This document shows positions 1 to 64,000 of a DNA stretch of 64,000 nt, piece by piece. The notes below the pieces were generated by a model. It was not told the DNA's origin, did no database searches, and worked only from the letters and a program-made list of their open reading frames with translations. Source of the DNA: Leucosporidium creatinivorum (taxonomy: Eukaryota > Basidiomycota > Microbotryomycetes > Leucosporidiales > Leucosporidiaceae). The translations under genes and the position numbers were made by a program. The stretch's first letter is position 1, and the number at the start of each line of letters is the position of its first letter. The DNA lies in NCBI GenBank assembly GCA_001600635.1, contig BCKL01000025.1, forward strand, positions 62,001 through 126,000, read 5' to 3'.

Positions 1-464
1 CGGACCTCGTCATCTTCAAGGGAGATTTGAACCACCGCAAACTCACCTACGACTGCCACGCTCCTGCCGACACGCCTTTCGACGTCGCTATCGGCCCTCT
101 CGGCTCGGACCCTGGAGCTCCTCCCGGTTGCTCTCGCTCTCTTATTTACTCACTCTCCTAGCTTTTACTGATCTTTCACCCCCTCCTCTCCCCTCCTTCC
201 CACGCCCTCCGTCCCTCCCCTTCCCCATACTCGTCCTTCCTCGCCTCCTCGCCGAACCCCTCCTCGCCGAACCCCCCTCCCCGGCTCCCGACACATACAC
301 AAACAGTCCTTTCCCTGCGCACAATCAAGTCAGACGTAGTCGTTGGGGTGTCCGCCGCCGTCGCCAAAGAACTGGACGACACGCAGGAAGGCTGGAAGAT
401 CTCGGCACAGTACGCGGTGGTTAGCTTGTCCGCAGGGCACTCAGACCAGGAAGCGACAGTCTAA
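1..464 (+). CDS. ARMT1/DUF89-family phosphatase, 3' end
   Basis: This is the C-terminal part of a DUF89 (ARMT1-like) metal-dependent phosphatase, a family proposed to act on damaged phosphometabolites; the yeast relative is YMR027W. Exon 1 (to 126) reads [15 protein letters not shown], the family's GDLNxRKL signature. A 180-bp intron (127-306, donor GTTGCT, acceptor AACAG) splits one codon. The last exon gives [12 protein letters not shown] followed by a typical end, [10 protein letters not shown], and stops at 462-464. The 5' end lies outside the window. The donor is unusual but both exons match the family across the join. Assignment rests on motif recognition only. Confidence 0.85.
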
Positions 465-1323
465 GCGACCAGAAGGCTACCGTCTAGGTCATCAGGAGGC
501 TCACCCTCTAGACGTAGGCGTAGCAGCTTGAGGAGGGGTTCGGCGCCGAGCAGGTGGGAGTTGGAGCGGGATGGAGGACTTGCTAGAGGATTTCGTGAGA
601 GGTCAAAAGGGATTCGGTTCAGTGCTTTGTGAACTCAGCTTCGGGTGTACCTAATTCGCTCAGTGGGTGGTCAGAGAGCTGGCGAGCGAGCGGAGGAGAG
701 AGAGGAGAAGGTGCTCGGCGCGGACTCGCGCGCGGGCTTCGCTGAGGTTCACCGCGAGAGTTGCGAGGCGGTGCAGCAGAGCTGTGTGGCTTGTTCAAGA
801 GCGTGGTTCCGAGCTAAAAAGCGCTGCTCGCTACCAGCATCGGCTCTTTACTCCTGCTTAGGGTTGCAAGAGATCGCCTCGCTCGGCGATGGGTCGGCGG
901 TGCCGAGCTCGCTTCGCTCTGCTCTGCTCGAGGGTCTCGCAGCTCTTCGAGGACTCGGTCCAAAATCCTTTTGGGGATCTTCTCTAGTAGTCCCCAGCAA
1001 CCTTTAATGAGCAGGAAACGATTCCCATCGACTATCAGGATGACGAGCGATCCCCTCGGACTCGGAGCCGAGGTGCAATGTCTGCCACGCCAGAGAGCAG
1101 CGAGTGCTTCGCTCCGCCGAAGTTCCTATTCACAGCTCCAGTAGGTGTCCACCCTTTTGAGCCACCCTTTGAGCACCCATCGCGGCCGTCTCTCATCAAA
1201 CCACGAGCCGAATCGTCTCGTCTCTCCTCCTCCCTTCCTCTCCTCTCCATCCCCTTCCTACCTGTTACTCAAAAACTGCCATTGATTCATTTCGTTTCTA
1301 CCTTTCCTAGTCCTATCACATCC
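465..1323. other. Convergent 3' intergenic region
   Basis: About 860 bp between the 3' ends of the ARMT1-like gene and INH1. I found no reading frame resembling a protein, no RNA gene and no clear repeat; short ORFs here have random-looking composition. Confidence 0.5.
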
Positions 1324-2132
1324 TTACTGCTTGCCCACCCCCTTTCCCTCGACACTAGCCTCCAGAGCCTGGTGGTCCTTCTCGAGCTGGTGCAAGTGCT
1401 CCTTGGACGCCTCGATGGACTTCTTGAGGGCCTTGAGCTTTTCGCGCTCCTGTTTCAAATGATTCCTCACTTGTTAGCTTTTCCTTCTTCCTACGCTCCT
1501 TGTCGAGGAGGACTCTGGAGCTAGCGCGGGGACGGGAGGGAAGGCGATGAAGAAGGGAGTGCAAAGAGGGCAAGGAGAAGGGAGGGAAGGATGTAGACAT
1601 ACCTGGTCACGGACAAACTGCTCCTCGGCGGCCTTCTCGCGCTTGTTGAACGCTTGATTCGAAGTGCCCGAGGGGGAGCCGCCGGCCCTGTTTGTGCGTC
1701 GTTTCACAACCGAGGATTACAAGTGGTCAGCGTTCAAGTCCAGTGAACGTATGAGATGCAGCTGTAGCAGAGGTGGGGAGCAGGAGAAGAGCGAGAGGAA
1801 GGCGGGAGGAGATGAGAGGCGACGTGGGTGGGTGGGGGAAGGGCTCGTTCGGTCTCGTGCCGCCTTCTGTAGCCCTCCAACTGCAACGGGAACGACAGCA
1901 GCGTATGCAGTTATCCACCAGCCACACTCTGCTTCCCTTCCGGCCCCGCTACACCTCAGCAACCCTCGGTAAACGCCTCGAGAAGACACGAGAATGACGT
2001 CCTCCCTCAGATCGCTCCCGCTGTCGAGGTACAGAGAGAGAGAGAGGGAACGATAACCTACCTGACGAGGACGGAGGCGGAGAAGGAGCGGGTAGCAGCG
2101 CGGGTAACGGTCACAGTACGGAGGGAGAGCAT
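1324..2132 (-). CDS. INH1: Mitochondrial ATP synthase inhibitor IF1
   Basis: IF1 is a matrix protein that blocks the F1 catalytic sites when the proton gradient collapses. Three exons (2062-2132, 1603-1687, 1324-1449) give 93 aa. Exon 1 encodes an Arg/Ser/Thr-rich, acid-free N-terminus (MLSLRTVTVTRAATRSFSAS) typical of a mitochondrial presequence. Exons 2-3 carry the IF1 core FNKREKAAEEQFVRDQ, then a Lys/Glu-rich helix with KEHLHQLEKDHQAL suited to coiled-coil dimerisation. Length and domain order fit the family. Intron 1 (374 bp) is long for this window; I saw no extra exon in it. The gene is head-to-head with ATP14, 238 bp apart. Confidence 0.92.
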
Positions 2133-2370
2133 GCTGGATTCGAGTGGGTGAGGTGGTGAGGGAGGAGGGAGAGAGAGAGAGGCGTGCGAGGGGAATTGAA
2201 GGTAAGAAGAGAGAATTGCGGAATAGAAAGCTTGATTAGAAGGGGAATTCGAGTAAGCAGAGAATTGCAAGTAAGAAGCTCGGACTAATCGACATTTCCC
2301 TCTCGCCCATCTCGCGCCCTCCTCCGCCTGAGCTCGTTCCCTCCCTTGATACCTCTCCATCTTCTGTACC
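2133..2370. promoter_or_regulatory. Shared promoter, INH1 / ATP14
   Basis: The two start codons face away from each other across 238 bp, so both 5' UTRs and promoters must fit here. The sequence has a GAGAGA-rich purine stretch near 2160-2180. No specific factor site was recognised. Joint control of the inhibitor and a structural subunit of the same enzyme is inferred from layout. Confidence 0.7.
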
Positions 2371-3654
2371 ATGTTCGCCGCTCGCCGTCTCACCCAGGCC
2401 GTACGTAGCTGCTCCCTTCTCCTTAATACAGCCCGCTCACTCCCTACTAACGCCTGCTTGCCCAATCTCTCTCTTCTCTCGCGCTCAACAGGCTCGCCCC
2501 CTCGCCCGCTCCTTCTCGGTCGGCGCTCCCGCTCGCAAGGGTCAGTCTTGCTATCCCTACCCCCCCTATCGTCCTACACACCCCTACGCCTCCCATCACC
2601 GCTCCCTCGACGAGCAAGACGCGCCACGATTCTTTGCCTCTCCTCGCCTCCGGCCCTCTCTCCAAGCTGTGTAACTGATCTTGTTGTTGGGTGTGGGATG
2701 AAACAGACTTTGTGCAGGACCTCTACTTGAAGGAGCTCAAGGCTTACAAGCCTTCCGCTACTGTACGTTTCTCTCTCTCTCAAACCGGGCGCTTCCGCTG
2801 TTGCGCCCTCCCTGGCCTGCTACACCCTCTCACTCTTGGGCCGGGGGTGTCTCATCTCACGGATATTCAAGGAAAGGATGTAAGCTGACACTCCTCGCTC
2901 CCTCGCTCCCAATCCCAATAGCCCTCCCCCGCCGGCGCGGTCAAGTCCTACTCGACCCCCTCAGCTCCTTCCACCCCTTCCGTCCCCGACGCCGCTGCTT
3001 TGGCCAAGGAGTTGGACGAGTACGAGTCGTGAGTTTCTCAAAAATAAATCCAGCTATTCTGTGTGCTCTTTTTTTGGTTGGGCGCGCGCAGGAGGCAGCT
3101 GGGAAGAAGGGGAAGGCGGGCAGCAGGGCGAGGAGCAGACGCAACGCTAAGCTAAGCTAAGCGATGAGGAGCGGGAGGATGGCGGAAACCAAGTGTGCTC
3201 GATAGTAGGAGGGGTAGTCGGAGCTTCCAAGGGGGGCAGAAGAGGAGGAAGGAAGGAAGGAAGGAAGCCGAAGGAGGAGCTAGGGCACTGGACTCGCTCG
3301 CCGAGCATGATCGCGTTCGAGCATGAGGAATCAGCCCCGCTGACTCTGTCTTTTCTGCTCCTCGTAACCGTCCACGTCCACGTCCACGTTCTACGCCTAC
3401 CCACCCAAAATTCCACCCTTCCCACCAACTCTGACCTTCTTCGCCGCGCCCTCTCGATCCCTTTCCCCCTTCCTCGCCTGCTCCCTAAACTCGCTCCCAA
3501 CCCTCGCTCGCTCGCTCGTAGGCACACCCCCGCCGTCGACGCCCCCGCCCCTTCGACCACCGGCGCTGCCGCCGAGTCGTCCGAGGGCAACGAGACGGCC
3601 GATGAGTACTTGACCCTCGTTGAGAGCGATGTTAAGAGGGAGGTTAAGCACTAG
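2371..3654 (+). CDS. ATP14: Mitochondrial ATP synthase subunit h
   Basis: Subunit h is a small peripheral-stalk subunit of fungal F1Fo ATP synthase (equivalent to metazoan F6). Five exons (2371-2400, 2492-2540, 2707-2762, 2922-3028, 3522-3654) join in frame to 124 aa. The start MFAARRLTQAARPLARSFS looks like a presequence. The mature start DFVQDLYLKELKAYKPS is the hallmark of the family, and the end has ADEYLTLVESDV, as in yeast Atp14. Intron 4 is 493 bp, long for this genome, and contains a GGAA microsatellite (about 3248-3267). Confidence is high because both ends match the family. Confidence 0.92.
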
Positions 3655-4555
3655 ATTATCAGTGCTTTGAGAAGCTGAGTAGGCTAGAGGGAGGTAACAA
3701 TGAAAGACAGGGATTGATCGCACGCGAGGACGATTTGGGATGAGAAGGAGAAGAGAGGGCAGAGCGTGAAGAGGCGCCGAGAAGCGAACAACTGCGCCGA
3801 GGATGTGATTGCTGCGCAGAGGGTCAATGAGGTTGCAGGTATACACACGAGCCAAAGGGATAGGCTCCGAGCCTAGCGAGCAAGCGCTGAGCAACCGAGA
3901 AGCGAATCAAGTACCAAGGCCGAGCTCGCCCACCTCGACTTCTGTCTCTGAGAGCTGTAGAGCTACACTTGCGCCCCAGTTCTCGGTGCTACCACTCTTC
4001 AAAGCTGTACTCCAACACTCCCGCCTATCGAGCTCTTTCCTCGTCCTCCACCATCTCCTCCCTCCCCCTCAACCCACCGCGCCCGAGTCGGAACTCACGT
4101 CCTCCTCTCCCGCTCACTTGCTTGCTCGTGCTAGTCTCATCGCCGCCTCGTCATACAGCAGAACGATCAATCAACTACAAGGATCTACTGAAGAGGATCG
4201 AGGACTACTGCTTGACTACACTGCACGAGCTTGAGAGCCGCGCAAGGTCGCGTCGAGGTGAGTTGAGGTGACGCTCGAGGGTTGGGTTGGGTCGTAGGGG
4301 GGACAGCAGGGGCGGGCAGGGCAAGCTACAGCAGTGAGCGGGTGTGTAGGTTGCATCTGTATGCTCGTCGCTGCTGCATGACCTCTGCTCTTCTGTAGGC
4401 GGAAGGCGACGAGCAGGGAAGACGAGGACGAGCTGAGGAGCTGGGACAGCGGATGAAGGCGGTTGGCAGTGTGTGCAGAAGGTCTCTGCAGGCCTGCTGC
4501 TGCTGCCTTGATCCACCTCTTCCAGCTCCGAAGATGCAGGCGGGCGACGAGCCGG
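3655..4555. other. Intergenic DNA, possible orphan exon
   Basis: Gene-poor stretch between ATP14 and the tandem array. Around 4163-4258 a short frame (SINYKDLLKRIEDYC) ends at a GTGAGT donor and could be an exon, but I found no partner exon on either side, so no gene is called. Confidence 0.3.
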
Positions 4556-5930
4556 GGAGAGCGGTGCGCTGCGCTGCTGTCGGCTGGGATGCGGCTCTCG
4601 AGTGCTGCAGATATACCGGGCTAGGTTTGTAGCTCTCGAGTGCGCCGCCCTTTCCTCGACGCAGCCCAGGCCAGCTCCAGCGGCTCAAGCGAGCGCAGAA
4701 GCGGAGGGCTGTACTCCGCTCGCTAGCTGGGGGCGTGTAGCTCAATGTTGAGCTGTGCGCCACAGTCTCAAACTTGTTGGTGGTGTCATCCTCTCAGGTG
4801 CCTTGCTGTGGCTTGTCGGGCTCGCAAAGATGCTCAGCTCGGGGACGGCGAGGGAGCCTGCGAGGGGAGCGGGGAGGCTGCAGCTTGCTGGCTGGGGCCC
4901 GTAGCTCATCATGAGCTGTGGGGCATGGTCTACCTCCGGGGGGTAGTCTCTTTTCCTCAGGAGCTTGGCGAGGCGTGCTTCCCTTCGCGGAGAAGCTACT
5001 CGGCTTGGGACGAGCGGGGGAGGCTGCAGGTCGGTCGACCGAGGCTTGCGGCTCAAGTAGAGCTGCGAGTCTGCGTCTTATGAGATCTTGCGCTGTTCCC
5101 GCCACCCTGGCGTTGCTCTTAAATGTCGCAGCGAGCTCGGCGCGAGCGGAGCGTCCGAAGAGGAACGCTGCAGCCTTTTGTGACTGAAGGTCGCGGCTCG
5201 CTGAGCTGTGTATCCTAGTCTGCTCAAGTTTGTGCAGCGGTCTTCGCACTTTTGCCCGCGTAAGCTCCAAGTATTGTCGGCGCAAAAGGCAGCGCCGCGA
5301 GTGGAAGCGGGTGGGGAAGCTGCAGCTCCTCTGACTAGAGTCCGTGGCTCATATAAAGCGCAGGCCTCAGTTTTACCAGGAGCTGTGCCGTTCTGCTCAC
5401 CAGCCTCACAGCAGTCCGCTACGGCTCGGAGCGAGCTGCCCACCTCCGAACGAGGAGCCGCCAGGGCGTGGGGAGGCTTCGGGTCGCTTGGTTGACGCTC
5501 GTAGCTCCTCAAGGACTACGAGCTTGGGCCTTCCATTGTACTTCAAAAGCCTTCAGCGGCCTTGGCGTGATTTTGCGCTCGCTCAAGTGCTCGGGTCCGG
5601 CTCAAAGGAGCTTAGAAAGGAGCTGGGAGCTGAGGGAAGGCTGTACTCGCTGGATGGGCACTGTCGCTCGCCGCAAGCTGCGGGACACAGTTTGCGGTGG
5701 GTCCATGCTGACTCCATCGAGTAGGGCTCATCGCCTTAGGGCCCTTCGAGCTCGGCGCGTGGGAGAGCGTGCCGAGTTGCACGAGGGGAGGCTCCAGCAC
5801 GCTTGACTGCTGCTTTGTAGCCGATATTGAGCTACGGGCCGTGCTCTGTACCGATCGGATGAGGTTCCTCTCTTCTCTTTTGGATTGGGGGCATCACTCT
5901 CGTCGCCTGGAGCGAGCTGCTCGGGCTCGG
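4556..5930. repeat. Degenerate tandem array, ~154-bp period
   Basis: About nine diverged units in a row. One anchor, a variant of GGGGAGGCTGCAG, recurs near 4556, 4703, 4871, 5015, 5162, 5312, 5469, 5632 and 5783. A second, a variant of GTAGCTCA-n-TGAGCTG, recurs near 4591, 4737, 4901, 5048, 5193, 5344, 5501, 5663 and 5817. Both keep a 144-168 bp spacing (mean about 154), which argues against chance. The second anchor is often a short palindrome, perfect in the unit at 4901 (AGCTCATCATGAGCT). No reading frame is kept between units, so this is not a protein repeat. Outer limits are approximate. Confidence 0.65.
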
Positions 5931-6053
5931 CAAGCTGCCGGGACTGGGGGCTCGCTTTTCTTGGCCGCGAATCTCGGAATAGCAACTCGCAGAGACTCGC
6001 GAAAGCCTGGCAGAGTATCCAAGCTGACTCGCTCTCCTCCTCCCACCAGCAGC

Positions 6054-8581
6054 ATGCCTCCCCCACCACCCTCCCCTCAACTATCCCCCCTCGCCCGCCT
6101 CAAATCCCGCTTCGTCGGCCCCAAAACTCCACCACTGACCACCCTCCGCACCTCCCTCCTCCGCCGACAAAAGCTACTCAATCGCCTTTCCACCCTCCTC
6201 TCTCGCTTCACCCATCTCCTAATCCTCGCGGGGCTGCTATGGATGGTCGCGCTGCCGTGGAGGGAGGAATATACGAATGCAAGTGGGAAGCGGAAGTATA
6301 AGGGGCTGGGACAGGGGCATTATGTTTCGGAGAACGCGCTGCAGCCGGGCCAAGTGAGATCACTGGCCGACCTTCTCGGCGTCGAGCATGAGGCGAAGGC
6401 GAAGGACGTACTCTAACGCGCCGAACTCAACAGGTCAACACCTACTGGAACTGGGCCGACGTGCATGTTGCTGACAACTTTGCCGACGAGGTGAACAAGT
6501 GGGCGGGATTGGAGACGGGAGCGTGAGTTGGCTCAGTCGGCGCCGAGCGAGAAGGACGAAGCTGACCTTCCCCAACTTCTCGCAGACGGTCAAACGCTAT
6601 CCAAGCCGCCTTCGAGAAGCTTGGCTTACCTGCTGCGACGCAAGAGTACGAGTTCCGGCTGGGATCGAACAGCGTGCGTCTAAATTCTCGTCTCGCAGCC
6701 GAGTCTCGGGCTAATCCTCCCATTCCTCCTCCTTTCACCCACACGCCTGATCGACTCTCTCAATAGTCCATTCGCGGCACCAACGTCTACTCCATCTACC
6801 AAGCGCCCAAGACCGACGGCGCCGAAGCTCTCGTGCTCTCCGCTTCATGGCTCTCGCGAGCTTTCGCAGAGGGGGAGGAGGGGGCAGCGGAGGAGCGGAG
6901 GGTCAACACGAGGGGAGTGGCGCTTGTGCTGGCTCTGGCCAACTATCTGAAGAGTGAGTCTCGGTTTCAGCGCTCGAGCAGGGACGAGAGCGAGATGGCT
7001 GACCTCGTCTACTGAGCGCAGAGTCGAGCTTCTGGAGCAAGGACATCATCTTCCTCATCTCGGATGGTTATGCCCAGGGAGCGCAAGCATGGCTGGACGC
7101 GTATCATGGCACAGGGCAGTCGAGTGAGTCCGATTCGCAGCTCGGCGAAGAGCATGAGGCGTAACAAGCTGACTCTCGCACTTCACAGACCTCGTCGCTG
7201 ATGAGCTGAGCCTTACTACCGGTCCCATTTGGGCCGCACTCAACCTCGACTACCCTCATCACTCATTCTCGCACATCGGAATGTTCTTCGGTTCGTCTCG
7301 TCTTCTCGCGCTCCCTCGCCGACATCTCACTGACGTCCGCTCGCCTCGAACAGAAGGAGTTAACGGTCACCTCCCCAACCTCGACTTCCTCAACTCGGCC
7401 TCCCACATCCTCAAGCACACCGGCATTCCCCCCATCCTTCACTCGGACGTCTCTCTCGCATCCTCTCCCGCCGCTCCTTCCTTCCTCTCATTCCTTCCCG
7501 CGCTCGACACTGAAGCAGTGCGCCTATACCAGCAGGCGGCGAGCAATATGGCCAAGCAGCTGGTCATGGGCGCGCTGGGACAGCCAAGTGGGCCCGAGGG
7601 GACGTTTGGGAGGTACAGGATTGATGCGATCACGTTCTATGGAGTACCAGCAGAGACACCTCATGGGTTTCACGCTCTGGGACGGTGAGTTCTCGCTTTC
7701 TCTTCCTCGCCGAACACGAGCTGACCCGTCGTAACATCGCAGAGCCGCCGAATCGACTTTCCGCTCCTTGAACAACCTCCTCGAACGTTTCCACCAATCC
7801 TTCTTCCTCTACATTATGACCTCGGTCGATACGTTCGTTACCGTGGGCAACTACCTTGCGGCGCCGGTGCTCGTTTCGGCGGGGATGACGATTACGGGGT
7901 TGAGGCTTTGGGGTGAGGCGGCGAAGGGTGGGAGGAGTAGGCCGGTCGGGAGGGCTTTGATTATCGTGGCGGCGACGCATGCAGTGGGAGCGGCGCTGCT
8001 TGTGGCGGCGGGACGGGTCGATCCGAAGCAGAGGATTTGGGTGAGTTGCTAGAGCCTCGGCGACCTCTAGAGTTGGAAACTGACTGTCGATCACTGCCTT
8101 TGCTTCCCTCCTCCCCCCTCTCCAACAGCCCCAACTCCCCGCCACTCTAATCCTCCTCCTCCTCTTCACCCCCCTCCTCCTCTCAACCCTGCTCCGCGCT
8201 CCTAAATCCGTACGCTCCACCTCCGCACCCACCTCCTCAATCCTACACCTCATTACCCTCCTCCTCGGCGGCCTCTCCATCGCCATCGTAGCAACTCTAA
8301 ACTTTGGCGCCTCGGTCCTCCTCACCCTTCTTCTTCCCCTTCCTCTCCTCCTCTCCCGTCCTCGACCGAAAGCAGAGAAGGCCCAACAGTTGGCGCTGGT
8401 GCTCTTCCAGCCGCCAGTTATTTGGGCTATTTGGAGAGCGGCGGGTGGGAAGGAGCAGGCCGAGAGGTGGGCGAGGGAGAGGATCGTAGATTGGGTGGTG
8501 TTTGGGAGTTGGAGCTTGCCATTCTGCTGTGTGGTAGTCACGCCGTTATTACTGCAGGCGGCGACGGCTGTGCTGATGTAA
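6054..8581 (+). CDS. GAA1: GPI transamidase subunit GAA1
   Basis: Gaa1/GPAA1 is an ER membrane subunit of the GPI-anchor transamidase, which joins preformed GPI to proteins. Nine exons (6054-6353, 6434-6522, 6586-6673, 6767-6953, 7022-7123, 7189-7290, 7354-7684, 7743-8040, 8129-8581) join in frame to 649 aa, close to the yeast length. It has a cytosolic N-terminus, one membrane segment (LLILAGLLWMVALP, about residue 60), a large luminal part with family motifs (RGTNVYSIYQAPKTDGAEAL; KDIIFLISDGYAQGAQAWL), and several C-terminal hydrophobic segments. The start MPPPPPSPQLSPLAR is the only good ATG before the first membrane segment. Confidence 0.92.
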
Positions 8582-8841
8582 ATGCAAGAGCGCGTTCGGC
8601 TGAAGCTGAAGTGGCAGCGGGGGCGAGCAGGCGCCAAACAGCGAGAGTACGAGGCTGGCCAGCGGACAGGATCGCTACTTCCAGGGAAGGATCAAAAAGG
8701 TCTCGCAGTCCCTCAGCTCGCCACAAGAAAGGACGACTCGCTACGCTTGGGCTCGCTCGATCTCTCTTCGCCGAGCTGAAACCTCGAGCGACAAAGCTGG
8801 TTCGTTTCGTTTCAAGAGCTCAGGCTGCACCCCTGCTCTCT

Positions 8842-9858
8842 TCAGGGACCACAAAGCGCTCCCGTACTCCAGAGCATCCAACGCGGCTCAGACCAGCCAA
8901 ACTTGAGTTCCTTGCTCGCCTTCTTCTCCTTTTCCTTGTCCCCGCCCCTCGCCGAGCCTCTGCCCCTCGCCCTGCGTCCAGCTGGCTTGGTGTCACAAGC
9001 GTCGGGGTTCGAGAGAGGAGGATGAGCGGGAAGAATGTCGCCAGTGGAGCGATCCGCGACATTGAGTCCGTAGGTCTTGACGAGCGAGGCGAAGCGGAGA
9101 CGAGCGTCGGAGGGCAAGTCGAACACGGCGGGGGAGATGTTAAAGACGGTGTTGTCGGAGGAGTGGGCGTGGTTGTGGTCGGCTTCGGACTCGACCTCGG
9201 GATAGGCCACGGTGTTGGCTCCGCGAAGAGGGAGGGAGATGGGCGCGAGCGAGTCGAAATCCCAGAACTGCACCTCGGGGTGGCTCGTCCAGACTCGGTC
9301 GACGGGCATGCAGAGTCCGTACTGGTCGAGGAGGATTTTGATGTTCTGTCGAGCTCGTCGTATCAGCGTGAAGGATGGCGCGACGTTCCCGCTCGGCCCC
9401 TTGGTGCTCACCTGGCGCATGCCGGGAGTGAGCCATTCGAGAACATCGGACTGGACCCCTACCCAGCAAAGCTCACAGTCGTAAGGCGGCGGACCCCACT
9501 CGTTCCATTCGTGCATGACGGTGGCCTCCGAATTCGGCCACGCAGCGAGACGGCTCATCTCACGATCCTCCTTCGAGCACTCGTCGCAGCGGAAGCCGGC
9601 AATTTCGTCGAGCTCAGCGTTGCGCACCTCAAGGAGTATGAGCTGCTTCTTGATCTTCCCCCACACCTCAGGCGGGATCATAACAAACGCATTGGCCCCT
9701 TCGCTGCCCACCTTGAGCGAGCCCGAGCGACGGCGGAGGAGGATGAGGTCGATAGCGAGGAAAGGGGAGCGAGTGCGGTGGTGGGCTGTAGCAGCGAAGG
9801 CGAGTGAAGCTGTAGTGACCCACAAGCCGTAGAGGAGGGTTGCTGTACTGGTGCACAT
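8842..9858 (-). CDS. Uncharacterised family protein fam-1 (A-type)
   Basis: I do not recognise this family. Two exons (9412-9858, 8842-9345) give 316 aa; the 66-bp intron is a multiple of three without a stop, so retention would add 22 residues. Visible parts: N-terminal YGLWVTTASLAFAATAH and AIDLILLRRR; PPEVWGKIK near residue 65, which resembles the start of an F-box helix; C91/C94 and C128/C131 around W118-x2-W121, a split four-cysteine set that could bind zinc; then ISPAVFDLPSD, a Lys/Glu-rich linker, and the tail SEPRWMLWS. No signal peptide or membrane segment is evident. Residues 1-59 differ from fam-4 at one position. It is divergent from fam-2 across 382 bp. Confidence 0.8.
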   Translation of the reverse strand: MCTSTATLLYGLWVTTASLAFAATAHHRTRSPFLAIDLILLRRRSGSLKVGSEGANAFVMIPPEVWGKIKKQLILLEVRNAELDEIAGFRCDECSKEDREMSRLAAWPNSEATVMHEWNEWGPPPYDCELCWVGVQSDVLEWLTPGMRQVSTKGPSGNVAPSFTLIRRARQNIKILLDQYGLCMPVDRVWTSHPEVQFWDFDSLAPISLPLRGANTVAYPEVESEADHNHAHSSDNTVFNISPAVFDLPSDARLRFASLVKTYGLNVADRSTGDILPAHPPLSNPDACDTKPAGRRARGRGSARGGDKEKEKKASKELKFGWSEPRWMLWSTGALCGP

Positions 9859-10002
9859 CGTCGAGGGCGCGGGGAGGGAGCTGAGTCGGGCGAGTCGAGA
9901 GCTTCGAAAGGCGAACGGAGAGCTGTAGGGCGGTAGGAGTGTGTGCTTTGGGTAACTGCTGAGGTCTGTAGCTGACTGGGCTGGTCTTGGAAGCTGCCCC
10001 GA

Positions 10003-10028
10003 AGTCGAAGTGAGTAGCGAGCGAGTGG
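10003..10028 (-). promoter_or_regulatory. A-type upstream element of fam-1
   Basis: A 26-bp block about 145 bp upstream of the fam-1 start, core CCACTCGCTCGCT then CTTCGACT. The same block lies 150-170 bp upstream of fam-4, fam-5 and fam-6. The binding factor is unknown. Confidence 0.5.
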
Positions 10029-10070
10029 TCGAAGGGGAAGAGAGGGCGAGCTCAGTTTCGCCTCTCTTCT

Positions 10071-10100
10071 TCCTGCCTCATCTTGCTCGTGTTAGCTTCG
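10071..10100 (+). promoter_or_regulatory. B-type upstream element of fam-2
   Basis: Block with core CCTGCCTCATCTTGCTCGT about 150 bp upstream of fam-2, repeated in the same place upstream of fam-3 (26180-26208, opposite strand). Confidence 0.45.
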
Positions 10101-10240
10101 CCTCAGCTTCGACTCGACTCCAGCTCAGAGAGAGGAGCAAAGCTCTACCGGAAGCTCAACAACCTACAGCTTTCGACTCTCCTTCCCTTCACCTCCCTCA
10201 TCTCGTTTCCCCTCTCAGCTCTTCGTCGCCCACTGGAGAG

Positions 10241-11220
10241 ATGTGTACCAGCAGCGTTACGCTCTTCTACGGTATATGGGTCAAGACGTGGTCGCTCGCC
10301 TTTGCTGCAGAAGCGCACGAGAAAGTACAGCCCGCCCTCCTTGCCATCAACCTCATCGTCGCTCGCCGACGCTTGGAAAAGCTCGCCGTCGAGGAGCAGG
10401 ACACCAAGACGACGGCGAGGGATCTGCCTGAGGAGATGTGGGAGCTAGTCAAGCAGGCTGTCATCGACGAGGCTATCCACCAGGAAGAAGAAGCGGCGTT
10501 GAAGAGGTATCGCTGCCCGAGCTGCCAATTCGCGCTCGGCGGGCCGTGGGAGGAAGGACTCGCTTGCAACCCCAGCTTCGCCCTCGATCGCGAGAGGTCA
10601 GTCGATAAATCCTGGACCGACTGGAACGATCCAAAGTGCGATGCCTGCTGGACATGGATCGAAGAGGGCTGGATGTCTTTTGATTGGGGCTGGGAGATGA
10701 GGTCGTTTAAGGTGGGTTGCATGGATCGGAGCTGGTAGGAGGGGGAGCTAACAGGTCTCTAACAGCTGATCGCAACCCTCCTCGCGAGCTCAGGCTTCGT
10801 CTGGCGACGTACGATACTTTTTGCGCCGAGCCGAGCCAGTGGCCTCGTTTCGACGAGCTGTCGGGACTCGCCCTCCCTCTGAGCACCCCCCCTTTCGAGA
10901 GAGTCGCTCCAGTAGAAGCCGACGTCGCCACTACCGACCACGATAGCTCGGTCAGCTCCGTCTTTCGACTCTCGACGCAGGTCCACGAGCTCCCCTCGAA
11001 CGCCGAGCTTCACTTCCGCCGCCTCATCTCAATCTACCGCCTCCAGGTCGTCGACCCAGCTACCAGCACAATCAATTCTCTCCTCTCGACCGACTCACTC
11101 GACCACAAGCAGTCGCCCAGCGGTCAGACCAGCTCCGAGGGCGAGAAGAAACCCGCCGAGACGTTCACAAAGTCCGAGCCACGTTGGATGCTATGCAGCA
11201 TGGCCGACGCCTGCACTTGA
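10241..11220 (+). CDS. Uncharacterised family protein fam-2 (B-type)
   Basis: B-type member, closest to fam-3 (shared WVKTxSLAFAAEAH, AVEEQDxKxTARDLPEExWELVKQ). Exon 1 is 10241-10711, with C92/C95, W125-x2-W128 and C133/C136. The standard acceptor gives a second exon from 10766 whose first codons (LIATLLASSGF) match the family, but that frame does not stay open. The conserved C-terminus (TKSEPRWMLCS) is in another frame, and 10766-11220 is not a multiple of three. Either the gene carries a frameshift near 10795-10810, or it splices from a donor 4 nt downstream (GTTGCA at 10716), which gives an open 309-aa protein with ten altered residues. It may be functional or a recent pseudogene. Confidence 0.65.
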
Positions 11221-11984
11221 TTTGACAGAGCAATGAACTGCGCGACGATGGGTGTGCTCTTACGCTGTAGCTCGAGCGGATGCAAGGCGCCTCGGCGGTT
11301 CCAAATTCGGCGATGATGGCCAGTTGAACTTGATGCCCTGCGCAGGCGGTAGGCGAGGGCGCTGGAGCTAGCTTTCGAGCTATATCATCTGCTCGCCTGG
11401 GTTGCGTAGTTCCATCCAACATCGACGCGAGCGGCGAGCAAAAGGGAGGCGGGGAGCTCGACTTGGATCTCGCTCATTTCAGCTCGTCTCCGCTCCGACT
11501 GGACGAGAGTATCAGGTCCCACTGGACGAGGAGCGCTGTGAGCGAGACAATCTTGCATCCACACCACAAGTGCACCAAACTCGCCCACGCTCAACCGGGG
11601 ACGAAAGGCGAGAAGCACTCGTCGCCGAGCACCGACGACCGGCCTCGTTGGCCAGGGCTTCCACTAGCTCACCGAGGTACTTGATGAGCTTAGTAGCATG
11701 CTTTTGCTCTCAGCGCTGCTTTAGTAGCTACCAAGCTCGGTACGGCAAGGGCGAGCTAGCTCGGTGAGGCAGCCATCGCCGAGCAGAAGGAGGAGAGGCT
11801 GTAGTGAGCGGGACGGGTGTTCAGATGGCTTCAAGAGCGTAGATAGTAAGTTGTTCACCCCCTTGGTAGATTCTACTCGACTATCAGAAAAGGAGTCTCA
11901 CGACTTCGACTCGCCCTTGCGCTCGTCGAGCTCAGGCTCTCTCCCTCACCTCGCTCGCTTCACCGCACTCGACTACAGGACAGG
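11221..11984. other. Intergenic region fam-2 to RET2
   Basis: About 760 bp holding the fam-2 3' region and the RET2 promoter. No protein-like frame, RNA gene or repeat was recognised. Confidence 0.4.
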
Positions 11985-14453
11985 ATGGTGCGTCAAGTCT
12001 CGTTGCAGCTCAGCAGCACCTCACTAACAGCTCTTCTCCCGCTCACACCTTACTTCCACCACGCGTCCCTCTCCTCATCTCGCTCAACTCGCTCGAGCAG
12101 GTCGTTCTCGCCGTTTCGATCGTCACAAAGGGAGGAAAACGTGAGTAGTAGACTCGTGCGCTACTGTTCTGTTCAGCTACAGCTGTGGCTAGAGCTGCAG
12201 AGTGACCGGAAGGCGGGAACGTGTCGAGCGCGTCGGAGGGAGCTCGCTGCAGAGGCTGGGTCTTGCTGGCAGGTGCTAGTAGGGCTGTCAGTCTAGGGCA
12301 GCGTCCTGCTGCCGAGCTCAGTCGTTTGAGCTGAAGCGCATACAGCGCACACGCGTTGACACGCAACGGGCGACGTCGAGGGCCTCGCTTGACACGCCGC
12401 CAGGCGCTTCGCGGCTGGATGAGAAGCTGGCGGAGGGCGTCTGTAGAGGTGCTCCTTGATGAGGTCTAGTCTGAGCGGCCGCAGCACAACGCCCGCCCAA
12501 ACCTCGGCAGCTAACTCGCCCTCTCCCCTCCCCTCGACGCCTACTCGAACAGCCCTCCTCTCGCGCCAATTCCTGGGCCTGCCTCGTTCGCGCCTTGAAT
12601 CCCTCCTCGCTTCCTTCCCCCGCCTCGTCTCGCCCACCTCAGAGCACACCGTCCTAGAAGCCTCGGGCGTTCGATTCGTCTACACCCCGCTCGAGGACCT
12701 CTACGTCCTCCTCATCACCAACACCCAATCCAACATCCTCCTTGACTTGTCCACCCTATCCCTCGTCACTCGCATCTCTACCGAATTGGGCTCGGGAGGA
12801 CGAGGAGGAGCGATCGGAGAGTTGGATGTTATGCGCGTGGCTTTCGAGATTCTGAGCGCTTGGGACGAGGTCATTAGCTTGGGATGGAGGGAGAATGTTA
12901 ACCTGCAGCAGGTCAGGAGTGTATTGGAGATGGAGAGTCACGAGGAGAAGATCCAGGAGATTATCGCTAGGGTACGTTGTCGCTTGCTCGTTCGAGTCGC
13001 GTTGAACGTGAGCTGACTCCCCGCACCCATACAGAACAAGGAGCACGAAGCCAAGGAGGAGCTCAAGCGCCGTGCCAAGCAGCTCGAAGTCCAACGCCGC
13101 GAGATGACCCGCCGAGGCCAGAACCCCTACTCCTCCAACTCGTCCGCCGGCTTCAACCCCAACTCGTCCTACACCCCCGCCTCTGGACCCTCCTACAACG
13201 ACCCTCCCGCTCGCTCCCCCTACTCTTCCTCGCAATTCGAGGACCGAGCTCCTGCGGCTAAGCCGTTCAAGACCAAGGGCATGCAGCTCGGAGCTAAGGG
13301 CAAGAAGAATGAGAGTGGATTGGCCGAGGCGCTGGGTGGGTTGAGTGTCGATGACGAGCCGTTGTTGGCGCATCATCAGCAGCAGAGGCAGCAGGAGGAG
13401 GTTTACGAGCAGCAGCAGCAGCATCAGCAGCCGGCGGCGGCGACGCCGACGAAGGATGTCAACCCTTTCGGCGAGGTCGAGCAGCAGGAGTGAGTCGACG
13501 CTACCTCATCCTCTCAATCAGTCAATCGCTAACCACTCTCCATCACTCGCAGCGTCCACCTCGTCGTCCGGGAGCATCTCTCCCTCACCCTCAACCGCGA
13601 CGGCGGCGTCTCCTCCCTCTCCCTCAAAGGAGACCTCGACCTTCGCATCTCCGACCCCGCCTACGCGACACTCATGATCAACCTCCCCCCGCCATCGAGC
13701 TACGCCAAGGGCAACGACTTGCAGTTCAAGACCCACCCGAACGTCGATAAGAACGCTTGGGCGAGTAAGGGAGAGGTGAGGTTGAAGGAGGGGAAGAAGG
13801 GCTTCCCGGTGGGACAAGGGTTGGGCGTATTGAAGTGGAGGTTGACGGGCACGGATGAGAGCGTCGTTCCCATTTCCAGTTCGTCCTTTCCTCTCCTTCT
13901 CCTCCCTCTCGGCTCTTGCTAACCTTCGCTTCTCTACAGTCAACTGCTGGCCCTCCGTCGACTCCGGAACCTCCACCATCTCCCTCGAATACGAGCTCAC
14001 GAACCCCTCCCTCTCGCTCCACAACGTCCTCATCTCCCTCTCCCTCCCCCCCGGCGCTCAGCCGACTATCACCGAATCCCCCGCGCACGGCGAGTACTCG
14101 CTCAACCCCGAGGGAAGGCTGGATTGGGTCATCCCCGAGGTTTCAGAAGACGCTGGGACCAGTAGTGGCAGCTTGGAGTTTGAGGTCGAGGGGGATGATG
14201 CCGATGCGTTCTTCCCGGTGGTGGTGGACTTCATTAGTCAAAAGGGACTGTGTGGTGTGGAGGTGGGCTGTTGTCTGTTGCTTTCGTGTCGATTGAGCGT
14301 CGCTGACCTCTCCCTCTCCTCGTCTACCCCTCCCCTCCCTCGGCAACCGACCCCCTCGAACAGGTCCTCGCCGTCACCAATTCGGCCGACTCGTCCCCCA
14401 TCGACTACTCGCTCGACTCGCTCGTCGACGTCGAGAGGTACGAGGTCGACTAA
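11985..14453 (+). CDS. RET2: Coatomer subunit delta (delta-COP)
   Basis: Delta-COP is part of the COPI coat that returns vesicles from Golgi to ER. Seven exons (11985-11987, 12101-12140, 12553-12971, 13035-13489, 13553-13878, 13940-14262, 14364-14453) join in frame to 551 aa, the usual length. Exon 1 is only the ATG; exon 2 then gives VVLAVSIVTKGGK and exon 3 PLLSRQF, the conserved delta-COP start. The N-terminal longin-like domain is followed by a Gln-rich linker (near 13370-13440) and the C-terminal mu-homology domain with PISINCWPS. Intron 2 is 412 bp. The ATG-only exon is strongly supported because translation continues exactly as in the family. Confidence 0.92.
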
Positions 14454-15013
14454 TCCTCGTTGGCTTCAGTCGGCCATCGCGACTCGGCGTCGGAGGAGAT
14501 AGAAGCAGGAGGAGCGGCAGGGGGCAAAGAAGTGGAGTACAGGATGGGAGGAGACGAGGCGTGTAATCAGTCAAGCTATGGATGCCTGTTTTCGGTATGC
14601 TCTGGACTAGGAGGGCGCTGAGAGGCGAGGAGAAGGAGCTCGGTCGGGCTGTGGAGGGCTTGAGAAGGGATTGGACGGCTTCTGCTGGGCTCAAAAAAGA
14701 GTCGGAGTCTGTATGGGCTGTATGGGTGGCTCAGACGCTTCGTTACAGTTGCTGAACCTCTGCAAGATCAGCGGGAAAGCGCCGAGTCGGTGCACAGACG
14801 AGAGGAGGCGATGAGCTCGCTGTCGGCTGCTGGAGGTCAAGTTAAGCTCGAAAGATTTACTTAGCTTGCGCACGATACACAGAGAAGCTCTGCACTGAAT
14901 CTGAAGGCTAGCAGCTCGACCCTCGCCGAGGCGCCCCACCTCAGAAAGTCGCGCCTTCGCTTCTCTTGCTCCTTCGTCTTCCCTCGTCTCTTCTCGTCGC
15001 CTCATCTTCCGCC
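14454..15013. other. Intergenic region RET2 to Argonaute
   Basis: 560 bp carrying the RET2 3' UTR and the Argonaute promoter. Nothing else recognised. Confidence 0.4.
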
Positions 15014-18000
15014 ATGAGCTACTCAGCAGCAGGTCCCGTAGCTGGGCCTTCGTCTTCTACCTCCGCTTCGGTTCATCAAGGCGCTCAGCAGCAGCCTCCG
15101 CCGACCCTCCTCGAGCCTATGCCTCGTCCCCGTCAGCAAGCTTGGGACCAGAAGACCAGCCGACCTGCAGTTGACTCGAATGGCCAACCGATCATGGAGC
15201 TCGCCAAGGGAAGGTGAGTCGCTGTGTCACTGCATAAGCGCTGGGCCAGACGCGAGCGGACCGCCTCGAGCGTCGCTGACGTGCAGCTGTGTAGTGAGAG
15301 GTGCAGCTCGGGCTCGGGGGAGCTAGAGCGAGTGCTGATGAACAATTTGGATGTTGCTACACTGCAGATTCGGTAGGATCGGTGGTCCCATCCTCCTCAA
15401 GGCCAACGTCTACTCCATTCACTTGAACGCACCGGCCAACACCGTTTGGTTCAAGTATCAAGTGAGTTTGCTCTGCTACAGGATCTACTCAGTGCATTGC
15501 TAACGCTTCTGCTCTCTCCTAGGTCACCATCCTGCCCGTCCGCCAGTCCACTGCCGCCAACCTCCCTCCTCCTCTCCCGCCCAAGTCGCTTCTGCGCCAG
15601 ATCTGGCAAGCTCTCGAGATGCGCGAGGCCGACCCCAACACTACTACCGGATTCTTCGCTGGACAAGCGCCTGTCTACGATGGGCGGAACGCGTGCTTCT
15701 CGGCTGGGCAGCTTCCTGGGACCATGTCGGTGAGTCGAGGTCCCAGAGAGCTGTGTACGAGCAGGACTAACGACATGGGCCTCGAAACAGACCACCATCG
15801 CCCTCCCAGGACAAGGAGCTCGTGGCTTCTCGATCAACGTGCGTCGGCTCGGCGCACATTCAAGCCATCGCCGAGCTGACCCTTTCCCGCCTCCGTCTCG
15901 CAGATCACCAACCCCATCGCCATCGGTCTCGATGAGCTCAAGAACTGGTACACGGGATCTCAGTACGCCGCTCAAGCCGACGCCAACGACGCCCTCGCCG
16001 CCCTCAATACCCTCTTCCACCACGGCCTCGCTCTCCTCTACCCCGCCAACAGCAAGACCATCTTCATCAACGATCCTCGTCGCCACCAGATCGGACCCGG
16101 TCACCAGCCTCATGCGCTTCATAAGGGCATCGAGCTTTGGAGGGGTTTCTTCGAGTCGGTGCGGACGTGCGAGAAGGGTCTCCTTGTCAACGTCGACACG
16201 ACGACGGGGGCCTTCGTCAAGTCGGGAAGTGCCGTCGACGTCGTGAAGGACTTTGTGCAAGCGCGTCAAGACCAACAGATCTACGCCAGCGCGCTTCGCT
16301 CGGCGGACCGGATCCAGGTCAACCGTCTTCTCAAGGGCGTGACGGTCAGGATCGATCTCGGTCAAGGTCAGCAGCCCAAGTACATGAAGGTCAGGCTCGG
16401 TTTGACGAGGGGATCTGCTTCGACCACTACGTTGGAGCTGCGAGATGCTCAGGACGGCTCGACGAGGAGCGTGACCGTCAAGGTGAGTTCAACTTTGGCT
16501 CAGTCGGCCCAGAAGCTCGAGCTGAGCTTTGGTCATCTACGAACAGGACTACTTCCGCATCAACTACGGCATCCCCGTCCGCAACCCCGACTTTCCCTGC
16601 ATGGAGGTCAAGGCTGGCGTCATGTACCCGCTGGAACTCTGCAACATCGAGCAGGTCCGTTGTCGTTCCCTCTCGCTTATCGACACTCGCACGCTTGCTG
16701 ACAACCTCTACATCGTACAGGGCACCAAGAGCAATCGTCGACTCAGCGCCGCCCAGCAAGTCGCAGCGACGGCCTTCCAGACTTTGAAGTGGGTCGAGAG
16801 ACTCTCGCCGAACTTATGCCGGACTTGCCTGGAAGCCTTCCTGCCTTCCAGACCTTCCGAGAGGTTTTCGACGATCAGTGCCTTCCGTGCGACCACCCTG
16901 CGCAGATACACCGAGCCCCGGTAGGTCCCGTCTCGCCGCTTCTTAGCTCGAGAAGCGCTGACCCTGCTTCGCCAAAACAGTCTCATCCCCTTCCAAGTCC
17001 ACCTCATGCCAAGGAACCCTACCATGCCCGCTCGTGTACTCGACCCTCCTTCGATCGCCTACTCGCAAGGTCGCCGCTCGGAACCGTCGCAAGGCCAGTG
17101 GAGGATGGGCAAGAACACGGATCGCTTCATGATGGGCGCTACGTGTCGCTCGGTCGCCGTCATCGTCTGCTCCGAGCTTTACGCCACTCAGACGGCCTCC
17201 TTCTTGCAAGCGTTCTGGAGCGGAGCGCGAGGACTCGGTGAGCTGCTCGCGACCCGGCGGAAGCGAGAGAAAGCTGACTCTTCTCTTCTTCGCAGGTATG
17301 ACGGTCCCTCAGAGGCCCATCGGTTCTCAACAGTTCCACGTGTGGGATGGTCGCGTCGCTACGGGGAGTTCGCCTACCGAGGAGGCTCAGCGTCAGATCC
17401 GAGACGCCATGAAGCTCGGCGGGCAGTTCTACGACGCTCGGCCCGAGCTCGTGTTCTACGTGACGGACAAGGCGAACGACAACATGTACAACTCCTGGAA
17501 GGCGGCTGGTGAGTCTTCGCTTCACTTCGACGTTCGAGGCCGGCGCTGACTTGCGTCGGTCGAGCAGGAGCTGCTATGGGAGTGGCTACTCAAACTTTGC
17601 AGAGGGACTGCTTGAGGAGGGGGACGGACTTCCAGTTGTTGATCAAGTGAGCTTTCTGGCACTACCACCTCGACCAGCAGCTGACTCGCTTTCATTGACA
17701 GCCTCAGCATGAAGGTCAAGTGACTTGATTTCGCTCGCCACTCGCCTCCTTCTGACGAGCTGACCAATTCTGTTCGACTGCAGCGGCAAGCTTGGCGGAC
17801 TCAACTTCTCGTTCGTCCCTGGGACTGCTGGAGGCAACAAGCGCGCTGGATGGCTTGACGCCAACGCTCCTCTGATCCTCGGTGAGGTCGTCGGTCGTGT
17901 GGGCGTTGCAAGTCAGTCAAAAGCTGACTTGCAACGACTACACAGGCGCCGACCTCACCCACGTCGACAACAAGCCTTCCATCGCCACCGTTATCGCCTC

Positions 18001-19528
18001 AATGGACTCTCGTTCGCTCCCCTTACTCTACCAAGCCTCCGTCTCGGTCCAACGCCTCCTTGAGCCGCTGCCCAACTCGCCTTGTGGGTTCTCCCGAGCA
18101 GCAGGAAGCGACCTCAGCTGATCATACCTACCTATACAGCGACTCGCGGCAAGAAACAGGAGATCATTGAGGACATGGAGTCTATGGTGCTCGTGAGCTG
18201 TCCCTCGGCTCTCGTCTTCGCTCCCTTGCTGAGCCTCGCCCTCACCCCTCGCAGGAGCTGCTAAAGTCTCACCACCGCTGCCATGGACGCGCCCCTTCTA
18301 CGAACGTTGTGATGTACCGTGACGGAGTGTCTGGTGAGTCTCAGCGTTTAATCTCGGCCGCGTTTTGATTCGCTGACCCTTCTCGCAGACTCGGAGTGGT
18401 CGGCGGTCATCTCGATCGGTGAGCTACATCACTTTCCTTTCGGCATGTGAGTTTGCTGACCGTCCCTCCCACCACAGAAATCCCCTCTGTCAAGCGCGCC
18501 TTCGCTCGTTTCGTCAAAGAGATCCCTGAGGTCGCCGGATGGGCGCCGAAGGTGGCTTTTTCCCTCTGCCTCGCTTGAGAACACCGCCAATCCTCTCTAC
18601 CTTAACAGCTCACCTACATTGTATGCGTGAAAAGACATCACATTCGCTTCTTCGCCGCAGATGAGCGCGACCGCTCGGCACAGGAGGGCCGCAACCAGAA
18701 CATTGTACGCCTGTCTCCGAGCGACTCGCACCCTCCGGTCGCAGAGCTGATCCTCCCCTGAATCCACAGCCCGCGGGTACCGTCGTCGACAACGCCGTCG
18801 TCGACCCGCGTGCTTTCGATTGGGTGAGTCGTCGCCGAAGTCGGCCGACGAGACGTGATCTGACTCGTTGCTGCTAGTATGGCGCCGCCCACACTGGCAT
18901 CCTCGGCACCACTCGCCCTACTCGCTACGTCGTGATGGACGGTGAGTAGTCGAGCACGCCCCAGTCTCTCCGCCGAGCTGACCTTTCCTCGCCGCCTGCC
19001 TCTCCACCTCACACCCTTCTCCTCCCGTCGTCGTCTACGCTTTAAACCACCCTCCCATCTTCTCTCCCCCACCAACAGACAAGCAAAGCCCTCGCCTCAC
19101 GTGCGTCGATTCTCCTCCCCGCCGCCTCGAGTGCGAGCTAACCGTTCTTCTTCACCTCGCAGACCCGATGACGTTCAGTCCATGACGCATGCCCTCTGCC
19201 ACGCCTACCAGAGGTGCAACCGCGCCGTCTCCATTCCCGCCCCTTGCTAGTACGTCCAGCGGCCCTCTCTTCGCCATCACCGAGAACTGACCTTCGCCTG
19301 CTTCTCCTCAGCTACGCCGACCTCATCTGCGTGCGGGTTAGGGCTTGGATGCCCATGGATCTCGATGATCAAAGGAGCGCTGCGGGAACAGCTACGTCGT
19401 CCGAGGGAGATGCTGCGAGTCGTCGTAAGGATCTCCGCTACTTCACCGACGCCCTCGACCACGCCAAGCTCGGACTGGCTGCGTTCGAGGCGAGTGCTGG
19501 GAGGCCGCCTATTCAGTGGTGGTTGTGA
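15014..19528 (+). CDS. Argonaute (RNA-interference slicer)
   Basis: Argonaute binds small RNAs and cuts or silences matching transcripts. The model has about 23 exons, including an 18-nt exon (17702-17719). Order: Gln/Pro-rich N-terminus; N domain (FGRIGGPILLKANVYSIHLN); PAZ region ending DYFRINYGIPVRNPDFPCMEV; MID with ELVFYVTDK; PIWI with GADLTH (first catalytic Asp, after 17945), RGKKQEIIEDM (glutamate finger), VVMYRDGVSDSEW (second Asp), and PAPCYYADLICVRVRAW at the end. The last position, His in most Argonautes, is Asp, giving D-E-D-D; plant AGO2/AGO3 have Asp there too. All four positions can bind metal, so slicing is plausible. It is transcribed in the same direction as RET2. Confidence 0.9.
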
Positions 19529-19750
19529 GGGGGTATAGTATAACGTGACCCGTGTACTTTTAGTATAGCTTGAGACTTGAGAATCGAGCTTGGAGGATAG
19601 GGATTCGGCGATAATCTGAGCTTCGGACCGAGCGAGAGTGGAAAGGGCGGTCGCGACTCTGCGCAGCTCGGAGAAGGGATATAAACCAAACGTTTCTGCT
19701 AGTCCTGCTCGTCTCTTTCTACCGACCGCCTCGCCGACTATCGCACCGAA

Positions 19751-22700
19751 TCACTCCTTCGAGCCCTTGCCTCCGTTCTTCTTGTCGTTCTCCAGCTTGT
19801 CGAGACGCTTCTTGAGTTGCTTGACCTGTGAGCGACCGCACGAGTCAGCTTCGTCACTCTGACCCACCCGAAGCAACCCCAACTTACCTCCCACAAGATC
19901 TCTCCTTGAATGCTCCTCGTCAAACTCGGCAACGCCTTCTTGAGCTCCTCGAACGAGACCTTGGAGATCTCCAATCCATCCTCCTCGGCGTCGCCCATAT
20001 CATCGGTCGTGCGGCAGGGCTCGGGATCCTCCTCCGCATCGCCGAACTCGTCGGGCTCCTCGGTGAGGGCGGCAAAGTCCTTGGCGCGAGTGCCGTCAAA
20101 GTGGGTCTCGAAGAGGGCGATGGCGCAGCTGTGGGTTGAAGGAGAGGTGAGCTCGGGTGAAGGCGAAGAAGCGGGACGGCGAGACGTACAGAGGAACGCA
20201 GAAGAGGGAGCCCATGAGGTAGCGGTTGAGCTGGGCGTAGGCCTTGGTGGAGAGGACGAACTCGAGGGGAAGGATACACACTTCGATCACTGTTGGTGAG
20301 AAAAGGTGGTCAGCTCGGCTATGAAGTATGAGCAGACAGCTCGGCGATGGGGGGACGAACGGTTGAAGGGCGCGACGTAGACGTAGCTGTGAGCCGGACG
20401 GGTCAGTTATTGTAGAGGAGCAAGTGCAGAGTCTCATCGCTCACGTATCGGGCGCACGAACGGCGCTGATGGTCTTGCCTGCGAAGAAGGCCATGTACGT
20501 CGGGACAGCCTCGTCTGCGTTACGAACGAGTCAAGTTAGCGGCGTACGAGACCTCGACCTGTCGTTTGTGCAGCTCACCGGTGCACTCCTGGTAAGCCGA
20601 GCCGAACAAAGCGACGAGGATGTTGAGGAGGATGACGAGAGTAAGAACCGACCATCCGTCTGCGAGGAATCCGAGTCAGCGAAGCGGCGGTAGCGAGCGA
20701 GACGTCAGACGTACAGTAGAGGATTTGACCGAAGGGGTACGACGATGAGGCGTCCTTCTCGTACAGCTCGAAGGTGGGCGATCTGGCGGGAGGCTAGCGT
20801 TAGCTCAGCCTCAGTACGGCTGGGCAGTCCGCTCAAACGACACTCACCCAAGTAGACCCTGAATGAGCGAATGGATGACAGCCTCGGTGGAGTCGCGAGA
20901 CTGATCCGCAACGTCCAATCCAGTGAGCGCTTGACCGAAGCCCATCGCGAGGAGGGCCAGCAGGGTGAAGAAGACGGCACTCTCGCGCATCATGCGGAAG
21001 GTGACGATCTGTAGAAGTGTTGGTCAGCGAGCTAGTCTCTCGAAGCGAAGCCTCGACGAACCTGAAGCGTTCCGCTATGAGAGAGCCGAAGGGTCAGCTC
21101 CCGCTCTTCAAACGGTAAGGAGTAAGGAGGAGGTGAAGGCGTACAAGTATTGGTACAGATCGAAGATGGTCAAGAGCTTCATCCAGATCAGCGGAGCTGC
21201 TGTCGAGAGCCATTCTGTGCGGAGGAGAAGGGTCAGCCGAGCTCAGCGCCGAGAACGAGCGAGACGTACGGAAGCTGATGAGCCGTAGCTGGTAAGAGCG
21301 CTCAGGATCGTGTGAGGCCAGGTCGGCGCATCGGTAGACGAAGGCGACGGTGAGGAGCGCGTAGATGCTGAGGTTGACCGAGAGCCAGAAGGACAGCGAC
21401 GACCAGATGCCGATCTTGTACATCTTGGTAAGGTCCTCCAAGGCGTAGCCAGCCGCCTGGACGTAGAGAGTGACATCCTCGAGACCGAATCCTCGGTCCG
21501 GCGTCTGAATGGCCCAGCTGTAGGCTGCCAGGAAGAGGATCCAGAGCACGATTCGGAAGAAGAACTGGTACCGCGGAACGGCGACGCGGTCGGGGTCGAA
21601 GTGAGCCATGAAGCCTCCCTGAGCATCGGCCGAGCGCTTGTACTGTAGAGCGACAGGGTCAGAGGTTTGCGAGGGACGGAAAAGGAGCGGGGTTCAGCAC
21701 TCACTTGCTCGTACTCGATGGCGCCGTTAGGCTTGAGGCGCTGGACGAGAAGACCTGTAGGAGCATAAGAGGTCAGTTTCAGATCTGTCTGCAGGCCCTT
21801 CGTAGAGCTCACCTCGCCAAAGAGCAAACACGCAGCGCTGAGCCTCGCCCGAGGAGAGGAAGAAGATGGCGTGCTGGTCGACAGCCGACTCCAGTACTGC
21901 GTTGTGACAGAGAGTGAAAGTCAGCATTTGTATCTCAATCCTCCAATGAAGCTCAAGTCGAGCGTGTCTCGCGAATCCCGACTCGGTGCTTCGGCGAAGG
22001 CTTGGCTCGTAGGTTTGAGAGAATAACGTCGGCACTTACCCGACAGAGGCAGACTTTCATCTCCATCCTCCTCAATGACGGTGAAGCGAGCACTGAGAAG
22101 CGAATATTGATCCTGCATGGGGATGCGAGCGATGATCTTGCGAGCGAGAGCTTCGCAGGCCAGCTTGCGGCCCTCGTTCTCGTCGCTGTCACTCGGGTCG
22201 AGGTAGGCCTGTAGGTCAGATTGATCAGCCAGCGCTCGGCATAAGGATCTGACCTTCCCGAGCTCACCTGCTTGCGGAAGTAGCGACGGGCCTCCATGAG
22301 AGCGAAGGGAGTGCAGCGGTGGAAGTCGCCGGCAATCTTCTCGTACGCTTCGACAACCTCGATCGACAAGATTGAGGAGGTGGGCGAGGTGAGCTCATCT
22401 GTAGGTGATCAGCGGAAAGAGGATCAGCGAGGAGCTCATGTGGGGAGAGTTGCTAGCCAGCGCCGAGTTCGGCCTCCGTGCGTTCTGCTGCAAATCAAAG
22501 TCGCCAATGATTGCCTACAGCATCCCGTCTTGCTCCCCAGTAGCTTTCCGGCCAGCAAGACCCACTCCTACGACAATACCGCGCGTCATCCTCAAACGTG
22601 ACACGGGAATCTGGCCAGCTGTGCACTTACCGAGGTCGACCTGGATGGGGAGCAGCTCCAGCGTGAGCGCCTTGATACGGTTGACTACCCGCGAGACCGT

Positions 22701-22826
22701 TTTGGGGTGGTAGGCATGCGTGCGGTGGTCGGGATCCGCGTGAAGGAGAGGTGCCGCTTCGAGCGCGTTACCAGAGCGTTCCCTGTTGGTGAGGAGCAGC
22801 TGAGATGAGCTGTGTGACATCATCAA
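19751..22826 (-). CDS. YVC1-like TRP cation channel
   Basis: Similar to fungal vacuolar TRP channels (Yvc1/TRPY1), which release Ca2+ from the vacuole on stretch or osmotic shock. About a dozen short exons. The N-terminal cytosolic part includes VVNRIKALTLELLPIQVDLG and AIFFLSSGEAQRCVFALWR. The membrane part has FFFRIVLWILFLAAYSWAI, LYVQAAGYALEDLTKMYKIG, FWLSVNLSIYALLTVAFVYR and a pore-region segment ESAVFFTLLALLAMGFGQAL, then LVILLNILVALFGSAYQ. The C-terminus is acidic (GDAEEDPEP) and ends in a basic coiled coil (KQLKKRLDKLENDKK), as in Yvc1. The start MMSHSSSQLLL (ATG at 22826) was chosen as the most upstream in-frame ATG; the 5' end could differ. Confidence 0.8.
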
Positions 22827-23675
22827 GGACTACAGAGAGCTGCTCACATCTTGAAGCAAAGTCGAGCGAGCTCGGAGACGGCAAGAAGCGAACGTCTGCC
22901 AGCTGCAAGTTTCTCTCGAGTTGAGCTGCTTCACTACAGCCCCGCACTCTCTCTGCAATCTCATAGGATCTGACAGTGCTCTGTCCTGCTCTGCAGGGCT
23001 CTTTGTCAGCTCGTGAGCAGACTAGCCTCCTTTCCCTCCGCTGCTCGGCGATGGCTTGCAGCTCGTCTGCAGCTCGTATTGGTACAGGAATTGATGGCTG
23101 AGGCACTAAAAAGCGCTTAACAGATCTCTTCGCTTTTTTCTTGAACTGTAGGCGCCTCAGTATCTTGTCCTCCCTTCGCAAGAGGACATCGCCGAGGCAA
23201 GGAAGCTTTTGTCTGTGCTGGCGCCCGGGGCATCAATTACAGACGAGAGACAAAGAGCAATGATAGGCTTGATGCGGTCTTGATGGAGTACAGAGCTGAG
23301 CGAGCGTCTGAAGCGGCACCTGCTGAAGAGCGCCGGGGCCCCCTCGCGCCGAGCTGAAGGGGTGAAGCTGATTGCTCGAGTCGGCCGACTTTGCTCCACT
23401 CTGCTACAGCTTTCTTTCGACGTCTGTACTCGAGTACACTTCTTACCTTCTGTACCCACATCCATTGGTCATCAGCAGAAACGGACATCCACCTCCTGCG
23501 GCTCAAGTACACATCAGCCCCCTCCCTTCGTCTCTTCGCCGACGAGGATCAGACCCCCCCTTCGCGTTCAACTCAAGTCGGCGTCGCTCTTCAAGGACTT
23601 GTAGCGCAGGATGTACTCTTGCCTCTTGACACCTCACTGCCTGCCACCAAAGCCCTCCCGCTCCCTCCAACAGCC
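22827..23675. other. Intergenic promoter region, 850 bp
   Basis: Lies between the divergent starts of the YVC1-like gene and the Clp1-like gene. No coding or RNA signal recognised beyond short chance frames. Confidence 0.4.
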
Positions 23676-24750
23676 ATGTCGTCCGCCCTCTCCGTCGTTG
23701 GCTCGGTCTCAGCCCCGTCGCTCTTCTCGGCCGCCTCCTCGTACTCGACTGCTCCCTCGACTCGCGCGTCCACTCCGCCACCATACCCAGCAGCAGCACC
23801 AGCAGTCTCTCCTCCACTCCCTGCTGCCATTAAAGCGGCCACCGTTCACCTCCCTCTCGAGCTGCCGTTCGCTCCGTCGCCAATCGAAGCGGTGGACTTT
23901 GCACAGCTCGTCGTCGACGAAGAGTTGGCAGGGATGCCCATCGGATTCGTTGTGTCTAAGCTACAGAAGATGGGTGAGTACCACGTGGTTGGCGACCTAC
24001 AGCTCATCGTTCGGCGCTGATCTCGGACCCCTCGTCTCCTCGTTCGCAGGCCCCTCGCTACTCACTCAAGCAACAGCAACGACTTTGAGGATCCCAGCGG
24101 GACCGGAGCTGCCAACTTACCTTCCCTGCATCCTACCGGACGCCCCTACTCCAGCTGCAACCCTTCCTCCCTCTCACGTCCTCGCCATCCACGCCCCCGA
24201 TTCGCCGAGAACGCTCCTAGTCCCCGTCCACGGCCTACTCTTTGCCTCTCAGTCCACCGCGCTCTCCCTCATATCATCAACCCCTCAATCCCAGCCTGCA
24301 TACCCCAACCACCCGGCTCTCCCCTCGGCTCTTCCACCATCGAGCTCGGCGCCGAACGAGGTTCACCTCCCGATCATCGAGCTACACCTGCCCTCCTCCC
24401 GCGCCTTCCCTCTCCTCCAAGCCTACCTCTACCTTCAATCTCGGTCCATCCTCCTCTCCTCCCTCCTCCCAACACCACCAGCCTCTCCCGCGCCTCAAAA
24501 GCCCTCCATCTCGGCGCTCCTCAACCCCACTCCCCTCTCCCTCTCCACCTCCCTCGCGGCACTACCCACTCAGCAGCTACTGGAGCGCATCTCACTGGTA
24601 CACGGATTATGGCAGACGGTAGTGGCGTTGGGTGTGAGCGACGAGAAGCTGTGGTCGACGATGAGGAGCGCGTGGGGGATTCTCGCCGGCGCGCTCTGCG
24701 TGAAGGAGAGAAGAAGGAAGGAGGGGATGAGTGAGCGGGTGGATGCTTAG
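23676..24750 (+). CDS. Possible Clp1-like (clampless) protein
   Basis: Two exons (23676-23973, 24050-24750) give 332 aa. The N-terminus is Ser/Ala/Pro-rich and likely disordered. After it come LELPFAPSPIEAVDFAQLVVDE, with DEELAGMPIGFVVSKLQKMG across the splice. A Pro/Ser-rich middle follows, then the end LERISLVHGLWQTVVALGV with LWSTMRSAWGILAGAL. This pattern recalls the basidiomycete Clp1 (clampless) family, needed for dikaryon growth and mating in Coprinopsis and Ustilago. The link is from memory of the family's general form, so it is tentative. No membrane segment or catalytic motif is seen. Confidence 0.5.
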
Positions 24751-25098
24751 ACTGAGATCGAGTATCTTGTAGCCATAGACCTGTCGGAATGTTGCCTTAT
24801 CGTATGTAATAACGTCGAGGGAGAGCTTGCTCGGCAAGGGCGACAGTCCTCTGCTCACCGAGGTGGCGAGGGTCTACTGCTTTCGCGAAAAGTGAAAGGA
24901 TTGAACGAACCTCTTCAGCTTCACGAATCTTCGCCGGATCTTGCAAAGGCTTCTCGAGTCAAGTTCCGAGTCCCAGACATCGAGCGCCGAGGCGTCTGAC
25001 TCTCGAGGGACCCGGGTACAGCGGAGCGAGCAGCAAGCAAGTTGTTACAGCATCATCTCCTCTCCCAAATTCGATCCACTCCCAGCTTGTGTCCTCTT
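24751..25098. other. Convergent intergenic region
   Basis: 348 bp between the 3' ends of the Clp1-like gene and fam-3; nothing recognised. Confidence 0.4.
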
Positions 25099-26066
25099 TC
25101 AGCCCGGCTCGGAGCTCATACGAAGCATCCACCGAGGCTCGTCCTTTCGGAATCCTTTCTCGGGATATTCGGTGAAGACGGGAGCAGCAGGGCGGAAAGT
25201 GGAGGGTACAAGAGTGGTAGGAATGATCGTGCTACAACTGGGGTCCTCAACTTCCAGGCGGTACGTGGTGATGAGGCGGCGGAAACGATGCTCGGCGTTG
25301 GTAGGAAGGACGAGGGCTTGGGGATTGAAAGCAACCACGGTGCTGTCCTGCTCGGATAGCCTCAAGTTTGGGTAAAATCCATTGGCCCTCACTTGGGGGT
25401 AGATGCCGTTTTGGTTTGTCTTGGAAGCTTGTAAGGAAAGAGCGATAGGGAGGAGATGGTCGAGACTGTTCCAATACTCGCCCGAGCTGCAGTGGACTTC
25501 GAAGCTCGGTAGAGAAAGTCCGTGGCTGTTGAGAAGCTCTTTGATGCTCTAGTGGACAGGCGAAGTGGTCAGTGGTGCATAGCATTCTTGCTCGGCCGTG
25601 CTGAGCGGCTCACCGAATCCGAGTCCGACCAACGCTGCCGCTCAAGAGCCCCTTCGACGCACTCCTGGCAGGTTTGCTTGTTCCAACTCGTCCAAAGCTG
25701 TGACTCTGGCGTGGTAGTCAGAACACCAGGAGGGTAGTAAGCATCAATGTGCTTCTGAGGGAGCTCGCCCAACGTCCACGCGCTGTCATCGCATCGACAT
25801 TGCTTGATGGCGGCTTGCTCCTCATCGTGGATAGCTTCGTTGATGATCTCCTGCTTGACGAGCTCCCAAAGCTCCTCAGGGAGATCTCTCGCCGTCGCCT
25901 TTTTGTCTTGTTCCTCGACGGCGAGCTTTCCTGAGCGCCGACGAGCGATGATGAGGTTGATGGCGAGAACGGTAGGAAGAGTGACCTTGTGCGCTTCTGC
26001 GGCAAAGGCGAGCGAGTATGTCTTGACCCACAGGCCGTAGAAGAGGACGACCTCGCTTGAAGCCAT
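25099..26066 (-). CDS. Uncharacterised family protein fam-3 (B-type)
   Basis: Two exons (25614-26066, 25099-25548; 65-bp intron) give 300 aa. It is closest to fam-2. The start MASSEVVLFYGLWVKT lacks the MCxS seen in other members. Conserved parts: LAFAAEAH, INLIIARRR, ARDLPEELWELVKQ, W125-x2-W128, C133/C136, and the tail KDEPRWMLRMSSEPG. The first cysteine pair is altered (C90 and C92, spaced CxC), so metal binding may be changed or lost. The conserved ISPAVFDLP segment is here replaced by a looser NPQALVLPTNAEHRFRRLI. Function unknown. It is divergent from fam-4 across 348 bp. Confidence 0.8.
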
Positions 26067-26179
26067 TCGAGGTCGCTGAGCTCGGCTCTGGGAGGGTGGA
26101 GGTCGAGGGTCGTAGGCTGCTGAGCTTCTAGTCGAGCTTGCTTGTCTCCTTTTGAGCTGTAGTCGAGTCGATGCCGAGT

Positions 26180-26208
26180 CGAAGCTGAAACGAGCAAGAT
26201 GAGGCAGG
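26180..26208 (-). promoter_or_regulatory. B-type upstream element of fam-3
   Basis: Matches the fam-2 element at 10071-10100 (core CCTGCCTCATCTTGCTCGT), about 115-140 bp upstream of the fam-3 start. Confidence 0.45.
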
Positions 26209-26259
26209 AGGCAGAGAAGCGAATTCGAGCTCGTGAGCTCGTCGTCTCTCTCCCTTCAA

Positions 26260-26285
26260 CCACTCGCTCGCTTCTTACTTCGACT
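26260..26285 (+). promoter_or_regulatory. A-type upstream element of fam-4
   Basis: Core CCACTCGCTCGCTTCT followed by ACTTCGACT, 155 bp upstream of the fam-4 ATG. Same block as upstream of fam-1, fam-5 and fam-6. Confidence 0.5.
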
Positions 26286-26414
26286 TCGGAGCGGCTTCCT
26301 AGGACAGACTAGTCAGCTACAAAGCTCAGCAGCTACCCAAGGCACACTCTCCTACCGCCCTACAGCTCCTCACTCGCCTTTCGAAGCTCTCAAACGTCTC
26401 AGCTCACCTCGACG

Positions 26415-27430
26415 ATGTGCACCAGTACAGCGACTCTCCTCTACGGCCTATGGGTCACTACAGCTTCACTCACCTTCGCTGCTACCGCCCACCACCGCAC
26501 CCGCTCCCCCTTCCTCGCCATCGACCTTATCCTCCTCCGCCGTCGCTCGGGCTCGCTCAAGGTGGGCAGCGAAGGGGCCAATGCCTTTGTTTTGATGCCG
26601 CCCGAAGTGTGGGAGCAGGTGAAGCAGAGTCTGTTGTATATCGAAGCGCGCAACGCCGAGTTGAGAGAGCTGGCCGAGCTTCGCTGCCCCCAGTGCTCGC
26701 TGGACGACCTCGCTGCGAGCGCGCTCGAGCACCTCGCGGTGGGAGGCGGACATGGTCTCTTCAGGGTCGAGCATGGGTGGGACGATTGGAGCTCTCCCGA
26801 TTGCGACGGCTGCTGGGAGAATGTCTATGAGGACACGCTGGATTTGCTCACGACCGAGACTGTCGAGGTGAACGCCGAGTGGAAGAGATATATCGTCCTG
26901 CATAGCTGCAGCTGACGCGTCATCTTCCACAACAGAATATCAAGCAGCTTCTGAAGCCTTTCGGTCTCTGCATGCCCGTCCAGCGAGTCTGGAATAGCGA
27001 CCCTGGCTCCGAGTTTCACGATTTCGACGCTCTTTCGCCCATCTCGCTCCCTCTGCGCGGCACCAACAGCTCCGAATACCCTGAAGTCGAGTCGGAACAG
27101 GACCACGACTATGAGGGCTCCTCCTCCCACGCCGTCGGCAATATCTCGCCCGCCATCTTCGACCTCCCCTCCGACATCCACCTCCGCTTCGCCTCGCTCG
27201 TCAAGACCTACGCCCTCCAAGTGGTCGACCACTCGACTTATGAGATCCTCTCCTCTGAGGCTCCCCCTCTCAAGGCCAGAACGCCAGACGACGAGCGGAA
27301 AGCGGGCAAGCCCGAGGGAGCTGGTTCGGCGAAGGGAAAGGAGAAGAAGAAGAAAGACGAGAGGGAGCTCAAGTTCGGCCGTGTCGAGCCTCGCTGGATG
27401 CTTTGGAGTATCGGGGACACTTGCATGTAG
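26415..27430 (+). CDS. Uncharacterised family protein fam-4 (A-type)
   Basis: Two exons (26415-26867, 26936-27430; 68-bp intron) give 315 aa. It is closest to fam-1: residues 1-59 differ at one position, although the DNA shows several silent changes, so the protein sequence looks constrained. Parts: YGLWVTTASL, AIDLILLRRR, PPEVWEQVK, C91/C94, W122-x2-W125, C130/C133, a second exon starting NIKQLLKPFGLCMPV, ISPLPLRG-like and NISPAIFDLPSD segments, a Lys-rich linker (KGKEKKKKDE) and the tail EPRWMLWS. Function unknown; the four cysteines suggest a zinc-stabilised fold. No targeting signal seen. Confidence 0.82.
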
Positions 27431-27952
27431 TGAGGAAGCGGGGAGATAGCTCGAGCTTGTTGAAAGTGACTTCGCGCCAGCGCCGACTTCGGCGAAGGAG
27501 TCTAGCGAGTTGAGCAGCTCATTCCGCGACGGCACAGCTCGCCAGAGAGGATTCTTTACACCCCAAGATGCACTTCCCTGCTCTACAGCCCTCAATCGCT
27601 CGCTTTCGGCGCATACTAAAGTGTTTCCTGACTTCGGGTTGTAAACTCGCAGGTCTTTGCGACTTGAGACACGCTCTACCTTCCCGAAGAGGCAGGTGTG
27701 AGAGCGCTTGGGTCGCACTTTGACAGCGGGCGAGTTGCAGATAAGGAGCTGCTCGCTGAAGCCTTCGCCGAAGCTCGAGCTGGCTAGCTATCCGGCTCTC
27801 GCGATCTCTCAATGACTCGGCGTCCTCATTTGGTATCTACATATAGTCAAGAGCGCGGCGTTGCAGTCCTGTATGCTTACCTGCACGAGCACCGCCGCCC
27901 CAGCGCCGACCACGGCGTTCAGCTCAGCGGCGTGAGGAATGGAGGCGCTTAC
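27431..27952. other. Intergenic region fam-4 to inverted repeat 2
   Basis: About 520 bp of unassigned DNA between fam-4 and the outer edge of the left arm of inverted repeat 2. No gene or repeat recognised. Confidence 0.4.
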
Positions 27953-29368
27953 CTTGCCCGGTCATGCAGCTTGTAGTCATGAGTAGAAAGATAGCATGGC
28001 GGGCTGTTTGAGGGTTCGGCGTGATGTAGAGCACAGGGAAGGGAGGGTGAGAGCGAGTCAGCGAGAGCTTGGCAAGTACGAGTGCAGCTGGGGCTAAAGA
28101 CATCGGCCGGGCACATAAGGGGGCAGACTTCAAGCGCAAGCGAACGATGCGTTGACTTCCCTCACTCGAATGAACAGAGCTTGCCGTAGTTTTCCTCGGT
28201 CTCGTCCGCCGAGCGACTGAGCGCCTTGCTTCTCGCCTTGCTTGCTGTGCGAAGCGATAGCTGGTGGTAGTTGACTGGAGAAAAGCGCCCCGTGAATCGC
28301 TAAGCAGCCTTCCATCTCATTGGGAGCCGCCTTGCCTTGCAGGCTCTCACCCAGAGCAGTCAGCGAGCGCCGAAGCAACTCGTCTCGTCGTAGACAAAGC
28401 TGACAGCGACCAGTGGTAACTCAACGGATCTCCTCTACATAGCAGTAGAGCCTCACTGCGAGCTTGGGGCTTCCGAGGCTACCTTTGTCGTCCGAACGGG
28501 CGAGAGAGGCGACAGCCAACACACGCTCGGCCGAGTCTTGCTATTCAGGAGAGCGGTAGCCTGCCCACGGACCTCGGGACGATGATCGCAGCAGGCTTGT
28601 GTACATCGTACGGAGCCTGCTGCGAACCTCGAAGCCTCGCGCAGGCCTCGCTCTCCTCCGAGAGCGCGGATGCCTGTTCCGCCGAGGCCCAGTAACGCTG
28701 CATGGAGCAGTATGACCTCCTGGGTATCACGTAGAGCCCTTGTGTGGCCTCATAAGAGCCCACTGCGAACACCCTGCCGTGTTGAGCAGCGCCTCGACCG
28801 ATCCGAGGGAGCTCGGCCTGCTGCTGGCCGGCGAGGGGGTTGGGCCGATGCTGAGAGCCGAAGCCGCCCCGCCCCGACCAAACAGGGGAGCCTCAGTAGC
28901 ATGCCGCGCCCGCCCTTCTACACCTCGCTCTGCTCCTCAACCTGCTGCCTAAGCCCGAGGAGAAGGGGCGTGCCCTCTGCACTCGAGCAGCTGCTCCCAG
29001 TGAGCTCGGACTTGCCGAGGAAGCAGCCATCAGGCTCTGCACCTCGATATGAACCTTCCTCTGTACCCTCGCTCCCCTCAGCGCTCCCCCGCCTTGCCGC
29101 CCTCAGCTTCACGCGCCAGCGGACCGCATCCCTCCGCCGCTTCTGTAGCCCAGCAGCCCGCTCCAAAGACACACCAGCACCAGTCCGTCCCTCTACACCG
29201 CACTAGAAGACTCACATCCACCGCCGAGTTGTGGTGGTTGGCCAAGGCGATGACGGGCCCTTCCAGCGGGACATGCTCCTCGCCGTCAATGTGGATGCGC
29301 GAGAAGAAGGATTGTGTAGCGTATTGCGCCAATGAGCGCAACGAGGAATGGGTCGCTCCGAACGGCAT
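27953..29368 (-). pseudogene. Truncated copy of acyltransferase 5' end
   Basis: Exon 1 (29216-29368) encodes the same 51-residue start as the full gene at 38902 (MPFGATHSSLRSLAQYATQS... ending NHHNSAVD) with an intact GTGAGT donor. After an alignable 1.2-kb intron comes a relic of exon 2 (27953-28003, 51 nt versus 57 in the full gene) that has an internal stop. No later exons follow, so the HX4D motif is present but the FPEG motif and membrane segments are missing. It is a by-product of the inverted duplication. Exon 1 may still be transcribed from the MED7-side promoter. Confidence 0.85.
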
Positions 29369-29642
29369 CGCTGCTTGATGAGGTGCTGTTGCAGCTGGGT
29401 CCGAGCGAGCGCCGGTCGGCGGAGGTGGGGTGAGGAGCCCGCTGAGGGTGAGAGTGGTGAAGCTGTAGCCGAGTAGCGAAGTCCTGTAGTCGAGTCGGAG
29501 GTGAGAAGACGAGATGCAAAAAAGATGTAGGAGAGCAAAAGCTGAATCCTCTTTCGAGCTTGGACTTGCGATCGCTGCGAGGCGGCTCAGCTTCCTACGT
29601 CTCACTTGCTCGGCTTTCACATCGCATCTCGGCGGCTGTAGG
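29369..29642. promoter_or_regulatory. Shared MED7 / acyltransferase promoter, left copy
   Basis: 274 bp between the divergent MED7 ATG and the acyltransferase-relic ATG. It is identical to 38628-38901 in inverted orientation, so both MED7 copies should be driven alike. Confidence 0.65.
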
Positions 29643-30943
29643 ATGTCAGACTCGGGATCATCAGCAGCAGGTTCTCCTGCTCCTGCTCTGCTACAGCAAC
29701 AGCAACAGCCAGACTCAGCCGCTCCGCCTCCGCCAGCCGGCGACGAAGAGCAGCCAGCGGACGATTCGCTCGAGACGTCCTTCTTCCCTGCGCCGGCACC
29801 TTACTACACGCGCTACACCTCGGACAACCTGGCATTACCCCTCACTGCTTCGGTGCAGCTTCCCAATGGTCAAGAAAGCTCCAGAGCAGAGCTGGAACCG
29901 CCCAACATTGACTGGATTGTAGAGGATGGGAGCTACTCGGTGTTTGGGGAAACTTGGCCGGTGGAGGAGAAGTTACCGTCATTAGCAGAGATGGGAGTGC
30001 AGGAGCTGTTTGATCCTAGTGTCGGTGAGTTCTGAGCTCTTTCCCTTCTCCCATTCGTGTGTCGGCTGACCTTCTTATATACCATCCTACTGCAGACCGA
30101 TCTACCTCACTTCTTAACCTGCTTCGCACCCTCCTTCTCACCTACACCCAGCTCCTTACATCGCTTATGTCACCGCCGCCTTCCCTCACCTCCCTCCCGC
30201 CTGGCGCTCCGGAACCGCCTACAGACCCTGAGCGGCTAGTCGAGCATACTCGACTCATAGGAGTGAACATGCATCATCTGGTGAACGAGCTGAGGCCGGT
30301 GCAGGTGCGTCCCTCGACGCTAGCTCGGCGCTCGGCGCCCTTCCTCGGCCAAAGCTAACCTCTTGCCGCACTTCTCACCCGCTTCGTACAACTCTCCAAC
30401 CTCTTTCCTGATCCTGTACCTCGTCCGCTGCTCGGTCTACACCCAACAGGCCCGCGAGACCCTCAAGGCAATGATGCGTGCTCAGATTGAGCAGAGAAGG
30501 GCAAAAACGGCGGCCATCAAGCAGTGAGTGCAGATCTCTCTTCCCCTGTTTCAGCCACATCACATCGCCCTTCGATATCTCCTCTCTCCGCCTACCCCTT
30601 CGACTGCCTGCTGCCATCGCCTATCTCCGCCTACTCGTCCTTGAGCTCCCCCTCGGCGATCCCTTCGCTGACATTGGCTCGACCCTCTTCCCATCTCTCC
30701 CAACTCCTCCCCGTTCCTCGCCTCGCTTCACATCAACTCCCCTCGTCTCCCATCAACAGGAAGTGCGCCGAGCTCCAATCCACCCTCGCCAGCCTCAAGG
30801 CCGACCTGTCCCATTCGGCGGCTGGCGGCGAAGGAGGCGCAGCGGTGCAGCGACGAGGAGGAGCGCGAGCGGAGAGGAAGACTGGTGATCCGGAAAGGCT
30901 GGCGAGGGAGAAGCTGAGGGCTTTGGTGGATGGGCTGGAGTGA
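29643..30943 (+). CDS. MED7: Mediator subunit 7, copy 1
   Basis: Med7 is a core subunit of the Mediator middle module that links activators to RNA polymerase II. Four exons (29643-30024, 30096-30304, 30450-30523, 30760-30943) join to 282 aa. An N-terminal Gln/Pro-rich stretch is followed by FFPAPAPYYTRYTSDNL, the Med7 start motif, then the coiled-coil region with the signature GVNMHHLVNELRPVQ, and ARETLKAMMRAQIEQRRAK across the third splice. The C-terminus is predicted coiled and charged. This copy equals copy 2 at every base compared, introns included. It lacks a full acyltransferase partner, so it is the likely derived copy. Confidence 0.92.
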
Positions 30944-31142
30944 GGGAGCGAGTCGGCGGAGAGGCAGCGGAGCAGCGTTGGGAGACTGCTCGGGTGTAGT
31001 GAGATTGTGCAGTACCTCTGTTGTAGCACTATCAGCTGAGAAACCCTTTTCTGTAGCCTCAGACGTTCATACCGAGCCCCTGAAGCCCAAGCGAAGTTCG
31101 ACGACCACTCGCTTTCCGAGCTCGCCCTCTTTTGCTCTCCTA

Positions 31143-31168
31143 CCACTCGCTCGCTTCTCGCTTCGACT
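31143..31168 (+). promoter_or_regulatory. A-type upstream element of fam-5
   Basis: Core CCACTCGCTCGCTTCTCGCT, 169 bp upstream of the fam-5 ATG; the same block precedes fam-1, fam-4 and fam-6. Confidence 0.5.
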
Positions 31169-31311
31169 CTCGAAAAGGACTCGGTGGACAATCAGATCAC
31201 CTACAGGACTCGGCACCCACGTCGTGCAAGTTCGTCTACCTCGCTACAGCTCTCCCTGATCGCTCAAAGCTACAGCGCCTCCCTCGTACTACCCACGCGC
31301 TCGCCTCAACG

Positions 31312-32118
31312 ATGTGCTCGTCGACAGCCATCCTCATCTACGGGATCTGGGTCACGACAGCTTCTCTCGACATCGCAGCTACAGCCCACGCTCAAATTCA
31401 AACCATCTCCCGCGCCATCGACCTGATCCTCCTTCGCCGTCGTCTCGGAACGCTTCACGCCGCCAGCCAGAGCTCGGCGATTACTAGGGTCTCGGAGGAA
31501 GTGTGGGACATCATCAAAAAAGAGCTGCTACCTCTCGAGTTGCGCCGAGCCAAGCGCAAGGCCGCCAGCGAACACGACGACTACGACGAGCCCGACTTCT
31601 ACGCCGACAAGAAGGCGGTGAGTGGTGACCGAGGCTACTGCACAGGTCTAGTGCTGATCTCGCAGCTTCGTATTTAAACATAGGTCAAGGCGCTTCTCAC
31701 CTCCCACGGTCTCTGCGCCCCCTCCGTCAATAATTGGAGGAACGCCAGTACCAGCCGCTCGGCGATCGCCATCTCGCTTCCCTTCCGCACCACCAAATCC
31801 TCCTCTCGGGCCCAGACTTCCGCCGATAGCGACCACTGCGCGGGGAGCTACACCGAGCCCGCTCATGGCGTCAACACCCTCTCGCCCTCCCTCTTTGACC
31901 TCCCCTCCGACGCCGACCTTCGCTTCGCCGCGCTCGTGAAGGACTACAGGATCAAGGTCGTCAAGCTAGGCGGCGAGCAGATCGTCCACTCTCTTTCTCC
32001 CTTCAAGCTCCGAGAAAGCTGGGAGCGGAGTGAGGAAGTGAAGGCGACCGAGATGAAGGCGTCGGAGCCGCGCTGGATGATTTGGAATAGTCTCTTCCCT
32101 TGTTTCATGGGTGATTGA
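31312..32118 (+). CDS. Uncharacterised family protein fam-5 (short)
   Basis: Two exons (31312-31617, 31684-32118; 66-bp intron) give 246 aa, about 50-70 shorter than its relatives. It keeps the N-terminus (IYGIWVTTASLDIAATAH, AIDLILLRRR), SEEVWDIIKKEL, the second-exon start VKALLTSHGLC, SPSLFDLPSDADLRFAALVK and the tail SEPRWMIWN. The cysteine/tryptophan module is gone: after ELRRAKRKAASE there is only a short acidic stretch before the splice. Loss of just this module while both ends are conserved suggests the ends work without it, or that fam-5 acts as a competitor; both are guesses. It lies 3' of MED7 copy 1, same strand. Confidence 0.8.
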
Positions 32119-32339
32119 GGACGGACGAGGGAGGAAGAGCGAAAAGAATCTTGGGGGACAATAGCTTGAGCTTTGCTTGCTGTACAATAGCAGACAGGTC
32201 ACCTTGCTTCGGCGACTCGCGAGCGCACCGCGAGCAGCAGCGTAGAGTCCTCGAGCCGAGAGATAGCATATCAGCGCTACTCGTACGATCGTGAAGTACA
32301 CCAAGCTCCGCCTCAGCAACTAGCATGAGCCTTCCCATC

Positions 32340-33848
32340 TCACTTCGGCGCTCCAAACCTCGCCTCGGCCAGCGCCCTAAACTGCGCCATCGTCTCATCC
32401 TCCTTGCTCCTATACTGCTTCATCTTGTCGCTCATGACGGCTTGACGCTCTTCTTGGTATTGTGCTCGACTGCCGTGTTGAGCTCGGTGGTCACGGGCGG
32501 CGACCCTGTTCGGCGGGGGGCGGCGAGCGCGATGAGGGAGACGTAGAGGTGGTGTCGGAGGGTCGTGGTGACGAGAGCAGTGGGAGAAAGAGAAGCGTAG
32601 GAAGGCGAGGATCAAGTCAGTAAGCTATCGAAAGCAAGAGAGCAAAAGATGATCGCCGAACTCACATCGCCTTGAAGTCGCTCGTCCCTCCCGACCCCAT
32701 AAGCACATCGTCACTAACCTCCACCATCCCACCACTTTCCCTCGCCTCTCTCATCTCTCTCATACTGGCGCCCACCTCCCTCCTCTTCTCCATCTGCCGA
32801 TCCCGCCCCGTCGCCCGACTATCCCTCTCCTCCTCACGATCCTCCTTCCTTCCCTTCTTCTTCGCAGCCCTCTCTGCCTCGTGCGTAGAGTTCAGCAGCG
32901 AGTTTGTAGCATCACGAGTTTGTTGGAGAGCGGAGAGAGCGGAAGGAGGCATCGAAGGACCGAGAGCTGGACCTCGGGCGGCGGTCGGAAGGGAGGGGCC
33001 GACGGCGGTGGAGGAGGAAGAGGGAAGGGGACGAGTGCCCGTGTCGATAGACTTGCGGATGGAGGAGGCGTCGTCCAACTCGCGTTGGGTGGCTTTGGAG
33101 AAGGACCAGGAGTAGGCAGAGGAGAGCGAGGAGGAGAGCGAGGCGGAGGAGATGCCGGCGTAGTATTTAGCTGGCGCGTCGAAGATGGGTGAGACGTAGA
33201 TGTGCGCATTGAGAGAGTAGCGGGAGGGATGACGGGTAGGGATGAGAGGTAAACGAATGAGAGTCAGCTTCGAGCAATCACCTCGCCGAGCAGAGCTCCG
33301 CCACTCACGAGCTAGTTTCCCGCGGTTCCAAGCCTTGCAGAACTTGCGAAAGTATGCCCTGGCATCCTCAGACTTGAGCTGATCGAGTCGCTGTAGCGTA
33401 GAGAGGCGCAGGTCAGCTCTCGTTCTAGTTCGCTCAGTAGAGCTCGCGCTTCGAACTGCCGCGGTACAGCAGAGCATCAGACACACCTTCCCCTTCTCTT
33501 CGTCTAGCCACACCTTTAGCTCGTTACTCTTGAGGTAGACTGCCCTCATTCGAAGTCAGCGTTGTGGCTCTCAGCCGGCTCTCGCCAGAGCTACTCACAA
33601 TCCTCTGCATCAATCTCCTTGACCCCGGCAGGCGGTCCCCTCTCACTTTCATCTCCCTTCTCCCTATGCTTCCTGCTCTTCCTCTCCCGGTCCTCAGGCG
33701 AGCGCGAGCGGTGACGCCTGCTCGAGCTCGACTTGCGCTCGTCCTGCTTCCTATCATCACGGTGTCGAGATGAGCGCTCAGGCGAGCAAGAACGTGAGTC
33801 TCGGCGACGGCGGTCGTGGTGGCGTGACGAGCTGGAAGTCGAATCCAT
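32340..33848 (-). CDS. SCI1-like RS-rich nuclear protein
   Basis: The N-terminus (exon 1, 33599-33848) is rich in Arg/Ser/Asp/His (RHHDRRRRDSRS, RSRSPEDRERKSRKH), as in splicing-linked proteins. It is followed by the conserved block AEDFYLKSNELKVWLDEEKGK, then LKSEDARAYFRKFCKAWNRGKL and PKYYAGISSAS across short introns. This block matches plant style cell-cycle inhibitor 1 (SCI1) and its animal relatives. The middle is Ser/Ala-rich with GPSLP/GPSMP repeats. The last exon, joined from a donor at GCGAT, ends QEERQAVMSDKMKQYRSKED and AEARFGAPK. SCI1-type proteins are nuclear; their molecular role is poorly known. The start MDSTSSSSRHHD was preferred to an upstream in-frame ATG at 33920. Confidence 0.75.
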
Positions 33849-34053
33849 AGCGAAAGATGGGGAGGGAAGCGAAGGGTTGCTGGCGGCTTCGCTCGCAAGT
33901 CGTCTCAGAAGTAAGGTCAAATATTGGGTATCATTCAGAGATTGGTGTCAACAGCTCGGCGCCGACTCTGCCTCCGCTCCTGCTCCATCGCTGCCCTGTC
34001 CAATTCCAGCTGCAGCTCCTCCTCCATCCTCAAGCCTCATTTCGACCACCGCT

Positions 34054-35507
34054 CTAGGCGAGGGTAGCCTTGGACCTGCTCCTAGTGATCCGGGAGGGAG
34101 TCTCGGGGCCCGAGGCGTTTCCCTGAGCGGCCTCAATCTTGGCCTTGGTAGCGGAAGAGATCTGATGTCGGCAGTTTGATAACGGTGGGGAGGATGGGGG
34201 GGGGGCGTCAAGTTGGAGGGAACAGGTCAGCGAACGAAAGGCGAGCCGATACGAGGAAAGACAGCGCACCTTCTTGCTGCCAGGGTTGACGAGGTGGCGG
34301 TTGCGCTGCTTGTGCATGTGCGACATCATGATAAAGAGGGCTAGTAAGAAGTGCAGTGGTCAGTATAACTCAGCGCTCTCCTCGATACAGTTCGGCGCTG
34401 GAGCTCCGACTCACCTGGGGGCCAGAAAGCGGCGGTGGCGAGGGTTCCGACGTATCCAAGGATGCCAAAGTGCTGCTGGGCGTAGCTGTTGTACGAGGAA
34501 ACGTTAGAAGGGACTCGAAACGGGGCGGGAGGGAGAGGGAGCCTCACGCGGCCGAGCGGAAGATGAGGTAGCACTCGGATCCGGCGCCGAGAGGGTACAT
34601 GAGGTAAAAGGTGGAGTAGCTGCGACACTCAAAGACTCGTCAGTAGCTGCAGAGACGAAGGATGGAGGAGCAGAGCCTCACCGAAGCCACTCGAGAACGG
34701 GAACCTTGACGTTGACGAGGCTAGCGACGTAGTGAAGGTACCTCACGACTTCGGTGAAGGACCAGGCGAAGACCATGGAGATGTAGACGGGCGAAGCGGC
34801 GACCTATTGAGCAGCAATCGACTGGTCAGCTACCCCTTCTCCGGCGCTCTGGAAAAGAAGCGAAAGCGCACCTGGGGGTAGAAGGGGCAGATGTACCAGA
34901 CGACCAGGATACGGGAAGCGATCTGAGCGGCGGTAGTGAGGATTCCACTGCGACTGTTGAAGGACATTCGTAGAGCCCAAAACAAAGGCATGAGCACGCT
35001 TCTGTCTGTAGCTGAAGCGCCGGGAAGCACTTACACGAGACCGAGCGCCGAGTGGACAGCTTCGAGGAGAGCAAACGTCTGGACCCACTTGACGACATCG
35101 CCGAAGCTGGAGCCGAGAGGAGCGCGAGCGAGGAGGGGAGAGAAGGGGGCAGGTCGTCATTAGCTGTTGAGCTTCGCAAGCCCAGCGCCGCTCTGTACAG
35201 AGCAGCAGCATTGTCCTACACCTCAGTAGAACACCGCGACCGTTCAAACTCACTCGGAGTAGCCCGTCCTGCCCCTTCCCAGCAGCTTCTCGCCGACCGT
35301 CTCCAATCCGACCACCGCCTTGATTCCTCCGTCTCCCGCACCAGTGAGCATGTGAGCGACAAGCCTGAAGAGCACGTAAGCCCATCCGAGCGCCGAGGCA
35401 GCGTTGTAGGCGATGAGGTAGAAGTTCTTCGGCGAGCGGCGAGCGGCGCGCGCTTTGGCCAGCTCGCGCTGGTGTTGCGAGGGCTTCTTCTTGGGCGTGG
35501 CGGGCAT
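34054..35507 (-). CDS. PHS1: 3-hydroxyacyl-CoA dehydratase (HACD)
   Basis: Phs1 carries out the third step of very-long-chain fatty-acid elongation in the ER membrane, removing water from 3-hydroxyacyl-CoA. Seven or so exons. Seen in order: a basic N-terminus (MPATPKKKPSQHQREL), NFYLIAYNAASALGWAYVLFR, TFALLEAVHSALGLVRS, ILTTAAQIASRILVVWYI, VFAWSFTEVVRYLHYV, then WLRYSTFYLLYPLGAGSE, which holds the Tyr and Glu (YPLGAGSE, seven apart) that form the Phs1 active site. The C-terminus is basic and Ser/Thr-rich (SRITRSRSKATLA). It lies in the spacer of inverted repeat 2, so it is single-copy here. Confidence 0.9.
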
Positions 35508-35988
35508 TGTGTGCTGTAGTCGATGTACCGAGAGGTCGAGAAGCCGGAGAAAGGTGCGCTGGCCGAGATGAGAAGTTGTGGGGGGAGGAAGAAGGGGAGC
35601 GAGCTGGATGAAAGTCGATCAAGGCCGAAGGGCTCGGCGGAGGGTCTGTAGCTGAATCGTTCAGCTGAATGCTGCAGTATATCGACAGTGCTCAGCGACG
35701 TCCTGCCGAGTGTCTGCCCTGCGCTGCGAGTCTAGAGGCTGCCCCTCGCCCTTCGCCGAGCAGTTTCGCCAGTTTCGCTCTCTGTTTCGCTTCTCTCCTC
35801 GTATTCGGTAGTGCTAAAGGTCTGAGGGAGGAGCTCTTCTCGTCTCCAGTAGCAACTCTCGAGCACCCCTTGCTGCTGCTCCACCGACAAGATGGAAAAA
35901 GCAAGCTCGGCGATCTCTTCATTGCACCCGCCAGCAAGCAAGCGTTCAGCTTATCCCTCCACGCCCTCACTAGATCCTCCCCCAAGTT
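35508..35988. other. PHS1 promoter / fam-6 3' region
   Basis: 481 bp between the PHS1 start and the fam-6 stop. No gene recognised. Confidence 0.4.
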
Positions 35989-36944
35989 TTAACGTCCACG
36001 GCAGGGTACGACTCGACTCCAAAGCATCCAGCGCGGCTGGATCGGCGCCGCCTTCGCCTCCTTCGGCGCTGGCTCCTTCGTCTGTTGCTCGTCCGCTTCG
36101 AGCTTGAGCGAGGCGAGGAGGGCTGGGTCGAAGGGCTCAAGAGAAGGGATAAGGTCGTCTCCCTCCTTCGCGGCCACTTGGAGCTTCCACTCCCTCACGA
36201 GCGCAGCGAAGCGACGGCCGGCGCCGGAGGGTACGTCGAACACGGCGGGGGAGATGCTGGTGAGTGCGTGAGCGGGTACGGATCCCCTGAAGGGTTGGCC
36301 GCGTAGGATGTGATCCAGGTCTGCGCGAGTTGGAGGGGGGAGCCTGGACTTGGTGGTGTGGAAAGGAAGAGAGATGGGCACCGCCGAATGGAAGTCGCGC
36401 AATTCGCCAAAGTCCGACGCCCAAGCGAAGTCGTTCGGCGTGCAGAGGCCGTAAGAGGCGAGGAGTCGGGTCGTCTGCATGTGAGCGGTATCACCTCCGC
36501 CCAGCGAGGAAGCATCCAAATGCCTGAATGCCCGACGTTGATCCAGCAGGAATCGCACTTAGGCTCCTCCCACGAGTTCCAATTGTGCTCGAACTGCTTG
36601 TCTAGCGAGGCAATATCCTCCTTCAGCTTCCCTTCGGCGATGGCGCGCCGCCAATCTTCCTCCTCGCAATCCTCGCAGCGAAAGTAGTCGACAGCCTCGC
36701 GCTCTGCTGCGAGCAGCTCGGCGAGGATCAGCTCCTCCTTGATGGTATCCCATACATCCTTCGGCAGCTCGTCAACGCCTGTACGGTTCTCCTCCACCCT
36801 GAGCGTTTCCAGACGGCGACGAAGGAGGATGAGATCGATGGCTCGGAAGACGGGCAGGGTGCTGGTGTAAGCCGCAGCAGCGAAGTGAAGAGATGAAGTG
36901 GTGACCCAGATGCCGTAGATCAGAGTAGCTGTACTGTGGCACAT
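35989..36944 (-). CDS. Uncharacterised family protein fam-6 (A-type)
   Basis: N-terminal exon: MCHSTATLIYGIWVTTSSL, AIDLILLRRR, LPKDVWDTIKEEL, C90/C93, W122-x2-W125, C130/C133. The second exon (35989-36474) starts TTRLLASYGLC and carries SISPAVFDVPSG and the tail IQPRWMLWS. At the position where relatives have a 54-68 bp intron, only 20 bp (36475-36494) separate the aligned exons, too short to splice and not a multiple of three. A GT 42 bp further upstream (exon end 36537) gives a normal 62-bp intron in phase, and 297 aa ending exon 1 at SCWIN. That is the preferred model. The gene lies 3' of MED7 copy 2. Confidence 0.75.
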
Positions 36945-37095
36945 GGCGAAGCGAGCGAGCGCTGAGCCGGGCGAGTTGGGAGCTTTGAAGGGCGAGCGAG
37001 GAGCTGTAGCGAGGTAGAAGTAGGTGCTTGAGGTTGTTTGCTGAGCTCTGCAGTTGATCTGACTGTCCGTGACTGTCCGCCGAGTCGTCCTCGAG

Positions 37096-37121
37096 AGTCG
37101 AAGCGAGAAGCGACCGAGTGG
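37096..37121 (-). promoter_or_regulatory. A-type upstream element of fam-6
   Basis: Reads CCACTCGGTCGCTTCTCGCT toward fam-6, about 150 bp upstream of its ATG; one base differs from the fam-5 block in this core. Confidence 0.5.
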
Positions 37122-37326
37122 CGAGAGAGCAAGAGAGGGCGAGCTCGGAAAGCGAGAGGTCGTCGAGCTTCGCTTGGGCTTCAGGGGCTCGGTATGACCG
37201 TGTGAGGCTACAGAACAGGGCTTCTCAGCTGATAGTGCTACAACAGAGTACTTCACAATCCCACTGCACCCGAGCATCTCTCCAGCTCAGCTCCTCTCTT
37301 CTCGCTCTCCGCGCCACTTCGCTCCC

Positions 37327-38627
37327 TCACTCCAGCCCATCCACCAAAGCCCTCAGCTTCTCCCTCGCCAGCCTTTCCGGATCACCAGTCTTCCTCTCCG
37401 CTCGCGCTCCTCCTCGTCGCTGCACCGCTGCGCCTCCTTCGCCGCCAGCCGCCGAATGGGACAGGTCGGCCTTGAGGCTGGCGAGGGTGGATTGGAGCTC
37501 GGCGCACTTCCTGTTGATGGGAGACGAGGGGAGTTGATGTGAAGCGAGGCGAGGAACGGGGAGGAGTTGGGAGAGATGGGAAGAGGGTCGAGCCAATGTC
37601 AGCGAAGGGATCGCCGAGGGGGAGCTCAAGGACGAGTAGGCGGAGATAGGCGATGGCAGCAGGCAGTCGAAGGGGTAGGCGGAGAGAGGAGATATCGAAG
37701 GGCGATGTGATGTGGCTGAAACAGGGGAAGAGAGATCTGCACTCACTGCTTGATGGCCGCCGTTTTTGCCCTTCTCTGCTCAATCTGAGCACGCATCATT
37801 GCCTTGAGGGTCTCGCGGGCCTGTTGGGTGTAGACCGAGCAGCGGACGAGGTACAGGATCAGGAAAGAGGTTGGAGAGTTGTACGAAGCGGGTGAGAAGT
37901 GCGGCAAGAGGTTAGCTTTGGCCGAGGAAGGGCGCCGAGCGCCGAGCTAGCGTCGAGGGACGCACCTGCACCGGCCTCAGCTCGTTCACCAGATGATGCA
38001 TGTTCACTCCTATGAGTCGAGTATGCTCGACTAGCCGCTCAGGGTCTGTAGGCGGTTCCGGAGCGCCAGGCGGGAGGGAGGTGAGGGAAGGCGGCGGTGA
38101 CATAAGCGATGTAAGGAGCTGGGTGTAGGTGAGAAGGAGGGTGCGAAGCAGGTTAAGAAGTGAGGTAGATCGGTCTGCAGTAGGATGGTATATAAGAAGG
38201 TCAGCCGACACACGAATGGGAGAAGGGAAAGAGCTCAGAACTCACCGACACTAGGATCAAACAGCTCCTGCACTCCCATCTCTGCTAATGACGGTAACTT
38301 CTCCTCCACCGGCCAAGTTTCCCCAAACACCGAGTAGCTCCCATCCTCTACAATCCAGTCAATGTTGGGCGGTTCCAGCTCTGCTCTGGAGCTTTCTTGA
38401 CCATTGGGAAGCTGCACCGAAGCAGTGAGGGGTAATGCCAGGTTGTCCGAGGTGTAGCGCGTGTAGTAAGGTGCCGGCGCAGGGAAGAAGGACGTCTCGA
38501 GCGAATCGTCCGCTGGCTGCTCTTCGTCGCCGGCTGGCGGAGGCGGAGCGGCTGAGTCTGGCTGTTGCTGTTGCTGTAGCAGAGCAGGAGCAGGAGAACC
38601 TGCTGCTGATGATCCCGAGTCTGACAT
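37327..38627 (-). CDS. MED7: Mediator subunit 7, copy 2
   Basis: Exon pattern and 282-aa product as in copy 1, read on the other strand (exons about 38246-38627, 37966-38174, 37747-37820, 37327-37510). The same motifs are present (PYYTRYTSDNL, NMHHLVNELRP). It is head-to-head with the full-length acyltransferase gene, which supports this as the original locus. Two expressed identical copies would double Med7 dosage; Mediator is a stoichiometric complex, so the excess may be inert. Short reads cannot tell the copies apart. Confidence 0.92.
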
Positions 38628-38901
38628 CCTACAGCCGCCGAGATGCGATGTGAAAGCCGAGCAAGTGAGACGTAGGAAGCTGAGCCGCCTCGCAGCGATC
38701 GCAAGTCCAAGCTCGAAAGAGGATTCAGCTTTTGCTCTCCTACATCTTTTTTGCATCTCGTCTTCTCACCTCCGACTCGACTACAGGACTTCGCTACTCG
38801 GCTACAGCTTCACCACTCTCACCCTCAGCGGGCTCCTCACCCCACCTCCGCCGACCGGCGCTCGCTCGGACCCAGCTGCAACAGCACCTCATCAAGCAGC
38901 G
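38628..38901. promoter_or_regulatory. Shared MED7 / acyltransferase promoter, right copy
   Basis: 274-bp bidirectional region between MED7 copy 2 and the full acyltransferase gene, identical to the left copy at 29369-29642. Confidence 0.65.
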
Positions 38902-41900
38902 ATGCCGTTCGGAGCGACCCATTCCTCGTTGCGCTCATTGGCGCAATACGCTACACAATCCTTCTTCTCGCGCATTCACATTGACGGCGAGGAGCACGTC
39001 CCGCTGGAAGGGCCCGTCATCGCCTTGGCCAACCACCACAACTCGGCGGTGGATGTGAGTCTTCTAGTGCGGTGTAGAGGGACGGACTGGCGCTGGTGTG
39101 TCTTTGGAGCGGGCTGCTAGGCTACAGAACGGCGGAGGAACGCGTGCGCCGGGCAGGAAGAGCGGCAAGGCTAGGGAGGGCTGAGCGCCGAGAGGGTACA
39201 GAGGGAGGATCATGTCGAGGTGCAGAGCCTGATGGGCTGCTTCCCCGGCAAGTCCGAGCTCACTGGGGAGCAGCTGCTCGAGTGCAGGGAGCACGCCCCT
39301 TCTCCTCGGGCTTAGGCAGCAGGTGGAGCAGCAGAGCGAGGTGCAGGAGCGAGGGCGGTGCATGCTACTGAGGCCGTTTCGTCTCTGTTGGACGAGATGG
39401 ATTCAGTTGGGCGCGCCTCGACCCACCAGCTGGCCAGCAGAAGGCCGAGCTCCCTCGGACCGGTCGAGGCGCTGCTCTACACGGCAGGGTGTTCGCAGCA
39501 TGCTCTTGTTAGGCTACATAAGGGCCTCTACGTGATACCCATGTGGTCATGCTGCTCCATGCAGCGCTGCTGGGGCTCGGCGGAACAGGCATCCGCGCTC
39601 TCGGAGGAGGGTGAGGCCTACGCGAGGCTTCAAGGCTCGCAGCAGGCTGCAGTACTACGTACACAAGCTTGCTGTGATCCTTGTCTTAATGTTCGTGAGC
39701 AGGCTGCCGCTCTTCTGGTGGCAAAAGTGGGCCGAGCGTGTTTGGCTGTTGCCTCTTTCGCTCATTCGGAAGACAAACGTGGCCTCGGAAGCCCCGAGCT
39801 CGCAGTGAGGCTCTACTGCTATGCAGGCGAGCACCGCTGGGATAGCGCCTAGCGTTTCTCAGCTTCTTCTAAGCAGGACGAGTAGCTCGGCGCTCGCGGA
39901 CTGCTGTCGGGGAGGCGGCTCTGGCTTCGCAAGGCGGCTTCCCATAGGATGGAAGGCTGCTTAGCGATTCACGCGTCGTCTCTCCCCCGTCAACTACCAC
40001 CAGCTTGTCTCGGACAGCAAGCGAGAAGCGACGGGCGAGGCGCTCCCTCGCTCCTCGGCGGACGATGGCGTGGGATTTTGAAGCAAGCTTCCTCGTTCGA
40101 GTGAAGGGCGTAGACGCGTTCGCTCTCCCTCGTTCTCTGCTGCTTCGCTCACCGATGTAGATGTTCAGAAGCCCAGCTGCGCTGATCCCCGCCGAGCCCT
40201 CACTGACTCGCTCTTCCCCTTCCTTCCATGTGCTCGACATCATGCCACACCCTCGAACAGCCCGCGATGCTCTCGTGCTTCTTCCCTCACAACCGCAAGC
40301 TGCATTACTGGGCAAAGGTGAGCTCTAGTCACTCCAGCGCCCATCTTTCGTCACTCACTTCGCCTCTCCCCTGCGGTAGTCGACTCTCTTCAAGCCTGGA
40401 TTGGCGCGCACTATCCTCCTCGACGCTGGAAACATCCCTGTAGATCGCCGAACGAAGGTGCGCACTCGTCCCTCGCAATCTCTCATCTCGGCGCTGACCT
40501 CCCCATCCCCCTCACCATCCCGCCAACCCCTCGCTTTCGCCTCATCCGCGATCCGCTCGTCGCTCCCCTCTTCCGCCCTCCCGCCTCGCAGGACAACCAA
40601 AAGCTCTTCGCTACGACTTTCGATTCGCTCAAGCACGGCGAATGCGTCGCCGTCTTCCCCGAAGGCGGATCCTACACCATGCCCGGTCTTCTCCCCACGC
40701 TCAAAGACGGAGCAAGCTGGGCCGCCCTCGAGTACAGCGTCAACATCCGTGGTACCCATGCGAGTGGAGAACCCGAGGATGTTGGAGGAGGAAGCCTCAA
40801 GGGAAAGGGGAGGGAGCTGAGTGGTGGTGGAGAGGTCAAGGAGGAGCCTAAGGATGTGACGATATGCGTGGCGGGCATCAACTTCACGGACAAGACCAAG
40901 TATCGCAGCTCGGCGATCATGCAGTGAGTTTGCGCCTCTCTCGCTCGCTCGTCGCTCGTTCCGACCTCAGCACCCCCCAGGTTCGGCCCCTCGATCTCGG
41001 TCACGCCCTACGTCGACGAGTTCTACACCGACCCTAAGTCGGCTGTCAAGAAGCTGACGAAAGCCATCACCGAGGCGCTCATCAAGCTGACCATCAACGC
41101 CGAAGACTGGTGAGTCTCGTCTGTGAAGACGTCGAGGAGCGAGTGCTGACTTCAGGAGAAACAGGGACTCGCTGAAGGCCGCTACCATGGCGAGAAAGAT
41201 GCTCTGGGTCGACGAGCGAACGATCCCTCTCGCTCACTTCCGCGACATCGGCCAGAAGTGAGTCGACACTTTGCCTCGCCTTACGCTTCCCAGCTCACCA
41301 CCTCCCGCGGTTTCATCTCAACAGCCTCGTCGACCTCTTCTCTCCTTCCTCCACTCCGTCCGCCGACAAGGCCTCCCTCCAGCATGTCCTCCTTTCCTAC
41401 TACGCCTCCCTCGACGAGACTGGCCTCACCCACGCTGCGCTCGCTTCGGGCGTCCCACTTCCACCGACGCTCGATCCTGCTGTACCTCACCCGCTCCCAA
41501 CGCGTGCGAAGGTACTGGGAAGCTTGCTATGGAGTACGACGAGGAGTTTGGGGACGCTGCCGTTCTTCATCGTTCGTGAGTCGTCCACCGTTTCAGCCAG
41601 CGAGGAAAGTCGAGAGCTGACCCAGCTCTATCTTGCAGCGTTACTGGTCCATCTACCCATCTACCTCGTCGGGAAGTGGTCCCTCCGTCTCTCGACCCTC
41701 GAGGAAGACAAGGCGCAGAACAAGGTCGGTCCTCGTCTCACGCGTCCGCGCTGCCCTTCGCTGACGCTCGCCTTCTCTCTCAACTTGTGCGCTTCTTCCT
41801 GCACCCTCTGTAGATCGCTATCTCCCTCCTCCTTGCCCTCCTCACTTACTTCGTCCTCTTCCTCACCGCCTGGGCGCTTCTCTTCCTCACTCCCCTCGGC

Positions 41901-42450
41901 GCCGTCGGAGCTTTCGCGATCGTCTGGCTCTTTGCCGTCTACCACAATACGTTAATTGATGACAACTGTGAGTAGCGGTATCGGTGCTCTTCTTGCCTAT
42001 CTTCGACCTGCTCTTCGCCGAGAACTGCTCGCTAACTTCCCTTCATCATTCACAGACAACAAGTTCAAGACCCTCCGCGCCTCGTGGCTCGTCCTCCTCG
42101 GCATCTGGGCCCCTCACGCCAAGTCGGAAGCCGTCAGCGCCATCAATCGTCGCCACGACGAGCTGCGCAACTCGGCGGGCGAAGTCGTCGACAAGATTTC
42201 CCTCGCGTTGGGCCGACAGGATCTCGACGGTGGGGAGAAGGAGGAGAAAGTGAGGAAAGAGTTGATTGCGCTGGAGGAGCAAGAGGGAGAGAACGCTATC
42301 AGGAAGGTGCTGAGGCTTAGGGGCGAGGCGAGCAAGGCGCTGGGCGAGTTCTTCAACGCCGAGGGGGAGAAGGAGCTGAGGAAGAAGCTCATCGGATGGG
42401 GCGCCAGGATTCCCAGCTCGACGGGGCTGAAGCTGAAGAAGGAGCAGTGA
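38902..42450 (+). CDS. Glycerol-3-phosphate acyltransferase (SCT1/GPT2 type)
   Basis: Catalyses the first acylation of glycerol-3-phosphate (and dihydroxyacetone phosphate) in ER glycerolipid synthesis. Exon 1 (38902-39054) ends right after the acyltransferase HX4D motif (NHHNSAVD). A 1,206-bp intron, by far the longest in the window, precedes exon 2 (40261-40317, PAMLSCFFPHNRKLHYWAK). Later exons carry DAGNIPVDRRTK, the substrate motif VAVFPEGGSYTMP, DGASWAALEYSVN, a hydrophobic pair (LLVHLPIYLVG; ISLLLALLTYFVLFLTAW, then FAIVWLFAVYHN) and a charged C-terminal tail. Length is roughly 640 aa. Motif order fits yeast Gat1/Gat2; which orthologue is not decided. Confidence 0.88.
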
Positions 42451-42814
42451 GGTGGGGAAGAGGGGAGGAGGGTCGTCGTTCGTTCTTTTCGTTATTGCTG
42501 TGTAGGATTTTTTATCGTTCGCTGTGCTATGGACGCTCTCGCTTTGCATTCTATCTCTCGAGCTCGGCTAGTGAGGTGAAAAAGGTAAAAAGAGGGACTC
42601 GTTGTCACGGCCGAGGGTTCACTCACTCAGACACCGCGAGTCGGGGCAGAAGAAAGGCTACAAAAATGGGGATGGTAAGGCTACAAGTGCGTGTGGGCGT
42701 GGGGTACGGAGCTATGGACAGAGGGCACAATTTCACAGAAGGCAGTAGAGACAGAGGGGAAGTAAGTACATGGCGCTCGGCGAAGATGAACTTGTCGAGA
42801 TGGGCCGTTCAAGA
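42451..42814. other. Convergent intergenic region
   Basis: 364 bp between the 3' ends of the acyltransferase and cyclin genes; T-rich near 42485-42515, which would suit polyadenylation. Nothing else seen. Confidence 0.4.
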
Positions 42815-44621
42815 TCAGAAGACGGCCATGCCACTCCTCACGCCCAGTGAGATACGATCTGTCTCGCTCAAGTCGACTCCCCTTCTCCTCCTTGACCCTC
42901 CTCCACATCCGTCGTCCGAGTCCAGCTCGATCTCCTCTTCCGAGGGCGGCGAAGGGAGTCCATCTGCTCCCTCCCTGTACGAGAAGTATGCGCCGGGCAC
43001 ACTGATTCGAAGGTCCTTCTCGTTCTTGCGCCCGCGCGAGAACTGCTCTTGTTGCTTGACGTCCGCCAACACTTCCTTCTCGAGAGCCTCGCCGAGCGAA
43101 TCGCCGCTGCTTCGGAGCCGGAGTCGAGGCGAGTAAGTCGGCGAAGGGTCCTCCTCCATGGGGGTCTGAGGGCCGGACGACGAAGCGGTGGAGGACGAGT
43201 AGGAGGAGTAGGATGATCCACTGGACATGCGATTCCTCGAAGTCGAGCTCCAGGACAGAGGACGAGGGATCCCCCTTTCGGGCGAGCGAGCAGGTCGAGC
43301 GGGTGGTCGAGAGGAGTTGGCTCCTTGAGAGGAGACAGGAGCCGTGGGTACCTGGCTGCTTGGTGTAAGAGCGGGCGTCTCGAGCGAGTAGGAGGGGGTG
43401 AGGAGTCGACCCGTCGAGCCCGTGTGAGTGCCGTTGGCCGAGGAGGCGGAAGGCGAGGAAGTAGGGCCATGAGAGGTCTTGGGGCGCGACTCGAGAGATT
43501 GGAGGGTAGGGGAGATGATGGGGTTCGAGGCCGACCTGGGCGTCGTATAGATGCTGTTCGAGTTGACGACCGGCTCGAGGAAGGGAGCGAAGTGCTCGAG
43601 CAGCTCGGACTGTGTACGCGAAAGGCTGGTATCAGCTTCCAGCTCGTAGCGAAGCGCCGAGGTCGACGAAAGAGTGGCAGACGGCAGGAGATGGTGCGAA
43701 GCGAAAGGTCGGCGCTCACCTCGTCAATGCGAAGGTCGAAATCGAGCAGGGCCAAGAGTTGGCGCTCCATCACCTCGATCTCCTGCAGCGAGAAGTGCAC
43801 TGCGTACTTCTGCCAGTGCTTGTTCTGTGGCGACGAGTCTGAGCAAAGGAAAGTGGTCGGGGATTGGATGAGAGGAGCGCCGAGATCAGGGAGGAGAAAG
43901 GAAGCGGGTTAGCTCAAGTCGTTTCCTAGCTCGGGATAAAGAAGCTCACCGTTGAGGTACTTGGCAGCCACAATGAGCGCACTGAGGAACACGCGATGCC
44001 TCGTGGTGGGAGAACCGCTCGAACGAGGAGGAAGTCGATACTTGAGCCGGTCAAGGTAGACGAGGGTACAGAGGAGAGTGGGCACATGGCATTTCTGCAG
44101 ATAAGAAGGGAAGTCGCAGGAGGTAGAAAGGAGAGGAAGGGACGAGGTCAGCATCTCTGTATCACGCTTGCCGAAGTCTGGGCGAAGCCTGCTCGGCGCT
44201 CGCTTCCGCGCTCCTTCACGCTCCACCGCCTTGCGCTCTGCTATCGAATGCCTTCTCAGACTCACAGACTTGCGAACCAAAGTCTTGATAAAAGATTCCA
44301 GCGAAGGTAGGGCCGAGTCGAAGCCAGTCGACGTCGGAGTGGTGGGAGGCGAGGGAAGGGTGGACACCGGGTCCGGCTTGCAACGAATGACTTGGACTGC
44401 CTTCTCCGCAATGTGTGCTATTGGTGTTTGAGGAGACGAGCAGAAATCGAGATCAAGTCAGTACAGCCCCAACTTGCAAATCGTCCTGTCGAGTGGGGAC
44501 GGTGAGAGTAAAAAAGAGGCTTACAGACCATCGTGTTGGTCAAGGGAGAGCGCACCAGTGCGAGAAGAGCGGGATCATGGTGCCACTTGGGCAGGAGACT
44601 AGCGGCGTGTCGACGGGGCAT
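42815..44621 (-). CDS. Pho85-type (PCL) cyclin
   Basis: Cyclin that would activate a Pho85/Cdk5-like kinase in cell-cycle or nutrient control. The start MPRRHAASLLPKWHHDPALL is followed by an exon with PSLESFIKTLVRKS. The cyclin-box core is KCHVPTLLCTLVYLDRLKYRL, HRVFLSALIVAAKYLN and NKHWQKYAVHFSLQEIEVMERQ with LLALLDFDLRI, typical of the Pcl1/2/9 and Pho80 group. The C-terminal half is Ser/Pro-rich with many possible Ser-Pro sites, then an acidic patch (EEEIELDSDD), and ends SGMAVF. About six exons. Which PCL orthologue cannot be said. Confidence 0.85.
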
Positions 44622-45926
44622 GCTGCTCGGCGAGGGTCTCCCTCTGTCAAAGATGGGAGAAGGTGTCGAGGAGCGGAGCGACGAGACAAGATCCCGAAGA
44701 ACGAGGAAGCAGGAAGGAAAGAGATAGAAGGCTTGAACTTGCTCGAGGTGAGCAACTCAAGGTTTGGGCCCGCCATCGCGCAGGCTTCGTTCGAAGCGAG
44801 AGGCTGCTCGGCCTAAGGGTGAGAGCCAGCCACGTTGGCGGGTTAAGAGGACCGCCCAAGGATAAGCGGCCTGCTCAACAAGTTCCAGATGATGTTCTAG
44901 CACTTGGAACCTCGCTCAAAGAGATAGCCTGAGAAGAACGAGCCGAAGCGACGAAGCGGCCGGTCCCTGCACGCGCTCGGCGAAGAGACGCTCGTTTCGA
45001 AGAGGCTCAAGATGGCCATGTCAGGCTGTCGTAGAGCAGGGGTAGGGTCACGCACTACTCTCATGTACTACAGTACCAAGCCCAACGCCATTCAATTCCT
45101 CAGGCGTCCAGCATCCCGGCTCTCCTTCTCAGCAAGCCTTCTCCGGATGCGGAAGGGGAGCAGCTCGTCTGGCTCGCCCGCCCGCCTCTTCCTCACGATC
45201 GGAATCGTGCAAGCTGTATTGCAAGGTAATGTTCTAACTACTTCTTGTAGCCTTTCGATTCGGCAAGATGGATCCGATTCATAGCAGCAAGCACGAAGGA
45301 GGCAGGCGAACGCTTCAGCTTGCGAGCGGTGGCTGCTCCTCGCAACGGCGCACCGAGCCGCCTACCCTCGAACTAGCGCTCGGCGTCGGCTACATGGCTG
45401 GTGACATCTTTGCGCAGGCTTAAGACGTCACCTGCTTGCGTACAGCAGCAGCGCAAAGGGCTTTCGGCGATGGAAACTTGAAGTGCAGAAGGCGGCGGGT
45501 CGACTTCTCAGCGGAGCGGTCAGAGAGCACAATCTCGGCGCGTGTGATTAAGCAAGATAAGCAAGATCTATGGCTTGCCAGCTTGCGCCCCCTTCGCAAG
45601 CCTTGATGCTGTCGGGACTGCCTCGGGGAGAGGTCGAACAGCCGGCGCCGAGATCGTTGCTCGCCAGCTTGCGAGCCTCTTCTAGAGCTTGTGAGCGAGG
45701 CAGGAGCATTATAGCATGTACACCTTGCTCGCGCCTCGTCGAGTGGCGCTTGAAGTACCTCACTTGACGGGAGAGAACGATTCTCGGCGGCGGGCTACCA
45801 GCGCCGAACTATCAAAGCGACAAAGCGGAAGAGAACATCGATACAGGTTACAACAAGTCACAGACATACTTTAAGAGCAGCTACACGCTGTACTCGACTC
45901 CCACCAGCTACTCCTCCTCACTCTCG
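44622..45926. other. Long intergenic region, 1.3 kb
   Basis: Holds the cyclin promoter and the 3' end of the membrane-protein gene. A 90-codon frame at 45012-45284 (Ser/Arg-rich) looks like chance. No repeat, RNA gene or conserved frame recognised. Confidence 0.4.
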
Positions 45927-47834
45927 CTAACCACGAAGCTGATGCTTCTCGACCTCCACCTCAACACTCCTCCTCCCCCGCTCTCTCTCCTTTTCATCGT
46001 CGCTCGTTTCGTGTGTAGTGTGCACTTGGATGTCGATGTGGATTTGCTGGCTCAGGGAGGTGAGAGCCGTCGGCTTTTGAGAGGGGCAGGTGCTGCCGCC
46101 GGTGGTGGACGTGGGAGATTGGCGGGGAGGGAAGTGACGGATCTCAACCCAGAGATGGCCGCAGGTTCCTGTGTAGGGAGATAAAGTCAGTTTCGACTGC
46201 TGCAGAGAGCCGAGATACCACCCTCCGCGACTCGGAGCGGTAAGCCAGAACTCGAACTCACCAGTAGTGACGACAATGGTAGTGAACCACCATGCGAATG
46301 TGAGTGCAAACTCGGTTCTGTAGGAGGGAGACCGAGATGAGTTGGGCAGCGAGATGAAGACCGAGATGACAGAGCTCACCGAGGCCAAGACGAGCCGAGA
46401 TGCCGGAAGGTGACGATGGTGAAGATGCTTTGCGTGAAGAGTAATGCGCTCATGCTGAATAAGACAGCGCAGATCTGATTGAGGGAAGAGACGGCGGGTC
46501 AGCACGCGTTGGAGGATCGCCGAGAGAAAATCGCCGACGCACGATGATACGCTCCTTCTCGACCTTCCTCAGATCATCAATCCTCCTCGCCTGTTCCGTA
46601 TGTAGCCCCTCCACATCCTTGCCCCTCGCAGCCTTGCGCACCTGGCTCTGCCAGCGACTCCTCGACCTCGGCGGTCCGGCGACCGAATCGCCCAGCTCTT
46701 CAATACGCGTAGCAGTCTGCTGCAGGTCGTCTAGACTGGTACGGATTTGGCGGCGGAGAATGAGGACGAGGGCGAGGGTGCCGCATGTGATGAGCATGAT
46801 GATGACGGAGATGGAGGCGTGGATGGCGAGAAGGGTTGCGTAAGTGCTGTTGGGCGTAAAGAGAGTGAGCCGGGTCGAAAGATAAGAGAGGCGTGAGAAA
46901 GATCGCACACAAAGTACGACTCCACAGCAGCGCCGTAGGCAAGCGCGAGCGCACTCGATCGAGCCATGGTAGCTTCGTCGGCGACGCCCGGCTGCCAGGC
47001 TGCTCCAGCTGCCTCGAGGAAGGTGTGGAAAGCATCAAAATTATTGGAAACTCGGTGCCCAGTTCTTGCGCCGATGACGGAGAGGACCTGCGAGTGGAGA
47101 AGGTCAGCCAGAACGGCCGCCTCGAGCGCCGAGATGACTTACGATGATGAGCACGGTCAAGACGAAGCCTCCCCCGACGCTGAAGATGTTGAGGAAGTTG
47201 AAGATACCACCTCTGACCATCCACCGTGGTGTCTTGTCGCCGACGACGTGCAAGTAGGAGTGGAGGCTGGACCATCTGCTCGAATCGCCGAGAGTTAGCA
47301 CCGAGCTGATCGCTAGAAGTCGTCGCGAAGCTTTAGCGGTACTCACGAGATAGCCCAACCGCACACAAACGACGGCGCCCAGACAGCCAGCCTCCAGTCT
47401 GTGAGGGAGTGAATCTCGGCGCGCTGAATGTAGAAGCGCTCTGTCGTCCAAATCGCGCCGCAGCAGACGATGGGGAAGATGACTCCGGCGATGGCTATGA
47501 GAGCGATGTGATTGCCAACCAGGAAGCTGTGTATAGCAGGGAAGGTTCAGTTGGATCTGCCGCTGTTTGACGCGAAAGGAATCAAAGCTCACCTTCCGCC
47601 GTCTCGCCGGACGACCCGAATCAACCACAGCTCGCGTCCCAGACGACGTTGAGCTACACAGTGTACCGCGCAAGCGACGATAGAGACGATGCCAAATATG
47701 AGAAAGAGACAAAAGGTCACGAGTAGGCGACCTTTCAAACCAGGCGAGACGTGCGGCTGGACCAGCCCCTCGATGAGCGAGTCGTAGTAGAGGTAAGGGT
47801 TGACCCCTTCCGGCGGTGGTGGTAGACCTGCCAT
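45927..47834 (-). CDS. Seven-helix fungal membrane protein, unknown role
   Basis: About eight exons, roughly 480 aa. The start MAGLPPPPEGVNPYLYYDS precedes the first membrane helix (LLVTFCLFLIFGIVSIVACA). Further hydrophobic segments: IALIAIAGVIFPIVCCGAIW, LAVWAPSFVCGWAI, FLNIFSVGGGFVLTVLII, SSALALAYGAAVESYF, ISVIIMLITCGTLALVLIL, ICAVLFSMSALLFTQSIF and FALTFAWWFTTIVVTTG. After the sixth comes a charged loop with EEARRIDDLRKVEKE-like sequence. The cytosolic tail is Ser/Thr- and Glu/Arg-rich (KERERGRRSVEVEVEK). The layout suggests a receptor-like or sensor protein, but I do not recognise a characterised family. It is divergent from the aldehyde dehydrogenase (437 bp apart). Confidence 0.7.
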
Positions 47835-48271
47835 GAAGGCCTACACCCAGCGTAGCGAAGTTGCAGGAGGAGGAGAACAACAGAAAGCCGGCGCCAACCT
47901 TACTTCTGACCGAAGCCAGGCCAGCGCCGCAATATAACCCGATTTGGAGGGCTAGTAAAGCAAGAGGCGATCTCCATTGAACGCGGGCCAGCCGGGCAGC
48001 CGTAGATGGGCAACTCGGCGCTTCTTTGGAGCGAGCTTCGAAGAAGCAACCGAGCAGCGAGTAGCGAGGTCCGAGCGTCTCCACCCCTCCTTCGCCGAGA
48101 TCAGCTCTGGAAGAGCGAGCAGAGCGGTAGACGTGTCCTGGGTTGTTGTAGCCAAGTCTGCAGATCCTTCTGCGCGTGTAAGAGCGAGACGAAGCTGCAA
48201 GATGAAGTAGGAAACCAAGAGAGGTCAACGCGTCGAAGCTCTCCCTTCGCTGCGCCCTTGCTCCGCCCGAC

Positions 48272-50707
48272 ATGACTGTAGGACAATGGCTCGACGCGCA
48301 GATCGAGTTTGTCTTGGCTAGTCTACCACAGGAGCGCCCTAAGCACATTAACATCACTCTCGCCGTCGCGCTCGTGCCGGTCGCGCTCGTCCACTTCTAC
48401 CTTCGCTTCGTCTACGTCCCACAAGCTCATCGTGCAGCTCGTTTCGCATGGCCGATCCCACCAGAGGCAGTGTGAGTAGCTTATGTAGCCTTCGCGTCAC
48501 CTGCGCCGACTCTATTCTCGCACAGGCCGGGCTGGCGCGGAATGGCTCTCTCCTCACCTTCGATTCACTCGCACAAAAACGATCCTTCGCTCCTCCCTCC
48601 CACCCAAGCACCATCATACATCACATGCTACGCCCCTGCTTCCGGCCACCACCTCGAAACCATCCCATCCCACACGGCCGAGCAAATCGCTGACAGCATC
48701 TCGCGAGCGGAAGTCGCGCAGAAGGGATGGGGCAAAAGCAGCTTCGACAGGCGTAAGAAGGTGCTGAAGAGCTTGCTGGAATGGTGTGTAAGGGATATGG
48801 AGGCGATTGCACGGATATCGAGTAGGGATACGGGAAAGACTCGTGAGTTCTTCCAACGCCGAGCTGCGACTCAGTGTCGCCTACACCTCATTAATGCCTT
48901 CTCCCTCTCAACAGTCGTCGACGCTGCTTTCGGCGAGGTGCTCACCACCTGCGAGAAGCTTCGCTGGACCATCGCCAACGGCGAGGATCAGCTCAAGCCC
49001 GAGTCTCGCCCTACAAACCTCATCCTCGCCCACAAGGTCTCCGAGGTGCGGTACGAGCCCCTCGGGGTAGTAGCCGCCATCGTCTCCTGGAACTACGCCT
49101 TCCACAACTCGCTGTCGCCCATCATCGCCGCCCTCTTCTCAGGCAACGCCATCGTCTTGAAGGCCAGCGAGAACGTCGCTTGGTCATCGCATCACTACAT
49201 TCGCGCCGTGAGAAGCTGCCTGTGAGTGCTCCGTGTCTGAGTGGAGAGCTGAGCTGACCTCTGGCCCTACAGCGAGGCTTGCGGAGAGTCGCCCGAGCTT
49301 GTTCAGATCGTCACTTGCCTTCCTGACGCCGTTGAAGCGCTCACTGGCGATACCAGGATCAGGCACATCACTTTTGTGCGCTGTCTCGCCTCTTTACCGC
49401 CCCAAGCTCGTGCTGACCGCCGTGACCGTGTCCTCGCAGATCGGCTCGGAGCAAATTGGCCAGAAGGTCGCGCTCAAGGGAGCTGAGGTCGGTACGCCTG
49501 TACTTCTCGAGCTCGGTGGAAAGGTGTGTGATACTTGTTTCTTGCGTGGGGAACCTCGCTGATGTCCTGGCCCTCGCAGGACCCCTGCATTATCCTCCCT
49601 TCGGCCGACGTCAAGTTCTTCACCGCTACCTGGATGCGCGCCGCCTTGTAAGCCAGCGCTCCCGCTCCCAAGTAATAAGAGAGAGGACTGACCCGTTCCG
49701 CTACTCCCCATACAGCCAAGCGGCCGGACAAAACTGCATCGGCGTCGAGCGGTTCCTCGTCCACTCCTCCCTTTACTCAGCCTTCATCACCGACATGACC
49801 TCTCGCGTCTCGGACCTCCGCGTCGGCGATGTTCTGGCTCATGCTGGACCCGAGGACAAGAGTAAGCGAATCGACGTTGGAGCAATGGTCACCGACAGGC
49901 TGTTCGACGAGCTGGAGGAGCTCATCGCCGAGGCCGTCAGCCAGGGGGCGAGGTGCTTAGTTGGTGGAAACAGGGTCGTTCATGAAGAGTTCCCGAGCGG
50001 TCACTATTTTGCTCCTACTCTTATCGTTGACGTGTAAGTCGCGTCTCCCTTTTCGCTCGGTCGAAGCTGAGCTGACCCGTCGCCATCTACAGCACTCCAT
50101 CCATGCGCATCGCCAATCAGGAGATCTTCGCACCCGTCATGACGGTGCTCAAGTACGAGACGCTTGAGGAGGCGGTCTCTATCGCCAACGGCACTCGCTA
50201 CGGGCTCGGCGCCAGTGTCTTCGGCAAGAACAAACTTCACTGTCAATACATCGTCGACAACATCCAGAGCGGAATGGTCTGCACAAATGGTGAGTTCCTC
50301 TTCTCCTCATCTATAGATCTTAGGCAGCGCTGACGGTCCCTCCCCTCTCGCAGACTTCGGAGGTCGGTCTTCTCGATCTTCGCTCGTCTCTCGCTTTCAC
50401 TGACCCGTCTCCTTCTTCACCAGTCTTTTACCTCAACCAATCCCTCCCCTTCGGCGGCTGCAAAGCCTCCGGCTACGGCCGTTTCGCCGGCCGAGAAGGT
50501 CTACGAGGGCTCACCAACGCCAAAGCGGTCACGGTGGACCGCTTCCACGGATGGGTGCAGACGGGCATTCCCCCGCTACTCGCTTATCCTATCAAGAGCG
50601 GAGCGGGCGCCTGGAAGTTTGTCGGTGGGCTTATCGGGATGGTTTACGGGAAGGGAGTCTTGGGCAAGGCGAGGGGCTTGTGGGATTTGGCGACGGCCAA
50701 GGCGTAG
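48272..50707 (+). CDS. Membrane-anchored aldehyde dehydrogenase (Msc7 type)
   Basis: NAD(P)+-dependent aldehyde oxidation. An N-terminal membrane segment (NITLAVALVPVALVHFYLRF, about residues 28-47) places it in the yeast Msc7 group. Catalytic parts: PLGVVAAIVSWNYAFHN (cofactor entry), HITFIGSEQIGQ (nucleotide-binding turn), PVLLELGGK (general-base Glu), GQNCIGVERFL (nucleophile Cys), NQEIFAPVMTVLKYE and LNQSLPFGGCKASGYGRFAG. At least ten exons, including a 9-nt micro-exon (50354-50362, ACTTCGGAG) that restores NDFGVFYLNQ; without it the frame is lost. The C-terminus has a second weak hydrophobic stretch. Physiological substrate unknown. Confidence 0.9.
50354..50362 (+). other. 9-nt micro-exon of the aldehyde dehydrogenase
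   Basis: Flanked by CGCAG and GTCGGT. Joined to the neighbouring exons it encodes D-F-G within CTNDFGVFY, a conserved stretch of this enzyme class. Confidence 0.8.
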
Positions 50708-50919
50708 TTTGCATATTCACTAAAACGTATTAGCATTACTCTCAAGACTTTTGAAAGCTGTGCGCTGCGACCTGAGCGAGTTGTAGGCTTTCGCTCTCTC
50801 TCCCTACGCGCTCGGCGCTCGGCGAAGGAGGGCAGATCCTCGTTCTTATCACAGATTAGCTATGGCTCGAGCAAGCACGTCCTCCTTGTCTCTCCACTCC
50901 CTTGTCCACCACAAGCATC

Positions 50920-51345
50920 TCACCTCATCTCCTCCCTGCCCTCCTGCTCCGGCTGATCCACATCCATCCTCTCCTCCTCCTTCGGCGCCGCCTGCTCACC
51001 CTCCCCCTGCTCCTGCTGGCTCGTTCCCACATCCAAATCCTCCTCAACCTCAACTTCCATCTGAATCTTCTCCCTCGGCCTGATGACTGGGCTCGTCATC
51101 GCGTCCATTTGCTCGAGCTTGGAAGCGTCGTTCAGGATCTTGAGGACGATCTCGGGCGGGAGGACGGCTGCTGGTGCAGGACGAGGGGTGTGAGGAGGGG
51201 AGATTGGAGCGTCGTCGGGTGAGTTCTACTGGTGAGAAGAGCGAGTCAGCTGTCTGCTGCTGCTGCAAGAGAACGAGAGAGATTGACGCACCCCCGAGAG
51301 AGCTGAGACGAGTGCAGACCAGTCGGAGCCGGTGTTGGTCGACAT
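50920..51345 (-). CDS. Small acidic protein, unknown
   Basis: Two exons (51292-51345, 50920-51225) give 119 aa. Exon 1 reads MSTNTGSDWSALVSALSG; exon 2 starts NSPDDAPISPPHTPRPAPA, then PPEIVLKILNDASKLEQMDA, followed by a Glu/Gln-rich acidic tail (EVEVEEDLDVG, EEERMDVDQ). The acceptor CAGTAG was chosen because it keeps the frame open. I do not recognise a family. The amphipathic EIVLKILNDASKLEQM stretch could be a short coiled coil, as in small complex subunits. It is real enough to call because the frame, splice and start agree. Confidence 0.55.
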
Positions 51346-51576
51346 GCCGGTGGGTGCAGGGTGCAGGACGGTGCTGTAGCTCTTTTTGAAGTGACTGGTG
51401 TAACCTCCTGCACGGGCGAGACGTCGAGACGGCTTGTGAAGTGAGGGTGAGAAGCAAAGAGGCGAACCGACTCGCTGCGCCGATATTCCAACTCTCTCGC
51501 TCGGCCCTCCTCAGAATTGTACAGCTCACTGCCTGCTCGAGTTGCTCTGTCTCTGCACTATATCTACAACAAGGGC

Positions 51577-54566
51577 TTACTCCCTCCTCTTCGGCTCCTC
51601 CTGCTCCCGCTTCGGCTCGTCACTCCCACCCTCCTCGGCCGCCAGCTCCTCCTCGCCCTCTGCTTCATCATCATCATCTCCAAACAAGCTCCTATTCATA
51701 TCCTCAATATTCCTCATCAGTCCTTCCAAGTCATCCACCGCACCTCCCGGGCTTCGTAGCGAGCTCAGCGAAGTGGAAGTGGAGATTAACCCGCTGGCGC
51801 TCGGCGGAAGGCTGAAAGTCGGGGAAGGGATGGGTTGAGCTCGTCCGGAGGAGACAGAGGAGGAGGAGCGAACAAACTTGGGTCGTTGGCCGAGGGGGAA
51901 GGTCGCGGTTGGTGGTGAGGGAGAGGGGTTGTTGGTGCGTTCGGAGGAGGAGCGAGAGAGGGAAGGAGGTAGGGCGGAAGCTGCTGCTGGTGGCGGGGAG
52001 GTAGTCGACGAAGCTGGTGGTGGTGGTGCAGCTCGGGGAGCAGGTGGAGGAGGTGAAGGTCGAGAAGCAAGAGGAGCCGTAGCGCTCGTATCGAGCTTGA
52101 GCGGCGGCGGTCGATGCGGCACCCTCGTCGGCTCATGACGCTCCTTCTCCCGCTCATTCGAAGGCAGTAAAGGCGATCTCGACCTCGAGCTTTCCGTCGA
52201 CGACCTCCCAGCAGCACTGAGCGTGCGACTCCTTTCTTCACTCGTCGTCTGCGTACCGACGAGCGGCGGCGAGCTAGTCGAGGCTGCGACCGACGAGGTT
52301 GAAGGCGAAGGGATGGCGACGGCTAGTTCGGCCCAACGTGCTGCGTTGGGGCTTTTGGGGCTCTTGGCGATAGCCTCGCCTTCGAAGGAGTGGATGGCGA
52401 TTGGTCGGCCGCCTCGAGCGAGGTCGAGTCGAGGGGAGCGCGAGGCGGGGTTGGGAGAACTCGAGGAAGGGAAGGGGATGCCGGGAGACGATGCGGGACT
52501 GCTGTCGGTGGAGAAGCCTGATGTGGGAGCCATGCGAGGAGAGAGAGAAGAGGTGTTGATGGGTGGCGGCATAGGCCGAGTCGAAGATGCGGTAGAGGGG
52601 AGGTGAATGGAGAGAGCTGGCGGTGGTGGGTGATTCGGAGTAGGCGAAGGTGGTAGAGGGTAGAGATGCGGTAGCGAAGGGATCCGTCCCCTCGCATTAC
52701 TTGCCACCATTGGCGTCGTCGGATCCTGCTCCACATCGTCCTCCTCCGCCTCCTCCCTCTCCTCCTCATCCAGCAACTCCTCCCTCTCCCCCATCTCAGC
52801 ATCCCCATCCCTCATCTCCTTGTCCCTCTCCACCTTATCATCCGCCGACATAGCCGAGAAGAACGAGCTCGAAACGGACGAAATGGAGCGCAAGCTCCCC
52901 ACCGAGCCCGCCCTAAACATCCCTGGCGCCTGTGGAGGCTGTAGCATTCCTCCATCGCTGTCCACCCCACCGTTCGGGTTTGGACTCGAGCCGCTGTCCT
53001 CCCTTCCGCTCTCGGAGCGTGATTTGACTGAGGCGGTTCGGCCGAAGTTGAACCACTTGCGCGAGGAGGATGCGGAAGCGAGGGAGACGCTATCGGGATC
53101 GGGAGAGCCGGATTGAGAGATGCTGGGAGAGGTAGTGGTGCTGATGGGAGCGAGGGAGGGAGAGTTGGAAGCGGAGGCGTCAGGAGGGGAGAGAGTCGGT
53201 AGAGTGCTGTTTGGTGGTCGACGAGGAAGCATGGTTTTGGAGCTGGCGCCAGAGTGTCGCCTATCGTCGTCGTGAGGTCCGCTCATGCCTCGGCGGAGGA
53301 GCTCGAGGTCGCGCGAGAGGGCTTCGATCTCGGTGCGAAGGCGGGAGACCTCCTCCTCGGACTTGGCGGCCTTCTTGCGCTCGTCGGCAACCTGTGAGGT
53401 AGTGGAAGGTTAGCTGAATTGTCGGAGAAGAAGATAGCAAAGTACTCGCCATCGTGTTGGCCTCTGAGAACAGCTCTATGCTCAGGTTCTCCAACTCGGC
53501 CATCAAATCGTCCTTGGTCTTCTCCAAGTCTGCGCACCTGCCCGCCATCGCCTCCGCACTTCTTCGCAGACTAGTGTTGGTACTCTTGAGCGTCGTGCAG
53601 GACTGCTCGAGGCTAGTGACCTGCGCCTGAAGAGCGAAGAGCTCGCTCGTAAGCTGCGAGACGGTCTTGCCAGCGCCGTTTTCGAGGGAGGGGCGATCGT
53701 CGGCGGAGAAGGTGGTATCGTGGGAGTTGCGAGGGTGATCGCCGAGTCGAGGGGAGGAGGAGGAGGAGCGAAGGGTGTGAGGAGCGGTCGGTGGAGGGAG
53801 GGAAACGCTGCTGGCGGTGGAGACGACGCTGGGGGTCTGCTTGCGCTTGGAGCTAGGCATGCGGAAGAAGCTGGCGGCGCTGCTTCTGCTGTCCTCCAAC
53901 CCGAGACCGAATAGGCTGGCGCTGCTTTCTGGGCGATCCCCCTCGGTCGTCGCTCGTCGGCCGGGGCCATTTGGAGGGACGGGCGCGCCTGAGGCCGAGT
54001 GACGAGAGACCATGGAAGCTGAACCGCGAGAGTCTCGGCGTCGTAGGGTCTCCTCGAGGAACTCGGAATGCGTCTCGGCGAGGGTGAGGTTGGACTGGGC
54101 GATCTTGAGCTGAGCCGCGAGCTCGTCGTGTGTTGCCAATTGTCGCGCCTGCAGGTGAATAACCGTCAGCGAACGCATTACGCTACACGCTTGCCCTCAG
54201 TAGCAAGCTGCAGCTCACCATTCCATCCACAACCTTGAGCAGGTTCCCAACCGTATCCTTCCACTCTTCCTGATTCACTACACCTCGCTCCTCACTATCG
54301 ATCCCCAGCCCTACATGCCCCCGATGCTCTGACCGCCGCAACAGCTCCCTAGCGCTGTCCACGAGCACTTCATAGCGTTCTGCGCGGCTCGGCCTGCGGG
54401 AATGTTGAGCTGTCCGTCCTCTGTCACCTCCCGAAGCTGTAGCTTGCCAGTTGGAGGGGTAGGCTGGACCGCCTGAGAAGACTTGGCCCTGCTTGCTGAT
54501 AGGCGTTGGCGGCGGAAGAGCTGGTAACGGCGGTGAGATGGGGTTGACGGTGTCGCCTCTGGCCAT
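51577..54566 (-). CDS. SEC2: Sec2-type guanine nucleotide exchange factor
   Basis: Sec2 activates the Rab GTPase Sec4 on secretory vesicles to drive polarised exocytosis. Three exons (about 54219-54566, 53450-54148, 51577-53391) give roughly 950 aa. A long coiled coil (QLTSELFALQAQVTSLEQS, then KTKDDLMAELENLSIELFSE, ANTMVADERKKAAKSEEEV) is the Sec2/Rabin exchange domain, split by an intron right at ANTM. Ser/Pro-rich disordered stretches lie on both sides, with an acidic block (EEEREEAEEDDVEQD). The end (GDDDDEAEGEEELAAEEGG) is acidic. The large C-terminal part is low in complexity, as usual for fungal Sec2. The start MARGDTVNPISPPL is the first in-frame ATG. Confidence 0.82.
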
Positions 54567-55092
54567 GGCCGGCGAGGGCGGCTCGAAAGGCGCAGCGTCG
54601 ATGTATAGGTGAGGCTATCGAGGTACAGAAGTTATCCGAGCGTGTAGAGCTTGCTGTAGTCGAGTCGATGCGAAAACAAGTGAGTTGAGCGAGTGAGAGA
54701 GTTCGTCATGTCCAAGTCGAACGACTAGGGACGCGTTTCGAGCTGTATACGATCGCTCTTGAGCTCTCTCTGTGTGCAAGAAGAATTCTGGTATATTTTA
54801 CTACTATTTCCTAGCTTTGCCTCGAATTCTCGCTGATTGGTCAACTCTAAGGAGCTGAGCTCGTCGCCTCTCTTTCTCCTGCCGTTCACTGCTCGTAATT
54901 GCTGCTTCTCTGCTTCTGTTGCGATACAGATCCCGGGTGTACGACTTCTGTAGCGCATCATAAAGATGTTCAGGCCCCTTCAAAAGGAGCGCTGAGCGGG
55001 GACGACGGCGGACTCCTCGTTGCGCTCAAACTGCTCCGTCTGTCCTCTTCGCCTTCGACCTCAACTCTTCGGGACAGGCGACAGCTGCTCCC
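54567..55092. other. Divergent promoter region
   Basis: 526 bp between the SEC2 start and the next + strand gene. Includes a more AT-rich stretch (54780-54840) than its surroundings. No specific site recognised. Confidence 0.4.
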
Positions 55093-57697
55093 ATGCAGTA
55101 CGAGCAACGTCGCTACAGCACTCTAGCGCCGATTAGGACCCCTCCGACCAGCGAGGACGGCAGCTCGGTCGTTTCAGCAGTTCCGCCTTACCATATCGCT
55201 CCTCCCAGCGCGATTCAGCACGTTGTGGTCCCAGACGACAAGAAGCAGCAGCAGCAACAAGCGCCGCTCTCACAAAGCACACCTTACGGCTCTCCTTCTT
55301 CGCCGAACCCCTCGTCCTTTCGCCCTCCTCTCCCTTCGGCCCCAGCGGTACATCGTCTCGCGCCGACGATGGACGCACCCGCCGTCCCTTCGAGCCCGAA
55401 CATGAGCGACGTCGAGTCGATGATGGACACTTTCCCTCCCTACGACGACAAGAGCCCACAACAAGTCGGGTTCCCCTCGGCGCCGCTGGCCGATGCTCCC
55501 TGCCAGCCTCAGACGCAACACAACGGCAGCGTTTTAGCGGAGGGAAGTGCACCCCGATATCAAGGCGGTCAAGATGTCTACGTTGCAGAATGGCGACTGA
55601 AGGAGGAGCGCAAGCAACGAGCCGAGGAGGAGAGTCGTGAGGAGCGGAGCGTCGAGCGTTGGCGCAAGGAGCAGGAGTTGGACCGAGCAAGGGAGCTGGC
55701 GCAGGGTAGGACATCAAAGCCGTCCTCCATCGACAGCAGTGGAGCTTCCATCTCGAGTGCTGGCACTCGTCGCCCTCCTTCTGATTCCTCCTCGTCGACG
55801 AGGAGACGGCCCTCGCAAGGGATGACGGCGGCCGAATCCGGTGAGATCTGTCCGATTATCCTTGCGATACATCTACTGACTCTGCTGTACCTTCACAGCT
55901 GCTCAACATCACTTCCGCCTCGCCCAGCAACACCTCGAGGCGGCCCAACGACTGGCCGCTGACTCCTCCCTCTCGCTGGGCATCGATCGGCCTTCGGCGG
56001 CACGTGCCAATTCCTTCGAGGACCGCCAGCCCAGCTCATTTGATGCTCGGGGAGGAGGAAGACCTTTCGACCCCTACGACGATGGCCAGTCGAGTTACGC
56101 TGACTCAGCAGTCGACCCTGAGGGGGATCTCCACTCTCCCCAGTCGAGTTACTACGAGGACGCTTCCGAGTTCGGAGAGTCGAGATACGGCTCCTCCTAC
56201 AGCTCGCAGCCTCGCGTTCCCCCTCGTCGCTCAATGTCGCTGTCGAGCGTTTCGACTTCGGCCCCTTCCTACCGCTCGGCGGCGGCCCCTCCCCTTCCTC
56301 CGATCCCTTCCCTCTCCGCTTCCGCCGGCGGAACCTACCCACACACTCGCTACGACGACTATCGCTCTTCCGCCCCTCACCAGCGACAGCTTCCCGCCTA
56401 CCCTCCTCGCCAGCCTTCCCATCTCGCACCTCATCCTTCGAGGTCCGACACGATGCAGAGCGCCTCGGATGGAAGCCTCGCATCCTCGTACACTTTTGGA
56501 GGACGCCGACCTTCTCTCACGCCGCCGATGGAGGAAGGCTACGTCGAAGTGCAGCAGGCGGGAGGATGGGAGGAGCGCGAGAGGAGGACTCGGGCGCCTT
56601 CCCCACCGCGTCGAGCTTCCACGATCCCAAGGGCGTCTTCCATTCGTCGCGGTTCTTCCCCTCCTTCTCCTCTCCCTACCGCTCTCCCTCATCCCTCGAC
56701 CTTCCAGCAGGAGCCGGCCTCCCTTCACTCCCAAACCCCTCCTCCCGAGCAGCAATCGCAGTACTGGCCGCCTCAGCAGCCTCAACATCGCGCTTATTCG
56801 CCGTCAGGGATGTCTGTCTCTGCGCAGCCTCCTATGCACCCTTATCCCTCACCCTCGCCATCCGCTCAGCATCGACCGACCCCTCCTCCTCAGGAGCATC
56901 GACCAACGCCGCCTCCTCAGCATCAAGCACACTACGCTCCTTCGCCTTACCCTCAAGCTGCTCCTCACATGTACGGCCAACCCACCTCTTACATCCTCTC
57001 ACCCACGGGCCACCCAATCCCCGTCTACGCCGCCATCTCGGCGCCGCCTCCTCCCGCTCCTCGCCAGGCGCTGGCCGTCCACTCTCAACCCCTCATGTAC
57101 GACCATCGACTACCTTACGGCGCTACACCCTCCTCTGCGCCTCCTTCGGCTCCCCCAGCGCAGCCTCAGCAGCTCTACGCCGCTCCGCCGATGCGAACCG
57201 GCGCCTCGCCAACCGGGATCCTCAAGAAATCGCCTTCCAACCCCAACCTCCTCCAATCGCAGCCTCACGCTCCTTCTCCCCCCTCCTCCTCTCCCTCCCA
57301 CCATCCCTACGCCCATCAATCAGCGCCCACCACCCGCCCCTCCTCCACCTGGTCCTCCTCCTCCTCAGAAGGTCGCAACACACCTTCCATCCTCGGCAAC
57401 CCCTACCCCGCGAAACTGAGGTCGCGGATGGCGAGCCTGAGGGAGAAGTTGACGAGTAGCCCGCATGTAAGGTTTCAGAGCCCTGTGCCCGAGGTGGTGC
57501 AGGCGGAGCAGGACAAGGAGAAGGCGAGGGAAAGGGAGATGGGCGTGCAGAGGAGGGATGGTGAGTGCCTCTCGTTTTCTCTCTTGGATCGAGTGAAGGA
57601 GGAGATGAGCGCAGGAGAGCGAACGCTGACTTTGAGCCGCTTTCGCCGAGCAGATGCCGTCGCTGCTATGAACAAGACCTTCGGGATGCTACTCTAG
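55093..57697 (+). CDS. Large Pro/Ser/Gln-rich disordered protein
   Basis: Three exons, roughly 815 aa, start MQYEQRRYSTLAP. Mostly low complexity. A charged helix (YVAEWRLKEERKQRAEEES, RSVERWRKEQELDRAREL) lies near residues 155-205, and a second short helix (HHFRLAQQHLEAAQRLA) just after the first splice. After that come Tyr/Ser/Pro-rich repeats and His/Pro-rich tracts. The C-terminal end is more conserved-looking: GILKKSPSNPNLL, then NPYPAKLRSRMASLREKL, SPHVRFQSPVPE and a last exon DAVAAMNKTFGMLL. HVRF resembles a type-1 phosphatase docking motif, though that is weak. I do not recognise a family. Confidence 0.65.
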
Positions 57698-57978
57698 AGC
57701 TCTCGCTCGCTGCTGGTAGACTTCTAGATATCGTGTTATCAAGATCTGTTATCCTCGCAAGCTCGAGTCGGCGGAAGGAGCAGAAGCGAGCTCGAGAGAC
57801 GATGTTCGGCGATCTCTCGCATCAGCCTCTTCGGTCTTGCGAGCGTCGAATGCGAAAGATAGACAGTGCAGTGCTATACAAGCGAGATGCCAGCTCTTCA
57901 AAGTGTCTTTTGTATGCTACAAACCGACCGCCGCGATGAGGTGCGCCTTCGTCTACTCCCCCCGAACCTTAGGACACT
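57698..57978. other. Convergent intergenic region
   Basis: 281 bp between two converging genes; nothing recognised. Confidence 0.35.
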
Positions 57979-59396
57979 CTAGATGCGGTGAGGATGCGAA
58001 TCTATAGGTGTGAGGGGGATATCTCCTGTGGGTGTGCGGAATCCAAACTCGTTTGGGTCGGCGAGGGAAGCGGCGTAGTCGAGGGAAGTGAGGGACGGCT
58101 GGCGTTTGATGTCCGAGACGTAAGCCGGGGGATCCTGAGGGATGACGAAAGGTTCCACCAGCGGTTCCGTACCGTCCTCCATCCGATAATTACCCTTCAT
58201 CGCCTCTTCCCGTGCCCGTAATCTCGCCGATGCTTTCGCCGAGCGGCGCCGTAAGGACCACCAGGCGAGAAGGGCGAGGAGGATGAGGACGACGACGGCG
58301 GCGATGGTGGCGCCGACGATGACACCTATTGAGGTCTTGTTGGCTTGGTGTTTTGTCTCTGGCTTGCGGCAGGAGCTCGTATTGAACGCCGAGGTCTTCG
58401 ACTCGGAAACGACCGAGGTGTGGCCTGCGCTGTCCTCGAAGGCCACTGTAGCAAAAATAGGTCAGCGAATAGGACTCCAAAAAGGTAGAGCGGGATGATG
58501 CCTTACAGTTGAAGGTCTGGCCGGCGGGAATGGTGTTGCGGAAGCTAGCCATGTCGTTCGGAATGCCCGAGACGTTCCCTGAGCCGCCCATGCTGCGTAG
58601 AGGCAGTCTGTAAGCTTCTGATACATAGCAGGAAGCCTGGGAAAGCGACTTTTACTTACGCCGAGAGCACCATGGCCTTGTAAGGCGGTTGTCCCCCCGA
58701 GAAAACCAAGCTCACGTCATCGCAGAAGTCATCGTTGGGCGACAAGTCCACCTTGAGCGGTGAGCTACGTAAAGGAGCATCGGTGCAGTTGTTGAGACCT
58801 CCGTCGATGATGTAGACTGGATTAAAAAAGGCGGGTCAGCCTTCTCGGCGATGCTTGCGAGGCGCGGGAGCCGACTTACAGCCATCAACGACTCCTCCAG
58901 AGTTTGGTGGACTCTCCGAATCCGTCATAGCTATTGAGAAGTTGGTTCCCTGGTACATCGAAGATGTCAGCACGGGCCCCTCATCGCTGTTCGCCGTCTA
59001 AGTGAAGCAAGCATTCGGCGGGGCTCAAGCCTGCTCCAACAGCCACAGCTAAACCCGGAAGAGCATAGTACTCACCACTGGTAAATTGGCGTTCCAAGTG
59101 AAGAATCCTAGCTCGTCCAAGACGTGCTGAGTCGAGGGCTGCAGGCAGCAAAGTCGCGTCTCAGCAGAACGGACCACCCTTGCTCGAGACTGTAGAGCTG
59201 CATGACTCACCTGACGACCCTCTGGATACAATGTGAGGAACACCGGAAAGACGGTCTCGCCGCTGCTCTGAGGGTTGACGGTAGCCAGCGACCAGGGTTG
59301 AGAACACCGCTCCGTCGCGAGGTGGTCCTTTCCATCCGTAGCAATCTGCCAGTAGAACGTGATGGGCGACACGGCCACGGTGCTACTGCTGGCCAT
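57979..59396 (-). CDS. Single-pass membrane protein, unknown role
   Basis: About seven exons, roughly 340 aa. The N-terminal part starts MASSSTVAVSPITFYWQIA and has scattered cysteines (ERCSQPW, NNCTDAP, DDFCDDV) plus SLVFSGGQPPYKAMVLSA and SIAMTDSESPPNSGG, in the style of fungal surface proteins. One strong membrane segment follows (TSIGVIVGATIAAVVVLILL continuing ALLAWW), then a basic stop-transfer stretch (RRRSAKASARLRAREE) and a cytosolic tail with PPAY (FVIPQDPPAYVSD), a possible WW-domain ligand. No classical signal peptide is seen at this start, so the 5' end may be incomplete. Function unknown. Confidence 0.6.
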
Positions 59397-59663
59397 CTTT
59401 CCGAGGTGGTGCTGAGTCGAGACGAGACGAGACGAAGCTGAAGAAGCGAGGAAAGGGTCCAGGGTTGCGGTTGGACCTCGGCTGAACTCCGGACGAAAGA
59501 TATAGTCGAGTGAGCTCTCTGGATCTGCGATTGAAGTTGGGTACGTAGACACCTGATTCGAGAATTGGGGATAATGCACTACACAAGAACGGCGCCCAAA
59601 GCCTTTGCCAGCTCCCCCGCCGAGCCGAGGCGCTGCAGGTCGGTAGGAGCTGCAAGCTAGAGC

Positions 59664-61989
59664 CTACGAGCCTACGAGAGTAGCTACGGTCTTATCGATA
59701 ACTTGAACGAGCTGTTGACTCTGTGAAGAGCGCGAGACGGTCAGCCGCTGTCAAAGGGGATGAGGCATCGCCGAGCTCACCTCCTCCTCCTCAAGGGCGT
59801 GCTGAAGCTTCTCGTATGCAATAGCGAGGCATGCAAAGACGTCTTGAGCCTTCTCAAGACTAGCCAGAAGTCTGTGAGCGGACAAAAGAGGGGTCAGCTC
59901 GTGCTCGGCGCTGACAGCGTAGCGACAACTCACGTCCGCAGCGACGACCAGGAGAACTCGGCCTCGGCCAGGGGACCAAAGCCGAGCTTATGCTGTGTAG
60001 CAGCTTCGACGACGAGTTGAGTCCAGTCGGGCACGGTCTGAAGGATCTCGAGTCGTCGAGCGAGCCAATGGACGTTGGGCGCTGAGGAAGCGAGATGAAC
60101 CTGTGCAAAGGCGAGGTGAGTTAGCTCTTGCTCCCTGGCTGGATCAAATGAGCTTCACTTGCCTCACTGAACGCCCGAGCCATCCAGTCGACTCCACGCA
60201 AGAACCGCACCCGCTGAACCGTCAGCGCCTCGCCGACACCCTCGCTCACGCCGACGACCCTCTCCAGCATCGCGAGCAGCTCAGACTCCACCCGCACGAT
60301 GTCGGGAATCTCGCCGACGTAGGACTCCTTCGAGATGGGGGAGCGGGAGCCCAGATCGGGCGGGATGATTGCCGAAGGAGGAGATGAGAGGGAATCCGAA
60401 GCGGGCTTCGGGGAGGAGGGGCGAAGCTGCTGCTTGACGTAGGTGGTGGCGAGGTCGACGAGACTCCATAAAGGTTCCAAGAGCGTGAGGGCGGTCGAAG
60501 GAGTGAGGCGGACTGCGAGTCAGGCAAGGTCAGCGTTGTCAAATGAGTGCGCCGAGCGCCGAGCTCAACACGACCGGAGCTACCTTGACGTTCTACATCG
60601 CACAGCATGCGAAGGGTGATGGTCTGGAGGTTCAAAATCCAAACGGAGAGGTGCAAAGCCTTCGAAGGCGGCACCGAGGGGTTGCTGAGGTTGCCAATCG
60701 CCTCGTCGACCAGCTCCTTCAACCTCGGCGTGTACTTGTTGACCTCCCACTCCTTCAGAATCGGCTCTGTACCGGTCCTTGCTGCCACCCTCGCATCCAT
60801 CACCGAGTAGTTCGTCTTGAGCCCCGACTTGAAGTCGAGCTCGAAGCCCCCCTCGACGAGCGAGACGGATTGTCGATGCGCTGCCTTGACGACCTCGCGG
60901 GCGAAGGGGTTAGTCGGGTCGACCAGATGGAGCGTGTCGCGAATTACGGCGAGTATCTCGAGGTTGCGAAGGGAAGGGTGGTCGAGGATGGAAGGGGAGG
61001 CTTGGACGGTGGTGATGGCTCGTTCGACGAGAGCTCGGCAGGCGGTTTCGCGCCGAGCACCGAACGGCTGGGACCCTCCACCTCCGACGATAGCCTGAGA
61101 TGGAGGAGGATGAGCGTGGAACTCTCCAGCCTAAGAGGTAGCTCAGCGTGAACGCACCGAATGCTGAGAGCGTCGCGAGCCGATGGCGATATAGCAAGCC
61201 GAGAGGACCTGTGGATGGGGCGAGGTTCGCTCCTGCTCCCTGATCGCATATAGACGTGTACATACCTCCTGCTCGACCTCAATCGCGCCCGAGCGCCGAC
61301 CACGGCGCAAGAAGTCGAGATGGACCGAAAGGGCGGTGAGGGGAACGGTCGAGTGCACCGAGGGCTCGTCCAAGGCCGCTGAGAGGAGGGAGGTCAGCTC
61401 TCACTTCTAGAGGAGACTGATTGAAGAGGCCTTACCGCTGATGAGCGACCACGCCAGCGCCTGTCCCATGCTCACGTCGCCGAGCCGAGCTGTCGACGAG
61501 GTGGGTCCGAGCTTCTGGGTGGGGCGGCAGCTGCTCGCCTATATCGAGGAGAAGGGTAAGCTATTGGACTGGCTTGCTCCAACATCGAACCGATGGAGCT
61601 TCAGAGCCACGACAGCCGACTTGCCTAAGCTGCTTAATCTTGGCACCCTCTCGAGCTCTCCTGACGCCCTCCACAGCAGTCGATCCAGCGAAAATACCCG
61701 CACCACTTTGCTCTTTACCTCCAGATACCCCCGAGCAGCTGCACAGACGATTCGGTAAGCTCCGTCTTCCCTCGTTCTTCTCGTCACGGTCCGACATCAA
61801 GCGGACTCACCTCAGCCCATGCAGCAAGCAGCTCTTACACCCTCTAGCGCCCGGTATGTCCAACCCTTTGCAAGCGACCTTCCTCGTCGAGCAGGCGATG
61901 CACGCTTTGATCCGCTTCCGAGTCGCGGAGGGGTCCTTCTTGCGCTTGTGAGGTGCAGCTGGGGTGGTGAAAGTGATACTAGTGTTCAT
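59664..61989 (-). CDS. Zn2Cys6 transcription factor, copy 1
   Basis: A fungal binuclear zinc-cluster regulator. Exon 1 carries a basic stretch (KRKKDPSATRKRIK) then CIACSTRKVACKG and GCKSC, i.e. C-x2-C-x6-C...C-x2-C; the sixth cysteine would come from the next exon. The rest has the helical middle-homology look of this class: VLSACYIAIGSR, RRETACRALVERAI, LEILAVIRDTLHLVDPTNPF, LHLSVWILNLQTITLRM, WSLVDLATTYVKQQL and a last exon SQQLVQVIDKTVATLVGS. ATG at 61989 (MNTSITF) was chosen; the frame stays open upstream to 62130. The target pathway is unknown. It is followed upstream by a paralogue in the same orientation. Confidence 0.75.
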
Positions 61990-62169
61990 GTTGACGATTT
62001 TGAGCGATGATAGCGCCGCTGGAAGCTGGCGAGAGGAGCTAGAGATGAGGGAGGAGGGAGAGAGCGAGCCGTCCTTCCGGCTCGCTTCTCTCTCGCGAGC
62101 TAGACGAGGGAGAAGTAACTGATCTAGCAACAGGGTCGAAAATCGGAGGATACACTACTAAATTATAGT

Positions 62170-64000
62170 CTACACGAGCCAGTCGAACTGATCCGACTGC
62201 AGGGGTACAGCGAGGTCGGGAAGCGAAAGCTCGGCGAGAGCGTTGGCTACCATGTCGGCGGCTAGCTCGGCCTGTGCGGTGTGAAGTGAGTCAGTATACA
62301 AGACTCTCATATAATCGTGAACGACTCACAAGAGCCGGACGAGCCTGAGCAATCCTTGCCCGAAGGGTTCGAGCCTGTTGCGCCGAGGAAGCGAAGACGA
62401 CCGACGCCTTGTCGAAGGCGCGCAGGATCCTGCGGGCAAGTTTGAGTGTCAGCGATGCTCCTCAAAGTGACTCGGTGGAGGTGGCTCACCTCTCAAGATC
62501 CTCCCATTCAACTCCCGCCTCTCCCAACTCTCCCTCCCCTCCCTCCGCTTCAACAGCTCCTCTAACCGCGAGGCAAACCCAATCCGGCTCGACAAGCGAG
62601 AAGGACCACTCCAGCCTTCTCGCAATCCAATGCGCATCCGCCGCCGTGTTCCGAATCTACGAGCCAGCGTAGAAGGTCAGCCTCACAGTTCGGCGCTCAC
62701 TGCCGAATCAAACTCACATCCTCCAAACTCGCTCCCAGCCACTTCAAGCTCTTCAGCCACCTCACTCTCGCCACTCTTCTCACTTCCATCCTCTCGAGCA
62801 CTCCTCTCAACGCTTCCTCCTCCTTCCCAGCCGCCACCACCGGCGCAGACGAATTGGCGATCCTCTCCGCCGTTTTGAGCAGGGCGCACTCGGTGAGGAA
62901 GAGGTCGGGGACTTGACCGAGGTAGTCCTCTTTTCGGGACGGGATATTGGGCGAGTCGGGCGAGAGGGGAGTGCCGGAGGGGCGGGGAGCGGGTGGGTTG
63001 GAGTAGGCGGGATCGCCGAGTTCGGGGGTTAAGTCGGAGGTGTGGGATGCTGGGAGGAAGATAGAGTCACGAGAAGAGAAGGAAGAAGCGGGGGAAGAGG
63101 TGTAAGAGGGTGTAGGCGTGCAGGCCGGGGTGGAGATAGCGAGACGGGTCTGGACGTAGCGGATGGCGAGGTCGAGAAGGTTCCACAGGTGTCGGAAGGA
63201 GGGGAGAGTCTTGCACGGTTCGTTACGAGCTACAGTGGTACCGAAGAGCGAGCCAAGATGTCAGCGCAAGCTCACCGAGCCGCTCAGCGTACTTACCTTC
63301 CACCTCAAGCGCATGCTGTCGGCGCAGACAGTTCATCTGGATGTTGAGGATCCACCCGCTGACCCAAAGAGGGTTGGGCGGTTCCTTGTAGGGGTCGCTG
63401 AGGTGTATCACCGCATCGACGTGCTCGTCGGGGGTGATGTAGCAATGAGCTTGAAGGTCGTCGATGCCGAGAGAAGGGGCGACGCCTTGTCGAACGGCGA
63501 TGCGGGCGTCCACTAGGTCAAAATTGGTACGAATCGACTCCTCAAAGTTGCGCTCGACGCCAAGGGCGTTAAGGCCTTTGGATTGATAGGTGAGGAGGGG
63601 AAGCATGCCGGGAAGGGCGGAGCTGGTAGGGTCGACAAAAAGGAGCATATCCTTGACGAGGGTGACGAGCTCCAGGTTGGGCATGGATGCGGTACTGGTG
63701 ATGCTGGGTGCTGCTTCGAGAAGGGCGACGGCTCGACTGGCGAGCTCGCGAGAGGCCGTTTCGCGCCGAGCGCCGAGTGGTTCGAGAGCGAGGAAAGGGA
63801 GGTCGTTGGAGCCGATGATGGCTGAGTGCTTGGATCTCCGAGATCCGATGGCGACGTAGCAGGCGCAGATGATCTATGGTGAACCGCTCAAGGTCAGGGG
63901 GAAGCGCTCGAACAAGGCTTCAGCTCCGCTCACCTCGCTGACGACGTCCAGACCCTCCAGCCGCATGCCATTACTCCGAAATTCGCTCTTGACCAGCTCT
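62170..64000 (-). CDS. Paralogous transcription-factor-like gene, partial
   Basis: The C-terminal part of a second regulator related to its neighbour; its 5' end, including any zinc cluster, is outside the window. Matching parts: IICACYVAIGSRRSKHS versus VLSACYIAIGSR, GARRETASRELASRAV versus GARRETACRALVERAI, NLELVTLVKDMLLFVDPT, VSGWILNIQMNCLRRQHALE, and an end (ADMVANALAELSLPDLAVPL, then DQFDWLV) not found in copy 1. Several short introns. The shared middle regions show tandem duplication; the proteins have diverged widely, so it is not recent. It is called TF-like because the DNA-binding end is not visible. Confidence 0.65.

Follow-up and report, generated by a model that had tools for sequence, protein, structure and literature searches.

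The window, by which we mean the whole 64,000-nucleotide stretch analysed here, lies on a 440 kb contig (C25) of the 27.7 Mb, 63-contig genome of Leucosporidium creatinivorum. It contains six related genes, fam-1 to fam-6, which were found where a preliminary description had placed them. Ordinary genes are interspersed among them, and 5 of the 10 reading frames scanned in the window matched Pfam families (MED7, aldehyde dehydrogenase, and Sec2p among them). The family members, the DNA between divergent pairs, and an inverted repeat are located as follows, in window positions:

8842-9858, minus strand: fam-1 (copy 4), exon 1 at 9858-9412 and exon 2 at 9345-8842; 316 aa, all four cysteines
9411-9346, minus strand: fam-1 intron, 66 nt, GTGAGC..GACAG
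9859-10240, no strand: divergent fam-1/fam-2 intergenic region, 382 bp, much of it repeated, inverted, between fam-3 and fam-4
10241-11220, plus strand: fam-2 (copy 5), exon 1 at 10241-10711 undamaged, with four cysteines
25099-26066, minus strand: fam-3 (copy 6), exon 1 at 26066-25614, intron of 65 nt, exon 2 at 25548-25099; 300 aa
26067-26414, no strand: divergent fam-3/fam-4 intergenic region, 348 bp
26415-27430, plus strand: fam-4 (copy 7), exon 1 at 26415-26867, intron of 68 nt, exon 2 at 26936-27430; 315 aa, all four cysteines
27947-31194, plus strand: left arm of the inverted repeat, whose inner edge falls immediately before the fam-5 start
29141-30963, no strand: identical core of the left arm, 1,823 nt, 100% identical to its partner at 37307-39129; contains MED7
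29775-30316, plus strand: left-arm copy of MED7 (PF05983), with its partner at 37954-38495 on the minus strand
31312-32118, plus strand: fam-5 (copy 8), intron of 66 nt, 246 aa, lacking the cysteine module
35989-36944, minus strand: fam-6 (copy 9), with four cysteines and a doubtful splice junction
37070-40323, minus strand: right-hand repeat arm, whose inner edge falls immediately before the fam-6 start

One intron at a fixed position had been proposed for these genes. The position is indeed common to the copies, but the junctions of fam-2 and fam-6 are doubtful. Exon 2 of fam-2 is out of frame at the expected acceptor, which makes this copy a possible pseudogene, while the shared position in fam-6 allows just two readings, a GT..AG stretch of 20 nt or one of 62 nt whose donor is poor. 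Because their splice junctions do not join cleanly, both copies may be damaged. Copy 18, outside the window, likewise has a doubtful splice site. The fam-1/fam-2 and fam-3/fam-4 genes form divergent A-B pairs, as do copies 1/2 elsewhere on the contig, and intergenic DNA is common to all three pairs, so they look like one duplicated block. The idea that a divergent A-B pair is a two-component module was set aside, since other copies are arranged in tandem, convergently, or singly. The arms of the inverted repeat are 90.8% alike over 3,282 aligned columns, and a genome scan with PF05983 found two MED7 matches in all, both in the repeat core.

Motif, cysteine, and hydropathy counts were taken from 25 modelled copies across the contig. 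The N-terminal motif and the LPxEVW-like segment described earlier are present in all six window copies, as is the C-terminal EPRWMLW-type segment (PRWM[LI], 6/6). The LPxEVW-like motif occurs in 25/25 modelled copies, and G11, W13, L19, and A25 are invariant in the same set. The module of two CxxC pairs separated by 33-37 residues, with WxxW, held for fam-1, fam-2, fam-4, and fam-6 (gaps of 33, 37, 35, and 36), but not for fam-5, which lacks the module, nor for fam-3, where CDDS replaces CxxC and leaves the first pair one residue short. Both pairs are kept in 23 of the 25 modelled copies; the exceptions are fam-5, where both are gone together, and fam-3, where one cysteine is missing.

The earlier failure to recognise any described family was borne out by searches of Pfam, NCBIfam, and the PDB, which gave no significant match. 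For Pfam, 42 rows were scanned at E ≤ 1, with HMMER filters discarding most matches above about 0.1, and none gave a significant family match. CcmH, CENP-T, and other Pfam names (E 0.03-0.8) appeared in one or two of the 42 rows each and were attributed to chance, as were the single-row NCBIfam matches of exon 1 from the 25 copies to the HVO_A0556 zinc finger (E 0.014) and PRK10174 (E 0.038). The PDB matches to eL34 (E 0.25, the best) and SEC20 (E 0.43) were not significant. No known zinc ribbon gave a significant profile match, Zn_ribbon_8 reaching E 0.3 in one row. Prokaryote and virus collections, scanned with a single peptide pattern each, yielded no relative, as expected, and no published description of the family was found among papers judged largely from titles and abstract openings. 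Two AlphaFold models, with pLDDT of 41 and 44, are too low in confidence to judge a metal site or cysteine proximity; both place one long helix behind the LPxEVW motif. We infer zinc-ribbon-like proteins that may bind zinc.

The family proved genuine, with more members than first reported. Three queries drawn from three clades were used to search the genome for copies, and the resulting counts are lower bounds. Instead of the six members first described, at least 29 copies were found on C25 between 41 and 389 kb, six of them in the window, which supports an expansion, one that may be lineage-specific. Matches among paralogues are far above chance (best E 7e-57), and a binomial figure for the clustering was set aside because the copies are not independent. 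The only other trace is a single remnant on contig C12 (E 9e-6 and 0.02, from two of the three queries). Intact and broken members are mixed along C25. An open spliced model could be obtained for 22 of the 29 copies, and 20 of these 22 share one intron position, occupied by a GT..AG intron 52-90 nt long. Across 16 chosen pairs, dN/dS over the whole comparison was 0.25-0.62, figures that are rough because pS is near saturation and that indicate purifying constraint on the family on average.

C25 also carries the genome's only match to the pheromone receptor STE3 (C25:435951-436551, at E ≤ 0.001) and its only match to a pheromone precursor (C25:439922-440113), which has two repeats ending CTIA and then a stop. 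The presence of both genes on this contig links the family to the P/R mating-type locus. The sole genome match to RPL18ae is likewise on C25, and, in the part of the source consulted, the discussion of the MAT scaffolds of a red yeast takes in RibL18ae (PMC2916851). STE3 lies 47 kb from the nearest family copy and 337-365 kb from those in the window, which may therefore sit outside any non-recombining region. In the one haplotype analysed, there was no drop in GC of the kind that would signal long-suppressed recombination (59.6% for C25 vs 59.6% in a sample of 20 x 1 kb from other contigs). RPL6, which adjoins STE3.A2 in R. babjevae, sits on C9 rather than C25 and counts against the mating-locus reading. 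ACAAAG and its relatives, which we take to be a pheromone-response-like promoter motif, were found in only 2 of 25 upstream regions, those of the neighbours fam-3 and fam-4. The exact telomere repeat (TTAGGG)4 was absent genome-wide and from the 600 bases at the left end of C25.

Silent sites show a mosaic pattern within the family. Within clades, pS of the N-terminal part was below that of the rest in 43/50 pairs (mean 0.44 vs 0.61), including every pair in clades A and A' (18/18). Between clades, both parts were near saturation (0.60 vs 0.64, the N-terminal part lower in 162/250), which argues against general silent-site constraint. In many pairs, shared DNA blocks run from upstream DNA through ~ codons 65-95. 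The 5' pattern is not universal, being seen in one of three clade C pairs and not in fam-5/fam-6, and in some pairs the shared DNA is at the 3' end, in place of the 5' sharing or on top of it, as in copies 12/15 (last part pS 0.21) and pairs with exon-2 blocks. These comparisons suggest gene conversion as the source of the mosaic. The additional ~ 23 copies, their confinement to the pheromone/receptor contig, the homogenisation of 5' ends, and the inverted repeat with MED7 are all new beyond the preliminary description.

We favour, with moderate confidence, an ampliconic, gene-converting, mating-locus-linked family whose products would act as intracellular zinc-ribbon adaptors or regulators in the sexual phase. 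Copy number, location, and inverted duplication are observed directly, as are the silent-site mosaic and, on average, purifying constraint, and the family is restricted to the pheromone/receptor contig apart from one remnant. Many of its genes would be mosaics of a homogenised 5' part, comprising upstream DNA of variable extent and the first ~ 65-95 codons (the conserved N-terminus and LPxEVW helix), and an older, fast-diverging body, made up of the split four-cysteine zinc-ribbon-like module with its variable loop and a C-terminal part ending PRWMLW. Non-allelic gene conversion would keep the 5' parts alike inside clades, and copies would be gained by block duplication within the contig, often inverted. 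We infer the adaptor role and the sexual-phase use: the conserved N-terminus may bind a shared partner, with the variable cysteine loop contacting partners that vary.

It is possible, if rather doubtful, that the family instead has a vegetative role and was duplicated locally, with the founder's position, by coincidence, linking it to the genes for pheromone and receptor. Local duplication by itself suffices to hold a family to one chromosome, 47 kb separate STE3 from the nearest member, GC is not lowered, and ordinary genes lie among the copies. Yet the copies extend over 350 kb in mixed orientation while only one remnant occurs elsewhere, and the fully identical repeat core and 5'-end homogenisation recall sex-linked ampliconic regions. 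A selfish, drive-like family that biases transmission in the manner of S. pombe wtf genes is distinctly unlikely. Many copies on one contig, intact beside broken ones, would fit it, as would the signs of non-allelic exchange including upstream DNA, a feature of wtf in the part of the source consulted (PMC6526906); the N-terminal part, however, has no strongly hydrophobic span, with best 19-residue hydropathy means of 0.86-1.57 in 25/25 copies.

The same low hydropathy, together with a lysine within the stretch in clade B, makes it very unlikely that these are secreted cysteine-containing proteins with the hydrophobic N-terminus as a signal peptide, and the four invariant residues would be unusual for a cleaved leader. 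Many copies do carry an AxA motif behind a hydrophobic stretch, and the Microbotryum mating-type chromosome is enriched in cysteine-rich small secreted proteins, according to the portion of the source consulted (PMC4469406). Scarcely probable at all are F-box-type substrate adaptors of an SCF ubiquitin ligase. LPEEVWELVK resembles an F-box start by eye, as had been suggested for the LPxEVW segment, but the 42 rows scanned against Pfam at E ≤ 1 brought up no F-box family, a genome scan with PF00646 gave 32 matches on 16 contigs and none on C25, and the low-confidence models show a single long helix there; F-box membership was rejected on the profile scans. The spread of those 32 matches over 16 contigs stands in contrast to the single-contig confinement of the present family.

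The rapid divergence of the family fits a role in conflict or recognition without proving one. Beyond the favoured reading of a mating-locus-linked, gene-converting adaptor family, we think it unlikely, though conceivable, that this is a recognition or drive system new to fungi. Some 29 paralogues with a converted front end, a hypervariable cysteine module, and inverted blocks would then lie on a mating-type chromosome as Y-linked ampliconic genes do, with content differing by mating type and affecting compatibility, post-fusion behaviour, or spore survival. If the linkage is functional, an ampliconic family exists on a fungal mating-type chromosome, beside a repeat that keeps two MED7 matches identical, and the question of what leads sex chromosomes to accumulate amplified families that undergo gene conversion becomes testable in a fungus. 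A protein family without an entry in Pfam, NCBIfam, or the PDB is now named.

Mammalian Y chromosomes carry ampliconic genes and palindromes, and the C25 family may represent in a fungus what amplified gene families represent on the sex chromosomes of animals. It is likewise multicopy on a sex-determining contig, with repeat arms that have a fully identical core, although that core contains MED7 and not family members. Zinc ribbons with two CxxC pairs, such as eL34, share the order of CxxC, long loop, and CxxC, but the eL34 match is not significant and is limited to the cysteine region. Compared by description only, the MVLG_04105 family of Microbotryum lychnidis-dioicae is similarly cysteine-bearing, free of Pfam domains, and made up of adjacent members on a basidiomycete mating-type chromosome, but this cysteine-rich family has four members, which are small and predicted to be secreted, as far as the part of the source consulted goes (PMC4469406). 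The wtf meiotic drivers of Schizosaccharomyces pombe were also compared by description, a sequence match not being expected. Unlike them, the C25 family is linked to the mating locus and lacks a strongly hydrophobic N-terminal span; like them, in the portion of the source consulted (PMC6526906), it is a large intron-containing family mostly on one chromosome, with intact and broken members and signs of promoter-including non-allelic gene conversion.

Genome searches with three queries (fam-1, fam-3 and the distant copy 29) found 29 distinct family copies on C25 (contig BCKL01000025.1, 440,178 bp), spread from 41 to 389 kb; these counts are lower bounds. Across the 27.7 Mb and 63 contigs searched, one family remnant was observed outside C25, on C12 (E 9e-6 with fam-1, E 0.02 with fam-3, no match with copy 29). 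The frame there is broken, and the stretch contains both the family N-terminus and a PWWMLW-like end. A match on C5 (E 0.14) was taken as chance. F-box genes, evaluated as a contrasting multicopy family, gave 32 matches distributed over 16 contigs, with C25 not among them. The window corresponds to C25:62001-126000, and the features discussed are listed here in window positions unless a contig is named.

8842-9858, minus strand: fam-1
10241-11220, plus strand: fam-2
25099-26066, minus strand: fam-3
26415-27430, plus strand: fam-4
31312-32118, plus strand: fam-5
35989-36944, minus strand: fam-6
27947-31194 and 37070-40323: inverted repeat, arms 90.8% identical over 3,282 columns
C12:508926-509057 (locus L043): C12 remnant, the only non-C25 family match below E 0.1
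C25:433303-440113 (loci L033, L034, L044, L045, L046): RPL18ae, STE3 (pheromone receptor) and two-repeat pheromone precursor, right end of C25

All six window genes lie where the preliminary description placed them, and fam-1 to fam-6 do have in common the N-terminal motif, the LPxEVW-like segment and the C-terminal PRWM[LI] stretch. The cysteine module also ascribed to all six was recovered in fam-1, fam-2, fam-4 and fam-6, with 33, 37, 35 and 36 residues, respectively, between the CxxC pairs and WxxW preceding the second; fam-5 has lost the whole module, and the first pair of fam-3 is one cysteine short. No in-frame join was obtained for exon 2 of fam-2, and the intron position of fam-6 holds a GT..AG stretch of just 20 nt, or of 62 nt with a weak donor. 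Also in the window, the frame at 16159-16698 matches ArgoL1 just under the curated cut-off (E 0.00028) and is possibly part of an Argonaute gene close to the family.

Open spliced models (246-334 aa) were obtained for 22 of the 29 copies. Twenty of these have a GT..AG intron, 52-90 nt long, at a shared position (a few with GTC donors); the other two are fam-6 with its 20-nt intron and copy 18, whose modelled junction lacks an AG acceptor. Copies 5, 14, and 26 have an open exon 1 and an unresolved exon 2, while copies 1, 20, 24, and 27 (4/29) are broken or truncated. Counts and trees use the 22 open models plus copies 5, 14, and 26 (25 copies), excluding the four broken copies and the C12 remnant.

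No significant match to a known family or structure was found in Pfam (42 rows from the 25 copies), NCBIfam (exon 1 only), or the PDB (exon-1 and exon-2 profiles); the observation in the preliminary description is a good one, and this is a family without an entry in these libraries. Paired cysteines occur in 23/25 copies, 20 of which also have WxxW. Because the pairs are kept in these 23 and lost as a unit in fam-5, a putative single metal site in the module fits. AlphaFold models, with window sequences only as input, were of low confidence, with pLDDT values of 41 and 44. Moderate hydrophobicity and invariant residues characterise the N-terminus, which in our judgement resembles a buried helix or a surface for a partner more than it does a leader. 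The last-but-one residue is a cysteine in 11 of the 22 full-length models, often as PCx. The dN/dS was 0.25-0.62 in 16 chosen pairs (three of exon 1 only). Variability is among the highest in the cysteine loop, whose windows have pN 0.48-0.62 (one window having 5 pairs), and we make no claim of positive selection there because pS is too high.

In the 25-copy tree, clade A joins fam-1, fam-4, and copy 3, with fam-5 and fam-6 alongside; clade B holds fam-2, fam-3, and seven others; and clade C holds three copies at 342-389 kb. The six A' copies (272-385 kb) are monophyletic in the exon-1 tree (88/94), and the full-length tree unites only four of them; copies 17 and 19 have no assigned clade, and support is weak at several nodes. 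Within clades, mean pS was 0.44 in the first ~50 codons versus 0.61 in the rest, being lower N-terminally in 43/50 pairs (A 3/3, A' 15/15, B 24/28, C 1/3, fam-5/fam-6 0/1). General silent-site constraint could be proposed as the cause, but between clades pS is near saturation in both parts (0.60 and 0.64, N-terminally lower in 162/250 pairs), which argues against it. BLASTN identified DNA blocks shared between copies, running from upstream DNA through mostly codons 65-95, with an upstream extent of ~150-180 bp at 81-88% identity in several A' pairs, >370 bp in some B pairs, and none in others. Some pairs also share exon-2 DNA (e.g., copies 12/15, last-part pS 0.21), and therefore exchange is not confined to the 5' end. 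Repeated non-allelic conversion favouring the promoter and N-terminus is the proposed source of this silent-site mosaic.

The pairs fam-1/fam-2 and fam-3/fam-4 represent one divergent block in inverted copies, intergenic DNA included, and fam-5 and fam-6 are located at the inner edges of the inverted repeat. Over a 1,823-nt core the two arms are 100% identical, and this core contains MED7 in each, with no other MED7 place matched in the genome. Identity is 68-92% outward of the core; inward, it is 89-91% for ~300 nt, then 47-75% across fam-5/fam-6. An assembly error is a possible source of the perfect core, while recent arm-to-arm conversion would be the simplest account of an identical core with identity falling on both sides.

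The only STE3 match in the genome (E<=0.001) is at C25:435951-436551. Direct reading of C25 426-440 kb gave frames that we take to be RPL18ae and ASF1-like, along with the precursor, which lies 65 bases before the contig ends and in which a 16-residue repeat occurs twice; CTIA and a stop close the second copy. This is the layout seen in red-yeast lipopeptide pheromones. Neither the RPL18ae piece nor the precursor, used as a query, matched a second place in the genome. C25 is very likely the pheromone/receptor (P/R) mating-type contig, because the sole STE3, the sole precursor and RPL18ae are there. The sole Homeobox_KN match is on a different contig (C24:378905-379027, locus L035) and is possibly the HD mating locus. 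STE3 is 47 kb from the nearest family copy and 337-365 kb from the window copies, distances that counsel care over a mating-locus link. Confinement to the pheromone/receptor contig, the silent-site mosaic, and the inverted blocks together place the family above a routine expansion, in results from one haplotype of one genome.

GC loss has been reported at Cryptococcus P/R loci (PMC12510652); none of this type was seen on C25 against a sample of 20 1-kb stretches from other contigs (0.596 vs 0.596). This comparison is a weak test, since third-position GC is reported, in PMC4469406, as no different on the Microbotryum mating-type chromosome. In R. babjevae, RPL6 adjoins STE3.A2 (PMC2916851), and here RPL6 is on C9, not C25; RibL18ae is one of the genes that the same paper takes up in connection with the Sporidiobolus salmonicolor MAT scaffolds (PMC2916851).
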